A DNA stretch of 64,000 nucleotides. Origin: Owenia fusiformis (taxonomy: Eukaryota > Annelida > Polychaeta > Sabellida > Oweniidae). The notes beneath the pieces were generated by a model that did no database searches, was not told the origin of the DNA, and was given only the letters and a program-made list of their open reading frames with translations. How positions within the stretch are numbered: the first letter of the stretch is position 1; each line of letters begins with the position of its first letter. A program made the position numbers and the translations under genes. Shown piece after piece: positions 1-64,000 of this stretch. Location of the stretch: the NCBI GenBank assembly GCA_903813345.2, contig CAIIXF020000009.1, positions 4,090,001 to 4,154,000 on the forward strand, in the 5' to 3' direction.

Positions 1-58
1 ATTACAGTTATACTAGTTAACTGTCTTCATAAGTGGTATTCGACTAAAGAATGCTATC

Positions 59-111
59 TACAAAAAGGTTGGTGACTATAACAATACTGCAACACTTCTG
101 GTAGTGACATA
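59..111 (+). mobile_element. MITE family A, 3' fragment
   Basis: This is the right end only of family A: an AAAAAGGTTGG...ATAACAATA stretch followed by the terminal GTGACATA. It matches the right ends of the fuller copies at 10411-10547 and 27503-27667. The left half is missing. There is no coding content. Confidence 0.55.
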
Positions 112-383
112 CAATGTCAATCATTTCATTTGATACAATTTTCTGGGGATACCCAGTATAAGCAATTTTGTTTGTAGCGAACAGCAATACTTTGGCCATG
201 TCCCTTTGAAGTCTTTAATCAACGAGGAGATGTATAAGGAAATATAACACATCTTGCAACAGACGTTAGCATCATAAAATTGATGAAACATCTTCCGAAG
301 ATTGATTAGAAATTCTCCTAGATAACAATTTAACAGCCAAAATTCAGAATATATGTAAGTAGCTAGGTCCTTTACACTGAATG

Positions 384-583
384 CAGTGATCCCCACAGGA
401 TGTAGGTGCAAAATTCTCAATTTCACAATTCAGACCAAAATTGGTCGGTCAAAATATCCCCATTTTTCATGATTTTTCTCATTGTCAAGTATGTGCAAAT
501 GGATTCTCAGGAGGGTGCAAGGCTGTTTTCAAAATTCCAGGTGTATGCTGCGCCCACTTGCTTAAATGCTGGGGAGATCACTG
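384..583 (-). mobile_element. MITE family B, full-length copy
   Basis: The element is about 200 bp and runs from CAGTGATCCCCACAGG to GCTGGGGAGATCACTG, an imperfect inverted terminal pair. The interior (TTCACAATTCAGACCAAAATTGG, TTTTTCATGATTTTTCTCAT in reverse sense) matches the copy at 18978-19187 on the other strand. No convincing TSD was found, so the superfamily is open. ORFs crossing it are accidental, because the same reading is not preserved in other copies. Confidence 0.75.
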
Positions 584-719
584 AAATGACATATATACAC
601 TGGCTGTTCATCAATGGCACTACCCTCTCAATTTTACGGATGAACCTGCAGTGTAAATTTCTGACCAGGACATTTTTCTTATGTTTGAATTCCTAAACTA
701 AAAACTTCATTTCAGATTA

Positions 720-758
720 TTAATATCTTAGATATTAAAATCTTATCTTAAGATAAGA
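720..758. repeat. Two adjacent short palindromes
   Basis: TAATATCTTAGATATTA (720-736) and TCTTATCTTAAGATAAGA (741-758) are each self-complementary. They are AT-rich and could extrude as small hairpins. No function can be assigned. The rest of 584-890 is unremarkable. Confidence 0.5.
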
Positions 759-890
759 AATGTTAACTCTGTAAAAGAAAATTATGAGCATTAAAACTGT
801 AAAATTATAATTATCTTTCCTTGTCAGAGTAATATATACTACATGTATCAGCATTTGGACCCAGGGTTGCCAATTGAGACTTTTGGTTAA

Positions 891-1033
891 TAATAGGGAG
901 TTTAAGCTTGCAATGTTTTTTACAACCTAAATGGAAACAGAAAATATTTAAGCGATTCAGCATTTGTATGGACGATTGGTCATATGTATAGGTTGGCGTT
1001 TCAATATTATATGCAAGCTTAAACTCCCTATTA
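891..1033. mobile_element. MITE with TAATAGGGAG termini, copy 1
   Basis: The element is about 143 bp with near-perfect inverted ends of about 22 bp, TAATAGGGAGTTTAAGCTTG and its complement. A second copy lies at 6411-6543 with the same interior (ACAACCTAA, AATATTTAAGCGAT, TAGGTTGGCGTTTC). The outermost TA may be the TSD, which would fit a Tc1/mariner- or other TA-targeting family. It is too short to encode anything. Confidence 0.8.
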
Positions 1034-1354
1034 TCCAAAGGCCAAAATATCAATCAAGAATATATCATTATATGTAAGCATAAATGCCACATTGAAAGCA
1101 ATTCCATAATAATGCCATTATAGCACTCAACCCTAACTAAAAATATCATGGAGGTTATTTGATTTGCAAAATGTTAGGTCAAAGAGGGCAATTAGCGAGG
1201 AATATATTGGCAAAACATGAAGCTAATACTCCAAACTGTTTAAAAACACAAATTTGTTTCCTATTTTCCCAAGGTGAAAATTAAAGGAATTGACAAAACG
1301 CCATTGTCTTCTATACTATTGCCAAATGACCTTCTAATCATAAAATATGTCACC
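1034..1354. other. No feature seen
   Basis: AT-rich sequence with no credible ORF, splice-flanked exon or repeat that I could support. Confidence 0.4.
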
Positions 1355-1502
1355 AAATGTTAGACTAAAAACAATAAAATCCTAAAATGTTACACTAAAA
1401 ATTTACAAAATCCTAAATGTTGAACTAAAAGCATATAAACCTAAATATTTTTCTTAAGATTCAAAATTTTAAAATGTTACACCAAATATTCAAAATGTTA
1501 GC
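1355..1502. repeat. Degenerate ~30-bp tandem repeat
   Basis: A motif of the type AAATGTTA(C/G)ACTAAAAA followed by AAAATCCT recurs about four times with drift in spacing and sequence. It is an old minisatellite with no coding potential. Confidence 0.5.
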
Positions 1503-1504
1503 AA

Positions 1505-2226
1505 AACCTTTGCATTACCATGGAGAGCACTGTGAAGAGACCCGTTACAAATCCTCAAAATGTTATTCAAACATGACCGTGCTCTATTCGAATTTCTCAA
1601 CCAATCAGAATGCAGCATAGCCAATATAGAACGTTCTCTAATTCTCCATAGATGCACGACCATGCTCTATTCAATCTGCAATTTGCATTGTTTTGTGTGA
1701 CGTCACATCTCAGCTGCACATCTGGGGCTCTGTCCGGGGATAGCTGTTCTTTTTTACACCCTCCGTAACTACTGTAACTATTTAACATGGCTGACTTCAC
1801 TTCACCGTATAAAATCTAAAACGGGGAGTAAAATAGAACAGCCCAAACAAATTCTAAAATTTTTCCGGCCGACTTCAGAATCTTGACAGCATGCGTATTC
1901 TTCCTTCATGCCCGTTCCACAGACACGGCTTTTACTAATTTTTATGTTTGAATCGGAATAAATAATGATAGGCCATTCAATATGGTGAAATTCAGCACTC
2001 GTTGGACAGAATGTTAGTACAAATGCACTCACCTTCGGTTCGTGCTTTGTACAACATTCTGTCAAACTCGTGCTGAATTTCACCATATTGAATGGCCTAT
2101 CATTATTTATTCCTTAAACAAAACCTTATATTCCCCTGGAGAGCACTGTGAAGAGACCTGTTATATCTATCAAATGTTAACAAAACCTCCACATAACCCT
2201 GGTAAAAGCACTGTAGAGACTGTTAT
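1505..2226. repeat. ~55-bp repeat split by CCAAT/CRE-bearing insertion
   Basis: A unit containing GAGAGCACTGTGAAGAGACC occurs at about 1505-1552 and 2121-2165, and in weaker form at 2178-2225. The intervening DNA (about 1560-2113) looks inserted. It carries TTTCTCAACCAATCAG (CCAAT box), a perfect CRE TGACGTCA at 1698-1705 and the foldback at 1955-2113. The CCAAT-containing block resembles the interior of family D (31355-31702), which suggests common origin. No gene was found in it. Confidence 0.45.
1955..2113. mobile_element. Foldback element with ~58-bp arms
   Basis: The left arm begins GGAATAAATAATGATAGGCC and the right arm ends with its complement. The arms continue through TTCAATATGGTGAAATTCAGCA and GACAGAATGTT, leaving a loop of about 35 bp. 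Near-perfect pairing points to a MITE or to the inverted end of a larger insertion. No TSD could be fixed. ORFs spanning the arms are mirror images and not genes. Confidence 0.75.
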
Positions 2227-2911
2227 TATATTTATTAATTGCACATCACATTAACTTCCATATGGAAAATACCATTGCAAATAGATGTGTTTATTGTAAA
2301 AAGGGTACCGAGTCACAATATCCTTGAGAAAACATTGAAATGTGCAATGAAAATACCACACTGAATAATTGTATCGTGCCATTTTGTTACCAATTAAGTA
2401 CATAGTCCCAAAATTGTCAAATATTTTTATAAATGATACAATTTATGATACCATTTCCATGAACAGAAAAATTATCTCATTTATATAAAGGTTTGGTTTC
2501 ACTTCAATGGGGATTTAACATGTGTCTCCCTATCCTGCTGAAAATTGTAGTTCAATTTTTCAAACAAATATTTATGTGCCATTGTTTACATTGTTGGTAA
2601 GTGTAATTATTGGACTTACATATAAAACAATTTACACCTGTATTCATGTACTTATGTACATGTCAGAGGTCATATAAAGCATGGACCCTCCATTACTATT
2701 TGTGATTTGAAAATTTGACTCTACTAAATCCATAACCATCCAAAAGGTGAGCATATTTTCATAATTATAAATGTAACTAACTTCAATACTAATGTAATAT
2801 TGATACTGTGACACCACTGTTATCAAGTGGCAGTGTTACATAGAGCAGAATATCTGGATTAAAATGACTACTGTAAGCACACTAAAAGGGGGGTATTTGT
2901 ATAGGTTTTTT
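2227..2911. other. No feature seen
   Basis: AT-rich sequence without a supportable exon or repeat. The single ORF over 60 codons here (minus, 2644-2826) has no recognisable motif. Confidence 0.4.
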
Positions 2912-3036
2912 TGAAATTTCTATATGAGAACAGCCTATTATCCCTTAGTTTTTTAAACAGCTGCTAAAGAATATGGATATACACCAGTACTTGAAATATC
3001 TAAGGGATAATCGAGTGATCTCATGTAGAAATCAGG
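2912..3036. repeat. Inverted repeat, ~35-bp arms
   Basis: TTTCTATATGAGAACAGCCT...TTATCCCTTAG pairs with CTAAGGGATAATCG...CTCATGTAGAAAT across a loop of about 50 bp. It lies immediately upstream of the transposase relic. It could be a MITE or a leftover end of that transposon, but no matching copy was found downstream of the transposase. Confidence 0.5.
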
Positions 3037-3067
3037 GAAAACATGTATAAAAATACACCATTTTTAG

Positions 3068-4169
3068 CCTGAGTATGTTGGTAAATCTAAAAGGCCATTA
3101 TATTTCCAGGACTACATCAGGAGATATTCCACCATGACTTTCATTAACTGTGCTGACCAAACCAATGATGATTGTGTCCACTACTGGTTATGTTGTTGAT
3201 GTAGTTGGTCCATACCTAGCTGATCAAAAGAATAACGATGCTGCGATTCTTGAAGATATTCTCAATCAGAATATATCAGGGATGTCTGAATGGGTCGAAC
3301 CAGGTGACTTCCTCATAATTGATAGAGGCTTCAGGGATTGTCTACAGACAATCACAGAAAATAGTTTGGAACCGAGAATGCCAGCATTTCTACAAAAAGG
3401 TTCAAAACAGCATTCAACTAATGAAGCGAATGAGTCACGGTTGGTGACCAAAGTGAGATGGGTGGTGGAAAGTGTTAATGGTAGAATGAAACGATTCCAA
3501 TTTCTCGCAAATGTAGTTAGTAACTCTCAAATTCCATTTATTGGTGATTATGTGCGAATCGTTTGTTCCATCATGAACAAATTCTATGTACCTTTGAAAC
3601 GTTCTCATCCAGATGACATTAAGATTGCCAAGAGAATGAAAGTCTTGGCAGCTAAACCAAATCATCTTCAAAGTTTTGTTCTTCAGAACAATTTGGCCAG
3701 TAGAAGTGGTGCTTGGGTTAAGCTTGATGCTGAAAATGCTGCCCCTAATTTCCCTAAGTTATCTGATGAAGATCTGCGTTTCATTACACTGGGGGTTTAC
3801 CAGCTCAAGCAAGCCCCTTATTATGCCAGTCAGCACCTACAGGAAAATGGAGACTATGAAATCCAAATAAATGAACAATTTAGTAATATTATTCGTGTCA
3901 AACTGCAGAGTAGACATGTAAGTTCAAAGGTGTACACTTTGTGGGTTAGGTACTCTAGATCTCAAAAGGTGATTGACTGGTATTGCACCTGTAAAACTGG
4001 TGCACGCACAGTTGGTTGCTGCGCACACATTGCCAGTGTGGTCTGGTACCTTGGGAAGATGCGCCACAAGGAAACCTTTGAGCCTCAAGAGGACCCATCC
4101 ATTCATTTAATGGATGCAAAAGTTACATCAGACACTGAATCTGATGATTCAGATACAGATTCCAACTAA
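3068..4169 (+). pseudogene. DDE transposase with C-terminal SWIM finger, frameshifted and 5'-truncated
   Basis: The long open frame runs from about 3150 to 4169. Its first in-frame ATG is at 3165, and the upstream GTG is not a eukaryotic start. Motifs seen (numbering from 3150): GDFLIIDRGFRD with Asp58 as the second catalytic acid; RWVVESVNGRMKRF with Glu107 as the third; and WYCTCKTGARTVGCCAHI at 277-294, a SWIM zinc finger (Cys279, Cys281, Cys291, His293), followed by an acidic Ser/Asp tail. Family knowledge: this order fits DDE_Tnp_4 proteins of PIF/Harbinger- or ISL2EU-like transposons fused to SWIM, common in marine invertebrates. A different frame at 3068-3149 reads PEYVGKS...RRYST, resembling the upstream conserved segment, so a frameshift lies near 3150. 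The first catalytic Asp is not visible. It is inferred to be inactive as it stands. No matching TIR pair was found. An AATAAA lies near 4495. Confidence 0.8.
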
Positions 4170-6241
4170 GTTTCTGGAATTAAACACTACTATATACATG
4201 GTGACTTAACTTAATATTGATAAAATGTTCAATATTAAAACATTTGTACCAATGCAGAAAATTCAGCATAGTACAATTTGCAGTGGATCTGAAATCAATG
4301 AACAATATTTTACAAGTTAGACACAATGAAACATTTTTATAGTGCACATGAATTGTGTTTTTACAATTGTTTATTTCATTTTATTGAGATTATCAGTGTT
4401 GTACAATTGGCATCGTTGCAGATTTCTACTTTTTACTTTTACATTTGTTACAACAAATATTTATTTCTTTTTTGTTGATATTTACTAATGTTTCAATAAA
4501 GTACAATAGCAGTAGTACAGAAAATGGTTTGTCTGTCTCATTGGATGGATTATATAAACCTAAACATTATTGATCACTATATATTAAAGTTACTTCATTA
4601 ATTATCAAGTTAATTCTAATTATTACAAAAACTCATAATTTGATTTGATTTGATAATTATAATTATATACTACAAGAGAAAGTAAGAAATAACTCTGTTT
4701 GCTTAAAGGTACCATACAGTGTCAATACACTTTGTACTTACATTTTTGGCAATTTTCCAATTATCGGTCCAAGACTCAAATAACCCTTTTCGAAGCATAT
4801 CTAGCAATGCAATGTGATCAACTTATATAGCAGTCTTGGGGAAGGTATAAAAATGAGTTCTGTTGGAATAGAATTTGTTCCAGACTTAGACTTGAAATAG
4901 TGACCTACTTCAATGACCTATTTGACCTTAAAGTTGAGGTCAAAATGACTGCAAAATAGTTTTCTCATAAAAAGCACATATTGAGGTATTAATACTAGTA
5001 AAATGGTCAAAATTGATTGATGGGGAAAAAACAGCACATTTGCAACCCATCCAACTAATAATACAATTTTGAACCCAAAACACCTGAAGCTAACAGACAA
5101 TTGAAACTGAGTATTCCACCGAGGACGAACATGCTACAACAGGGAGGAAGTGTTACAGATTGCTAATATCATATAATTTCTCATTTATATCATAAAAGAG
5201 TCTAAAATGGACAATTTTCCTACACTCTTGGCCTCATTACAAGTAATTCACTGCACGATTTCCTTCGCCCATTGCTGTTATTGTGTTAACTGCCTACAGG
5301 GGACCAAAAACTAATTTCAAGATAAAGCCTTTATTTCCTCGTATTTTCGTCCAATTATTCTTCAGGAAATACAGCAAATTATAAGTCTTTTAATTACATA
5401 CTCTCAAGAAAGTTGATTACATTTATGGCGCAGAAATAATGGCTATTTGGTCATCAATAAAATCTGAAGAACTCTTCAATTTGGAGGAAGGAAAGTATTT
5501 GTTTTTATGACAATGATCTTGTATTTCGGAACTCATGGAAATCAAGTTAATCTATGAATTTCGCGAAAGTGGGTGAGCCCTTAGACAAGTGCATATATCG
5601 ATTGCATAATTAGCTCCTCTTATTAAGATCCAAATCAGATTTGTCTATTGATCATTAAGGTTGGCAACTTATAACAAGAGTACTCTTAAGCAGTAAAGCA
5701 TTTGGGTGCTATACCAAATTAAGATAAGATTAAAGAAATTATCCTACACCCACATAACCTTAAAATCCATTTGTACCCACTTAATATGCAGAAATATGGA
5801 AAATTGAAATATTTTGACCAATTTTATGAGCTAGAATTATGAAAATTCTTCACCCATCTAGCCTTAAAATCCATTACCCACTTGAAATACATAGAAACGT
5901 GCACCACTGGTATATTTTAACCAATCTTGGTCAGATCTATGAAAAGGAAAATTCGATGTTGTTGATCTAGTATTTGACTGGTTCATTAGATGTCAATATA
6001 TCCTGTTTTTTGACAAAGAGATGCTGTTTATTACAATCTAATAACACTCACATAACTCAATGTCAATGTTTCTAATTTCTACTGAGAACTTTTTAAAGCA
6101 ACAATATCTCATCCTTGATAAAATGTTCCAGTTAATGTTAGCTAAACATAAATCATATTTTTATTTTTCACTTTAGGTCAAACCTTACACTGTATATCAC
6201 GATGTAACAGCTTTGTGAAGAAGTATACAAGCATACAACCA
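4170..6241. other. No gene seen
   Basis: About 2 kb of AT-rich DNA. A short run of TGACCT/AGGTCA words sits at 4905-4945, and a piece resembling family B (CCATTTGTACCCACTT, TTTTGACCAATTTTA) lies near 5765-5830. Nothing else can be supported. Confidence 0.4.
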
Positions 6242-6310
6242 AACAAGGCATTAAAATGCAAAATGTCCCCACCTGCCATTTGTTACAGACGCTGAACACC
6301 AAGAATGTTC
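6242..6310 (+). mobile_element. MITE family A, 5' fragment
   Basis: ACAAGGCATTAAAATGCAAA followed by the CACCTGCCATTTGTTACAGA core, then the match is lost. This is the left half of family A only. Confidence 0.6.
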
Positions 6311-6410
6311 ATTAAGACAGTTTTATTGTTATATAGTTGTTCAGATGACAAACGAGAGACATCCTAAACTAACTACTTTATAACACCCATGAAGTAAGTC
6401 AAAAAGAGCT

Positions 6411-6543
6411 AATAGGGAGTTTAAGCTTGCAATGTTTTTCACAACCTAAACGTGAACGGAAAATATTTAAGCGATGCATTTGTATGATCGGTCAAACTTA
6501 TAGGTTGGCGTTTCGATTTTATATGCAAGCTTAAACTCCTTAA
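6411..6543. mobile_element. MITE with TAATAGGGAG termini, copy 2
   Basis: A second copy of the 891-1033 element, 133 bp. The left end AATAGGGAGTTTAAGCTTGC and right end GCAAGCTTAAACTCCTTAA differ by a few substitutions and one small internal deletion. Two copies with conserved ends establish a family. Confidence 0.8.
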
Positions 6544-7210
6544 TGTCTGAGCTAGACTCTGAATATTGAAGGATGTATTGAAGCACATAGAACAGAATAA
6601 AGATGTTCATATGGATGACAGAAAAGAGACACCCTAACCAAGCACTTTTACAATTCCCATGGGCCAAGGCAAGGAAAGTTAAAGGTTTGAATATTAAATA
6701 TTAAACTGAATGCAATTTTGAACAAAATATTCATCGGCCGGTACTGAAAATCAGAGCATTGTGACCATGACATAAATGAAACATGTCTAAAATGGAACAC
6801 TATTTTAAGGTATACTGTGTGTGAAATACAGATTTCACTCTAGTTTACAGTGTGTTTCTGACATCATAGATCACAATGTCATCAATATTACATGCAGGTC
6901 AGACTGGTCAGCGGCCAAATTAACCTATTTAACACCAAGAACGACAGATATGTCTGTCACGAATAAAATCACTTGGGATTCAGGAATGCTATATAAATCA
7001 ATAACTAAATTATTTTCTAAAGGTTGATCTAACTTTGTTGACAATTTTTATCATATCTTCATTTTGTCTTAAAACGTGTGCTATAGGTCTATGTATGTTT
7101 ACTTATCTTACAAATTCAAAAAATATTACAAATTGTATGTTTATATTTAGATAAACTGGACACTGGCAAAAATGAAAAAAATGTCCTGGTTTTAAACCAT
7201 TTTTACTTCA
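6544..7210. other. No feature seen
   Basis: No supportable exon, RNA gene or repeat in this stretch. Confidence 0.4.
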
Positions 7211-7571
7211 ATTACTCAGATGCGAGTAGGTAGTTACCAGTCTTGCCACCAGGTGGCTGATTTGGGGGAAATAACATGGCAGGGTATTACAAAATTCCCT
7301 TAAACCTGAATTTTCATCAGTTTTAGCGGTTCACTTTTCATATTACCCTTATGTATGTGATAGACATACACATTAAAATATGTTCAGTAAAAGAAAATAT
7401 TATCTGCCCAACACAAGAAAAGACATATCACTTTTTGTGGATTTACAACATGGGGAATCTCCCTGACTTAGATGTAATTTACATGTAGATTCCAAATATG
7501 ATATCAATTTGACTGAAAATAATTTCAATGACGTAAATCAAGATTATTTCTACTCGCATCTAGAATATTGA
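7211..7571 (+). mobile_element. MITE with CAGATGCGAGTAG ends, copy 1
   Basis: The left end is ACTCAGATGCGAGTAGGTAG and the right end TTTCTACTCGCATCTAG, so AGATGCGAGTAG is inverted. A longer copy lies in opposite orientation at 38852-39290, sharing the internal TGCCACCAGGTGGC/GGCAGGGTATTACAAAATTCC segments. Homology extends a few bases beyond the TIR on each side, so the exact boundaries and TSD are uncertain. No ORF of note. Confidence 0.75.
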
Positions 7572-7599
7572 ATTGAAACAGCAAAGCGTATCATATCGA

Positions 7600-7810
7600 T
7601 CAACCGCCATGGCTGCCAAAATCCTTCTATAAACTTTTCGGTTTTGAAAATCAGCTTTCGAGCAGCCCTTCTTTCCCACTAGGGAATATACAATACATAT
7701 ACAAAATCTGAACAAAATCGGGCCAACAGTATTTGAGCTATCGCCCAGACAGACGGACGGATGTATGGACAGATGGAGGCATTCTCTATATCCCTCCGAA
7801 CTTTGTTCGA
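7600..7810. repeat. Dispersed-repeat remnant with GACAGACGGACGGA tract
   Basis: Contains CAGACAGACGGACGGATG followed by ATGGACAGATGG, a kind of tract common in interspersed repeats of invertebrates (established knowledge, loosely recalled). There is no second copy in this window, so the assignment is weak. Confidence 0.3.
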
Positions 7811-10410
7811 AGAAATAACAAGTTAGGGATCAAAACTTTACATATACATGACTTTTTCATTAATTCAACTTTCATGTCCATATTAGGTTGAATAACCGAC
7901 CTTGCAGGTTCAAAGGTCACAATCTGCAGAACTATCTGGTCGGTCACTCTTTTTCTTAAAAAACCTCCTTGTATGCTATAAATCCAAAGGAATCTGCAAT
8001 CTCTGAGGAATAAGATGCAATCTTCAAGGAGACAAATATTATATTAAGTGATCATAAAAAGGTGTGTGAGAGGTGTAAGCTTAACTAACCTCAGTAGTAA
8101 ATACCAGTCCTTGATGCAGTCCTAGAGGCACTAAAAGTGCAATTCCTAAATGAACAATGTTTGCAGTCCACTATGCAATTAAGATTGCAATATTCAATGG
8201 ACTAAAGTTCACAACATTCAGGGAGCTAAAGATTTCAATATTATAACAATATTAAATGAAGATCTTTAATGAGCTGAAGATTGTTCTGCTCTGAGTCAAA
8301 GATTCCAGTCCTCCACACCCAGGTGGATCTAGGAGCGAACAAGGGGGGGGGGGCATATTTCAATTAAGAAAAAAGTTTCTCCTCACTACAGCAAACATAT
8401 TGGCTTGACGTAAGAGGTGAGAACTACCATGACAAGAAACAAAGACCCTAATTATTCAGAACTGAACACTGATATGTTTAAAGACACTTGAGGTACATTA
8501 TTGATTCCAATACAAACAACTTCATTATGGCAATTGTATTTTCCATGAAATATCATGAGAAAAAAATGAAAAATCAAAACAACACAAATAATAGACATGT
8601 AGTTTCCATATAAAAAGCCAGAATCTATCAATATTTTATAAAAAAAGAAAACGAACAAAGAAAAAATGTGATAACAAACAACATTAAAGGGTTTCAATCC
8701 ATTTTTTGTTTTTTATCATCAGGATATCATTTCCGCCTGCCAATTTATCAAGTGAACTGTAAACTGTAAACCTGTACAGAAAGTCTCGAGATTTCATATT
8801 TAACTGAGGAATAAGAGTGAATAGCATGGATTAAGCAAGGAATAAAGTAAACATGCACATCATAGACAAGCAGAATTTCATAGAAATCTTTGAGAATCAA
8901 ATTGTCTGTCAAATCTTAGAGGAAATCGCTCCAAAAAAATAAGACAGAAGTGATAATTTTGAATTGGGCAAAGGCCTGAATCTTCCTCTATGAGATTAAA
9001 ACTGTTTAATCTTTGCTGCAGATTTCTCCTTTGTGAAGAATAAGTACTGAAAATAACCAGTTGTTGATTATAACCAGAAATCATTTATTAGAAGATACCC
9101 AAGCCCTTCAAAACATATACTACATTATTTCATGTTTCCTTCCCTATTTTTCTAATAAGAGTTATAACCAGTATGATCAAAACTGTCTGAACTTTTCTGT
9201 ATTTCAAGTGAGTAAATATCACATCTTTTTGAATATCCCTCGATTATTCAGTTATTAGTTGAAATTGAAATGAATGAATCTAACACTATTTTCAGGAAGG
9301 ATGATAGAATGTTATTATTGAGAAAACACATAACAAAGTGCACTCAAATCTTCAGTCTGTCAGATATTTCACCCTGAGCAAAAAGTTTTAAACTAATCTC
9401 TAAATAAGTTAAGACAATTTTATAGTTCAGCTGCCCCATCCACACTGCTTGTGGCCAACCTACCCAGATTAGTAATCAATTCAAATACATCGCACTGACA
9501 TTTTCTCAGCTATGGCAATCGGCAAGAACATTTCAATTATGTTTTACTAACGCTGGTCAATGATGGGTCATTTACGCCAATAATGACATCATTGGAAATG
9601 GCCATATACAGAAAATCATCCTTTTGGCAAGAGAGTTTGAAAACAATCTTATTTAGTCTTGCAAATCAATGAAGTATTGTAGATAAAGAACATCTGAAGT
9701 AAAAAATTATTTTAAAAACAGTTTTATCAGAGTAATATAGTATATTTACAAACAAAATGAATACTTGAAAGTGAAAAGAGACCTAGTAATGCCCTGCCAT
9801 CTATAAAAGTCCTCATCCCCATGACAACAAACCAACTAAATCAACAGAAAGTGGATTGAATGGGAAGATAGATTTATTGACTCAAATATATCGTTAATAT
9901 TCCAATCAACATACAAGTAATAGTTGCCATCACGAAAATTATATCCCTAATTTCATACGACATGATTTGTTTTCTATCAAGCATACAAATGTGTTAACTT
10001 TGTCACGAGGTTTAATCAGAAAATAAAATAACGACAAAAAGAAGTGAAAATACAAATCTGCGACAGACATATACAATCCATATATTACAGCACAAAATGG
10101 AACGAAATGGTACGAAAGCATAAATTCTGTAAAAATTACAGCTTTTAACCCCGTAACAAATGTATTCTGCCTAAAAATGGTAGCTAAGGTATACTTTAAT
10201 GCTCAGCTATTGTGCACCTAAATGTCAAAACCTTCATACAGTTTATCACACAGACACAAATATTGGCTCCAAGTAATATAGTGCTTCCTTCATCTGTATG
10301 AACTAAAATGTGTTCCTTTCCAATAATCTGATTTCACTTCATATACTGGATGTGATTCTCTGGGTATAAGAACTAAAGAATTCTCAAATTATAATGCAGG
10401 GACTCCAATC
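7811..10410. other. No gene seen
   Basis: About 2.6 kb with only accidental ORFs and a poly-G run near 8344. I see no repeat family member or exon with plausible splice sites. Confidence 0.4.
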
Positions 10411-10547
10411 AACAAGGCATTAACATGCAAAATATCACCACCTGTCATTTGTTACAGATGCTGATCGTCATATCCCAACAGCCGAACATCATCCACAAAA
10501 AAAGTTGAACACTATACCTATATGTCACAACTTCTGGTAGTGACATA
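10411..10547 (+). mobile_element. MITE family A, full-length copy
   Basis: Runs from AACAAGGCATTAACATGCAA through the CACCTG(C/T)CATTTGTTACAGA core and the AAAAAGTTG...ATATGTCACAAC stretch to GGTAGTGACATA. The ATGTCACC near the left and GGTGGTGACAT at the right of the family form a subterminal inverted pair. Length about 137 bp. Non-coding and non-autonomous. Confidence 0.75.
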
Positions 10548-11440
10548 CTAACATAATGATAATAAAGATTAACTCAAATATATTTCACATCAATGAAATA
10601 CAATGTAAAGCTTTTTTCTGTGTACCAATATTGTCAACTTGATTTATGTAAATCCCTTCTCTCATACAGTCTGAGACAAAGCCATAAAATTTCCAAATAG
10701 TGGCAATCCAGTGGTCATTCACACTTTAAGCCATATTTTGATGACTGTACATGAGACTGTAGATGATGCATGAGATAAAACAGATTGTTTACACCTTTCA
10801 CTCATCAAGCTAATAAAATTCAATCTTACACTTAATGTTCTTTAACTTGTTTATCAGCTCTTGATTCAAAGCACTGTTCACCAGACTGTAACCTTTAAGG
10901 CACCAATCACTCATTGATTTCCATGAGGTTATGCATGAGAGTGTATAATCTCACCCCATGATACCTCTTCCCTTTCAGGTGAATAACATAATATCATATT
11001 GTCCCCTGCAGAATAAAACCCATATTTAATCCCTCCTAGTAACTAACCTTTGTATCCAACCCATGTTTTATTATTAAGATGCTTGTAACATTTCTATTCC
11101 AACAATGAAAAAGCTCTAAATGGAAATAACATAAAATTACCATAGAAACCAAAATGGTGTTTTGTTTTGATTCACATTTCAATTTTTCAAAGTACATCTT
11201 TATCTAAAGCTGCCATCATCCTGAGATAGTAAAGTCTGTTGAACCCATAATGGTACATTATTATCTCCCATGGATTTATATGGGTCAGTACCATTCATTA
11301 CAAAATAATGCTCAAGGTGGCAATTACTTCTGCAAGCATCCAGGTTTTCATTGAGCCTTGCAAGACAGTATTTATGGAGGCAATATGTCAACTATATTTA
11401 TTCCTGTATTTTATGGGTTCATCCTTATCTAGCTTTGACT
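10548..11440. other. No feature seen
   Basis: No supportable feature before the left TSD of the element at 11451. Confidence 0.4.
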
Positions 11441-12196
11441 CAGGGATAATCACCCTGGGTATAGTCTGTCACGTGACTTCATGGATGACGTGTGCGCGAG
11501 TGATTCGCATTTTCTTTCGCTTGAGGTTTGTAATCACACTTTTTACATGTTTTAAGATTTTGTATCTCTGTGAAACTTGTCCCGTACCATCAATGTCTGA
11601 AGACGATCTAATTCACCAAATATCTCATCCAAGCGTGTCCCGGTTAAAGAGAAATTCGCACTTTTGTGTCTCGCAAAATGACGTGTGCGCGAGTAAATCG
11701 AATTTTACGAAGGATGGGTGCGCGAGTCTAAAATATTTTTATTCACTTGAGACAATTCTGCAAGCTAAGGCAGAATACAACTCACGTGACATTTGTTTTT
11801 GTCATCTTAAAGTAGTATGTTAAAGAATAGTTTGCTATTTTGTAGATGTTTCATGTATGGCACATACATGTCTACGTTTAATGACAATAAATGTTTTGAA
11901 ATAGCTTGTAGGGCTGTCCGGCATTGCAGGTGAATTAAAATTTGAACCAAAAATTGAATTAAATTTTTGGCGGTCTCATAAAACCGGCAGCATATTCATT
12001 TATTGACATCCCATACAAGGGGGGGGGTAAATAAATAATATTTTTTTCATTTTATTTACATCGGGACAATTTATAAATGTTATTTATAGTGCTAGGATGT
12101 AATATCAAATGAAAAGTGATCGTGAAACATTGACAAATAATGATTCAATCTTGTTTAGCCAGTTGATTTCTACGGGGACCTCAGAAATGAACAAAT

Positions 12197-12300
12197 ATTA
12201 TAACTCCGAGTTATAATTTCTACGCCTTCCCTGCGGCCTGTAAAAATCTGCATACGCCGTACGGAGGCCGCAAGGCGAGCGTAGTTTTTCTACGCTCGCC
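12197..12300. repeat. Hairpins in the middle of T1
   Basis: ATTATAACTC-C-GAGTTATAAT (12197-12217) is a 10-bp inverted pair. GGCGAGCGTAG/CTACGCTCGCC (12274-12284 and 12290-12300) is a perfect 11-bp stem with a TTTTT loop. The stretch to about 12360 is much more GC- and CpG-rich than its surroundings. Confidence 0.7.
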
Positions 12301-12769
12301 GCAGAAATTCATTGATTTAATTGATCTGCGGTCGACTTGCGGCCGCCGTGCGACAAATGTGACTGGGGTGTTATGAGTCGTTTCATGAAATTGTTCTAGA
12401 ATTGTAATACATACTATAAGGGCACGGTGTTTTCTAACTAATAACTACCTCAATAATTTATGATACCTTAAAGTGTTCTTGGGGTATATATTTTTAAACC
12501 AAATTCAAATCATTTTTAGTAGGGGAGGGGGAGGTATCAAGATTTTACCCATCAGAATACCTTGCTTTGGGGACAAATGCATGGTAGTGACGGGAATCAT
12601 TACCCAAACTATTTCGGGCGCAAATCAATTTTGTATTTGACTTTCTATTATGCTGTTCTTCAATTGTTTTTTACAAATGGAGGATCTGAGTACACGAAAG
12701 CTCATATTATATTGCTACATTTATAGCGAACATTGATTTCTGAGTCTGTAAAAACAAAGTATGTGGGAT

Positions 12770-13008
12770 CACCCTTGGTATACGCAGCTGACGAAATGGA
12801 CCGGTATGGGTCAAAAGCTGGACCTGTACGGGTGAACTTTGGGGGTACTTAAAATCATTCGGAGGGATCATATATTTCAACTTAGATACGAAGAAGTCAA
12901 TATTGAGCAAGTTATAGCTGTTTTAAATTCAAATAAAACCGTTAACCCGTACCGGTCCAGCTTTTGACCCGTACCGATCCATTTTGTCAGCTGCGTATAC
13001 CAAGGGTG
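12770..13008. mobile_element. Nested element T2: CACCCTTGGTATA ends, GGGAT 5-bp TSD
   Basis: A 239-bp element with inverted ends of about 60 bp. The left end is CACCCTTGGTATACGCAGCT and the right end its complement, continuing through ATGGACCGGTA/GGTCAAAAGCTGG. GGGAT at 12765-12769 and 13009-13013 is a perfect 5-bp TSD. The first 13 bases differ from the T1 terminus at one position, so the two belong to one superfamily although their bodies differ. It lies within the T1 middle. Confidence 0.85.
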
Positions 13009-13785
13009 GGGATGCGGAATAAGTTAGAAGCTCCTATAATTATTTGATATTACTTGGTATCATGGGCTTCCCCTTACTATTCCTTACATGGTTCTGATCG
13101 TGGCGGATGCCGCGTAACCACATAACAACTCTGATCCCCCCCCCCTTGTATGGGATGTCAATAAATGAATATGCTGCCGGTTTTACGAGACCGCCAAAAA
13201 TTTAATTCAATTTTTGGTTCAAATTTTAATTCACCTGCAATGCCGGACAGCCCTACAAGCTATTTCAAAACATTTATTGTCATTAAACGTAGACATGTAT
13301 GTGCCATACATGAAACATCTACAAAATAGCAAACTATTCTTTAACATACTACTTTAAGATGACAAAAACAAATGTCACGTGAGTTGTATTCTGCCTTAGC
13401 TTGCAGAATTGTCTCAAGTGAATAAAAATATTTTAGACTCGCGCACCCATCCTTCGTAAAATTCGATTTACTCGCGCACACGTCATTTTGCGAGACACAA
13501 AAGTGCGAATTTCTCTTTAACCGGGACACGCTTGGATGAGATATTTGGTGAATTAGATCGTCTTCAGACATTGATGGTACGGGACAAGTTTCACAGAGAT
13601 ACAAAATCTTAAAACATGTAAAAAGTGTGATTACAAACCTCAAGCGAAAGAAAATGCGAATCACTCGCGCACACGTCATCCATGAAGTCACGTGACAGAC
13701 TATACCCAGGGTGATAATGGGACTGACTCATACACTGTAGTCCCTATATTGTAAACGAATACCCTTTTTATATTCACATTCACAC

Positions 13786-13905
13786 TGGTGAAACAACCAG
13801 TATTGATATTACAATCATTTTTGAAGCACAACCAGTTTTGATATCACAATCAATTTTGAAGCACAATCAATTCTAATATCAAAATTATTCTTGAAGCACA
13901 ATCAA
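13786..13905. repeat. ~37-bp tandem repeat, ~3 units
   Basis: The TTTTGAAGCACAA(C/T)CA motif followed by TATCACAATCA recurs with moderate drift. Small minisatellite. Confidence 0.6.
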
Positions 13906-14008
13906 TTGATTATTCAGATCACACTCACACTGCTAACACAATCATAATCTTTGAAAGTTTGATGAAAAACAAGAGAAGGGTGACAGTTTTAAAAGGTTGA
14001 GGATGTTA

Positions 14009-14085
14009 ACTTGGCCACATGATCTTAACTTGGTCACATGATCATAACTAGGTCACATGCTCGTAACTAGGTCACATGACTCATG
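14009..14085. repeat. 19-bp tandem repeat, 4 units
   Basis: TAACT(A/T)GGTCACATG followed by a short variable stretch repeats four times, starting with AACTTGGCCACATGATCT. Each unit contains GTCACATG, an E-box-like word. Minisatellite. Confidence 0.65.
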
Positions 14086-14560
14086 AAGCAAAATCAGTAA
14101 ACCCGAACAACCTAATTTTCTGTATTATTCTCATATTTTGGACAACCCTGGTGTTTTTCAATATATATATCTTTTATTGACTCAATAACCATGTCATGTA
14201 AATGACATATCAGTCACGAAATACAAAACCTGATCTCAATCTCAAGATGACAGATTCACTGCTTGGTCTGCATATTATCTCTGAGAGTAGACTTATAATT
14301 GTACACTAGCACTTCAAAGTTGATTTTTATGCTTGTTTTTACAAGCAGGATAGCCATAATGCAGAAATCACACTCAACAGACCAAGATTAATGAGGTTTT
14401 GATGAGAAAATGTTATCTGTTATGTAATCCTTTGAGCCTAGGAGTCATCTTTTCTTGGATTTTCAAGCTTCAACACTGCCCTTTAACAAATAACATACTT
14501 AAGAGACGAGTGGGATTGGTATGCTAGAAGCAGAATCTCTCTTCCTGGACCTGACTTTAT
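14086..14560. other. No feature seen
   Basis: A short AT dinucleotide run is at 14161-14170. Otherwise nothing supportable. Confidence 0.4.
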
Positions 14561-14713
14561 CAACATGCAAAATTGTCACGACCTGCCATTTGTTGCAGAT
14601 GCTGAATGCCAAACACCAACAGCCAAATGCCAACCACCAAACACCATTCACAAAACAAAAAAGTTGGACACCATAACAAACAAAAAAATGTCACAACTTG
14701 TGGCAGTGGCATA
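14561..14713 (+). mobile_element. MITE family A, copy with expanded CCAAACACC tract
   Basis: Contains CAACATGCAA, the ACCTGCCATTTGTTGCAGAT core, repeated GCCAAACACCAAC words (decayed relatives of the GACGCCGGACGCC tract at 36159-36215) and the terminal GTGGCAGTGGCATA. It has lost the extreme left bases. Confidence 0.7.
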
Positions 14714-15129
14714 AAAATAGGCAAACATTTCCTAAAAATATAGAAATTTTTCATAGATTATCCAATTCATCCATACTGGAGAAGAGATTTTTAATTAAAA
14801 AAATTGACTCCCTTATCAATTTCTAGAAATGGATTAAAACAAGTACGAGTACAGGGAAGAAATATATTATACCAGAGAAAACTTCATTTATGATGGTCAC
14901 TCTTTGTAACAGATGTGCATCCTGGGTAAACTAATTTCACTCAAGTTCAATCAACTCTGCCTAACTAAGTTATTCCTTACTTAATTAAATTATATTACAC
15001 ATTCTAATTCTATTATTTCCACTTTAGGAAATTAGATGGTCTATAATGAACTACTATTTTTACAGTAACTATTCTCTTGAAGGTTTAACTCACTGTACTC
15101 ATCCAAGTGTATATTTAGATTGTAGTTGG
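14714..15129. other. No feature seen
   Basis: AT-rich stretch with no supportable gene or repeat. Confidence 0.4.
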
Positions 15130-15345
15130 GTCTAAATCTTCATTTGGTCTCATTTTATATTTAAGCAGTATCTTCATTTTACCTGAATCTTTATTCAATC
15201 TGGATCTTCATTTGATTTGAATCTTCAATTGACCCGGATTTTCATTTGATCTGGATCTTAATTTGATAAAAATCTTCATTTGGTATTAAATCCTCATTTG
15301 ATCTTAATCTTCATTTGATCTGAATCTGTATTTGATCTGGTCAGC
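15130..15345. repeat. ~20-bp minisatellite, TCTTCATTTGATCTG unit
   Basis: About ten degenerate units of the form (A/G)ATCTTCATTTGATCTGG. Non-coding. Confidence 0.7.
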
Positions 15346-17515
15346 AAATATGTGAAAATGCAGGATGTAAATTCTATAGTCTCCTATTATACTAGATACC
15401 TCTTGGAGAAAATACAATGATGATTAAGCTCTGAATTCAAAATCCCTGTAAAATCATGAAAATGTGCATATGAAAATGTGCACATTAGTAGATGACACTC
15501 TTAGTCATGATTAGAGAATCCCTGTTATATTGATGGAATGAATTTGAAGACAAAAAAAAACAAGAAATTAGATGAACGGAATAGAATAATTTGAACTGGT
15601 AATAACAGACTTGGTCTAGTAATTCCCCCTATGTATAAAACATAACTGATACAATTTTGAAAATTGAACGAGATCAAAGATTGAGAAATAACCAAGAGGA
15701 TGATCATATATACATGAAGTTGACATTTTCTAAATTATGCAAAGATTCAAGATAATTGACCACCTTATTAAGACCTCAGAGAAAATAAACAATAAATTAT
15801 ATACACAAACTGACAATATTTTCAGCGGAGATTATATGTTCCTAATGCAGGCTTTAAATTGAGTAGTTGTGTCACGTTACAAAAAACAATTATTTCCGAT
15901 CAACAAAACAGATTTATACTATTAGCCTATTTATTTCAAGTGGTGATGGGAACACTTTATACATGTCCATACAGCCACTCTACTAAAAAACATGCAAAAC
16001 AACTCTAACGATTGAGATTATTAAGATTTGAGATCAAAATCAACAAAATAAAATGACTTGCTGAAGTCAGAGGGCGGTGTGGCTAACCAAGGAGAATTCA
16101 GAGTACTATCAGAAGAATCAACGGAACCTAGTTCGTTTTTTCACATGAATAATATTTGATTTGTTTGACTTACCTTTGATTTGAAGACAACAAACAAAAA
16201 CAACCATCCCAAGCACTGTTACCATGGCAATCATTTTATGTCATTTTTTGACTTACCTGAAAATATATATTAACAAAAACACAATAAGATACAGTCAAAT
16301 AAAAGTCAATATATTATGCTTTTTACAAGTTTTCCAGGAGTAATTCACATATAGAAAAATGACTAAATATAGCATTTGACCTTGCCTGTATACAGGGTGA
16401 GCCCGACCCTAACCGTTACACAAAATATGTTCTTCTTTTGAAAGTGACATATATTTTGGTTATTGGAGACCTGAAACCAGAGGAATGTCATAAGATAAAA
16501 TAGATGAAAATTTAGAAAGATGAATAGAAAGAATGTCCCACTAAACATGGATTTTGTTCCAGTTCTCTTTTAACTTTGAACGATATGCCAAATTTTCCAG
16601 GCTTTATATGTCATTATGTTTACACTACATGCTCATTTTCTAAATATTCAATGCTGGTTCCACTATTTTCCACTTTATTTTACATTTTGAAACATGATCA
16701 CCTCAGCATTTCTGTAAAGGGCTGAATGATTGATAGATGTTTTCAATACCATGGCATGGCTAACTTCATTAGGGACCTGGGATCAAAGTCATGGAATATC
16801 ATCAAGCCATATCTCCCTGTGGGGATTAATAACATATCCAGAGGGAATAATAACTGATTTATCTCCCTTTCTAATGATAGGGATTTATGGGAAAATATAA
16901 TGAATATACTTGATGTACTAAAATGATGTATAAAACTATTGGCTGCTTAATTTATTTTTCCATGCTCGGGTGGTTTCAATTATTGGCTGGAACAACAAAA
17001 CCCTCTGCAAGAGCTTGACTTGAGTGTACTCTTGAAATTGCAGTCAATTGTTTGATGTAGCCTATATTCAATGAATATGTATGTATAGGTACCATGGAAA
17101 GTACCACATATGGTTACAGAACCCAGTAAAAACAGAACATCTAAAGATACACCAGATGAGGAAAACAAACCCCTTTTCTAAGGTAGTCATCATCATCAGG
17201 TACATCATTTTCTACCAATATGTAATCAAAATCATTCAGGCTAAATCTGAGATATGATTAGCAAAATCAAAATCATCTCTTTTAGTGAGAGGGGAGTGTG
17301 GCTAACTGATATTTATGCAGGGTAAAAGTCAGAGGGGAGTTATTATAGCTAGCTGGTAGAAATACAGGGTAGCTAATGCTGTCTCTATGTTAATGAAAAA
17401 AATATTTATTTCTTCTTGATCATTTGTAATGAAGTGATCATATATTATATTCTTTATTTCTTCGATCTGGTACTAAATATAAATAAAAGAGATAGAAAAG
17501 ATTTATATGATACGC
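15346..17515. other. No gene seen
   Basis: About 2.2 kb without supportable exons. The phrases GTGTGGCTAACCAAGG (near 16078) and GTGTGGCTAACTGATA (near 17297) hint at a diverged dispersed repeat but are too short to call. Confidence 0.35.
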
Positions 17516-17519
17516 CCAT

Positions 17520-17592
17520 GCAGACACACAATGCTGTACAGACACACAATGCTGATACAGACACACAATGCTGATACAGACACACAATGCAC
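17520..17592. repeat. 19-bp minisatellite, ~4 units
   Basis: GACACACAATGCTGATACA is repeated nearly perfectly, so the array is young or homogenised. Confidence 0.75.
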
Positions 17593-17922
17593 GCACGCCT
17601 ATCATTGCAAGAGGATGATAAAATTCCGAATGTAATAAATTATCAGAAATGCGATTGTAAAGTAACATTGTAATAGACAATTGTTTCAGATAGTTTTATT
17701 GTTTTTACTTGACAAACAATTGTATTGATCACTCAAGGATAACACATTTCTTTCAGAGTCTGACGCAAGTAGATCATTTTGTTGATTGTAATATCACATA
17801 TAGATGGGGGACATAGAGTTATGGGGAGGGGACACGGAACGATATAAGCACAAATGTCAAGAACACAGTCAGTTTTTATATGATTTGATTAGAATCAGCA
17901 TGTATAAGAACATAATAACATG

Positions 17923-18085
17923 CAGGGTTTTCACTAGAATTTCTCACAACAGGTTAAATAAATGTAAACAACAGGCAAAATTAATGGAAATCATAAATTA
18001 ACATGGAAAAGTTGAAAAAGCCTTAAAAACAGCAAACAATTTTGTGAAAACAACCAGTGTAAATTGCCTGCTAATGAAACCCCTG
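17923..18085. mobile_element. hAT-like MITE, CAGGGTTTTCACTAG...GAAACCCCTG, copy 1
   Basis: About 163 bp, with ends CAGGGTTTTCACTAGAA and AATGAAACCCCTG that are roughly inverted. The interior (TTTCTCACAACAGG, GGCAAAATTAATGGAAATCA, AACATGGAAAAGTTGAAAA) matches the 41011-41179 copy, which has a clear 8-bp TSD. A TSD for this copy is not evident. Confidence 0.7.
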
Positions 18086-18302
18086 ATATGGTTGTTAATT
18101 TTGTCATAAGGCACCTGTAGGAATAGTTTAGCTACAAGCCCTTGTGAGTTAAGTGAGCCCCTCCCCCCTTCAACTTGGTTTGAGGTAGACAAGGGGAGAA
18201 AGTCACAGCCACAAGACTATAAGAGAAAATGGTAATGAGCAACAAGGATGGGATAATGGTGAAGAGGGAGTGGTACAATATGACATAAATTACCATGGCA
18301 TG

Positions 18303-18457
18303 CAGTAAAACCTGTGTATATTGAACATTTTTTGCCAAGAAAAAACGTCCAGTGTTGGCAAGAGAGGGTAAGATTAGTTGAGTTTGTGCAGAGGAAGTAT
18401 GTCCACTAGAGACAGGTGCTCGCTAGAGAGGGCTATTTACTAAGACGGGTTTTACTG
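18303..18457 (+). mobile_element. pogo-like MITE (family G), copy 1
   Basis: Begins CAGTAAAACCTGTGTATATT and ends GGGTTTTACTG, an inverted pair. The interior carries the family's TTGAACATTTTTTGCCAAG and TGTCCACTAGAGACAGGTG words. A TA TSD is not preserved here but is seen in other copies. Non-coding. Confidence 0.75.
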
Positions 18458-18977
18458 AACTGAAACGAACAATAGAAAACTAAAGTTCTCTCCATAACAA
18501 TTCATGATACTTCACCAATGATAATATAAAAAAAAAAAACATTTAAACAAACCTAAAAAGCCTACATTCAAAATTGCAAGATGATTGTAAATACCAATAA
18601 GACAAATAACATTGATATGACGATAGTAACATTCTGACGAAGGGAATTAGAGCATCAGTGATATCACGGATGCTTGCTTAAATCCACGCATGGGTGAACT
18701 GATTGATTTTCGCATATCTAAGAACCGTGTTCTAAAAAGCTAAGAAGAAGTCATGTGAAATGTAACGTCATCATTATTTTAGCTGTTTCCCTTACAAATG
18801 TTAAACTTCAGAGTTTTAAATCATGAAAAATAATCTAAAAATAAGCTGAAAGATATTACATAGTTGAAGATTAAATATGAAAAGGTATAATTTGAAAGGC
18901 AAACAATCGGGATGAACATTTGGTATAAACATTGACAAACATATTTCAGTTGACAAGAAAAGTAAAAAGATAATACA
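18458..18977. other. No feature seen
   Basis: Nothing supportable apart from a poly-A run near 18529. Confidence 0.4.
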
Positions 18978-19187
18978 CAGTGATCTCCCCAGCATTGAAG
19001 CAAGTGGGCGCAGCACCCACCTGAGATTTTGAAAGTAGGCTTGCACCCACTTGAAAACCCATTTTCACCCACTTGAAAATGAGAAAAATCATGAAAAATT
19101 CATTGGTAAATGTTGACCAACTTTGGTCTGAATTGTGAAAATAAGAATTTTGCCCCCACCTGGGAAAAAATCCTGGGGAGATCACTG
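18978..19187 (+). mobile_element. MITE family B, reference copy
   Basis: 210 bp. The left end CAGTGATCTCCCCAGCATT and right end TCCTGGGGAGATCACTG share a 15-bp perfect inverted terminus. The interior contains ACCCACTTGAAAATGAGAAA and TTTGGTCTGAATTGTGAAAA. It is the best preserved copy in the window. Flanks do not show an obvious TSD. Several overlapping minus-strand ORFs here are shadows of the repeat. Confidence 0.85.
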
Positions 19188-19754
19188 ATGCATGTATAAT
19201 TCACTGATAATGAAGTTACTTATTCATTACATTTTCAAAAATATATTTTCTAAGAATTAGATTACTTCACCTCTATCATTTACGCAAAACTGGCTGAACG
19301 TGGCATCGTAAATAATAGTTTCACATGCATGAATGCAAAGAAAAACTATGTAGGCGTAAGATTTTTCATGGATTGATGAGCCCTTAGGAATGAGTAGTAA
19401 CCTTACTATACTTTCTGTCTAACGTAACATAAAGAAAGTTAATTCACTTTGTACTTAATCTATCAAAAGTATGATAATTTTATTATCAGATGATTCAATT
19501 ATCATGTAATCGAATCCCTCAATGATTTCTCTTTTTTCTAACTGGGACCCCTATGTCAATTAGATTACATGCACTAATGAACATAGCACAATCAAAATAG
19601 AATAAAATCATATTTATTTCACTTTTTTATGGATATAGGAAACATTAAATCAACTGTACTAATATTTCCTGATATTTTATCTGAAATTTTATTCATAAAA
19701 TATATTATATCCAGATTCAGAACATCACGAGATGATTGTACTTAAAACATTAAG
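19188..19754. other. No feature seen
   Basis: No supportable gene or repeat. Confidence 0.4.
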
Positions 19755-20280
19755 TTCAATTGAGACATCTAATTGTCATTGTGCACTCTAACTGTCAATA
19801 TGTACTCTTAGAGTCAATCTGTACTCTATCAATATGTGCTTGAACTGTCAATGTGCACTCCAACTGTCAATATGCGCTCTAACTGTTAATGTACATGCTA
19901 ACTGCCAATATGCACTCTAACTGTTTATCTGTACTCTTAGTGTCAATCTGTACTCTATCAATATGTGCTTGAACTGTCAATGTGCACTCCAACTGTCAAT
20001 ATGCGCTCTAACTGTTAATGTACATGCTAACTGCCAATATGCACTCTAACTGTTTATCTGTACTCTTAGTGTCAATCTGTACTCTATCAATATGTGCTTG
20101 AACTGTCAATGTGCACTCCAACTGTCAATATATACTCTAACTGTTTATATGTACTCTAACTGTCAATATAATTTGGACTCTAAATGTATATATGTACTGT
20201 CAATTTGCACTTTAACTGTCAATTTACACTCTAACTGTCAGTATGCACTCTAAATGTCCAAATGCACTTTAGACTATCTA
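19755..20280. repeat. ~20-bp minisatellite with 129-bp higher-order repeat
   Basis: The basic unit resembles AACTGTCAATATGCACTCT. In the centre a multi-unit block repeats as a whole: CTCTATCAATATGTGCTTG begins at 19824, 19953 and 20082, exactly 129 bp apart, with nearly identical sequence between. The edges are made of diverged single units. This layered structure is typical of arrays growing by unequal exchange at two scales. Confidence 0.85.
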
Positions 20281-20998
20281 TGAGACCTACATTTCAATTC
20301 CCGAACCTTAATCTTCCGATCAACAGTCCCACAGATTTAATCCCTAAGAATAATTCACTAATGAAAAATCACCACCGATTTATTACAAGTTTGACATATA
20401 CACTCTCATAAACCACGTCCCTGATTGGACAAGGGTCTCTGATTGGGAATGAATACCTGATTGGTAGCCCCCAAAGGTATACAGCCTGATTGGAGTGTCA
20501 AAGATATTGCAAATATTAGGGACTTAAATTAATTCCCTTTTGACAAATGTGACAGTAGGTACACTGATGTATTAGGGAGCTAATCTCAGCTTTGCATAAA
20601 GAACCTATATAATATAATAGCACTGGTCAAGCTTTGAGAAAAACATTTCATCTGTCATTGCCTAATATAAACCTCCCAGGCTCTAAAATTGGTTTGAAAC
20701 CAGAAGATCTTTCATTTTTGCTTGCTTTGGACATTTTACTTCATATATGTAATGGAAGATATTCAAATGCGTGAAATTAGCTAGCAGAAATCATTTTAAG
20801 ACGTGTTTTTGTGTGAATTGTCCAAATTAGAGTAATTTTAGTGAAATATTTTGTGACAGATTATCCCGTCACTCAAGGTTTCAAGATCATTCCTGATTGA
20901 AGCGGCGAAAAATCGCATCACGTTGGGTAGTCAATAGGTTAAAGGCGTTCTCAATCCAAGATTCAAGATCTGCAATATATGAATCATATAGGATTGAA
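20281..20998. other. No gene seen
   Basis: Short repeated phrases CTGATTGG(A/G) at 20412-20495 may be a degenerate tandem repeat. Otherwise nothing can be supported. Confidence 0.35.
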
Positions 20999-21345
20999 TA
21001 AAGCTACGTTCACACCAACGGCTTTACTCCGAGCTTTTCTATGACCTATTACGACCCCTACGCTTTAATCAAGCTTTGTTACGCTTTGGTGCCGCTTTAC
21101 AAGTCACTTTAAAGCGCCATGCTTTGGTGCCACTTTGCTCGCCGATTTAAAGCGTGGCATTCGCCGTTTGTGTAAACTTAGCTTTCAAAATGTTTGGCGC
21201 TCTTGCCGAATATCTCGCTTTACTCAGAGCTTTTCTACGACCTATTACGACCCGACGCTTTAATCAAGCTTTGTAACACTTTGGTGCCGCTTTACAAGCC
21301 GCTTTAAAGCGCCATCAAAGCGCCGTTGGTGTGAACGTAGCTTTA
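20999..21345. mobile_element. TA-flanked MITE, AAAGCTACGTTCACACCAACG ends
   Basis: The ends AAGCTACGTTCACACCAACG and GCCGTTGGTGTGAACGTAGC are inverted and bounded by TA on both sides. The inside is built from repeated GCTTTA(C/A), AAAGCG and TTTGGTGCCGCTTT words, and a block of about 80 bp (CTTTACTC(C/A)GAGCTTTTCTA...) occurs twice, at 21022 and 21218. A TA TSD fits Tc1/mariner-like or another TA-targeting family. The CpG content is high for the region. Confidence 0.8.
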
Positions 21346-21495
21346 GGGAGGGGGCACAGAGACTACTAGGAATCATTTATTTCACATGCATAAACCAAAC
21401 AAATATAGTCATAATACACACAAATTATGGACTACTTAAAAGTCAAACATATTTGAGGAAAAACTCAATTATATGAAAATGTAAAAATATGAGTT

Positions 21496-22144
21496 TTAAC
21501 CCTAGAAGCCCTAAGGTAAAAATAGTCACACGAACACCTAAGGGGGGGTCAAAAGGGCACCCCCCTTGTAAAATTTTTATTAGTAGAGCTAGGATGTTCA
21601 AACTTTTTCCACATATACTTCATTCAATTATCTACAACTTGGTGTAAAAACTTTCACAACTACGATGATGTAAGATTGCATAATTTTATTCTTAAGACAA
21701 CACGTATGGTAGAATTAGTGCTAGCTTTTTTCTGATTTTGTCTCTTGGAGCTGATGATTACATCATCATAAATAAATAACAAATTAGTAAAGCTAGAATG
21801 TTCAAACTTTCCCAAAATATACTTCATTCAATTATCTACAACTTGGTGTAATTTTTTTAACAACCATGATGATGGAAGATTGTGTAATCTTATTCTAGAG
21901 ATAACACGTATGGTAGAAATAGTGCTAGCTTTTTCCGATTTTGTCTATTGCAGCTGATGATTACATCATAATAAATCAATTACCCTATGTACAATTTCGC
22001 TGATTTTTTCAGAAAACATTTGTTATATCTGTAGCTTCAGCTACTGAAAATTTGAAGACCCTACCAGATGCCAATAAAAAGTTATGGGGAAAAAACTTAA
22101 CAGGGGGGGTCATTTTGACCCCCCCTTAGGGCTTCTAGGGTTAA
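21496..22144. mobile_element. piggyBac-like MITE with TTAA TSD
   Basis: TTAA at 21496-21499 and 22141-22144 flanks inverted ends CCCTAGAAGCCCTAAGG and CCTTAGGGCTTCTAGGG. A CCCTAGA start after TTAA is typical of piggyBac ends (family knowledge). Inside, a segment of about 195 bp is tandemly duplicated (about 21585-21780 and 21781-21975, both with ATGTTCAAACTTT and GTAGAA(T/A)TAGTGCTAGC). No transposase is encoded. Confidence 0.8.
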
Positions 22145-22424
22145 TCAAATAACATGAGAAAAACCATGAATAAGTAAGTAGATATTCCAAGCAAAATGTA
22201 TTCTCTAGTACAGTAAGTAATAATATGAGATTTATGTATTGGAAACTTCCTCCGTTTCTCCATGTCACTACAAAACAAACTTCTCTATTTCGAACGATAA
22301 AGGCTGCAGTAATCGAACAAAAATTACACCAAATTGAACCAAAATACCACATTCTTTGAAACAGAAAACCAGAAAATCTGTAGTTTTAAAACATTTCGGA
22401 GAGAAAATATGAAATTTGTGTAAC

Positions 22425-22847
22425 TTAAGGTCAGGGTGCATGATGGGAAATTTTCTGCATTCCTCAATTGAGTCACATGTTATTTTTCAAACAAGAATCA
22501 CTCCTTCCCTTCATTGTCTATATCTTCCAGTTTTGCACAAAGAGTGCACTTATGTGCCTAGAAAAGACTTGTGAGAAGAATGTTTTGATAAAGTGTATAA
22601 AAAACAAGAAAATTCAGTGAAAAAAAATCAGAAAATTTTCAGAATTTTTTTTCACTGAATTTTCTCATTTTTTATACATTTTACAAAACAAACCTTCTCA
22701 CAAGGCTTTTCTAGGCACAGAAGTGCACTCTTTGTGCAAACTTGGAAGATGTAAACAATGTGGGGAAGGAGTTATTCATGTTTGAAAAATAACATGTGAC
22801 TCAATTGAGGAATGCAGAAAATTTCCCAACATGCACCCTGTCCTTAA
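22425..22847. mobile_element. Giant hairpin element with TTAA TSD
   Basis: TTAA at 22425-22428 and 22844-22847 bounds two arms of about 190-200 bp that pair along nearly their whole length (left GGTCAGGGTGCATGATGGGA; right TCCCAACATGCACCCTGTCC). The arms meet at an A/T-rich loop around 22620-22660, so almost the entire element is one foldback. A TTAA TSD fits piggyBac or Kolobok. Several arm differences show it is older than T1. Confidence 0.85.
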
Positions 22848-23478
22848 CAGGAGTGATTTTATTATCTGGCATAATAATGCCAAGCAATCTACAGAGCATG
22901 TTTTTTGTTACAAACAACTCAGGTTAATCCACCGAAAAAAATGTCACAATGACAAGAAAAAAGTGAAAATCCCACAAACTGTAGAGTATATATTATAAAT
23001 AATAGTATGATCATTTACTAATACAACTGTATTAAAAAAATACATGTTTAACCAAATGGAATGAGGGATGGCATACTATCCTTTTCAAGAGTTCAATTTT
23101 TACGGTTCTTTAAAAGAAACCTTCAACTAGAACATATTTTAGAGGTACAAAAATTGTTTCATCCATACATACAAGCTTTACTTTGAAATATATGTTTTAG
23201 TATACCATAAACACACTTTTATTTCCTTTAGCCTAATCCCTATTATAGTATAGGATAACAATAGATATAGACTTGCCAATATATTTGCCTTTGGAATAAC
23301 AAGACACAGAACCTATCAGATCTATCATTGTGTCATTATGTAACTATTACAAACAGAAAAACAGAGTCCTCCTTAACCGCATTCTCTCATTATTTATTTT
23401 TTTATTGTATTCATTCTTTTGTAAATTCTCTAAGTCAACATACCATCAATCTAGCTATAAAATAATTTATATTAATCC
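22848..23478. other. No feature seen
   Basis: No supportable gene or repeat. Confidence 0.4.
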
Positions 23479-24560
23479 TTGATTAATATAATAATAGAGA
23501 AGATCTGGAAGAGATCAAAATCATATAGTAATAAATATGGCTATGGCATTGACGAAGTCTGGTACGCCTGGTGCACAGAGAAGTACCAGATTGTTACATC
23601 AGATCGCGTTGTGAAGCTATGTCAGCCGTATACCCGTCATAAAAATGGGACTGAGGATTAAAGAAGGTATTCAGGTGTTCCAAATTATAAGTCTCACTGT
23701 ATATAACAGCTGAAGACGTCTGAAATAACTATATCACAAATGAAGATGTTCACGTTGACAATACCAGTCATTTCTTATTAGATCTTATAAAAGTGCGTTT
23801 AAAGGGTAAAATGGCAAAATGATTAAATGTATCAAACCCCATAATTCCCTGATTTCCCATAGTTTACTACAACATTACCATTTACTGTTCATGACATTTT
23901 TGAGCAAGCAACCATATGGTATAAAGGAGATAGCATATACCATCTCCCTAAAGGAATTAACATCACTAAAAAAGACCCCATAAATAAACTTCAACATGTC
24001 ATATTTCCAATAAAATCATTGAAATTGGAAAAATGTCAAAGAATAATAAAAACAGGGATAAGCTTGTAATTTTAAACCTCATTAACGTTATAAATAAACT
24101 CCAAAATCAACTAGTTATTGGCATTTGGCGAGGAACTGCATGGTATATAGCAGAAACGCAGGGATCATTCCATCCATGGGTTGTTAATCCAATAAGACTT
24201 AGAAATAGAGTTTCCATTCATAAAACATCAAAGCAGTCTTCCTAGAGGAATTCCCATCAAAATTATTACTGGTTCATGCCTTCTCCTAATAAAGGAGTTA
24301 CGTCAAAAGTTCATAGTCAGTTTGACATGAGTAGGCGCTCAAGAAGATTGACAAAACTAAAGGCCTAGATTTTTCACTTAATACATGCAAAGACATCTGA
24401 ATTTGGTAAAGGAGCTGAGCATGACTTTTTATCAACAATTATTATGAAAAACAGTCTTTTACCATTATCTAATTCATGGTTGTATCTGTCTTTTAAGCTT
24501 CTAGATAAAATAATTGAATAAACACAATTAAATTATATTGGTTCCACTCTAATTCTAATT
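23479..24560 (+). pseudogene. Decayed coding-like patch, family unknown
   Basis: Protein-like fragments appear in broken frames. A piece at 23485-23661 contains DEVWYAWCTEKYQ and KLCQPYTRHKNG. A piece at 24033-24245 contains VIGIWRGTAWYIAETQGS. Further short readings near 24290-24500 include EFGKGAEHDF. Stop codons and frame changes separate them and no start or splice structure joins them. It looks like a dead mobile or captured gene, but I do not recognise the family and the signal could be chance. Confidence 0.3.
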
Positions 24561-25218
24561 TTCCCTTTGATCAGCCAGCAATGACAAGATGGAAATAAGA
24601 AAATTAACGAATTTCTGGTGAGAACACTTTATCAATTATTTCATACTACTACAGTAGCAGTAAATAAACCTATTTATCCCATACTTAGTAGTGTTAAAGT
24701 GAACTACTTGCCTGCTTACCTTGATATTATAGGTGTTCAAATATAAGTATTGTATAAATATATCTAAAGTAATATTGTAAAACCTGTAAATACTAGAAAA
24801 ACCTCTCTATGAAGAACATCTCTCTAAAAATAAGTTTTCAAAAGAAACAAATATTTTTTTTCTATTGACTCCCTACTACTTTACCTTATTTGAAGAATAT
24901 TGGAACATGTAAAATGGAACACAAATTCATCTTTCTTGAAATATTGATAATGTAATACTTGTATATGGTTGATACTAAACTGACACGTTAGGATTATTTT
25001 ATAAGTGTTCACTTATTGCCAAGCTGCCACTCTTGGCATTGTAGAAAATTCAGAGCTGTTGCAGTATTACAAGTTTATGACAAAATGCCTGGTAAGTTAT
25101 TCCAAAGCGTTACAAAATGTGTGACAATTTGTTACAGACCGTAACAGACTGCTTATGGCGCTAACTACAGATACTAACCAACTATATAGAGATCAGACAG
25201 ACTTTACTATCACTTTTG
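24561..25218. other. No gene seen
   Basis: A possible fragment of the pogo-like family (TGTAAAACCTGTAAATAC, then AACCTCTCTATGAAGAAC) lies at 24776-24840. Nothing else can be supported. Confidence 0.35.
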
Positions 25219-25438
25219 CTATTCTATATGGTCATTTCCTATGACATCACCGCATAGTTAATGAGCACGTATTAAGCACGCGTTCCTTCCACTTCGCTCA
25301 TTGGTTGAGAAAGGGTCAATGTGGTAGATTTGAAATGATTTATTACCTGGGCTGTCACAGACACCAATCTTTGGGGAGGGGCTGCTAAACTGTAATGTAG
25401 TATATACTAGGCAGAGGGTAGACTCTGCTCGCAGGGTA
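25219..25438 (-). mobile_element. MITE family D, left-truncated copy
   Basis: Matches 28241-28608 from TATATGGTCATTTCCTATGAC through GCTCATTGGTTGAGAAAGG to the terminus CTCGCAGGGTA. The TACCCTTTGC end is missing, so no TSD can be read. Confidence 0.75.
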
Positions 25439-25649
25439 CAGATCCACTTATCTTATAATATTGTCCCTAATCAACTTGAAATGAGTAAAGACTACAACAT
25501 TGTAAGAACATAGTGACTCTATCTGGGAGGTTGCTATATTGGGAACACTTTGATGTTCCCACTAAATGTGATTAGCACTTGAAAATTATCTCTAGTTTAA
25601 TCTTCCTCCCTTGCAAATCTTACTATATATTATGATCAGTTGTTTGAAG

Positions 25650-26032
25650 TGCTGAGTTATGAATTGAGTGGTGTTATATATCAATTGAGTGCTTTTTGTA
25701 TGAATTGAGTGCTTTTACATATGAATTGAGTGGCTTTATATATGAATTGAGTGGCTTCTACATATGAATTGAGAGCTTTTACATATGAATTGAGTGCTTT
25801 TATGATTTGAGCCTTCTTAAATAAATTGAGTGGTTCCATGTTTGAATTGAGTGGTTTTACACATGATATGAGTGGATTCATAAATGAATATATTTTTGGG
25901 AATAATAAAATATATATAACATATATTTTGGCAAAGATGTGATTTCATATACAAATCTTGTGTCTTAATTTGTATGAATTGAGTGCTTTTGAGTATGAAT
26001 TGAGCACTTTTGTATATGAAATGAGTGTTTAT
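25650..26032. repeat. ~22-bp minisatellite, TATGAATTGAGTGCTTTTA unit, two blocks
   Basis: About ten units at 25650-25885, then a gap of unrelated AT-rich DNA, then three more at 25970-26032. Minus-strand ORFs with repeated KALNSYVKALNSYV-type text are translations of the repeat, not proteins. Confidence 0.8.
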
Positions 26033-26433
26033 ATAATTTGTATTTTTATACAGATTGTCTCTCAAAGTCTTGCCAGAGGGTATAATCAAAGAATATTTCA
26101 GCTTATCTCATGTCAAGCCCTTTTGACATCCTCTCACCCTCTACATATCTTTCACACCCACAAGAGATGATCTAAGGGCACTGCAAACTCAAGGACACAA
26201 AATGTTAGCATCGATAACAGTATTCCCTAAATATACATGACAAAATTTCTCTGCATGGATTTCCATAATCTATGTTCCATTTTTGTCATAAAGCAAATAA
26301 AAACAGTAATAATAGCAAAATATTCATCAACAATATTTCCGAATGCCATAAAGTTGAGGAACAATTCACAAATGAGTAGTTGGGGAAAGGATAAATGTAA
26401 TTTGGCCTCATATTAGGGATGTAATGTAATAAC

Positions 26434-26950
26434 TAGGGATGGGACGGTTCGTTTCGGTTCGGTTCGGTTCGGTTTTTTCGGATCATCAGCCGTCGGTTCA
26501 GTTTTTTCGGTTCGGTTCATTCATTTTAAGGAATTGTATTGATTGACATGATTAGCTGCTTTGTCTCTGACGTTATAACAATATTTTATAGATGGAATTT
26601 TATGTTATAGTATTTCATGAACAATACATATTATTTAGAATACACGACTAAAGAATATAGTACCAGGGACCACATGATTGATTACCGAGGGATACGAATA
26701 CGCAGATATAAAACGAATCTATAAAACGAGTGAGCTAGCAACAGACAAGACAGACAAGGTAGGGACTAGGAATATCAAAAATGTTGCTGTAAAACAGTGT
26801 TTTTAACTGTTTTATTGATACTTGACCAATGAAATATTGATCCGAAAACGATCCGAAAAGCTGATCCGAAAGTAGGGCCGTGATCCGAAAACCGATCCGA
26901 AGGCTATGAACCGCGGTTTTTCGGTATTTCGGTTATCCGTCCCACCCCTA
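26434..26950. mobile_element. hAT-like non-autonomous element, GTAATAAC 8-bp TSD
   Basis: GTAATAAC at 26426-26433 and 26951-26958 is a perfect 8-bp TSD. Ends TAGGGATGGGACGG and CCGTCCCACCCCTA are inverted. Subterminal DNA is packed with TTCGGTTCGG words on the left and GATCCGAAAA words on the right, as expected for clustered hAT transposase sites. There is no transposase ORF. Length 517 bp. Confidence 0.85.
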
Positions 26951-26958
26951 GTAATAAC

Positions 26959-27502
26959 AAGTAAATGAGAATGCAAACCTATATATTTTGAATTGTTAAA
27001 CTCATGGCTGGTATACTTAAGGAATAAAGACAGAGATTTATGATATATGACAAAAAAAATTATTCTGTTCATTGTTAAAAGACCGAAATCACGTAGCGAT
27101 TGAGGTCTTTGGCAATGGCCAGAATATAATTTGAGGTCATATATTTGACATAAATCATAAAATAAAGGTCTTTGTTAAGATTCTAATATGATAAACAGAC
27201 AGGAAAAACAAATATTTGCATTTATGAATTTTAGTGGTCATACATACTACAATATAGACAAATAAATCAATTGTTCTAGCTATTGTGACGTCATGTATCA
27301 TATTAGAATTTTAGATGTTTTCTATTTGTTGCTGTGTTCTGCAACCATTTTTTGTGCATTATCGTTGGCATTTGCACCCCCCCCCCTCGCTTTGGTGAAC
27401 TAAGCAAAGTACATGTAGATTATTTAAGTCAATATGTAGTTTAAGAAGTAAGATATAGGTCAGGTCAAGACAGATATGAAATGCTGACAACATACTGTAG
27501 AT
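26959..27502. other. No feature seen
   Basis: A poly-C run is near 27378. No supportable gene or repeat. Confidence 0.4.
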
Positions 27503-27667
27503 AACAAGGCATTAATATATGCAAAATGTCACTACCTGCCATTTGCTACATTTGTTACAGACGTCGCACTCCGAATGCAAAACTTCAAACACCAAATACC
27601 AACAACCCATGTCACAAAAAAAGTTGGAGACCATAACAATATGTCAACATTTTTGGTGGTGATGTAA
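27503..27667 (+). mobile_element. MITE family A, full-length copy
   Basis: Begins AACAAGGCATTAATATATGC and ends TTTGGTGGTGATGTA. The interior retains GACGTCGCACTCCGAATGC, where other copies have TG/CA instead of CG, indicating less CpG decay in that patch. Confidence 0.75.
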
Positions 27668-28203
27668 TTAAAAGATTTGCTATATTTGAGGCTAATTAAA
27701 ATTTAACCGTAAAAAATAATCAGTTGTCTCATATTACACATGCCTTGGCTAGCCATCAACTGACAGTTTTAGTACCTACTGTTTTATGGCCAGCTCATTT
27801 TGAATAAAATAGTGGCAGAAACTAAAAATCTCCTTCTACCATCCTAAGTAAACGAAACCCTCAAAAATTCATACTGCTAGTAGCAAAAGGGAAATATGTA
27901 ATTAGTTTCAGAATGGGTCATTGCAGATGGTGGATTTCAATGTAGTAAAGGTAGAGCCCTCTCTAGACCTCAGCCTCATCTCCATATTACCACTATGGCC
28001 AGTGGGAATTAAGTATAATAGTGATAGAGTGATATTACTTCCCAGGGGTAGTGGTAATTCTCCAATAATTGCTCTGTCAGAGTGCTCGATTAATGGCCGA
28101 GTAATGACTGGAAACCTATTTTAATTTAGGTCAATCTCTCTACTTTCAACTGCTTCATCTAATATCCACAACTTCCAATCTTATTTCCTCTCATGATGGT
28201 AGC
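27668..28203. other. No gene seen
   Basis: The plus-strand ORF at 27921-28124 lacks any motif or splice context. Nothing supportable. Confidence 0.4.
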
Positions 28204-28210
28204 GTAAAAT

Positions 28211-28993
28211 CAGGCCTGTCAACTTGGGAACACCTAACATTACCCTTTGCATTCGTTCGACTTCACTTCTTAAAAGAGAGCTCCGTCTTCACTCTTTCAA
28301 ACTGAAATAAACCTGTGAACTCACCGCGCCAATCAGTGCTCGTCGGCCAAATTTGACCGACGTTCTATATATGGTCATTCCTTCTGACGTCATCGTTAAG
28401 CCCGGAATTGACCAATGACAATTCAGAAATTATTTTGGCACGTGTTTCTTCAAGCTCGCTGATTGGTGGAAGACAGGTCAGCGCGTAGGTCAGAAGTGAT
28501 TTATTACCCAAACTGTCACTGGTACCTGTCGTGGGGGTGGGGCTACTAAACTGTAATATGGTTTCTACTAGGCAGAGTGTAGTTTAACTAGACTCTGCAC
28601 GCAGGGTAACCTAACATATGAGTGACTTACAAATGTTAAACACCTTTCTTCAGATTTTGGACACCTTGGCCCAAATCTGAACTCCTTGGCCCACATTTCA
28701 AGCACCTTGGTTCAAATTATATTGCATGTAACTAAATCTTTGACACCTGAAAAAAGTGTGACATATACGATATCCGCGTGAAATGCGTTCGTTTTTTTTG
28801 GCATTCAGTTTAGTGCTGTATCGGCGATCACTTTTTTTGAAGTTTTTCTACAAGAATTTTTTTGCTTGACAATAATCAGGTAAAATGTGTATTTGCGTGA
28901 CATATTCTGTCACGCAAAAATAACTGGCGTGACTTCAAATTTTCCAGCAAATGTGTGACAAATACGCAAATTGCGGGACAGTTGGACGGCCTG
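28211..28993. mobile_element. hAT-like element interrupted by a family D MITE
   Basis: Ends CAGGCCTGTCAACTTGGGA and GGGACAGTTGGACGGCCTG are roughly inverted. Flanks GTAAAAT (28204-28210) and GTAATAT (28994-29000) may be a 7- to 8-bp TSD with one change. Family D sits at 28241-28608 just inside the left end. The remainder contains a three-unit CCTTGG(C/T)(C/T)CA repeat (28660-28720) and a perfect 11-bp hairpin TTTGCGTGACA/TGTCACGCAAA (28892-28918). Confidence 0.6.
28241..28608 (-). mobile_element. MITE family D, full copy with 9-bp TSD
   Basis: ACCTAACAT at 28232-28240 and 28609-28617 is a perfect 9-bp TSD around TACCCTTTGC...CGCAGGGTA. Length 368 bp. The interior has CCAAT words on both strands, a perfect CRE (TGACGTCA, 28385-28392) and many CpGs. 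A 9-bp TSD suggests a Mutator-like origin, though no transposase is present to confirm it. Confidence 0.9.
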
Positions 28994-29037
28994 GTAATAT
29001 GTATGTAAAACTCCATTCTACTCTGCCTACCTTAGGA

Positions 29038-29093
29038 AGCCGAATACTTGAATTCATCCATAATAAAAAGTTGGAGACTGTAACAATCACTGC
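29038..29093 (+). mobile_element. MITE family A, right-end fragment
   Basis: AATAAAAAGTTGGAGACTGT followed by AACAATCAC matches the right third of family A. The terminal GTGACATA is lost. Confidence 0.4.
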
Positions 29094-29189
29094 TGAGTCT
29101 TAACATCCATTCAAAAACAATAAAATCAAAATGTCACTTAATCTATTAAAATTCTTAAAATATAGAGCACAAACTTGTTTACTATTATC

Positions 29190-31350
29190 CAGTGATCTCC
29201 CCAGCATTTAGGCAATTGGGCACAACACCCACCAGCGATTTTGAAAATAGGCTTGAACCATGTTGAAATGGACCATGGCGATACCATGGTATACCATGGT
29301 ATACCATGGTATATGGCCATGAAATGCAATGAAATACCATGGTAATACCATGGCCGATCATGAACGTTAAATGGCACCATTGCATTTCATTGTTAACAGT
29401 GCGTTTTTAACATGGAGTTTTCCATTGAAAAAATACTGCCGTTTCGCAGTATTTCATGGTCAGAAACCATCAAATGCTATGATATCATGGTCAAGTCCTC
29501 GGCCATGATATCATTGCATTTGATGGTTTCTTGACCATGATATCATTGCATTTGATGGTTTCTGACCATGAAATACTGTGAAACAGCAGTATTTTTTCAA
29601 TGGGAAACTCCATGTTAAACATGTAATTTTGTATCTAAAAAATACCACTGTTTCACAGTATTTCATGGTCAAATACCATCAAATGCAGTGATATCATGGT
29701 CTAGACATTTAACCATGATATGCAATGGAGCCATTTAATTATCACAATCTACTATGGTATACTGTAGAAACTATACTTAAAAATTTGCATTTAAAAATAC
29801 TGCTATTTTGCAGTATTTCATGGTTCCAAACCATCAAATGCAATGAAGTACAGTCAAGATGTTTAATCGAAGACTGGAGGTTTGACTTACAAAATATTAA
29901 GTTGATCTCCTATTTAACCGACAACAGTCAAATAAAAGTAAAACATATTTGTTTAACAAAAAAAATTGTTTCTAGGGTTATTTACTTAATTATTCATAAT
30001 AGAAATTAATTTATTAAATAAAGGAACAAAAGTATATAAAGTTGTGATTTTGATGAATATCAGAATCACTAATTATAATAATTTGGTTATCTAATCAACA
30101 TTTATTAATAAAGATATTTCATGTAAAAAATACTTTTTGAACATGGCCTTTCATTGTATTTCACTGCATTGCAAGAAAGACCATTGCATTTCATTGCATA
30201 TCATGATCAATCATTGTATTGCATTGCATTTCATGGTTAAACGTGGTATTTCATTGCATTTCATGATCCATTTCAACTCTGACCAATTTTAGACTTGAGA
30301 CTCTTGTAGAGTTCTTTTTAGCAATGAAATACCATGGTATAACCATGGTATTTGATGGTCAGGTTTGACAATGAAATGCTATGAAATATAATCAACCACA
30401 AATGCAATGATATGCCATGATAAATGATAGTTATGATTATGGCAATGAAAGACCATGGTGTGACCATAGTGTTTGATGGTCAGGTTTGACAATAAAATGC
30501 CATGAAATACCACCAACCATGAAATGCAATGATAAAACCATGATAAATGAGAGTTATGATTTTGGCAATGAAATGACATGGTATGACCATGGTAATTGAT
30601 TGTCACACATACAATGAAATGCCATGAAATGTCATCAACCATGATATACAATGGTAATACCATGGTAAATGATGGTCAGGTACATAACAATAAAATATCA
30701 TGGTATGACCATGACATTTGATTGTCAAATTGTACTATGAAATACCATCAACCATGATATACAATGGTAATACCATGGTAAATGATGGTCAGGAACATGG
30801 CAATGAAATACCATGGTATGACCATGGTATTTGATTGTCACATCTTATAATGAAATGCTATCAACCATGATATACCATGGTAAATTATGGTCAGGGTTAC
30901 ATGGCATTGAAATACCATGGTATTTGATTGTCACATCTTACAATGAAATGCCATGAAATGCAATCAACCATGATATACCATGGTAATACCATGGTAAATG
31001 ATGGTCAGGAACATGGCAATGAAATACCATGGTATTTGATGGCAAACTTTAGACATGAAATACCATGAAACATGGTGTAACATGATATACCATGGTATAC
31101 CATGGTCAAAAATTGACCAAAAAAACATCATTGCCACCATGGTCAGAGATGATGGTTATTTCATTGCCGATCATGATAGACCATGTATCATGGTTTACGT
31201 TTAAACATGGAACCCTCCTGAAAATCTATTTGCATCCACTTGAAAATGAGAAAAATCATAAAAAATGGCATATTTTGACCAATTTTGGTCTGAATTCTGA
31301 AAATGACAATTTTGCACCCAGCTGAGAAAAAAATTCTGAGAAGGTCACTG
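29190..31350 (+). mobile_element. MITE family B copy split by a 1.95-kb insertion
   Basis: The left part 29190-29259 starts CAGTGATCTCCCCAGCATT. The right part 31210-31350 contains ATCCACTTGAAAATGAGAAA and TTTGGTCTGAATTCTGAAAA and ends AAGGTCACTG. Together they make one normal B element of about 210 bp. GAACC at 29255-29259 and 31210-31214 flanks the insert as a possible 5-bp TSD. The family D element at 31355 used the last bases of this B copy as part of its target. Confidence 0.8.
29260..31209. repeat. Palindrome-rich ACCATGGT island inserted in MITE B
   Basis: About 1.95 kb is saturated with ACCATGGT, AATGAAAT, ATTTGATGG and CATGATAT words. The edges CCATGTTGAAATGG and TTTAAACATGG are roughly inverted. 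At 29409-29618 there is a large hairpin (AACATGGAGTTTTCC... with its complement, about 85-bp arms). From about 30350 to 31010 a unit of about 105-121 bp repeats, with ATGGTCAGG at 30355, 30476, 30672, 30783, 30897 and 31001. No other B copy contains this DNA. ORFs within it are translations of the repeat. Confidence 0.85.
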
Positions 31351-31354
31351 CTAC

Positions 31355-31702
31355 TACCCTGCGCGCAGAGTCTAGTTATAAACTACACTCTGGCTAATAT
31401 AGACTATATTTCAGTTTAGCCGCCCCGCCCCGAAGATTGGTGCCTGTGACAGCCCGTGTAATAAATAATTTTAAATCTACCACGCTGATCCTTTCTCAAC
31501 CAATCAGCAAAATGGAAGGAACACGCGCAAAATACATGCTCATTAACTATGCAAGGATGTCAGAGGAAATGACCATATAAAAAGTCGACCGTATTTCGAT
31601 GACAAACTCTGATTGGCTCAGTGAGATCAGCGATTTATTGTAAAATGAAACAGTGAAGACAGCTCTCTTTTAAGAAGTGAAGTCGAAAGAATGCTAAGGG
31701 TA
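31355..31702 (+). mobile_element. MITE family D, full copy with 9-bp TSD
   Basis: CACTGCTAC (31346-31354) and CACTGTTAC (31703-31711) are a 9-bp TSD with one difference. Ends TACCCTGCGCGCAGAG and GAATGCTAAGGGTA. The interior has TTTCTCAACCAATCAG (CCAAT) and many CpGs. It is opposite in orientation to the 28241 copy. Confidence 0.9.
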
Positions 31703-31711
31703 CACTGTTAC

Positions 31712-32630
31712 CTGACTCTGCATGACATTTTAAAAACTAATAATTTCTGACAACAAAATCTGTAATTCATATCTGTTAAGGAATGTAATTCAATAATATT
31801 CTTGAAAAATGAGAACACAGGAATCTATTAACAGAACAAATAAGCTCTGTTTTAAATTAATTTTAGATGTCTTTATCAAGGAACACTGTGATTTCAACCA
31901 TGTACAAAGTACAATAGTATATCAGATCTCTTACAAAATGTTTCTTTTTTTCTTAAGATCCACTTTAAAATTAAAACATACTCAGTTCAAAATCTGTATA
32001 TCTACCATTACCAAATTAAAACAATGGAAAGTCATTTAAAGGTTAATATTTGACCAATTTTGGGCATTCTTAGTTGGAATTACAAAAACTAGTAGTTTGC
32101 ATTTGCAATATGAAAAAATATAAGAGTAGGCCCAACTGATTTAGTATATAGGTCTATGAAATATCAAACAATAATGAGAATTTGTTCATTGAATGAAAAC
32201 ATATTGTACATTAACATGAAATATGGGACAACAATTCAGCTTGCAAAAGCTTGAAATATGGGACAATCATTTGACAAGAAATGAGATATAGGGCAATAAT
32301 TATTTCACAAGCTCAGTTAAATACTGTAAATTGATTCCATTTTGCCTGCTTTAATTTTGCAATTTACCGATCCTTTTCAAAATCTTCGATCATCCGTAAT
32401 CAATAGATGATGTCATCCTATGTTATTTAGAAGAATTACCAATTTAAAAATAAAAGGTAGCCAATCAAGGTAATAATGAAAATGCCAAATTAAATAGCGC
32501 AATTGAATCCAATTTACAGTTAAGTCCATTGATATCTTTAAATGAATAATTTTGTGCAACACTAGGCTTAATATTGTAGCCTATGTCTGAAAATGCAAAA
32601 TTATTTCCCTGGGCAAATGTACAAATTAAA
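31712..32630. other. No gene seen
   Basis: A weak repeat of GAAATATGGGACAA words lies at 32215-32290. ORFs are short and featureless. Confidence 0.4.
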
Positions 32631-32668
32631 ACAAGGCATTAAAAATGACATAATGGCACCACTTGGTT
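32631..32668 (+). mobile_element. MITE family A, left-end fragment
   Basis: ACAAGGCATTAAAAATGACA followed by TAATGGCACCACTTGG. Only the first 35-40 bp are recognisable. Confidence 0.4.
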
Positions 32669-32869
32669 GAATTTTCAAATGATTAGATTACTGGGTTTTT
32701 AACAACGCCGTCCTCCCATTATAAGGACGTAAATAAATAGTCATGGACGCAGAAAAAAATTGTTGGTGCGTTCTTGGGACGCATTACTCACCATAGGTTG
32801 CAAACACATGAATTATTAATCTTGAAACTTCCCTCATTTGACGAAAACGTATCAGAAATAAAATTATAT

Positions 32870-33320
32870 TTTTACTTCCGGTATGGTTGATTCTGGTTCG
32901 CTCTTATTTTTTGACTAATTGCGCATGTGTCAAATACTCATCAATATTGATTGGGCAATAAATACCGAGCATGCGCACATGTTAAATGTTTTAAACTATT
33001 TTTCATATTTAGATGTCGCTACCATCTCTTGTTGGTTCTACGAGAGCATTACCCTTCCCGTCATTCATTTAGAAATTCAAAATATCAAACAACATTTTCG
33101 AGGCATTCGTGATTCAGAAAAAGCATAAGCACTGTCATTTTCAATCGAATCAACATCCAGAGATGTAAAAAAACATTGTTTCGAAGGCTAGGTTGCCTTT
33201 GGAAAAATATCTTGATGGGAATGAATCATCATTCTTTGCGCATGCGCGAATGGTGTTGGCGGACAATTTAAAAAAATTCGGAGGAATCTATAGAAGGACT
33301 CGCACTGTCTGATGTTAGAC
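32870..33320. promoter_or_regulatory. Possible promoter-like patch (ETS, NRF1-type words)
   Basis: ACTTCCGG at 32874-32881 is a consensus ETS/GABP site. Two AT-diluted GCGCATG/GCATGCGC words lie near 32923 and 32970, and TTGCGCATGCGCGAA at 33238-33252 is a full NRF1-type palindrome. CpG is higher here than around it. Such a combination marks housekeeping promoters in animals. However, no coding exon with a good start and donor was found on either strand, so this may be a 5' non-coding exon region, an enhancer or chance. Confidence 0.3.
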
Positions 33321-33799
33321 TTTCCCTTTCAAGTTAAGTTCATCCTTTATGAAGTAGTGTTTTGCCACCAACCTAAAAGACACTCATTACTATAACACAA
33401 ATGGCCTTGGTTGTGACATTCTGTAACGCATTTACACTTGTAACATAAAGAATACATGTTTATCAAATGTTTCTCTTTTTTCAATTGGGACCCACTTTTT
33501 TAGGAGGGACCCCAAATTTTTTTAACACTGGGTCCCTGGGACTCACTTTTCATAGTCCCTATTGAAAACGCTGGATAAGCAGCTTGTAACAGATGCCTGT
33601 GCCAATACTGGTCTCAAAATGATGATTCACAAGTCACAGAAATTGCATACTAATCCACATACTTTGGGTGATAATCTAATCAATATTAGACAGCAAAAAG
33701 CTTTAAAGTTTACTCGACCTAGAGATTCCTATTGAGACTAATGGGTTGACATGCTAACTGCTAACACAGTTTCTGATCTGGTTTAAGACCATACACATA
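33321..33799. other. No feature seen
   Basis: A GGGACCCACTT/AGGGACCCC/GGGTCCCTGGGAC cluster at 33490-33545 may be a degenerate TIR element but could not be delimited. Confidence 0.3.
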
Positions 33800-33985
33800 C
33801 AATGAAACCTGTATATCCGAACACCTCTCTAATCTGAACACCTCTCAATGTGAACACTTTTTCCCTAACTCCCCAATTTGTTATCTCATATCGACTCATA
33901 TATTTAAAAACTAGAAATATGAACAGCTGTTATCTTAATACTTTTGATATGTTCTTGTAGTGTTCAGATAAGGCAGGTTTTACTG
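33800..33985 (+). mobile_element. pogo-like MITE (family G), copy 2 with TA TSD
   Basis: CAATGAAACCTGTATATCCG at the left and GGCAGGTTTTACTG at the right are inverted, bounded by TA (33798-33799 and 33986-33987). The internal CGAACACCTCTCTAATCTGA resembles the 50393 copy. Pogo/Tigger elements target TA and have CAG...CTG ends (family knowledge). Confidence 0.8.
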
Positions 33986-33987
33986 TA

Positions 33988-34632
33988 AAGCGCAAAATTA
34001 ATGAAAATTCGGGGTGACAAAATTACAAGCAACGTGTATAATTAACCTACCAATCTATTCCTTACAATATCAAATATAATATCGCCCAAAAGATTCACAA
34101 TAGTACTATGTTATAAATTGGTGAAGTTATTAATGATTCAAAGAGCAAAAATGAATGAAAAACATTTAAATTCTCCCAAATACTAAGAATGATAACCATT
34201 CTTACAGAAAAATAATACATTATTGTAAAAATCTTTAGTTTTCCTGGAATAAAGTATGTACTTTTGTGATTTTTAGAAAATAGACATGACAAGGAATGAC
34301 ATGAGCCAAAAATATTCTAAAATTGTAACAATTATATATCTGATTCTCTCTTTAAGGCAGGCAAGGTAGAATGACTTTTGGTTGTGATTGATTTAGCCAG
34401 ATTATTACTTTTATGGACATTGGACAACCTTAATAGTAAAAATCATATCCTGATAGTCAGAGCCTATGTAATACATGTATGAAGCTCTCTTTTAAGGGGC
34501 AAAATGTGAAAAGGTGCTAATTTGTACAGACACACTCATGGCTAAACCCTGTGATATTCACAGTTACCAATCTGTAATTCGTTCTATCGGTCCAAAGCAT
34601 TTCACAAACCTGTACTTGGCCAATTTGAAAGT
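33988..34632. other. No feature seen
   Basis: No supportable gene or repeat. Confidence 0.4.
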
Positions 34633-34752
34633 AATCCCGAACTAGACTCACTGCCGTATTCACAGTTCTTGAACTAGACTCACTGCCATATTCACAGTTC
34701 TTGAACTAGACTCACTGCCATATTCACAGTTCTTGAACTAGACTCACTGCCA
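34633..34752. repeat. 32-bp tandem repeat, ~3.7 units
   Basis: Unit GAACTAGACTCACTGCC(A/G)T followed by ATTCACAGTTCTT. The units are nearly identical, so the array is young. Confidence 0.8.
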
Positions 34753-35097
34753 TCTAGAAAGGATCTGATAGAAGACTGTAATCGCTCAAGGTGTTACAAG
34801 ACCAAAGAACAAGCTTTTAATAATGAGGATAACCACAGTCAAGCTCCTATAAAAACCACTTGGGAAATCAAAATACTTAAAGTCCAGCAATTTATCAGGA
34901 ACTAACATGTACATGAAGCCATAGATGAATATCTCATGAAAACCTATTTTACCAGGTCATGCATATGTTTATAATTTGATTAACTTTCGGGTGATAAATT
35001 GAGACATTTATCATTATGTTTTTAATGAAATAATATACATAATGTCTTGTGCATGCCATTCTTGCGTTTTCTGTAAAATGAAAATCTAAATGATGAA
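34753..35097. other. No feature seen
   Basis: No supportable gene or repeat. Confidence 0.4.
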
Positions 35098-35244
35098 GAA
35101 CAATTATTGATTAATTAGCTAAATTTGTTTTTCTTCCAGTGTTTACTATTGTATCTCTCAAGATAAAAATCAACAATGAAAGCATTAAAAATATTACCAT
35201 AAGCAATGTGAGAATCTTTGAATGATTAAGAACAATTATTGATT

Positions 35245-36277
35245 AACAAGGCATTAACATGACAAAATGTCACCACCTAAAACAATTTGGTCAATTTAAA
35301 GCAAGTTGGAAAATACCTTTTGACCTTAAGAAGAACTTCTGAGAACATGTAGATGATTTTGAAAAAAAAATAGTCAATTTGAAGCAAGTTGAAAAAAAGA
35401 CCTTTTTGACCTTGAGAAGGTCATTAAAGGTCAAAGATCAAATCTAAAGTCAAATTTGAACTTCTGAGAACTTGTAAAGTCAAATTTGAACTTCTGAAAA
35501 GATGTAGATGATTTTGAAAAAAAAAATTGGTCAATTTGAAGCAAGTTGAAAACAGACCTTTTTGACCTTTTTTGACCTTGAGAAGGTCATTGAAGGTCAA
35601 ATGTCAAATCTAAAGTCAGATTTGAAAGTCAAATGTCAAATCTAAAGTCAGATTTGAATTTCTGAGAACATGTAGATGATTTTGAAAAAAAATTTAGTCA
35701 ATGTGAAGCAAGTTGAAAAAAGACCTTTTTGACCTTGAGAAGGTCATTGAAGGTCAAATGTCAAATCTTAAGTCAGATTTGAATTTCTGAGAACATGTAG
35801 ATGATTTTGAAAAAAATATTTAGTCAATTTGAAGCAAGTTGAAAACAGACCTTTTTGACCTTTTTTGACCTTGAGAAGGTCATTGAAGGTCAAATGTCAA
35901 ATCTAAAGTCAGATTTGAAGGTCAAATGTCAAATCTAAAGTCAGATTTGAATTTCTGAGAACATGTAGATGATTTTGAAAAAAAATTGAGTCAATGTGAA
36001 GCAAGTTGAAAAAAGACCTTTTTGACCTTGAGAAGGTCATTGAAGGTCAAATCTAAAGTCAGATTTGAACTTCTGAGAAGATGTAGATGATTTAGAAAAA
36101 AATTGAAGTCAGTCTAAACAGTATTTGTTAAGTTATAGGAAGTTGTAAGAAATTGTTACAGACGCCGGACGCCAGACGCCGGACGCCAGACGCCGGACGC
36201 CGGACGCCAACCACCAACCGCCGTCGCAAAAAAACGGAGACCATAACAATATGTCACCACTTTTTGGTGGTGACATA
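35245..36277 (+). mobile_element. MITE family A, copy expanded by an internal tandem array
   Basis: The left end ACAAGGCATTAACATGACAA and right end ATGTCACCAC...TTTTTGGTGGTGACATA are those of family A, normally about 140-165 bp, but here about 1 kb apart. The extra DNA is the array at 35290-36120. Just inside the right end is a GACGCCGGACGCCAGACGCC tract (36159-36215) rich in intact CpGs. No coding capacity. Confidence 0.8.
35290..36120. repeat. 126/167-bp tandem array with repeated TGACCTTGA sites
   Basis: Units begin at GCAAGTTG (about 35301, 35384, 35541, 35708, 35834 and 36001). Spacings of 157-167 and 126 bp differ mainly by a 31-bp internal duplication (GTCAAATGTCAAATCTAAAG...). Each complete unit contains TTTTTGACCTTGAGAAGGTC followed by ATTGAAGGTCAAA. 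TCAAGGTCA on the minus strand matches the extended half-site bound by NR5/ERR-type nuclear receptors (established motif). Function here is unknown. Confidence 0.8.
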
Positions 36278-36753
36278 ATAATTAGCTAAATTTGTTTTTC
36301 TTCCAGAGTTTACTATTCTATCTCTCAAGATAAAAATCAACAATGAAAGCATTAAAAAAAAAAATTAGCATAAGCAATGTGAGAATCTTTGCTACTTTGA
36401 GTTCAAGTCTGAGCTAACTCATGAGTAATCTTCTTCTAAAAATCCAGCCCTTTAACCATAATAAATAATTGTAATTTCCCTTACCAAAGGTTCATATTTT
36501 CAGCATAGAGTCTACCTCTGATATTATTGTACACCGGGTTGAAAATTTGAAAACTGCGTCTAATGCAGGGTTGAAAATTATTTCGCAAAATGTTACAATA
36601 ACAATAAAAAAATATAGAGCAAGCTATGATGAAAGTCCCGAATGCCCAATAAATACATATCAAGACAAAATTATCACTAAAAGCTGTCTTAGTGGACAAC
36701 TCTCTCTCTTGTGAACACCTTTCTCAAACAGGCATTACTTTCCTCCATATTCA

Positions 36754-36918
36754 CAGGGGCGGATCCAGGATTTTGTGTTAGGGAGGGGGGGGGGGCGTGT
36801 GATAATAACTGTGAGCGAAGAGTCAAATTTTGTAAAAAGCGATGAGGCAAAACACGAATTTTTCGACTTTTTAGGGGGGGGCATGCACCCCCCACGCCCC
36901 CGTCTAGATCCGCTGCTG
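36754..36918. mobile_element. TIR element CAGGGGCGGATCCAGG...GATCCGCTGCTG, ATTCA TSD
   Basis: Roughly inverted ends with GGATC/GATCC cores are flanked by ATTCA (36749-36753 and 36919-36923), possibly ATTCAC. The interior has poly-G/poly-C runs next to each end. Length 165 bp. It resembles the family-C layout (G-run near ends, 5- to 6-bp TSD) and may be a relative. Confidence 0.75.
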
Positions 36919-36923
36919 ATTCA

Positions 36924-37832
36924 CTTCTGTATAACCAGGTTTGAGACTCTATAACTGGGATGACATAGAATGTGGGGGGGGGGGGGTACAATAAAATATT
37001 AATAAATGCCCATGTTATTTTTTGATAAACTACATGTTAAGATTTCAGTCTCTCACCATATTCATGTAGATGTCCTGGGGGTGTCCTATTTGAATACAAA
37101 ATAAGTGAAAAAACTGTCTGACACATCAAAACACCTTATGAGATATGTCAGAATTTAAATTGATACCGGCATTCTTATCAAAAATCAACTTTTGAATTAG
37201 TCATTTTACACGTACTTAAACCTAATTTTCCACAAAATAGAATGTTTTCATTTCAAGTGATTAGTGTCTGAGATAACACCAAAAATGTAAACAAAAAAAT
37301 GAATTCATAAAAAATACAAATAGTTTGATAAATGAGTATAAACACTGAATCTAAATTGTAAACAGGCAAACGCACAGCCACAATAAATGCATTGATTTGA
37401 AGGGGCCCCTCAGTATATCTAGACATATTTTCTAGGGGCTGTACACCTATCTGCCAAGTCAAATATTCAAATACAAGACCTAGCTTTCAAGGTTTAACTT
37501 TAGTGTGAAATATAAGTATATTTGCAATCTAACCTCTGCCACTCCCCTTTAATATCTAGAGTACCTACAAAAACAGATTTTCCATCAAGGTATAAGAAAG
37601 ATTTTTTACTCAAGTAACATTTCTCAATTTTGATAAAAATTCAATTTTTTACGTTTTTTTATGAGGTGTAATGGTCTTTCCCACCACCTACTGACTTGGT
37701 CCACTGTTGGGATCACTAACATGGCTTAGATTTAGTGAACATGTATGAGCTATGGATACCACAATGCCTTAGTAGTAAAGAGCCTGAAGATATTTAACAA
37801 ACTCCTTGTAACGAAACTTACTCCAAAAAGTA
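36924..37832. other. No gene seen
   Basis: A poly-G run is at 36974-36986. No supportable exon or repeat. Confidence 0.4.
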
Positions 37833-38225
37833 CAGGAAAACCTGTCTCATCCAAAAGCCTCTAGAACCAGCCAAAAGTGTTCAGATTAGCAGGTGTTCAT
37901 ATTTCAAGTTTTTTTTTAAATATTTGAGTCGATGGGTGACAACAAAATTGAGACACAAAAATATTTTTTTCTTCTTTTCACAATTTTTTTTACTAAACAG
38001 GTCGTTTCGGATCCTGTCTGGATCCTTTTTCAACTGTATAAAAAAACTGAACTGAAGCGCTACAAAACAATTAAACAATATTACATCATATCAATTCACC
38101 AAAAATTCATTCCAAATTCCCGCCAATTTATAGTTCCCTTGATGTAATTGAGACAGAGAAAAAGAGTTCATGTTGGGATGCGCATGTTCTGATTAGAGAG
38201 GTGTTCGGATAAATAGGTTCTACCG
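37833..38225. mobile_element. pogo-like MITE (family G), long copy with TA TSD
   Basis: CAGGAAAACCTGTCTCATCC at the left and GTGTTCGGATAAATAGGTTC...CCG at the right are bounded by TA (37831-37832 and 38226-38227). Internal GTGTTCAGATTAGCAGGTGT matches other copies, but the middle of about 200 bp is unique, so this is a longer variant. Confidence 0.65.
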
Positions 38226-38624
38226 TAGTAGTATGAACCAAGGATACTGATAGGTCGCCTTGAGTTTCTAATGAGTTTCACCCTGGGTAATAATAAGATA
38301 CCTAGATACATTAGCAGTATAACCTTTTTGAATCTGTATAACATAATTACAGACATCAATACCTTTTTTACAACTGCTCGTCATGCCAAACCATATTATA
38401 TTTCATTTCTTTGGAGTCATACCCTTTGCAGATGATGCTTGCAGAAAACGCTCGGTGTGGAAATCATAGAAGCATAGTGCGAAACCTTTAGTCATTTTTA
38501 AAACTTGAATCTAATTTAAGATATTTTACGAACAACAAAAATGACTGCTGGTTCTGATGAAAGCATGATATCTGCACCAAGCATTCTCTGCAAGCAACAT
38601 TACACCCCCAAAATGCAATCTGAT
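38226..38624. other. No feature seen
   Basis: No supportable gene or repeat. Confidence 0.4.
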
Positions 38625-38795
38625 TTTCGACGCCGTTTCGGTGCCAAATTATAGTGCCGTTTCGGCACCAAATGGACTGACTAGTCCGGTGCCAAATTTT
38701 GGTGTCGAAAGGTTTCGGTGCCGGAACGGTGCCAAAATGGTGCCGGAACAGCGCCGAATTTTTTTGATGCTGAATCGGCGCCGAATTATATTGGC
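38625..38795. repeat. CGGTGCC-rich inverted-word cluster
   Basis: About ten copies of TTTCGGTGCCAAA, CGGCACC and CGGCGCCGAATT words occur in both orientations over 170 bp, in an otherwise CpG-poor area. It looks like the site-dense end of a hAT-type element (compare TTCGGTTCGG at 26450), but no TSD pair could be fixed. Confidence 0.55.
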
Positions 38796-38851
38796 TGTGT
38801 ATATAAGGTATGAGTTGGCATGATATATTCATACTTGGTGATCCAAAAGAT

Positions 38852-39290
38852 CGCAATAGACTAGATGCGAGTAGAAATAATCTTGATTTACGTCATCAAA
38901 AATTCTAACTTCAGTCAAACTGATGTCATATTTGGAATCTACATGTAGAATTACATCTAGAAATGTGGTTTTGAAAAGAGTTTATCAACTTTGAAAATTT
39001 AATTTTCTTGGAAAATGGGACTTCTAGGTCGGGGGGATTCCCCATAGAGCCCATGTTGTAAAATCACAAAAAGTGAAATATCTTTTCTTGTGTTGGGCAG
39101 ATAATATTTTCTTTTACTGGGCATATTTTAATTTGTATAACTATCAGATACAAAAGGGTAATATGAAAGGTGAACCACTAAAACTGATGAATATTCAAGT
39201 TTAAGGGAATTTTGTAATACCCTGCCATGTTATTTCCCCCGACTCAGCCTGGTGGCAAAACTGGTAACTACCTACTCGCATCTGAGTAAT
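38852..39290 (-). mobile_element. MITE with CAGATGCGAGTAG ends, copy 2
   Basis: Starts CTAGATGCGAGTAGAAATAA and ends CTACTCGCATCTGAGTAATT. It is the reverse of 7211-7571, with an extra stretch of about 75 bp around 38960-39035. The shared interior includes GGTAATATGAAAGGTGAACC and CATGTTATTTCCCCC. Confidence 0.75.
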
Positions 39291-39754
39291 TTCAGGTATT
39301 TTTCTCAGCTCATTATTACTTTATTAACAGGTAGAAATTATGTCATACATTCTGTTTTAGCATCTAATGACAGGCATATTAAATATAAGTCAGGTGAGAG
39401 CTTGATTTTGATGTCAACTAGATCCATCAGATCATTAATCAAACACAATCATTATAATCATTACATAATGACATCTCAATACTTAAAAATAATATGACAT
39501 CCCATTTTGAGAGATAAACTGCTTTAACTTTTTTGATTTTTGAATGTCCTCATATAATGAATCCTCGCCGATATACATGGGTGACCAAAATTTTAAGACC
39601 TGTTATCTTAGAATAAAATTCTCAATGACGGTAGAATCTTCTTAAATTTCTTGAGTCAAGAAGTTGTTTCATATCGCCATTTGCTCATGTGAACTCTCTG
39701 CCACACAATAGAATTCAAAAAGAGTCTACAGTATGGCACAATGGCACAGCTATT

Positions 39755-39955
39755 CAGGCCCGTAGCCAGAATTTTCCAAGGGGGGTTCACTTTTCCCAAA
39801 AAATCTAGGGGGAGTTCACTTTGGCAAATTTGGCCAAAAATAACTCGAAAAATAGTCAGAATGGTGAAAAACTGCATGATTTTGAAAGAAATTTTGGCCA
39901 GGGGGAGGGGGATCGCCCGAACCCCCTGAACCCCCCCCCCCTGGCTACGGGCCTG
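39755..39955 (+). mobile_element. MITE family C, GCTATT 6-bp TSD
   Basis: CAGGCCCGTAGCCAG and CTGGCTACGGGCCTG are a perfect 15-bp inverted pair, flanked by GCTATT on each side (39749-39754 and 39956-39961). The interior has GGGGGGTTCACTTT, GGTGAAAAACTGCATGATTT and a poly-C run before the right end. Non-coding despite long ORFs on both strands. Confidence 0.9.
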
Positions 39956-39961
39956 GCTATT

Positions 39962-41002
39962 CCAAAATTAAACCTCCCACCATTTCAGTCACCCTGTTTA
40001 ATAGAATTCTATTTCCTTTGCGCGAAACATTCGCAATGTGCAAAATTAGTTTGCAAAACAAATCAGCTGAGTCAAGGAGATAAAATGCAATAAAATGAAA
40101 GGATTGTATATGGTAATGAGCTATTAGAGAAGATACATTCTAGGAATCAATAGATTTCATTGTTTTTATTCCCATGACAAATTCTGTTTGGTGCTTGAAA
40201 TGTCATCACCCCTGGCCATTCTCATTACGCATCTCTTTGTTGTTCATTGTCTCACGTCTCTTTATGTATAATATGAACCTTCCCTGAAATACCACACTTA
40301 CATTTTGCTACTTAGAAAGAGAGCCTCACCTCAGAGGCTAGTTATAATCTACCCTTTCCAATATTTGAGTCGCACCTGTAATATACTAAGCTCTGATAAT
40401 CAGAGGATATAAATGTAAAGTGCTATCAACAGAAAAAGTTCTCTTATTTGAGATATTAGGTCTAACTTTCGCTTTAAGATATTACGAGCGAGCCTTTTCA
40501 ATTTTCCAACAATCAAAATGAGTGTTTTATCAAAGTAATCTCACATCAAGGCTCTTACCTTTTTTGTTGTCATTACTCCTACCAAAGGTTTTTTTCTGGT
40601 ATGACTTAACTTTTTGACGAATAATGATGCTAATTAACTGAAGTTAAGACTGCTGACCTATACCGGCGATTACTAGAGTGCTGCTAACTCGATAAAAGGC
40701 TGGCGCTGGCTAGAATTGTCTATGGTTCTAGCCAGGATTAAGATACCAGTTCTTCAACTCGACAATGGGAAAACTGCTCTACCTTAGTGACTTATATGTC
40801 ATGATATGACATCTAAAGAGTCAATAAAAGATATATATATGATGATTCCTAAAACAGAACCCTGAGCCAAAGTTCGTTGTAAAGGAAGCTCTTTCAAAAC
40901 TAAAGAAGCAAAATCAAATATGGGAAAGGGAAGGTTATAACTAGCCTCTGAGGTGATCACTTATTTGAAGAGTAGGAAACAAGTAGGTCACTCTTAGAAA
41001 GG
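39962..41002. other. No gene seen
   Basis: GCTAGTTATA(A/T) words near family D-like AGGTAGATTATAAC phrases at 40340 and 40935 are too short to call. No exons were found. Confidence 0.35.
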
Positions 41003-41010
41003 GTTATGTA

Positions 41011-41179
41011 GTGGTTTCACTAGAATTTCTCACAACAGGCTAAATAAATGAAAACAGGCAAAATTAATGGAAATCATAAATTTAACATGGAAAAGTTGAA
41101 AAGTCCCTATGAACAACAAACGATTATGTGAAAACAACTGGTGAAAATCGCCTGTTGCCTGCTGCAAGTGAAACCCCTG
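41011..41179. mobile_element. hAT-like MITE, copy 2 with GTTATGTA 8-bp TSD
   Basis: GTTATGTA at 41003-41010 and 41180-41187 is a perfect 8-bp TSD around GTGGTTTCACTAG...AAACCCCTG. It is the same family as 17923-18085. An 8-bp TSD with C(A/T)G-type ends fits hAT. Length 169 bp. Confidence 0.9.
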
Positions 41180-41187
41180 GTTATGTA

Positions 41188-41697
41188 TCATGATCAAGGT
41201 CATATATTTGCCAAGGAATACCAATCATCTTGCATATTGTAAGTTCAATTGTCAACCAAATATCAATCACCCAAATGTTTGTATGTTAGATTGCATCCTT
41301 AGTTAGATTTCATTACTGCATTACCCTTTGAGACTCTTGTGCCAATCAATACCCATTCCAATAGTTCTGGTTTAGCTGCAATAAAAGAGGGATTCATCTA
41401 TATTCTTTGAATTAGAGATGATCCTTTGATCTAGCCTTTACTAATCTAAATACTGAGATAATAAAGTTGATAAAAATCAAGCTTCCCAAATCAAAATAAC
41501 ATTTATTGAATTTCATCCATTCATTTGTCTCATTATGAAACTATCTTAAGTGACCAGCTACATTTGGGGCCGTTTCGATCTTTTTGGCATTGCTGACTAT
41601 GTATTCATTATTCAACCTATTCTGAATCCAATGTATGCAGCTCTTATAATCAGGGCAGCCAATCAGCCAATTCATCATACTGACATCTCTATGACAC
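41188..41697. other. No feature seen
   Basis: The overlapping ORFs at 41541-41786 on both strands have no recognisable motif. Confidence 0.4.
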
Positions 41698-42173
41698 AGT
41701 TCTGTGACAGCCCAGGTCATAAATCGTTCCAAACCGTACTGACACTTTTCTCAACCAATCAACGAACTGGAATGAACGCATGCTAAATGCATGCTTAAAA
41801 ACTATGCGATGATGTCAGAGAAAATGACCATATATAGAAAGTCATCCACAATTCTCTGACAAACTCGGACTGACTTCAGGCCCATGCCAGGATTTGCCAA
41901 GGGGGGGGGGTTCAGTTTTCAAAAATTTCCAGGGGGGTTCACAATAGTCAATTTTGGACCAAATATGGCTAAAATCACTCGAGAAGTGCTCAAAATGGTG
42001 AAAAACTGCATGATTTTGAAAGAATTTTTTGGCCAGGGGGGGGGGGTTCACCCGAACCCTGCGAACCCCCCCTGGCTACGGGCCTGGACTTAATGAATTC
42101 AGATTTATTGTAAACTGAAAGAATGAAGATGAAGCTCTCTTTTAAGAAAGTCAAGTTGAACAAATGCAAAGGG
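41698..42173 (+). mobile_element. MITE family D, left-truncated, split by a family C element
   Basis: Family D sequence runs from CTGTGACAGCCCAGGTCATA to GACAAACTCGGACTGACTT, is interrupted by 41877-42086, and resumes as GACTTAATGAATTCAGATTT to AAATGCAAAGGGTA. The outer left end is missing. Confidence 0.8.
41877..42086 (+). mobile_element. MITE family C nested in D, GACTT TSD
   Basis: CAGGCCCATGCCAGGATTT...CTGGCTACGGGCCTG is flanked by GACTT (41872-41876 and 42087-42091), 5 bp or 6 with one mismatch. Same interior as 39755-39955 with longer poly-G runs. Confidence 0.85.
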
Positions 42174-42774
42174 TACTATGACACAGTTCTTCCAATAATT
42201 CCCAACCTCCCATTGTGGCCCCCATATCCTTATACTATATCTCTCTCAAGGATATATGTAAAGAGGAACTCTGATAAATTAGAATGTCAACTCCCAGACT
42301 TGCCTCCTATAATTAATGGCTTCTAAAATCATATGTTATACTAAAAATTCAGAATCCTGAAATGTGGCACTTAAAAATCCTCTTAAGAATACTGAATCAG
42401 TATCCTGAATCCCCAACAGCTATGCAAATGCCTTCTGATTATTAATGATGATTATCAATATTCTGATGCTCTTAGGTCTTTTAATTACCTAAACTGTATC
42501 TATTTGATAAAGATAAACTCTGGTAAAAAGATATGGATCATGAAGTGGAATATGAGTTAAATATCAGGCTTTAACTAATAAAATGAAATTTATAAACACC
42601 TAAATGAGATAATTTTTAAGATGGCAATAGAATCAACAATACAATGCTGTAAATTGAATTCTTGCAGATATGATATAATTTACCCTGCATGCCCAAAACC
42701 TAGTAAGATCCGGGCCTGCTCTTGTGTCTGTAAAAATTTCAAGTTCTGACAATATAAAAGTGTGACAAGGCATT
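42174..42774. other. No feature seen
   Basis: No supportable gene or repeat. Confidence 0.4.
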
Positions 42775-42877
42775 TACATGCAAAATGTCACTACCTGCCA
42801 TTTGTTAGAGATACTAAACAGGATATGCCAAATGCCAAACACCATCACAAAAATGGAGACCACAACAATATGTCACC
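42775..42877 (+). mobile_element. MITE family A, right-truncated copy
   Basis: ACAAGGCATTTACATGCAAA, the ACTACCTGCCATTTGTTAGA core, a GCCAAATGCCAAACACC tract and CAACAATATGTCACC, then lost. Confidence 0.65.
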
Positions 42878-43548
42878 TAAATGAACCTAAATATATTTTT
42901 TTTCTAAATTGAATAGGTTACTCACTAGATCTGGTTCTGCTATAGATTGTCTGGAGAGTAGGTAAAGTGACTTTAGGATTCTATCAAGATGTCTTATAAG
43001 GCGACCAATTTCTATCTAAAATATTTGAACAAATCACTTCAAAATCAAATGAATGTCATTGTCAAGATCAGGAATATGTAGACGGGCAACCTCCAATTAA
43101 TTCAATTCTCCAGTCAAATAGGCAAAAACAGAGTGGCTGAGATCTGGAGTAATGTGTTTGGAGGTTGCTTTTAATAGAATCTCGGACCATCTCCTACTTT
43201 CTGTATTTGCAAGGATGAAAGGACACTTAACATGTAAAGCTACAAGAGATTCTCTCCATCGGTCAATCAATCTAAATTGGTAATTTTTTCATGTCAGTAT
43301 ATATTGACTAACACTAAAAAATATCAATACTGGGCAATGTGCAAGAGTCACGGTCCATTAGCGCTCTTGGGAAGCAGTTCCACATGACTTCACACAACTG
43401 CAATTTTTCAATCATTTTCAATTAACTGTACATCCCTGTTTTCTCCATCTATTTTCAATTCATTGACTTTAGTTTCAAGCAATCTTGGCAATGATATTGA
43501 ATAAACAGGTTCTAAATGGATGGACATATATACGCTGCGCTTACCCCC
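42878..43548. other. No feature seen
   Basis: No supportable gene or repeat. Confidence 0.4.
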
Positions 43549-44335
43549 CTATCACACCAAACTAGTTCTTACCCGTTCTTGCCAGTCCTACGAAAACGTC
43601 GTAAAACGGGCTCAATCTGGCTGTGGTCGGGAAATATGTCTGAAATAATTAGCTTCTTCGTTCTTAAACAGTCTTCAATACGTCCATCTCGTTCGCAGTT
43701 CGTTCAGGTCGCACCACGTCGGTGTGCAACGTCGTAGAACGCGTCCTTTAGTCTAGAAGGTCATCATGACCTGATAACAGAACGGTATGGTCGCAATCGA
43801 ATTTTGAATCGATTCAAAATTCTAAAATCACATTCCCGTCTGAGAACGTTCATAAAGTTCGTAAATAGACCTTAGAAAGTTGCAGCTACGTTCATTCCGT
43901 TCGCACACAGTTTAAAACCAGTTTTGAAGAACGCAGTGGCAACTTGTTTGGTGTGATAGCTATATTTTTTCTAACTCGTTCATAAGCAGTGTTAAATACG
44001 TTCTTAATCAGTTTAAACCCGTTTGTATTTAGTTCTACCTCGTTCTCAACACGCCCTCGGACAGTTCAACTCGTTGTTAAAACGTCCCTAGTACGACGGT
44101 TCTGTTCGTAGTACGTCCAGCTCGTCGTTAGTACGTTGCCACTCGTTCTAATTGTAGAACGTGACGACCACGAGAACATTTTGAGCATTGTCCAAGTTCT
44201 AGAGGACCTACCCGTTCGAGTACGTTCGATGAAGTTTGTAAATAGATCCCAAACGGTTCTTAGTAGGTCCAGTCCGTTCGTACACAGTTGAAGCCCGTTT
44301 TCGAGAACGTAGTGAGAACTAGTTTGGTGTGATAG
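43549..44335. mobile_element. TA-flanked TCACACCAAAC element, composite
   Basis: The left end TATCACACCAAACTAGTTCT and right end AGAACTAGTTTGGTGTGATA are inverted, with TA at the outside. A second right-type end, TTGTTTGGTGTGATA, occurs internally at 43945-43959, so the first 411 bp form a complete smaller element and the rest looks like an added partial unit. The body is full of CGTTC, GTTCGTA and AGTACGT words and is CpG-rich. The end core TCACACCAA is shared with 20999-21345. Confidence 0.75.
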
Positions 44336-44609
44336 TAGGGTTAGAGTCTAGTTATAAACCACCCTCTGCCTAGTATAGACTACACTACAGCTTAGCAACC
44401 CCACCCCCACGACCTACGCCCGTGACAGTCCGGATCATAAATCATTTAAAACCTACCATGCTGATCTTTTCTCAACAGTCATAGAAAATGACCATATATG
44501 GAAGGTTGTTGGTATTTCGATGACATGAGTTCAAAGATTTATTGTAAACTGAAAGAGTGAAGAACGAGGTTTTCTGTCAAGAAGCGAATTTCAAATGAAT
44601 ACAAAGGGT
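44336..44609 (+). mobile_element. MITE family D, internally deleted copy
   Basis: Starts GGGTTAGAGTCTAGTTATAA, directly abutting the previous element, and ends ATGAATACAAAGGGTT. About 70 bp around the CCAAT region are missing. No TSD remains. Confidence 0.75.
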
Positions 44610-44689
44610 TGGACATAAAGTGAATGTACATGTAACTCGATTCAATTTTTATCATCAATGCTCACTGATGAAAGGATAGAAGAATGCTC

Positions 44690-44880
44690 TAAGCCTGTAG
44701 CAAACCTTTGCCAAGGGGGTACACTTTTCAAAAAATTCTGAGAGGATGTTAATTTGAGAAGAATGATATCTTTGTTCAAAAATCACTTGTAAAGTGCTCA
44801 AAATGTTGAAAACTGCATGATTTTGAAAGAATTTCTGGCCAGCAGGGGATCCCTCAACCACCTCCCCCCATGCGCCTCTG
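44690..44880 (+). mobile_element. MITE family C, diverged copy
   Basis: GCCTGTAGCAAACCTTTGCC...TTGAAAACTGCATGATTTTG...TTCTGGCCAGCAGGGGAT. The ends are too worn for a TSD. Confidence 0.65.
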
Positions 44881-45083
44881 AAATGAAAACAGGTCTGAAC
44901 GCCTAACCATTATAAGGATGCTTGTAAGTTAGAATGACCTTGATATTAATGAGAAGTTCATTAGATAATACAAGGCTGTAAAGTGATCATAACAATGCAT
45001 CATTGTATTCAGAGTCCCTAGTCTTTCAACAGAGCTGTCTGCAAATCTACCATTTTCAATTGCTTGATTTACCTTCTTTTATA

Positions 45084-45229
45084 CAGTAAAACCTGTGTAT
45101 ATTGAACATTTTTGCCAAGAAAAATGTTCAATATTGTATTGGTTTAGTTCAATACAGAGACAGAGAGGGTAATTTATACAGAAGTCATATGAGAGAAGGA
45201 AGGGTGTCTAATGGAGACAGGTTTTACTG
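45084..45229 (+). mobile_element. pogo-like MITE (family G), copy with TA TSD
   Basis: CAGTAAAACCTGTGTATATT and ACAGGTTTTACTG are bounded by TA (45082-45083 and 45230-45231). Interior as at 18303-18457. Confidence 0.85.
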
Positions 45230-45250
45230 TAGAGTTTCAACCCACATTCT

Positions 45251-45715
45251 TAATAGGGTCAAGATTGCAGTAAAAAATCCCATTGACGACCATTATAACG
45301 TTTCATTTCATAATATATTCATGGGCACAGATCTAGCTCAGCGAAACAGTGCCCAGTGTTCATTGGAGTCTTGTCTAGCTTGCCGTTACAAAATAAGCAT
45401 ACGGTGACCACACCGTTTTTGAGATAACTGAATCTGGAGAGAGCTACCACCGTAAAGCTACCTGTTTCAGAAAATTATTCTGCTCTACATAGTCTCAAAA
45501 ATCACTCCGCCATCTATAAAAATTCTGTTTCTAACCAAACTTGTAAATGTTTCCTGATAGATTAGTACTTACCCTATCGAAAATAAACCTTGATTCATTT
45601 ATCAAACACTAGATGGCGCTGCGACGGGACAGAAAAGGAGAAAAGCTTTTTTATACAGAAAACCAAATAACCAACGGTACCCGCTAGTATCCCTACTCCG
45701 GACTATATTCTAATA
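45251..45715 (+). repeat. 465-bp direct repeat, left copy
   Basis: Identical to 46571-47035 except for about three bases (CCG/CTG near 45383; GTACCC/GAAACC near 45677). Begins TAATAGGGTCAAGATTGCAG and ends ACTATATTCTAAT. Contains ACTAGATGGCGCTGCGACGG. It lacks TG...CA ends, so it is not a canonical LTR. TAAT bounds each copy on both sides. Confidence 0.9.
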
Positions 45716-46570
45716 GTGACACGGTTGAATGATTTTGTGCCAGAAATCTTGTTTTTCTTAAACATTAGAGTGTTTCAAGACTTTTTGTGCAATTTAAGCC
45801 CAATCGCACCAATAGAAGAGCTTTAATAGCTGCTTTGTTAACCCCGGGGTCATTTATTTTAGGGCCATGCAGTTTTATACATAACTGACCATTTTTGCAA
45901 TAGAAATACTGCTACTCGCTATGGCTTAACAAAAATTCACAATATTTAGCATGTCAAAACGTTTATTCGTACTTCCATAATGTTTATTGCCAAAATCACT
46001 GAACCATGATACAAAAAAATGGTCAAATCTAGTCATTTTCGGTCAGAGATTACCCCAAATTAGCCATTATTTAGTGATTAATTTTCAGTAAATGAGCTTC
46101 TATATTAAATTATCATATCAGTTTTGCAAAGCAATGTTCTTGTTTTAATTACATGCATGTTAGTAACTGTTTTCAGCCATATTTGGTCAGTCTATGGGGT
46201 TAAATGTGTCAATCTTGTCATATATTTTCAAGAAAAATTCAGACACAAAGGAAAAAGCTGTATTACATGCTATGATAATGGCTGAATCCTTAAATTCGGT
46301 AATAATTTGATAAAAGCCTGTCAACAACCTCTTAAAACCAGCACTAACAGCCCTCTTGTGCTATCCTGGAACAAAATACAGGCCAAAAATGGTCAAAACC
46401 TGTGATTTTTAGGTAAAAAATGAAAAATGCTGAATCAGCAAAAATCTAAATTGCTAATTCTTCGGATGATTTGATTTTTCTTAGAGATGCAAGGTACACA
46501 TTGCTAAGAAAGTGTAATTTTTACAAAAATAACGCTATTTCCCACCCTAGTACTGTCACCACCCTGTTGC
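45716..46570. other. 855-bp spacer between the direct repeats
   Basis: AT-rich with no ORF over 60 codons, no primer-binding site I can recognise next to the left repeat and no polypurine tract before the right one. GGTCAAA/GGTCAGTC words recur (46020-46200, 46395). It could be the body of a non-autonomous element or ordinary DNA caught in a duplication. Confidence 0.5.
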
Positions 46571-47035
46571 TAATAGGGTCAAGATTGCAGTAAAAAATCC
46601 CATTGACGACCATTATAACGTTTCATTTCATAATATATTCATGGGCACAGATCTAGCTCAGCGAAACAGTGCCCAGTGTTCATTGGAGTCTTGTCTAGCT
46701 TGCTGTTACAAAATAAGCATACGGTGACCACACCGTTTTTGAGATAACTGAATCTGGAGAGAGCTACCACCGTAAAGCTACCTGTTTCAGAAAATTATTC
46801 TGCTCTACATAGTCTCAAAAATCACTCCGCCATCTATAAAAATTCTGTTTCTAACCAAACTTGTAAATGTTTCCTGATAGATTAGTACTTACCCTATCGA
46901 AAATAAACCTTGATTCATTTATCAAACACTAGATGGCGCTGCGACGGGACAGAAAAGGAGAAAAGCTTTTTTATACAGAAAACCAAATAACCAACGGAAA
47001 CCGCTAGTATCCCTACTCCGGACTATATTCTAATT
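46571..47035 (+). repeat. 465-bp direct repeat, right copy
   Basis: Right partner of 45251-45715 at a constant offset of 1320 bp, about 99% identical. Flanks differ (TTGC before, TAGTTGG after). Confidence 0.9.
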
Positions 47036-47950
47036 AGTTGGAGAGTGCCAGGGTGTCAATAACCTTATAGAGGGCCTACCCAAAATAATGACAATTCATT
47101 AAAAAAAGAAAGCCTATTCAAGTCCCATTAATGCCTTGATCATGGTGATAGCCCAGACTCATTAGTATGAAAGGGAGACTAACCCTTGTAACATTTAATA
47201 ATAAAACAATGGCGAGAAGTAATAAATAATTTAACAGAACAACCTCTATCATGTGAAACAAGACAGCTTACCTAGGAATAAAATTTCACATTGCCAAAGT
47301 CTCAATATGCAAATTAGAGTGAATTGGAGAGGAGTTAAAGAGAAATTATATACATGGGTATGAAGAAAAGACCATAGAAGAATGCAAGCAAAAGAATGAG
47401 ATGTTTTATGGAATATAAGAGAGGAAAGCCTGGAATTAGCATTGAATTATAAAGGGTATAAAGAAAGTCATAAATGAATATATCCTTGGAATAGCATCTA
47501 GACTTGTCTTGAGTAATGTTCTCTTATTAAATGGATATGAAAAAATTCTGAAAGATGATAACTGGTAAATAACTGAGACAAGTTGATAGAACACGGAACA
47601 GCTATTACTTGGTGTGATGTGCCATGCCTCACAATTACCATGGCGATGTCTCACAATTACCATGGAGCTGTCATTATATTTTTTCACCTTTCCCTCCCAA
47701 CCTTCATATATTCCCCTGCAGACTACAGAATACTAATTGTAAAGATAATTTCATTAGACCAATTAACAAACAATTATTTAGCGTTTTGACACACTGATAA
47801 GTCAATCTGACGATCAACCTTAAAAAATATAGAAGAGGTTACAATCAAACTATCCAAACAATATGCGACAAAGAGTAGAATTTGGCGGAGAAGCTTTTGA
47901 AACAATGGGCATAAGAAATGTTATGCAAGGGCAGAAAATATTAAAAGTTA
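47036..47950. other. No gene seen
   Basis: CACAATTACCATGG occurs twice at 47630-47665. No exons found. Confidence 0.4.
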
Positions 47951-47951
47951 A

Positions 47952-48076
47952 GAGAACATGACAAATTTAAGACAAGGGCATGGAAATTTCAAAGAAATGA
48001 GAACATGTCAAATTTAAGACAAGGGCAGGGAAATTTCAAACAAATGAGAACATGGGAAATTTTAGACAAGGGCATG
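47952..48076. repeat. ~50-bp tandem repeat, ~2.5 units
   Basis: GAGAACATG(A/T)CAAATTTAAG followed by ACAAGGGCA(T/G)GG repeats with few changes. Confidence 0.7.
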
Positions 48077-48385
48077 TATAATTTTTTATTCATGGTTATC
48101 AGGCTTTCAAACAATAAAATACTTGTTAGGACATTTGATTTGCATTTCCTTGTTTTTTAGCATACTAATGAGAAGTTGATTGGCCTAGGGAGTCAGAAAA
48201 TGTGTCATGTTTATAAGTGGTAGACGCATGTGTTTTAAGATGAAACAATGGGTTGGAAGAAAGTACCCTTTGCAAGCACCTCAATATTTTATCTCTACTC
48301 TTAAAATTCGTAAATGTATGTGATCCAATAAGAATACATAGTCAGGAAATCATGTAAATCTGGCTATCATAAATAACAGAATAAA

Positions 48386-48568
48386 CAGTAAAAACCTGTA
48401 TATAGTGAACACCTATGGAGCCATAAAAAGTGTTCACTGTTGGCAGGTGTTCACTACAGAGAGGGGATTTTATACAAGAGTCAATATAAAATGCATCTCT
48501 CCGTGGTCTTCACTAAACACAGGTGTTCACTAGAGAGAGGTATTCACCAAGAAATAAAGGTTGTACTG
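48386..48568 (+). mobile_element. pogo-like MITE (family G), copy
   Basis: CAGTAAAAACCTGTATATAG at the left and AAAGGTTGTACTG at the right, TA following at 48569. Repeated TGTTCACTxxxGAGAGG words, typical of the family, lie within. Confidence 0.8.
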
Positions 48569-48570
48569 TA

Positions 48571-50390
48571 TATATATAATTTCAGATCTATGGCTCATCT
48601 TCATCTAATATACAAAATGTTGTGTTTCACATCAAGCACTCCCTCGATCTAAAAGCAAAATGTCAACAAAAACATGATACAAATACGAGAAACAAAAAAA
48701 TATTTGCAATAAATTTAATTTATTTGATAATTTTGATTAAAAGCAATTAATTTCAATCTGTCAAAGTAATGTCAAAAGGTCAAGTGATCGCATTAAAACA
48801 CTTGACAGATGGATGATATTGATCTCATTAATAGAGATTATTTTATTATTTTAAGTGTCAAAATAACCCTTTTCAAGAATCTGAATGAAGGGCTTCATTT
48901 ACGATATATCAATAAGAAGTATTATTTTGATTGAGCATTATCAAATAGGATTAAGATGTGTAGCTAGCCAATCAGATTAGCAGTCAGTTCATCGTTTTGC
49001 CTTCATAAGTAGCTGACATTTACCTCATATAAGAACTAATATAGAAATCCACGATGGCTACATTGAAGGCCATTAAGATCTCACCAGCATAGAAATTAGT
49101 ATTCGTCCCAGTTAGAGGGTCATAAATTTACTGTCTCAGGGTATGTTTAAATAAGTGCTCACCCAGGATTTTTTGTGTGTAGAATTTTGCTTTCCTTCTT
49201 AACAACATTTCCATATTTTGTCATTTTTTGTGTAATAATTAGGATTTTTTAATTTTTTGTGCAACATTTTAAGGTTTTTTTATGTTTTTATGGAGGAATT
49301 TAGGGAGCATATACATTTATTAGAACAGCATTTTTGTGTTATGGAGGTGCTGCACCTTAAAAGATTTCAACATTCAGAAAGAATTTGAAAAAAAATTACC
49401 TCACAGAATCCAATGTAGTAAGCAATATCATTTATGAGTTTAGTTTAAGAAAGTCTGAAGTCAACTATAAGTCGAGAAATAGAAAGTGGAAATAATTTTC
49501 TTTCACCATAGTATCAGATAAATTGAATTCAAGTAGAAATAGCAGGAAAGTAAGCCATAAGAACATGATGACATAGTCTGTTAATCACGTTACATTCGCA
49601 TTCATTAGATTTCAGTGCAATTCCAGCTGACCATTCACCTGTGCACAAATCAATTTATTATTTCAACTGTTCCAATCATCAAATTTATTTCTAATTTATC
49701 CCCGGATTGAGATGTCTATTTCTGTTTCGAAAACAAATATTTCATCTCGTAGAGAAGCAAAACTGAATTCTCATTATTATAGAGTTTCTACGCGGAATCC
49801 ATATATTTCAATGGCTTGGCTTAATAAAGACAGTTTTCAACTCATCTTGATTCTTTTAAATAATTTTTGTAAGGGATATGATGTCTTTTAAATAATTTTT
49901 GTAAGGGATATGATGTTCATACTTTATATTATTTCCATAGCAAGGATATTTAATTACCTGAATAAAATCTATTAATTAATTTGTCCTTTTGAAGATTTCC
50001 CATGTGTATACATTTTTCCTTTTTGGCTGAATCACAGTCTAGTTTGCATCATGTATCTGGACCCCTGGATGTGACATGCGTCGAGGGGGAGGGGTTATGT
50101 CAAGGACTTGTAGCATGCAAAAATATTTATATATACCCTCAAGGAGTATAACAAAAAACTCATTTGAGAAATCCCAGTCAACAGCTTTAAACTGGTATAT
50201 CACGAGCCAAGTACCATTTAGTACATTAATCACCCCAATTTAGCACATAATTTGGGATATTTACGGGCCTATAAAACAAATGGGGATAATACCTGGTTTT
50301 GGTCTAGAGTATAAATTGCGATATTTGATATTCAGAATGATTTTGGGATACAAATGGAAATCTATTAAAGTTTAATGCCTTGAGTCATAA
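48571..50390. other. No gene seen
   Basis: Contains a perfect 33-bp direct duplication at 49850-49916 (TTTTAAATAATTTTTGTAAG...) and little else. Confidence 0.4.
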
Positions 50391-50392
50391 TA

Positions 50393-50579
50393 AAGTGAAA
50401 CCTGTATACCCGAACACCTCACTTGTCCAAACACCCCCCATGTGAAGACCTTTTCTTAGTCTTAATGATGTTATCTCCAAGCGACTAAAATATTTTTTAA
50501 AGACTTGAAATATAAACACCTGCTAATCTGAACACTTCTGGCTGGCTCTAGAGGCGTTCAGATTAGACAGGTTTTACTG
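50393..50579 (+). mobile_element. pogo-like MITE (family G), copy with TA TSD
   Basis: AAGTGAAACCTGTATACCCG...GACAGGTTTTACTG, bounded by TA (50391-50392 and 50580-50581). Closest to the 33800 copy, with TCTGAACACTTCTGGCTGG inside. Confidence 0.8.
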
Positions 50580-50581
50580 TA

Positions 50582-52097
50582 TTCAACTACAAGTATCTTC
50601 TACGATATGGTTCAAGCCTTGTAATTACAAAGAATAGTTTTAATATTCTGTTATTTATGTCTTAGCAATAAAAGGATAATTTATTAATAGAAAGCAAGAT
50701 AATTGTCTGCAAACATATTGCTTTAATTGCACATTAGACTGCAGTAACACTAAAAATTGTCTCTTTAGTTTTTATTTGCATCCAGGCCAAGAAAACGAAT
50801 TATATGATTTGCATTAAAAATATCATAATTACAATAGAAGAAAAATTTATCTGCTCATACACATGTGCATATATGTATTACAATAATAAAAAAATATACT
50901 CTGCGCTAAAATCAATTTTCTGAATATTCTCAAAAACAGTGATCATAATGCTTCATCTCTTCATTTTATAGTTCATCCCTATATCATTTCATATATCAGC
51001 AACCTTATTGTAACATCATCTTAGAATATTGCTTACATCTGTATGATTCCCAAAGATCCTTGCATGGAATATTAAAAAGTTCATGCTTGATTTCACTCTA
51101 GAAAACAAAATAGAGGAACTAGCAAGAAATATACTCAGCAGGCATGGCATCCATATTGTATAACATACAGGAATGCAATGTCATGTGATAGGATTTATAA
51201 AGTAATAGAGAGGAAGAGTGAAAGAAACAGGGAAGTATTTGATTGGAATAATGAATCAGGTTTTAAGCCCAGTTAACTAAACAAATTAATTAGATTACAT
51301 ATGATCCTCAGTTATTTGAAACACAATAGAAATGTGTTTTATGGCAAACATCGCCACTGAATATCACATAACAAATGACATGTGACCCAGTTTTGACCAA
51401 TCATACAAGTGCATGCCCGAAAGTGATATAACAATGTGAGTTATTCAATGATTCAAGTAGAATATAGAAATGTCTGAGAAAGTTTTGATTTCAAAAGAAC
51501 AGATCGTTATAAATTTCACCATCTTTGAATAATAGATATATTAGATAAAATTGATTGGTGAAACAATGGTCCCATGTCATTGTTATGACATCAGATAAAA
51601 TGTCATTGTTGTGACATCAGATAACAGACAAACAATAAAAGAAACTCAAGAAAATAAGAAAACTAAGAAAACTCAAGAAATACTATGTGAAAAATATGGT
51701 AAATCCTACATAGAGCATCAATGCATCGGATATCAGTGTCAAACATAAAGTGTCAAAACTAAGGTGTCCAACAAAATACTGATTATAAATAAATAATGCA
51801 AGAATATAAAACAAACCGATGCGTCATTCAATTAATCATAAGCAAAAATACAAATCCTTGATTTTGATTGGTTGATTACCCAATCACATGATACCTGCTT
51901 CCTGAAGGTTAGTGTGACCTTTATTGAATTCTATGAAGCAAATGATTTTAATTATTTATGGTATACCAAGTCATTAACTTAGATTTATATCAATCAATTA
52001 AGAGTTTAATCAGAAACAATTCCGCCAACAATGTCCTTGAGAATAGGAATACAGTTTTATGCACAGAGAATTTTATTGAATTTCTCATAAAATAAAG
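50582..52097. other. No gene seen
   Basis: A 25-bp duplication (ATGTCATTGTTATGACATCA type) is at 51572-51625. No exons found. Confidence 0.4.
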
Positions 52098-52227
52098 ACA
52101 AGGCATTAATAATATGCAGTGTCACCACCTGCCATTTGTTATAGATGCAATTGCCGAACACCAACCACCCAACATTGCCACAAAAAGTTGGAGACTGTTA
52201 ACAATGTGTCATAAAGTGGGTGACATA
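52098..52227 (+). mobile_element. MITE family A, full-length copy
   Basis: ACAAGGCATTAATAATATGC, the GTCACCACCTGCCATTTGTT core, AAAAGTTGGAGACTG and the terminal GTGGGTGACATA. 130 bp. Confidence 0.75.
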
Positions 52228-53603
52228 AAAAATTGTGCCTGAGAGTCAGTATTTCTTTGAAAGGCACAATATTTACAGAATTGTTAAAATTGTAAATCAC
52301 ACCATCATTCTGGGACCGTCATACAGTGCTTGTCGTATACGTGAGGGTGTCCTACCTTTTTGTGCATATCCCACATTACATATCTTTCAACCATTCTCAA
52401 AAATCATTTAAAACTGAGATATGACCTAATTTTTCTTACTTACATACTTCACTATAACAAGAATATCAACAATTATTTCATTTCTTCAAAGAGATTCTGT
52501 CATCTTGTTAGAAAAGAAACTGATGGAAAGACCCAGGGTATGAAATCTCTGTAACCCCCCCCCCGCCATACCCCTCCCTTTTTATCTCCTTCCTTCCAGG
52601 TGTAAGGAAGGGGGGGTATGAAGTGAGAACAATAGCTATTAATTTGTTTCTATCTAAAATAGTTGTTTTTCTTAAATTAGGGTTTGCCTTGAAATTGAAA
52701 CCAAGGGTTTAAGAATATTTTCAAGGGATTTAGTATTTATTGCTTCCAAACATAACCTTTGGTCACTTTATGGTAAGTATATACAACAGATGTATTCATT
52801 ACACAGATTTGGTATTCAAATGCAGAATATCTATTTCAACTCTGTGGTCATGCATATAAAAGTTCTTTATTTCTTGAATTCCAAATTTGATTTGTTGATT
52901 TTATTTATCACAGTCCTACTACAGGTTTCAATTTCAGGCTTTTCAATATTGTTACAAAACCAAACTTTACTTTTCAGCTTTGATTTCTATTTGACCCGAA
53001 CATAAAATGAAACTCATGCTTTAATGTTTCACAAAATCTTTCTTTGGGATATTTTCAGAGTTCCTGATTGTATAAGAATTCTACAAAGGAGCTGACAATA
53101 TCATGCATGCTGTGTACTGTATTGTAGCCGATATCAAGTATGTTCTCTTTTTTCTCATGGAAAATATCGCCATCTTAATATTCTATTCGCTGATTTGGGT
53201 TTATGTACATTTTGAACCTAGGGTCATGGATTAGTACCTCTTCAAACGGGCACTTGAATTGTCAACAACGAAATAACATTTTATTATTTGGATAACCATT
53301 TTGTATCTAAGTATTTCTCATTGGTTAAAAGAATGGGAAAACCGACGTCCACATATCGGGAAACAATTCCATGGCTTAATACTTTAATGCTTAAGATAAT
53401 TGTTTGCTGATACTGGCTAAATCGCATTTGGGCAGAAAGCAATTCATTTTGTTTGATCAATGTTGATTATATAGGTTAAATCTGATTTAACATGGCTATT
53501 CAGGAATCAACAAGATAAACTATACATTAAATCTGCATAGATTTCCCAGCAGGGATAAAATGTTCAGTAGATATAGCAGATTTGGCCAAACTCTACAAGA
53601 TGT
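52228..53603. other. No gene seen
   Basis: The ORFs at 52360-52554 and 52790-53005 lack motifs and splice context. GGGGGG/CCCCCC runs are at 52556 and 52609. Confidence 0.4.
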
Positions 53604-53760
53604 CGATCTCCTTGCTCATATATTCTGCACCTACTTAGACTTTGAAAACATTGGCTTGCCCCAACCTGAAAATCCATTTATACACAATTGAAATGAGGAT
53701 ATCAAAAAATAACTTGTGTTAACATTAGTAATAATTGTGAAAATAGAATCATAACCCAAT
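53604..53760 (+). mobile_element. MITE family B, badly decayed copy
   Basis: Scattered matches: GATCTCC, GCACCTACTTAGACTTTGAAAA, CTGAAAATCCATTTA, TTGAAATGAGGATATC and AATTGTGAAAATAGAA, in family order. Confidence 0.45.
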
Positions 53761-53910
53761 TGATAAAATCCCCCCCCCCTGATATCCATTTAAAAATATA
53801 TTGTTAATATTGAACTTTTTGTCTTGCTATAACAGATTTATTTTCACTTGTACTCTTATGACTTGTTCTGTTTTGAATTCTTATAACTGTATCACTTTTA
53901 TACTGGAGCC

Positions 53911-54074
53911 CAGGGCCGTAGCCAGGGGGGTTTGCAGGGTTCGGGTGAACCACCCCCTGGCCAAAAAGTCTTTCAAAATCATGCAGTTTTTCACCATTTT
54001 GAGCATGTGAACCCCCGAGGAAATTTTTGAAAACTGAACCTCCCCCCCCTTGGCAAATCCTGGCTACAGGCCTG
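53911..54074 (-). mobile_element. MITE family C, GGAGCC 6-bp TSD
   Basis: GGAGCC at 53905-53910 and 54075-54080 is a perfect 6-bp TSD around CAGGGCCGTAGCCAGG...CCTGGCTACAGGCCTG. Reverse orientation relative to 39755. Confidence 0.9.
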
Positions 54075-54080
54075 GGAGCC

Positions 54081-54709
54081 TATAGAGGTTTGGTTTTAAA
54101 TACTGCTTTTATTGGTTATATGGCTTTTTTAGTTCTTGGGACATCTCATGTTGCCCTTTGTGCTTTCTGATCCTATTATAATTCTACTATTTTAAAGATA
54201 AAACTCTTAGTTTTTAACATTTCTCTCCTTTATTTAATTCATTTCATCATTTATAGCAAGAAAATTGATGAAGAAACAAAAACCGAAAATGCTAAATACC
54301 AGGTGGTAATTTCTTCATTATAAAATACAGCTTCAGAATAACATATGTTTTACAGTGGATATCAGATAAACACCCTGTTCTAAAATAACACATGGGACAT
54401 GGAGCATTTCAAATAAATGGGCCTAGTAAAGGTAATAAAAGCCAGAACCAAGAAGTTTAGTGTCTAAATGTTTTAACATACTGACAGAAGAGGTAGAATA
54501 AAGAATGAAGCCTTGTTCTTAGAAAACAGAAACTGTTTCTGCTTCATCACTTTGATGATGTAAACTTGATTTATGTATTATGGTACAAGTTTGCAGAAAA
54601 CTTAGACTCAGATCTGTTCATATCAGCTATTTTATCAGAAAGGTGTGGCTCGTTAAACCCTTAGCAACCCTCTTCCCCCTCTGAGACCCTTCTTGAGTTT
54701 TTAACATTG
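54081..54709. other. No feature seen
   Basis: No supportable gene or repeat. Confidence 0.4.
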
Positions 54710-54850
54710 CAGTGTTCTCCCTAGCATTAAAGCAACACCCACCTGAGACTTTAAAAACAGGCTTGTGCTAAACCTGAAAATCCATTTGCACCCACTTGAA
54801 AATGAGAAAAATCATGAAATATAGGCATATTTTGACCAATTTCAGAATGT
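54710..54850 (+). mobile_element. MITE family B, right-truncated copy
   Basis: CAGTGTTCTCCCTAGCATT, ACCTGAGACTTTAAAAACAG, GCACCCACTTGAAAATGAGA and TTTTGACCAATTTCAGAAT, then lost. Confidence 0.7.
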
Positions 54851-55950
54851 ATTGTTTTCTCAAAAGAATATAAAAAAGGAGATTCCAGAGGTTTTCTGTC
54901 TCAGTCAATCAGCCAAAATATAGTTCTTAGACTCGCCTTAATCTCTTATGAGTCCCCTCACCTCCTTTACATATACTCCAGAAGGGCTCTGAACGTAAAT
55001 TGTTAGGGGGGGGGAGTCTGAAGCAAGGCTATATACTCTTCTGTCTAAAACGTGTTCCCAAATCTTAAGGTCTACGAAGAAACACTCTTGAAACTTGTTG
55101 TAGATGAAACACTTTCAGATATGTGGTCAAAGGAAACCCCTAAAGGGACCCACTTCAATTTACTAAACATTGTTCTTTCATCATACACAAAACCTTACTT
55201 TGTAAATGATGGTCTTTGATAGGAGACCATTTGGTTGGATTAATCAAGGTATCCCATTAGACAGAATGGCAAGTGCAAAAGGGTGTCTTGTCTCCAAAAA
55301 AACCTAAATGCAGCCCCCATCCTTAATGCAAGGTTATTTAGCTTCTTTCCCTTATATGAAGGATGCCCCCTATCCCCTTCTCCTTTCCCAACCCGAATTC
55401 CCAAACCCCATTATCAATCATGCACTTTTGCTTTCTCAAATGTTACCCTTTATGATTTTCCTTCATTGAATGAATGTGAATGGTGAAAATGTATCAAATC
55501 ATAGATTTAAATTCGTAACCAGACAAAATAAGCCTTATTAACAAATAGAGTTATCAGAAAATTTGAGATAAAACAGTCCACCAGTTTATAATGTCAATCA
55601 AGACAAAAACCAAATTTCACACATATCCCTTTTCAGCTTTTTCACTGATAAAACCTTTAGGTGAAGACACTTGAATTGATTAACTTGATCTTTTTTAAAG
55701 GTCTGTAATATAAAAGTATTGACAATGTTTGCAAAGGGAAATATCAAGAAAAATCTCTTATGTTTAATATGAATTATCTTATCAGGTTGTTAGCCTACTT
55801 GAGAATGTTTGAACAATGATATCTATACTATACAGTCACCATGTTGCCTTACACTGAGCCTTAGCTCTTTGATTTACCAGAAATCCTAGTAATAATATAC
55901 CACATTGTAGTTATATGTTCATACCCTTTGAAAATAGTCTGACTAAATAC
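54851..55950. other. No gene seen
   Basis: No supportable exon. A GGGGGGGGAG run is at 55007. Confidence 0.4.
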
Positions 55951-56360
55951 AACTCTTAGGAGATCTCTATATTTTCTTCAACTTACAGGATGTTTTGTAT
56001 CTACAGTTAGTAATTACCCTTTGAAGAGTGAGACTTCACAACTCTTAAGAGATCTCTATATTTTCTTCAACTTACTACCCTTTGCATTCGTTTGACTTTG
56101 CTTCTTAAAAGAGAGCTTCGTCTTATGTAGTTTAACTAGACTCTGCATGCAGGGTATCAACTTACAGGATATTTTGTCTTAAATGATTATCTTCAGTTAG
56201 TAGTTACCCTTTGAAGAGTGGGACTTCACAACTCTTAGGAGATCTCCACATTTTCTTCATAGTCTTCTGATAGGATATTTCGTCTAGAAGGATTATCTTC
56301 AGTTACCCTTTGTAAAGAGTGAGACTTCATATCTCTAAAGGAGATCTCAACCATTTTCTT
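55951..56360. repeat. ~90-100-bp tandem repeat, ~4 units
   Basis: Units start at AACTCTTAGGAGATCTC (about 55951, 56039, 56230; worn at 56331) and include TTACCCTTTG(A/T)AGAGTG(A/G)GACTTCA. Allowing for the 81-bp MITE and its TSD in the second unit, spacing is about 88-101 bp. Confidence 0.7.
56076..56156 (-). mobile_element. Miniature family D element (81 bp) with 9-bp TSD
   Basis: TCAACTTAC at 56067-56075 and 56157-56165 is a perfect 9-bp TSD. The element is only the two ends of family D joined: TACCCTTTGCATTCGTTTGA...GAGAGCTTCGTCTT then GTAGTTTAACTAGACTCTGC...AGGGTA. About 290 bp of interior is absent. Confidence 0.9.
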
Positions 56361-56392
56361 ATTTGGTTTTTTCTATGCCACATCCCCTTTGC

Positions 56393-56425
56393 ATTTGTTC
56401 GACTTCACTTCTTAAAAGCAGGGTA
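56393..56425 (-). mobile_element. Family D remnant of 33 bp
   Basis: TCCCCTTTGCATTTGTTCGA...CTTCTTAAAAGCAGGGTA. It holds the left 25-30 bp of family D fused to the last 7 of the right end. Flanks TATGCCACA and TTGCCACA resemble a worn 8- to 9-bp TSD. Confidence 0.6.
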
Positions 56426-56703
56426 TTGCCACAGGTTCTTAGGTCTCAAGCTTTAAATAAAGTTAGAGAGGGTCTAATAAAGGGTCCAGACTGGTCATTA
56501 TTTCCAAGCTTAGTGGCTGAATGATATAATTCTATGACACAAAATCATACTTAATGTTCATGCTCCGAATTACATAAAAACTATGGTTAACTAGATCTTT
56601 ACTAATTTTATTAGAAGAACGTTGTAACAAAAATCAGAGTTGAATTTTCTCCCTGAGGTTTCGGTAGCAAATTTCATGGCGTGTCATGCTTTATATTCTC
56701 CAC

Positions 56704-56920
56704 TGGGTGCAAGTGGATTTTTAACTGGGTATAAATATATTTAATTGGGTACAAATAGATCTTTAACTGGGTACAAATATATTTTAAACTGGGTTCAATA
56801 GATTTAAATGGATAAAAATTGATTTTTAATTGGGTACAAATAGATTTTTCATTGGGTACAAATAGATTTTAATTGGGTATAAATAGATCAAATATATTTT
56901 AAACTGGGTGCAGACAATCT
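56704..56920. repeat. ~22-bp minisatellite, ACTGGGTACAAATAGATTTTT unit
   Basis: About nine degenerate units of AA(C/T)TGGGTACAAATA(G/T)AT with variable T-runs. Confidence 0.75.
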
Positions 56921-57027
56921 CATTATTCTCAACCAGGTGCAATTCCTGCTTGCACCAAATCTGAAGATTATTCCAAAATACCCTTTACAATATTTTTATT
57001 TTTCCTCTACATAATAATTACTGGGCT

Positions 57028-57295
57028 ATGAGTACTCATCCTCCTAAGCAGGTGTCCAGAATCCGTACCTCCTTCTTCCCCCTGCTATAAGCAGTTAGCA
57101 TTTCCCCGATTAAGAACTCGCAATTTTATTGGCTGTCGCAACACTGCGACAGCAATCATGTATACGTCATCGGCGCATAATTAGATCACGTGATTCAGTT
57201 TAATCGGGTGCGTCCAACTTGGTTATAGCAGGGGGTAAAAAGAAAGAAGATATTCTGGATTTTGAAGCACTGTGATTGGAGGATGTGAGTACTAG
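57028..57295. mobile_element. Foldback MITE with central 9-bp hairpin
   Basis: GAGTACTCATCCTCC and GGAGGATGTGAGTAC are the outer inverted ends. CCAGAATC/ATTCTGGA, CCCCCTGCTATAA/TTATAGCAGGGGG and CCCGATTAA/TTTAATCGGG pair further in. Between them GCTGTCGCA/TGCGACAGC (57132-57140 and 57145-57153) is a perfect small hairpin. CpG-rich, with CCAAT (ATTGG) and CACGTG words. Confidence 0.7.
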
Positions 57296-59551
57296 GAGTT
57301 TCAGGGTAATCCTATCACAACATTCATCTTTGTAACTATTCAATAAATAAAATTGTCTGAGATACTCTTATAGAACAGTTCCTCCGATATATCATCTCAA
57401 TAATACGTCAAGTTGCTATCAATATAGATTTTTTGAGGATTTTATCCATAGTTAAATAAATCACATTTAGTCTATTGATTACACTGGCTAGTTCAATCTT
57501 ATACTGCCTATGAATATAATGTTATGGTGTACAGTAAGTCATGTTGTTGCTGAATCAGAGAAAACCATGGGAAATAAAGAATAAAATGTCTTTCAATCAA
57601 TTCCACATTTTGTAGAATTATTTTGGGTTAAAAGGAGTTTCAGATCTAGCGAACATCCTTCGCCTTTAACAAAAATTGTTTCAATTTTAGAATATCTTGC
57701 CTCATATAATTCCTTGTCATGTCTTTATCTAGATCTTTTGTGAAGTATTGAATTTGAGACCATAAGGAATTATCAGAAGGTCAATTGTACCATTTTTTGT
57801 AATTTTAAGCGAACTGGTTTCTTCAAATATATTTCAGTTGGATCTTAAGTATACTTTGCAAGATGACTTACTTAAGTCTCATACTCTTCATATTGCTGGT
57901 AACCTCCAAAATCAGAAAGTCAATTAAAGCAATGAAGGACTGTGACTTACAGCACCAAACTCTAAAAAATGACAGGATCTAGTCAGACAACCAGATTAGA
58001 TGTTATTTTACCAGAAAATGAGTTCAGGGTAGCAAAATGTTCACTATACATCACTCTCTAATTGGTTAAACACACACTATAAAATGACTGGTTTTAGTCA
58101 GAGGCTAATACAATAGTGCACGATTATCTCAGGGTATTTCTAAATAATGAATCAGGTAGAGAGATTTAGGATCATAAAATAAACCAAATGCACCTCATAA
58201 CATTTAAGATACATAGAAAGGAATATTTAATAACAACTCAAAGTGTCTATACTACTTCAGGAAGTGGTTTCATTGAATGGAGTCAGAGAATATATCTGTG
58301 GTTAACATATAATATTTTCTTTCAATCATTCTGACAGGTAGTTTAAAAGGATAGTAGGGGGCAGGTTGACATTGTTTGTTTTGTTTTTATTTATATGGAA
58401 GAATATATAAAACAAGTTGATATTCTAGAAATAAAACAAAGCAAAATTGATGGCTTTATTATTATATGAATCTATAAACATGAATATATCAAATCAAGAT
58501 ATGTGCATACAATTATGCTAAACCTCATAACTTAACTTAAATGAAAGCTATGTTCCAGAAAGGATTTTCCTCAATTTGGTACAAAATTCTCATTTTCACA
58601 ATTCAGACCAGAATTGGTCAACATATGCACATGGCCAAAATTTGTATATAAAAATAATACGGTATGGTAATATCGCATACAAAAATACATTTATTCAAAA
58701 TTTATGAAGGGGCAAAGCAATGAAAACAAGGATACTAAAAACAAATTTTTAATAACAAAAGTTTCCGATACTATCACATATGGATGTACATATGAGATAT
58801 CTGTGCGATTTATTGAAAAAAAACACTAGAAGACAGGGTAAAATATACTAGAAAAGCTACTTAAGGGTCATTTATTACGGAAAATGTTGTTGAGTTAAGC
58901 ATGTTAACGAAGGTACTACCTCATTTATTACAATGTGTCGATATTCGCAGAAAATGCATACTTCCAACAAAGGCTAATGATATTAATAATTTACTATGCC
59001 GTAAAACTAATGAAGTGGCATTCACGCCTTGCCAATCCTGGATGTTTTCTCATTCCAAAGGAGGGAGGTGGGGGGGGGTAAGGGTTTGCGTTCCTGCTCT
59101 GGAAAAGAAGTTAAGTGTACTAGGAGGGCAGGGCTTATTTAGATTGGAACATGATTTACATGTACTTGTGCTTGTAGCATATTTTCATGCATACATATTT
59201 TTACGCCATTCCTCCATCTGATGTCATACTATTATAAATTTTGACAGCCTGACCTTATACAGAGCCATGCTTTCAGCCTACATTATGTATCTCTGAAAGT
59301 TTTGACCGAAGGTAAAAGTAAAAAGATTGAGGTCAAATGTACAAGTGTATTTCGTGATGGAACTATGTGTGTGAAGTCATGAGCATGGAGAATCAGAATA
59401 TGAGAAAAACAACATACAATGACAACAATATCTAACATAAACACTGTCCAGCTCCTTCTAGTTCAACCTGAACTAAAGATGGAAATATCAAAATAATAAA
59501 TAAAGAACACCTGTCAAAATCAAATCAGAATTCCAGGTGTATTCTTCTTAC
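57296..59551. other. No further exon identified
   Basis: A fragment of family B in reverse (AATTCTCATTTTCACAATTC and AGACCAGAATTGGTCAAC) lies at 58583-58625. The plus ORF at 58901-59221 lacks motifs. This stretch would be intron 1 of the gene starting at 59716 if that call is right. Confidence 0.4.
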
Positions 59552-59716
59552 CTGAACTTTTGATTGGTTTTCTTTATTTTCTTCTTCTGGGTTGCAGCTC
59601 CCATTCACCATAGATATCGGTCCTTTCATGATTAGCCCATTGATCCTAACAGTCGTTGCTTCCAGCTTCATTTCAGAGTTCAAATCTCTACTCAAAACTT
59701 TTTCAACTTCCGCCAT
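59552..59716 (-). CDS. First coding exon of an unidentified gene (55 codons)
   Basis: The start ATG is at 59716-59714 in AAACATGGCGG, a strong Kozak context that also fits a YY1-type initiator. The exon reads MAEVEKVLSRDLNSEMKLEA at its start and ends ...EEENKENQSKVQ. It closes in phase 0 at CAG|GTAAGAAG, a near-ideal donor (GT at 59551-59550). The open frame extends one further codon group upstream only through a TTG, so the ATG is chosen as start. The product begins acidic and polar with no signal peptide, suggesting a cytosolic or nuclear protein. I do not recognise the family and found no second exon. The gene would run leftwards, possibly with large introns. Confidence 0.6.
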
Positions 59717-59900
59717 GTTTTTCAAAACGGAAAGTTGAAAAGTGTTAGTGAAGTTTTCTTTTCAAATTTCCCTCCTCTGCCGTTGCGTAACTGTATTGAC
59801 ACTACTCCAAAAAGTTATTGATGTGAAGTTCTAAATGCTGTTAAACATTAAGACTCCCTGGAAGCTTCTATTTAGTATTTATTCCGCTTACAGATCAAAT
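59717..59900 (-). promoter_or_regulatory. Probable 5' region of the 59716 gene
   Basis: Upstream (to the right) of the ATG lie GCGTAACTG, TTTCCCTCCTCTGCCG and ACGGAAAG words and no TATA box at a useful distance. This is consistent with a TATA-less promoter, but the sites are weak evidence on their own. From 59901 to the T3 target at 60183 I see only a poly-G tract (60121-60145). Confidence 0.3.
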
Positions 59901-60187
59901 AAAGGAAGAACGGTGTTGACTCTGCAAAAACAGATGACCATATGAAGACAAAGCCCGGATGACAACAAATTGACAATTATACAATCGCGACACCTATACT
60001 CAACTAAAGTATGAAAAACATTAATTCATAAAATTAAAACCTGCGACATCTTTACATCAATAAATCACAGCTCAAGGTCTACAGAACGTGTCATTTCACC
60101 AGAGACATAGCAGGTAGTCGAGGGGGGGGGGGGGGTGGTGGGGGTCGGAGAGCTTGCGTTGATACAGAAGATTAAAGGAAGTATTAA

Positions 60188-62288
60188 CACAGGCTGGTAT
60201 CGAAAAAATTGTCCGCTGTGACGGAGCGTGCTATTTTGCATAGAAACACTAGGAAATCCTCACAATTTATTTTTTTACTCATATGTTTTGCTATATCAAA
60301 GAAAATTACTGACTCCATGCAATGAATATATCATTTGCGGGTAACTTTAACTTCTGTTTGAAGTCCAACAACGCTAAGAGTAAAAGCTATTGAAAACGGC
60401 GTCGGAGTATCATACTCCAAAATGTACCATTTCTTTTATTTCTTTTTAATGGCACAATATAGCGACACGATAATATTTACATATGTTTTAAGGATAACTC
60501 TGAAGGTATTAATGAGATTTTTATGTATTGGGTATTTTTAATTTTTTCAATAAAAAATAATGTTTAATTTTTTTGTCCGCTGTGACGGAGCAGTTTCAAA
60601 TCTGAAATACGTTAAGAATTTATATCTCTTTATAACTACACGTTAGAGGAGGGAGCGTATCAAATCTCTTTCGTAAAGTATTCTGAAAAATAAAACGGAA
60701 TAAAAGTACACAATTCAAATTCTGAGATGTATATACGACCACTCTTTAAGCTTCTTTTCTCAGTTTGTACTGTAATCCAAGTTATGCATGGTAACTCATG
60801 AAAATGATAGTCAACTTTATTTCAGTATAGGGTAATTGCCTTTCGTTGTGCCTACTGTGGATCCATCACCTGACATGGTCATTTTTTATGGTAACTTATA
60901 TACAGTAATATTATGTGGTAAAAGGTTATACATCTGTCGGAACGCAGGATGTCTGTGCGCTATTTCGAATAAATTCATAGTATCCCTATTTATGCAATGG
61001 TTACGCGGTAAACACGATACAAAAATATGCCATATTCCGCAACGAATATGCCATATTCACTTGCGGTGTATGACAGATTCACCTGTGGTATATGGCATAC
61101 ACACTAACCAATGAGAACGTGATACGGATGTATGCAATTGTCAATTGCATCGATTGAACGAACAAGTAAAACTTTATAAATTATTATAATGATTACTGAA
61201 TCAACAGTACAGTTTATCGAATACATCGATATCAACGTATGCAGAAGTATCACTCACCAATCTCACGTAATAAACTTACCCAATCAATCCAGGATTCATA
61301 TATTAGTACGCACTGACAGTATTGGTAATCCAGCGTAGTTTTACATTCAGAGTCGATTCTCGCAACCAATCAAACCAAGTCTTTCTGTATCACGTTTTTC
61401 AACTGCGGAATATGTCATATTCAACTGCTGTATATGGCATATTCCGCAAGTGAGTATGACATATTCTGAAGATGAGTATCGGGTATTCACTGAATTCAAT
61501 GCATCACATATTCACTGCGGAATATTGCATACTCACCTGCGGAATGGCATATTCACCCGTATCACAAATACCGCGCAACCATGAATGTATGCCATATTCC
61601 GCGTAACAATTTACACTACACGTGACATTCTAAGACGTCTTGGCGAAAACGTATTAGATATATTATGTTGAGTTTACACCATGTTGATTCATGTTGATTT
61701 CAGTACAAACCTCCGAAAAATGCTAAGAGTGGTCGTTTTTATATCTCAGATTTACATTACCCCAGATCTCCCAGAGGCTACTTGTCATAATTTAGGAAGT
61801 GATTTGTGACGTTCTTTCTTCTTAGGGTACTTTTAAAAGGTATAATTTGAATCTTAAATTCTTAACGTAGTTCACAGTTAAAACTGCTCCGTCAAAGCGG
61901 ACAAAAATGTAAACATTATTTTTTATAAAAAATATTAAAAATACCCAATACATCAAGATATCATTAATACCTTCAGAGTTATCCTTAAAACATATGTAAA
62001 TATTATCGTGTCGCTATATTGTACCATTAAAAAGAAATAAAAGAAATGGTACATTTTGGAGCATGATACCCCGGCGCTGTTTTCAATAGCTCTTACTCTT
62101 AGCGTTGTTGGACTTCAAACAAAAGTTAAAGTTACCCGCAAATGATATACCCATTGCATGGAGTAAGAAACTTGCTTTGGTATAGCGAAACATATGAGTA
62201 AAAAAATTAATTGTGTGGGTTTTTTAGTGTTTCTATGCAAAATAGCACGCTCCGTCACAGCGGACAAATTTTTCGATACCAGCCTGTG
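60188..62288. mobile_element. Long-TIR element T3: CACAGGCTGGTATCG ends, ATTAA 5-bp TSD
   Basis: ATTAA at 60183-60187 and 62289-62293 is a perfect 5-bp TSD. Arms of about 600 bp (60188-60785 and 61695-62288) are inverted copies with visible divergence and indels. Each arm contains TTGTCCGCTGTGACGGAGC twice: right inside the end (near 60210 and 62250) and about 370 bp further in (near 60573 and 61885, one worn). The 0.9-kb centre holds a further foldback (60990-61600). The start CAC...TGGTAT, the TSD length and the arm length all match T1. No transposase ORF. Confidence 0.85.
60990..61600. repeat. Foldback with ATATGCCATATTCCGC words inside T3
   Basis: GGTTACGCGGTA...GATAC (60998) pairs with GTATCAC...TACCGCGCAACC (61560-61580). 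Many copies of TATGCCATATTC and GCGGAATATG(G/T)CATA in both orientations lie between 61025-61105 and 61400-61600. The core 61110-61390 is single-copy. It may be another nested element or clustered protein-binding sites. Confidence 0.65.
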
Positions 62289-62318
62289 ATTAATACATCC
62301 ACCTGTCAGGCCCGTCAC

Positions 62319-62386
62319 TTCATCTGCAACTTAAGCAGGCAGGCAGCAAGTTCAGCATCAGACACTTTCCTTTCCGAGTTGTTCAT
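62319..62386 (-). CDS. Possible start exon, unidentified (about 23 codons)
   Basis: ATG at 62386-62384 (GCAAGATGAAC) opens MNNSERKVSDAELAACLLKL then QMK before a TGA. A weak donor GAA|GTGACG at 62319/62318 would avoid the stop. Composition is protein-like and two CCAAT boxes lie upstream, but the donor is poor and the T3 TSD begins only about 25 bp past it. It could be the start of a gene whose first intron was hit by T3, or a short chance ORF. Family not recognised. Confidence 0.3.
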
Positions 62387-62424
62387 CTTGCCTAGATAAA
62401 GAGGGGGACTGTGATCTCCACTAA

Positions 62425-62510
62425 TCAAACCAATGAGCTCCGAAATTGATGAACAATAATTCACACATAGCAAGACAAGGTTTGTCCGAAGCCAGCCAAT
62501 CCGAACACGC
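62425..62510 (-). promoter_or_regulatory. Two CCAAT boxes upstream of the 62386 start
   Basis: AACCAATGAG (about 62428-62437) and CAGCCAATCCG (about 62494-62504) on the plus strand are ATTGG on the minus strand, about 45 and 110 bp upstream of the putative ATG. This spacing is usual for NF-Y sites, which supports but does not prove a promoter. Confidence 0.35.
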
Positions 62511-62600
62511 TATTTCACATAACTGCACTGCATTTTATAACTACCTAAACCATATTCGTTGAATGGTTGTCAAGGTGAAGGTGATATATTTATCCAAACT

Positions 62601-62875
62601 GACCATATTGAAACAGTTTATGTAAAAATAGAAACATTTATATTTATCCTAACTTTTGTATATTTTAGTTTGTTTTCTAGTTTAGCTATCTGTGTCCTCT
62701 TATATTTTGATACTTCTCTGCCATGTTATTTTCGGAAAAATTAACATGGCTGAAACTCCCTAAATAATAAAAAGGCCACAGCTTTGCTGCACATTATACA
62801 TTACTATCTGAAGTATACAAAAGTTAGGATAAATATAAATGTTTCTATTTTTACATAAACTGTTTCAATATGGTC
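62601..62875. repeat. Perfect 62-bp inverted repeat
   Basis: GACCATATTGAAACAGTTTA...TTTTGTATA (62601-62662) is exactly complementary to 62814-62875. The spacer of about 150 bp contains AACATGGCTGAAACTCCC. Perfect pairing implies recent origin. No TSD was found just outside. Confidence 0.85.
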
Positions 62876-63329
62876 ATTTGATTGCTTATTTTTTAAATTC
62901 AAAGTAGTCACAAACATTACTGTTTGACACAGGATTTCATTCTGTGTTTTCATTAACTTCGTTATCACAAATTACAAACAAATTTTGTGCCAAACTATAT
63001 CCTTCTATCTACTAGTGCAAAAAGATTCCCATAAGGTGCGATTATTCCAGTAGTTTCGACCCCCCGCTAGTGGGTCTTTTTGGTGTTACTTGGCCTTTTT
63101 GAGCCTTATTTCTAATTTTAAGCCGAATTATCAAGAGATTTGGCTTCAAGTTTTCAAAAGGGCCCAATGCTAGGGTTTTAGGCCCGTTTTAGGGGCCCAA
63201 TTTTTTCCAGACTTGAAATGTGCTCTACCCCCTTGTTAGTTTACACTGAGACCATCATGAAATTTTTAATGTTAGTCTCAGGTTTACAGATCCACCCTTG
63301 AGTTTACAATATTCATCCTATCATGTTGA
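62876..63329. other. No feature seen
   Basis: Intergenic stretch before the 63430 gene. TTTAGGCCCGTTTTAGGGGCCC (about 63177-63199) is a small inverted pair. No clear TATA box. Confidence 0.4.
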
Positions 63330-63429
63330 TTGTCGGTCCCATCCTTGATAAGACATCAGGATATCGATAACTTATCTTTGTATATCTTAAATATTACCCC
63401 GCTGAGTTTAGCTAAACATAGTTGGCGAC

Positions 63430-63489
63430 ATGGCGGTACACGTACCCTTTATAATCGTTGGGATTTTGGTGTGCCTCGGTCAGATTCAG
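63430..63489 (+). CDS. Signal-peptide exon of an unidentified secreted or membrane protein, exon 1
   Basis: ATG at 63430 in GGCGACATGGCGG (good Kozak, YY1-like) opens MAVHVPFIIVGILVCLGQIQ. This is a short basic/polar start, a hydrophobic core FIIVGILVCLG and small/polar residues before the exon end, which is a textbook signal peptide. The exon closes in phase 0 at ATTCAG|GTAAAA. It is too short to show as a long ORF. The reading continues in exon 2 after a 136-bp intron. The protein is probably secreted or a type I membrane protein; its family is not recognisable from 36 residues. It is head-to-head with the minus-strand starts at 62386 and 59716. Confidence 0.6.
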
Positions 63490-63625
63490 GTAAAAATACC
63501 ATAATACAATTACGAAACTAAAATATTTCCAATTTTGGAACGTCAAAACATAGAATAGTAACTGAAAAGTGATGGCGGATTTATGTAATTGCGATATTAA
63601 CCCGTATGTTTATTTCAATTTATAG

Positions 63626-63672
63626 GGAGATGATTCTGCAGTTGAATATTTAGATGCCATTCAACCAGGCTC
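63626..63672 (+). CDS. Exon 2 of the signal-peptide gene
   Basis: The acceptor CAATTTATAG|GGAGAT follows a T-rich tract. The exon reads GDDSAVEYLDAIQPG plus two bases of a Ser codon and ends GGCTC|GTGAGT, a strong donor, in phase 2. Joined to exon 1 it starts the mature chain with acidic residues just after the predicted signal cleavage region. The next exon should lie beyond or near the window end. A good acceptor at 63937 (TATTATTTTCAG) would lead to a stop after eight codons in this phase, so it is probably not the true exon 3. Confidence 0.55.
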
Positions 63673-63837
63673 GTGAGTTTATTAAATATTGCATACCAGT
63701 ACATAGAATCATTTTTAGGCTTTCCGTTTGAAGCACATGCTCATGGTCGATCAAGCTCATTTGACACTCTGCTGATTCCAGATAATACATATATAAATAA
63801 ACAAGTAATAAGGTGAATACATTACAATATGACTACA

Positions 63838-63895
63838 TAGCAACACAATGCATTCAATCAAATGCAATACAATACAATAGAATACAATAATTACA
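63838..63895. repeat. (AATAC)n-type microsatellite
   Basis: CAATACAATACAATAGAATA and flanking AATGCAATAC words form a short imperfect pentanucleotide run within intron 2 of the signal-peptide gene. Confidence 0.6.
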
Positions 63896-64000
63896 ATGTA
63901 ATCATATATTGTCTTATTGTACATCTATTATTTTCAGTCCTTACCCACTTTTAACATTGTAGGCTAAATACATGTTGTTCAGTTGACGACTCTCCTAAAA

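Follow-up and report, generated by a model that had tools for sequence, protein, structure and literature searches.

The window, a 64,000-nucleotide stretch of the genome of the annelid Owenia fusiformis, contains three members of a wider group of protein-poor transposons, the T families, some of which have array-like long ends. The best explanation for these families, which we consider moderately probable, is a clan with a zinc-finger gene and motif-array terminal inverted repeats (TIRs), mobilized in trans by an enzyme with a catalytic core of the CACTA-Mirage-Chapaev-Transib (CMCT) assemblage.

CAC ends and target site duplications

The window was scanned for CAC...GTG inverted-repeat pairs of 16 bp with at most 2 mismatches, lying 120 to 6,000 bp apart. 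A 5-bp flanking repeat accompanied 3 of the 24 pairs, namely, T1, T2, and T3 (Table 1), a 4-bp repeat accompanied one pair located within the T1 arms, and the remaining 20 had none. An identical scan with ten other start triplets gave 5-bp cases from CCA only (3/78 pairs). The three CAC-ended elements of the first-pass annotation were thus recovered with no further pair so flanked, and the coordinates, termini, and 5-bp target site duplications (TSDs) that it gave for T1 and T3 were correct. Arms of about 580 to 600 bp, which it had reported for both, were found in T1; those of T3 are shorter, with a weaker block extending to about 593 bp.

Table 1. Window positions of T1, T2, and T3, their TSDs, arms, and repeated motifs
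Feature	Position	Strand	Details
T1, non-autonomous CAC-ended transposon copy	11451..13713	.	2263 bp; 577-bp inverted arms, 99.8%
T1 left TSD	11446..11450	+	ATAAT
T1 right TSD	13714..13718	+	ATAAT
T1 left arm	11451..12027	+	left-type end
T1 right arm	13137..13713	-	left-type too in the window copy (palindromised derivative)
T1 repeated motif, copy 1	11483..11508	+	TIR position 33
T1 repeated motif, copy 2	11676..11701	+	TIR position 226; 21/26 identical
T1 repeated motif, copy 3	11709..11734	+	TIR position 259; weaker, 15/26 identical
T2, MITE nested in T1	12770..13008	.	239 bp; tip CACCCTTGGTATA
T2 left TSD	12765..12769	+	GGGAT
T2 right TSD	13009..13013	+	GGGAT
T3, non-autonomous CAC-ended transposon copy	60188..62288	.	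2101 bp; 435-bp arms, 92%
T3 left TSD	60183..60187	+	ATTAA
T3 right TSD	62289..62293	+	ATTAA
T3 repeated motif, copy 1	60206..60231	+	TIR position 19
T3 repeated motif, copy 2	60570..60595	+	TIR position 383; 19/26 identical

T1 and T3 are repeat families in the 498-Mb host genome, with 117 exact 27-bp T1 tips and 50 exact 29-bp T3 left tips, and the longest stop-to-stop frames of the window copies have 123 and 92 codons, respectively. The 40 best-scored T1 arms among the matches listed were 99 to 100% identical. The 577-bp arm is a trait of the window T1 copy: one end shared just 327 to 334 bp with the other in 14 of 22 T1 copies, a left-type end occupied both sides in 7, the window copy included, and 1 was ambiguous. 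Separate families with this common end type and TSD, as proposed from the window, also occur elsewhere in the genome (T4 to T6), and the tips of T1 to T6 all begin with CAC. In copies with both tips whole, the TSD was exactly 5 bp in 24/24 for T1 (22/22 copies and two single-tip loci where the second whole tip was visible), 8/8 for T3, 1/1 for T4, 1/1 for T5, and 5/6 for T6, i.e., in 7/8 for T4 to T6 together and in 39/40 for T1 and T3 to T6 pooled. The TSD length seen in the window was thereby upheld over many copies with one departure, the T6 copy L080 with 6 identical flanking bases. One T1 copy (L047) and one T3 copy (L068) with a damaged right tip had no 5-bp repeat.

T2 agrees with T1 in 12 of 13 terminal bases. 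Its position and GGGAT duplication were as first described, but it is not a separate event in the window T1; T1 copies have an identical T2 insertion, so T2 is an old single insertion multiplied along with T1. A search for further families with the T1/T2 tip CACCCTKGGTATAW gave 72 matches compared to 10 in the control, of which about three quarters read CACCCTTGGTATAT and are interpreted as T2 copies that underwent CpG decay.

Motif-bearing inverted repeats and a candidate zinc-finger exon

The TIRs of T1 and T4 are about 327 bp long, and each has a family-specific motif in triplicate at closely matching positions, namely, 33/226/259 in T1 and, at either end of T4, 32/225/257. Positions 61 to 330 of the two TIRs aligned with a score of 102, compared to a maximum of 85 in 100 shuffles, and the tips were identical at 23 of 32 positions (score 28; maximum in 1000 shuffles, 20). 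In a small repeated-motif test with 20 shuffles, the 2 hits for T4 equaled the shuffle maximum, the 2 hits for T5 were below the maximum of 3, the T3 right end did not exceed the maximum, and no repeated motif was found in T6.

T1 deletion derivatives revealed, about 390 bp inside the right tip, a putative exon for an N-terminal zinc finger, and a search of the genome with this exon led to T4, T5, and T6. Outside T1 copies there were 71 exon matches, and the surroundings of 10 were examined; the boundary at these T4 to T6 loci was CAC in nine and CAT in one, the latter being one of four T4 loci. The matches behind the three families were weak (E 0.003 to 0.05 for T4, 0.4 to 0.5 for T6, and 1.5 to 1.7 for T5). 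The candidate exon is common to T1, T4, T5, and T6, with its ATG at 392, 383, and 364 bp from the tip in T1, T4, and T6, respectively, and the T5 zinc finger at 517. Judged from residue spacing, the exon is a candidate for a C2H2-like finger; its third-position excess was slight (16/15/23), and Pfam gave neither a C2H2 nor a THAP match to the N-terminal exons at E ≤ 5.

The exon might instead be a captured host zinc-finger fragment, and T4 to T6 would therefore not be relatives of T1 by way of a transposase gene. T1 does have another C2H2 open reading frame (ORF), possibly captured, and the exon similarity between families is modest. We nevertheless regard capture as very unlikely, given the near-equal distance of the exon from the CAC tip in three families with 5-bp TSDs, the alignment of the T1 and T4 TIRs with matched motif spacing, and the low likelihood of repeated independent captures at one site.

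Genome-wide, 304 exact T6 tips were found, and among the 100 of them listed at least 8 tip spacings exceeded 5.5 kb. ORF reading of four long T6 copies (L081 to L084) revealed no intact transposase, and one L081 ORF had no match in Pfam.

T3 is tied to T1 solely via end type, TSD, and motif layout and is probably of the same type as T1 and its relatives. A real possibility, to which we give somewhat less than even weight, is that T3 is unrelated to T1 and T2 and that its CAC end and 5-bp TSD are convergent. Its ends differ from theirs apart from CAC and a loose TGGTAT, its TIR length and motif positions are different, and no candidate zinc-finger exon was recognized in the window, T3 included. 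Convergence is countered by the constancy of the 5-bp TSD in whole-tip T3 copies, by the recurrence inside the T3 TIR of the motif adjoining the tip, and by a size class close to that of T1. A further locus, L071, had sequence in common with T3 limited to the first 33 bp.

Relation to Transib, CACTA, and other superfamilies

No catalytic transposase domain was recognized in the T1 to T6 copies examined; that a CMCT enzyme mobilizes the families in trans is therefore something that we infer. An autonomous partner with the transposase of another superfamily, regarded in the first-pass annotation as an argument against a Transib/RAG affinity, was likewise not found in these copies.

According to passages in PMC7204232 and PMC9435367, CAC ends with 5-bp TSDs are the product of RAG, RAGL, and Transib. 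The Transib/RAG lineage suggested earlier fits the ends and TSDs of the T families, whereas its transposase, with a RAG1-like core, was not recognized in the T1 to T6 copies examined, and a Transib assignment is possible. T6 begins with the heptamer-like CACTGTG, in contrast to T1 to T5, which have no standard heptamer, as already noted for T1 to T3. By eye, none of the T1 to T6 tips fits the protostome RAGL TIR consensus CACTWMCAAACKTYKBB, as given in a part of PMC7204232. T1 and T4 also differ from Transib, RAGL, and ProtoRAG elements in the length (327 to 577 bp) and the repeated motifs of their TIRs.

The Pfam RAG1 model had no match in the genome, with the controls equally silent. A RAG1-core probe, which in the PDB recovered RAG1L strongly (E 1.8e-43) and a presumed HzTransib DNA transposase weakly (E 0.0044), had four weak genome matches (E 0.22 to 2.9) with open frames of 729, 726, 359, and 116 codons. 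The four loci are C8:5760587, C4:30069793, C1:15861987, and C483:165093. These are possibly copies of one family and hence a single chance event. None was within 20 kb of the T1, T3, and T6 tips listed, which for T1 and T6 covered 100 places each.

It is rather unlikely that the T families are ordinary Transib families served by a host Transib transposase with one long ORF, the zinc-finger exon being an add-on or leftover. Such an origin would account for the CAC ends with 5-bp TSDs and the T6 start, and the four probe matches fall in the zone where the probe also matches the presumed HzTransib. Against it stand the weakness of these matches and their absence near the tips listed, the lack of fit, by eye, to the RAGL consensus, and the AT-rich T1 target sites (TSD 26% GC and flanks 38%), whereas Transib prefers GC-rich targets. 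A multi-exon gene is, to our knowledge, also atypical of Transib transposases.

The leading alternative to a Transib enzyme is one of CACTA-like type. EnSpm/CACTA TSDs are 2 to 4 bp long. Passages in PMC12730594 give 3 bp for EnSpm, which is shorter than the 5 bp prevailing here, and for CMCT elements mostly CA..TG ends, the type to which the CAC...GTG termini belong, with TSDs of 2 to 5 bp. A CMC probe had 23 matches in the genome, including families X, Y, and L087, in which Transposase_21 (PF02992) was present. Family X, which is CACTA-like, occurred at nine places of equal score with a 608-codon open frame, and two places compared were 99.98% identical over 4770 bp; on reading, it seems to resemble the T families in opening with a C2H2 exon and having several exons. 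The N-terminal regions of X, Y, and L087 showed no significant similarity to the T exons, and PF02992 was not found within 20 kb of the T1, T3, and T6 tips listed. No link was found between the T1 to T6 ends and Transposase_21, Y, L087, or the stretches of X examined at C1:24242538 and C9:20344575, which lie within the ends of X.

A catalytic part from outside CMCT, with the families being foldback-like P/Galileo-like, hAT5, or MULE members with independent CA...TG ends, is improbable. For Galileo of the P superfamily, passages in PMC3688188 and PMC3573991 describe TIRs of about 0.3 to 1.2 kb that contain three binding sites for THAP, along with non-autonomous copies whose TIRs are lengthened; T1 is similar in its long TIRs, its three spaced binding-site-like motifs, and copies in which internal sequence lengthens the TIRs. 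Besides, a passage in PMC12730594 reports 5-bp TSDs for hAT5 elements. Galileo, however, has a THAP finger and, as stated in a section of PMC3573991, a 7-bp TSD, whereas the TSD of the T families is 5 bp and their N-terminal exons matched neither THAP nor C2H2 models.

Proposed mobilization and nested insertions

In the favored explanation, the ancestor would have had a gene of several exons, oriented inward from one end, with an N-terminal exon for a C2H2-like zinc finger. The long TIR of T1 and T4 would be a recognition array and the CAC tip the cleavage site, the three family-specific motifs at fixed spacing being where the zinc-finger part likely binds. Transposition would be of the cut-and-paste type: a transposase from elsewhere in the genome would bring both ends together, cleave at CAC, and insert the element with a stagger of 5 bp, its catalytic core most likely belonging to CMCT, whether nearer to Transib or to CACTA. 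Because the transposase would be made elsewhere, deletion derivatives and end-duplicated palindromes could stay mobile while their TIRs last.

More speculatively, the families could be a separate CAC-ended lineage with 5-bp TSDs beside Transib and CACTA, characterized by a multi-exon zinc-finger transposase and a three-site end array in which spacing is kept and the motif changes with the finger. If so, they would provide a natural series of coevolving finger-and-site pairs and an end logic that falls between the subterminal repeats of CACTA and the signal of RAG/Transib. No description of such elements was recognized among the literature matches listed. CAC ends with a 5-bp stagger reflect the chemistry thought to underlie the origin of V(D)J recombination, and a clan combining such ends with motif-bearing TIRs and a zinc-finger N terminus would show recognition variability around one cleavage rule. 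Since the motif spacing of T1 and T4 matches, the recognition hypothesis can be put to a direct test, and finding a full-length member would identify the enzyme.

Several longer T1 copies carry other elements. The 5.0-kb copy L022 encodes an rve integrase (PF00665), which belongs to a Polinton fragment that has an AGTAGTT tip of its own, lies nested within the T1 arm, and is flanked by the 6-bp TSD CATGTC; a Polinton was rejected as the T1 partner. T1 shares long TIRs with Polinton/Maverick elements, but its ends are not Polinton ends. Of 123 integrase matches, 20 were examined, and their 2.5-kb 3' flanks had no T1 or T3 arm match above 15 bp. The 7.2-kb copy L043, likewise rejected, contains a different nested element, whose TIRs are 542 bp long and whose TSD is 3 to 4 bp; six of the L043 ORFs had no Pfam match below E 0.08. 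A reverse transcriptase ORF, present in L004, L011, and L021 and tested for PF00078 in L011, was rejected as a partner, being the same insert at high identity in all three copies. As these copies carry a near-identical insert, T1 seemingly moved together with it.

Ends, copies and target sites of T1 and T3

The window (C9:4090001-4154000; host genome of 498 Mb in 525 contigs) contains 24 CAC...GTG inverted-repeat pairs, 3 of which have a 5-bp flanking repeat. These are T1, T2 and T3, and in the window sequence their ends and target site duplications (TSDs) are all as described in the first-pass annotation. The arms, reported there as about 580 to 600 bp, measure 577 bp at 99.8% identity in T1; those of T3 are shorter, 435 bp at 92%, followed by a weaker block to about 593 bp. 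The first 27 bp of T1 and the first 29 bp of T3 have 117 and 50 exact genome occurrences, respectively (control 0 for both), and the best-scored 40 arms of those listed show 99 to 100% identity for T1 and 97 to 100% for T3. T1 is apparently young.

An exact 5-bp TSD was found in 22/22 T1 copies and a 6-bp one in 0/22; the set comprises 20 two-tip copies plus L043, which is 7.2 kb long, and the copy in the window. Among 14 single-tip T1 loci, L051 and L052 have a second whole tip with a 5-bp TSD, the second tip of L047 is damaged and no matching TSD flanks it, and no second tip was visible in the stretches fetched for the other 11. The TSDs of T1 have a G+C content of 26%, compared with 38% for the flanking sequence, and their two outer positions are preferentially T or A. 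All eight two-tip T3 copies (7 of 13 fetched and the window copy) have a 5-bp TSD; L062 sits inside the arm of another T3 with the TSD TGCAT. The right tip of the T3 copy L068 is shortened, without a 5-bp repeat, and the right end was not found in the stretches fetched for the five remaining copies. Locus L071 may represent either another family or an element with a nested insertion.

Locations of the elements and features discussed
Feature	Location	Description
T1	window 11451-13713	TSD ATAAT
T2	window 12770-13008	nested in T1; TSD GGGAT
T3	window 60188-62288	TSD ATTAA
L022, T1 copy	C11:22668197-22673239	encodes Polinton-type integrase with chromodomain-like end (PF00665)
Nested 4.85-kb element	L043 1025-5875	542-bp TIRs, tip AGGTAGTGATC, 3-4 bp TSD
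Second C2H2 ORF of T1	L005 1443-1958; also L043, L046, L049	left interior
L071	C9:16220755	only first 33 bp common with T3, then divergent
T1 inserted in T6	L076 (reverse strand) ~5619	T1 copy starts where T6 copy breaks off
Weak RAG1-core matches	C8:5760587, C4:30069793, C1:15861987, C483:165093 (host genome)	three in open frames, 359-729 codons

Composition of T1 copies

Comparison of both ends of 22 T1 copies revealed two kinds. The left type runs on beyond 577 bp to more than 945 bp, whereas the right type departs into its own sequence after 327 to 334 shared bp. One of each was present in 14 copies and the left type twice in 7, including the window copy; L008 was ambiguous. The family's terminal inverted repeat (TIR) therefore measures about 327 bp, making the 577-bp palindrome a secondary feature. 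Further inward, the left-type sequence reaches a C2H2 ORF (Pfam zf-C2H2; at most 172 codons), matched at 84 to 100% at seven genome places, of which six are in or beside T1 copies among the tips listed and the seventh is on C12; it is either T1's own gene or a captured fragment. The right-type interior contains a candidate exon after the splice-acceptor-like CTTTCTCCCTTTGCAG, encoding MYACYHCPPGTQRFEGLEGVALHTWEEHKYDEFRFY...

Identical sequence flanks T2 in each of 20 distinct T1 copies (of 22 rows, two repeat a locus). T2 therefore entered a T1 ancestor a single time and has multiplied along with T1 since; it is an old passenger. GGGAT is on both sides of T2 in 13/20 copies, and the other 7/20 are palindromic about T2 and for that reason have the same outer flank on either side of it, as if the inverted repeats of T2 had been the pivot on which an end was duplicated. 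Palindromes about this MITE were observed in L006, L014, L015, L018, L019, L045, and L047. T2-like tips are common across the genome.

Three inserts were rejected as coding partners of T1. The integrase in L022 belongs to a Polinton fragment that lies within the T1 arm and has an AGTAGTT tip of its own and the 6-bp TSD CATGTC. Polintons are abundant in the genome (123 integrase matches, 11 sharing one score), and the clade read has AGTAGTT tips and a 6-bp TSD. The reverse transcriptase (PF00078 in L011) lies in an insert common to L004, L011, and L021, which form a T1 subfamily, and T1 therefore seems to have moved after this retrotransposon cargo arrived. The element nested in L043 has its own TIRs, and its ORFs are broken, without Pfam match.

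Families sharing the candidate exon and their long TIRs

With the T1 candidate exon as query, 71 genome matches were obtained at E<=10, and the surroundings of 10 outside T1 copies were read, corresponding to four T4, two T5, and four T6 loci. T4 has the tip CACGGTAGGGATTGTCATCACGTGAC, a TIR of 325 bp, and the TSD TACAA in its sole complete copy, L072, with CAT in place of CAC at the boundary of 1/4 loci. T5 has the tip CACCCTGGACGAAG, a 73-bp TIR, and the TSD AACAT in L078. The T6 tip CACTGTGGCTAGTCG occurs 304 times genome-wide (control 0), and five of the six complete copies read have the TSDs TAAAA, TGTGA, TAACA, TCATA, and CATTA. The 5-bp length proposed in the first-pass annotation holds in all whole-tip T1 and T3 copies read and differs in the T6 copy L080, with six identical flanking bases, TTTATA, on both sides.

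The exon matches of T4 to T6 have weak E-values (0.003 to 1.7), and kinship with T1 is drawn from the exon's place, the CAC ends, and the TSDs. The distance from exon ATG to tip is 392 bp in T1, 383 bp in T4, and 364 bp in T6; T5 differs, with the finger at 517. Exon similarity is highest between T1 and T4 (16/37 identical). Pfam recognized no zinc finger in the candidate exons of T1, T4, T5, or T6, which are candidate C2H2-like sequences by their residue spacing. T1, T4, T5, and T6 are tied by this common candidate exon, T2 by its tip, and T3 by type only; the CAC-ended, 5-bp-TSD clan is real and somewhat unusual.

A 26-bp motif at position 33 of T1 recurs at 226 (21/26) and 259 (15/26), and a T4 motif unlike it, at position 32, recurs at 225 (21/26) and 257 (17/26), with the same pattern at the other T4 end (19/26 and 18/26). 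In a small test of 20 shuffles, repeats numbered three in the T1 TIR (shuffle mean 0.05, maximum 1), two at the T3 left end (0.25, 1), two at the T4 ends (means 0.4 and 0.25, maximum 2), and one at the T3 right end (0.6, 3), did not exceed the shuffle maximum in T5, and were 0 in T6. Repeat number alone is therefore strong evidence in T1 and at the left end of T3 but nowhere else; the T4 array is supported by motif copies at the positions of T1, not by repeat number. The kept spacing with a changed motif suggests that putative binding sites changed together with the DNA-binding part. In Galileo, a tested precedent, the long TIRs contain three sites bound by an N-terminal finger (PMC3688188).

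Candidate transposases

No transposase was found between T1 to T6 ends in the copies read. A RAG1-core probe, checked against the PDB, found RAG1, RAG1L (6b40, 1.8e-43), and a DNA transposase (6pqn, 0.0044), which we take to be HzTransib. In the host genome it gave four weak matches in the same zone as the 6pqn match, with open frames of 729, 359, 726, and 116 codons; these loci may be Transib transposases.

Published work gives CAC ends with 5-bp TSDs as typical of RAG, RAGL, and Transib (PMC7204232, PMC9435367), and mostly CA..TG ends with 2- to 5-bp TSDs for CACTA-Mirage-Chapaev-Transib (CMCT) transposons (PMC12730594). T1 to T6 share the CAC ends and 5-bp TSD with the former but depart from the RAGL TIR consensus. 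The type named in the first-pass annotation recurs in further copies and families, and its filing under Transib is not yet justified because the transposase is unseen and the TIRs differ from that consensus. The best-supported reading is that the clan works as a CMCT cut-and-paste element.

A CMC probe gave 23 genome matches, 0/23 within 20 kb of T1, T3, or T6 tips among those listed, and Transposase_21 was present in all three families read. One of these, the CACTA-like family X, was observed in L085, L086, and seven more places, with a 608-codon open frame and one score at all nine.
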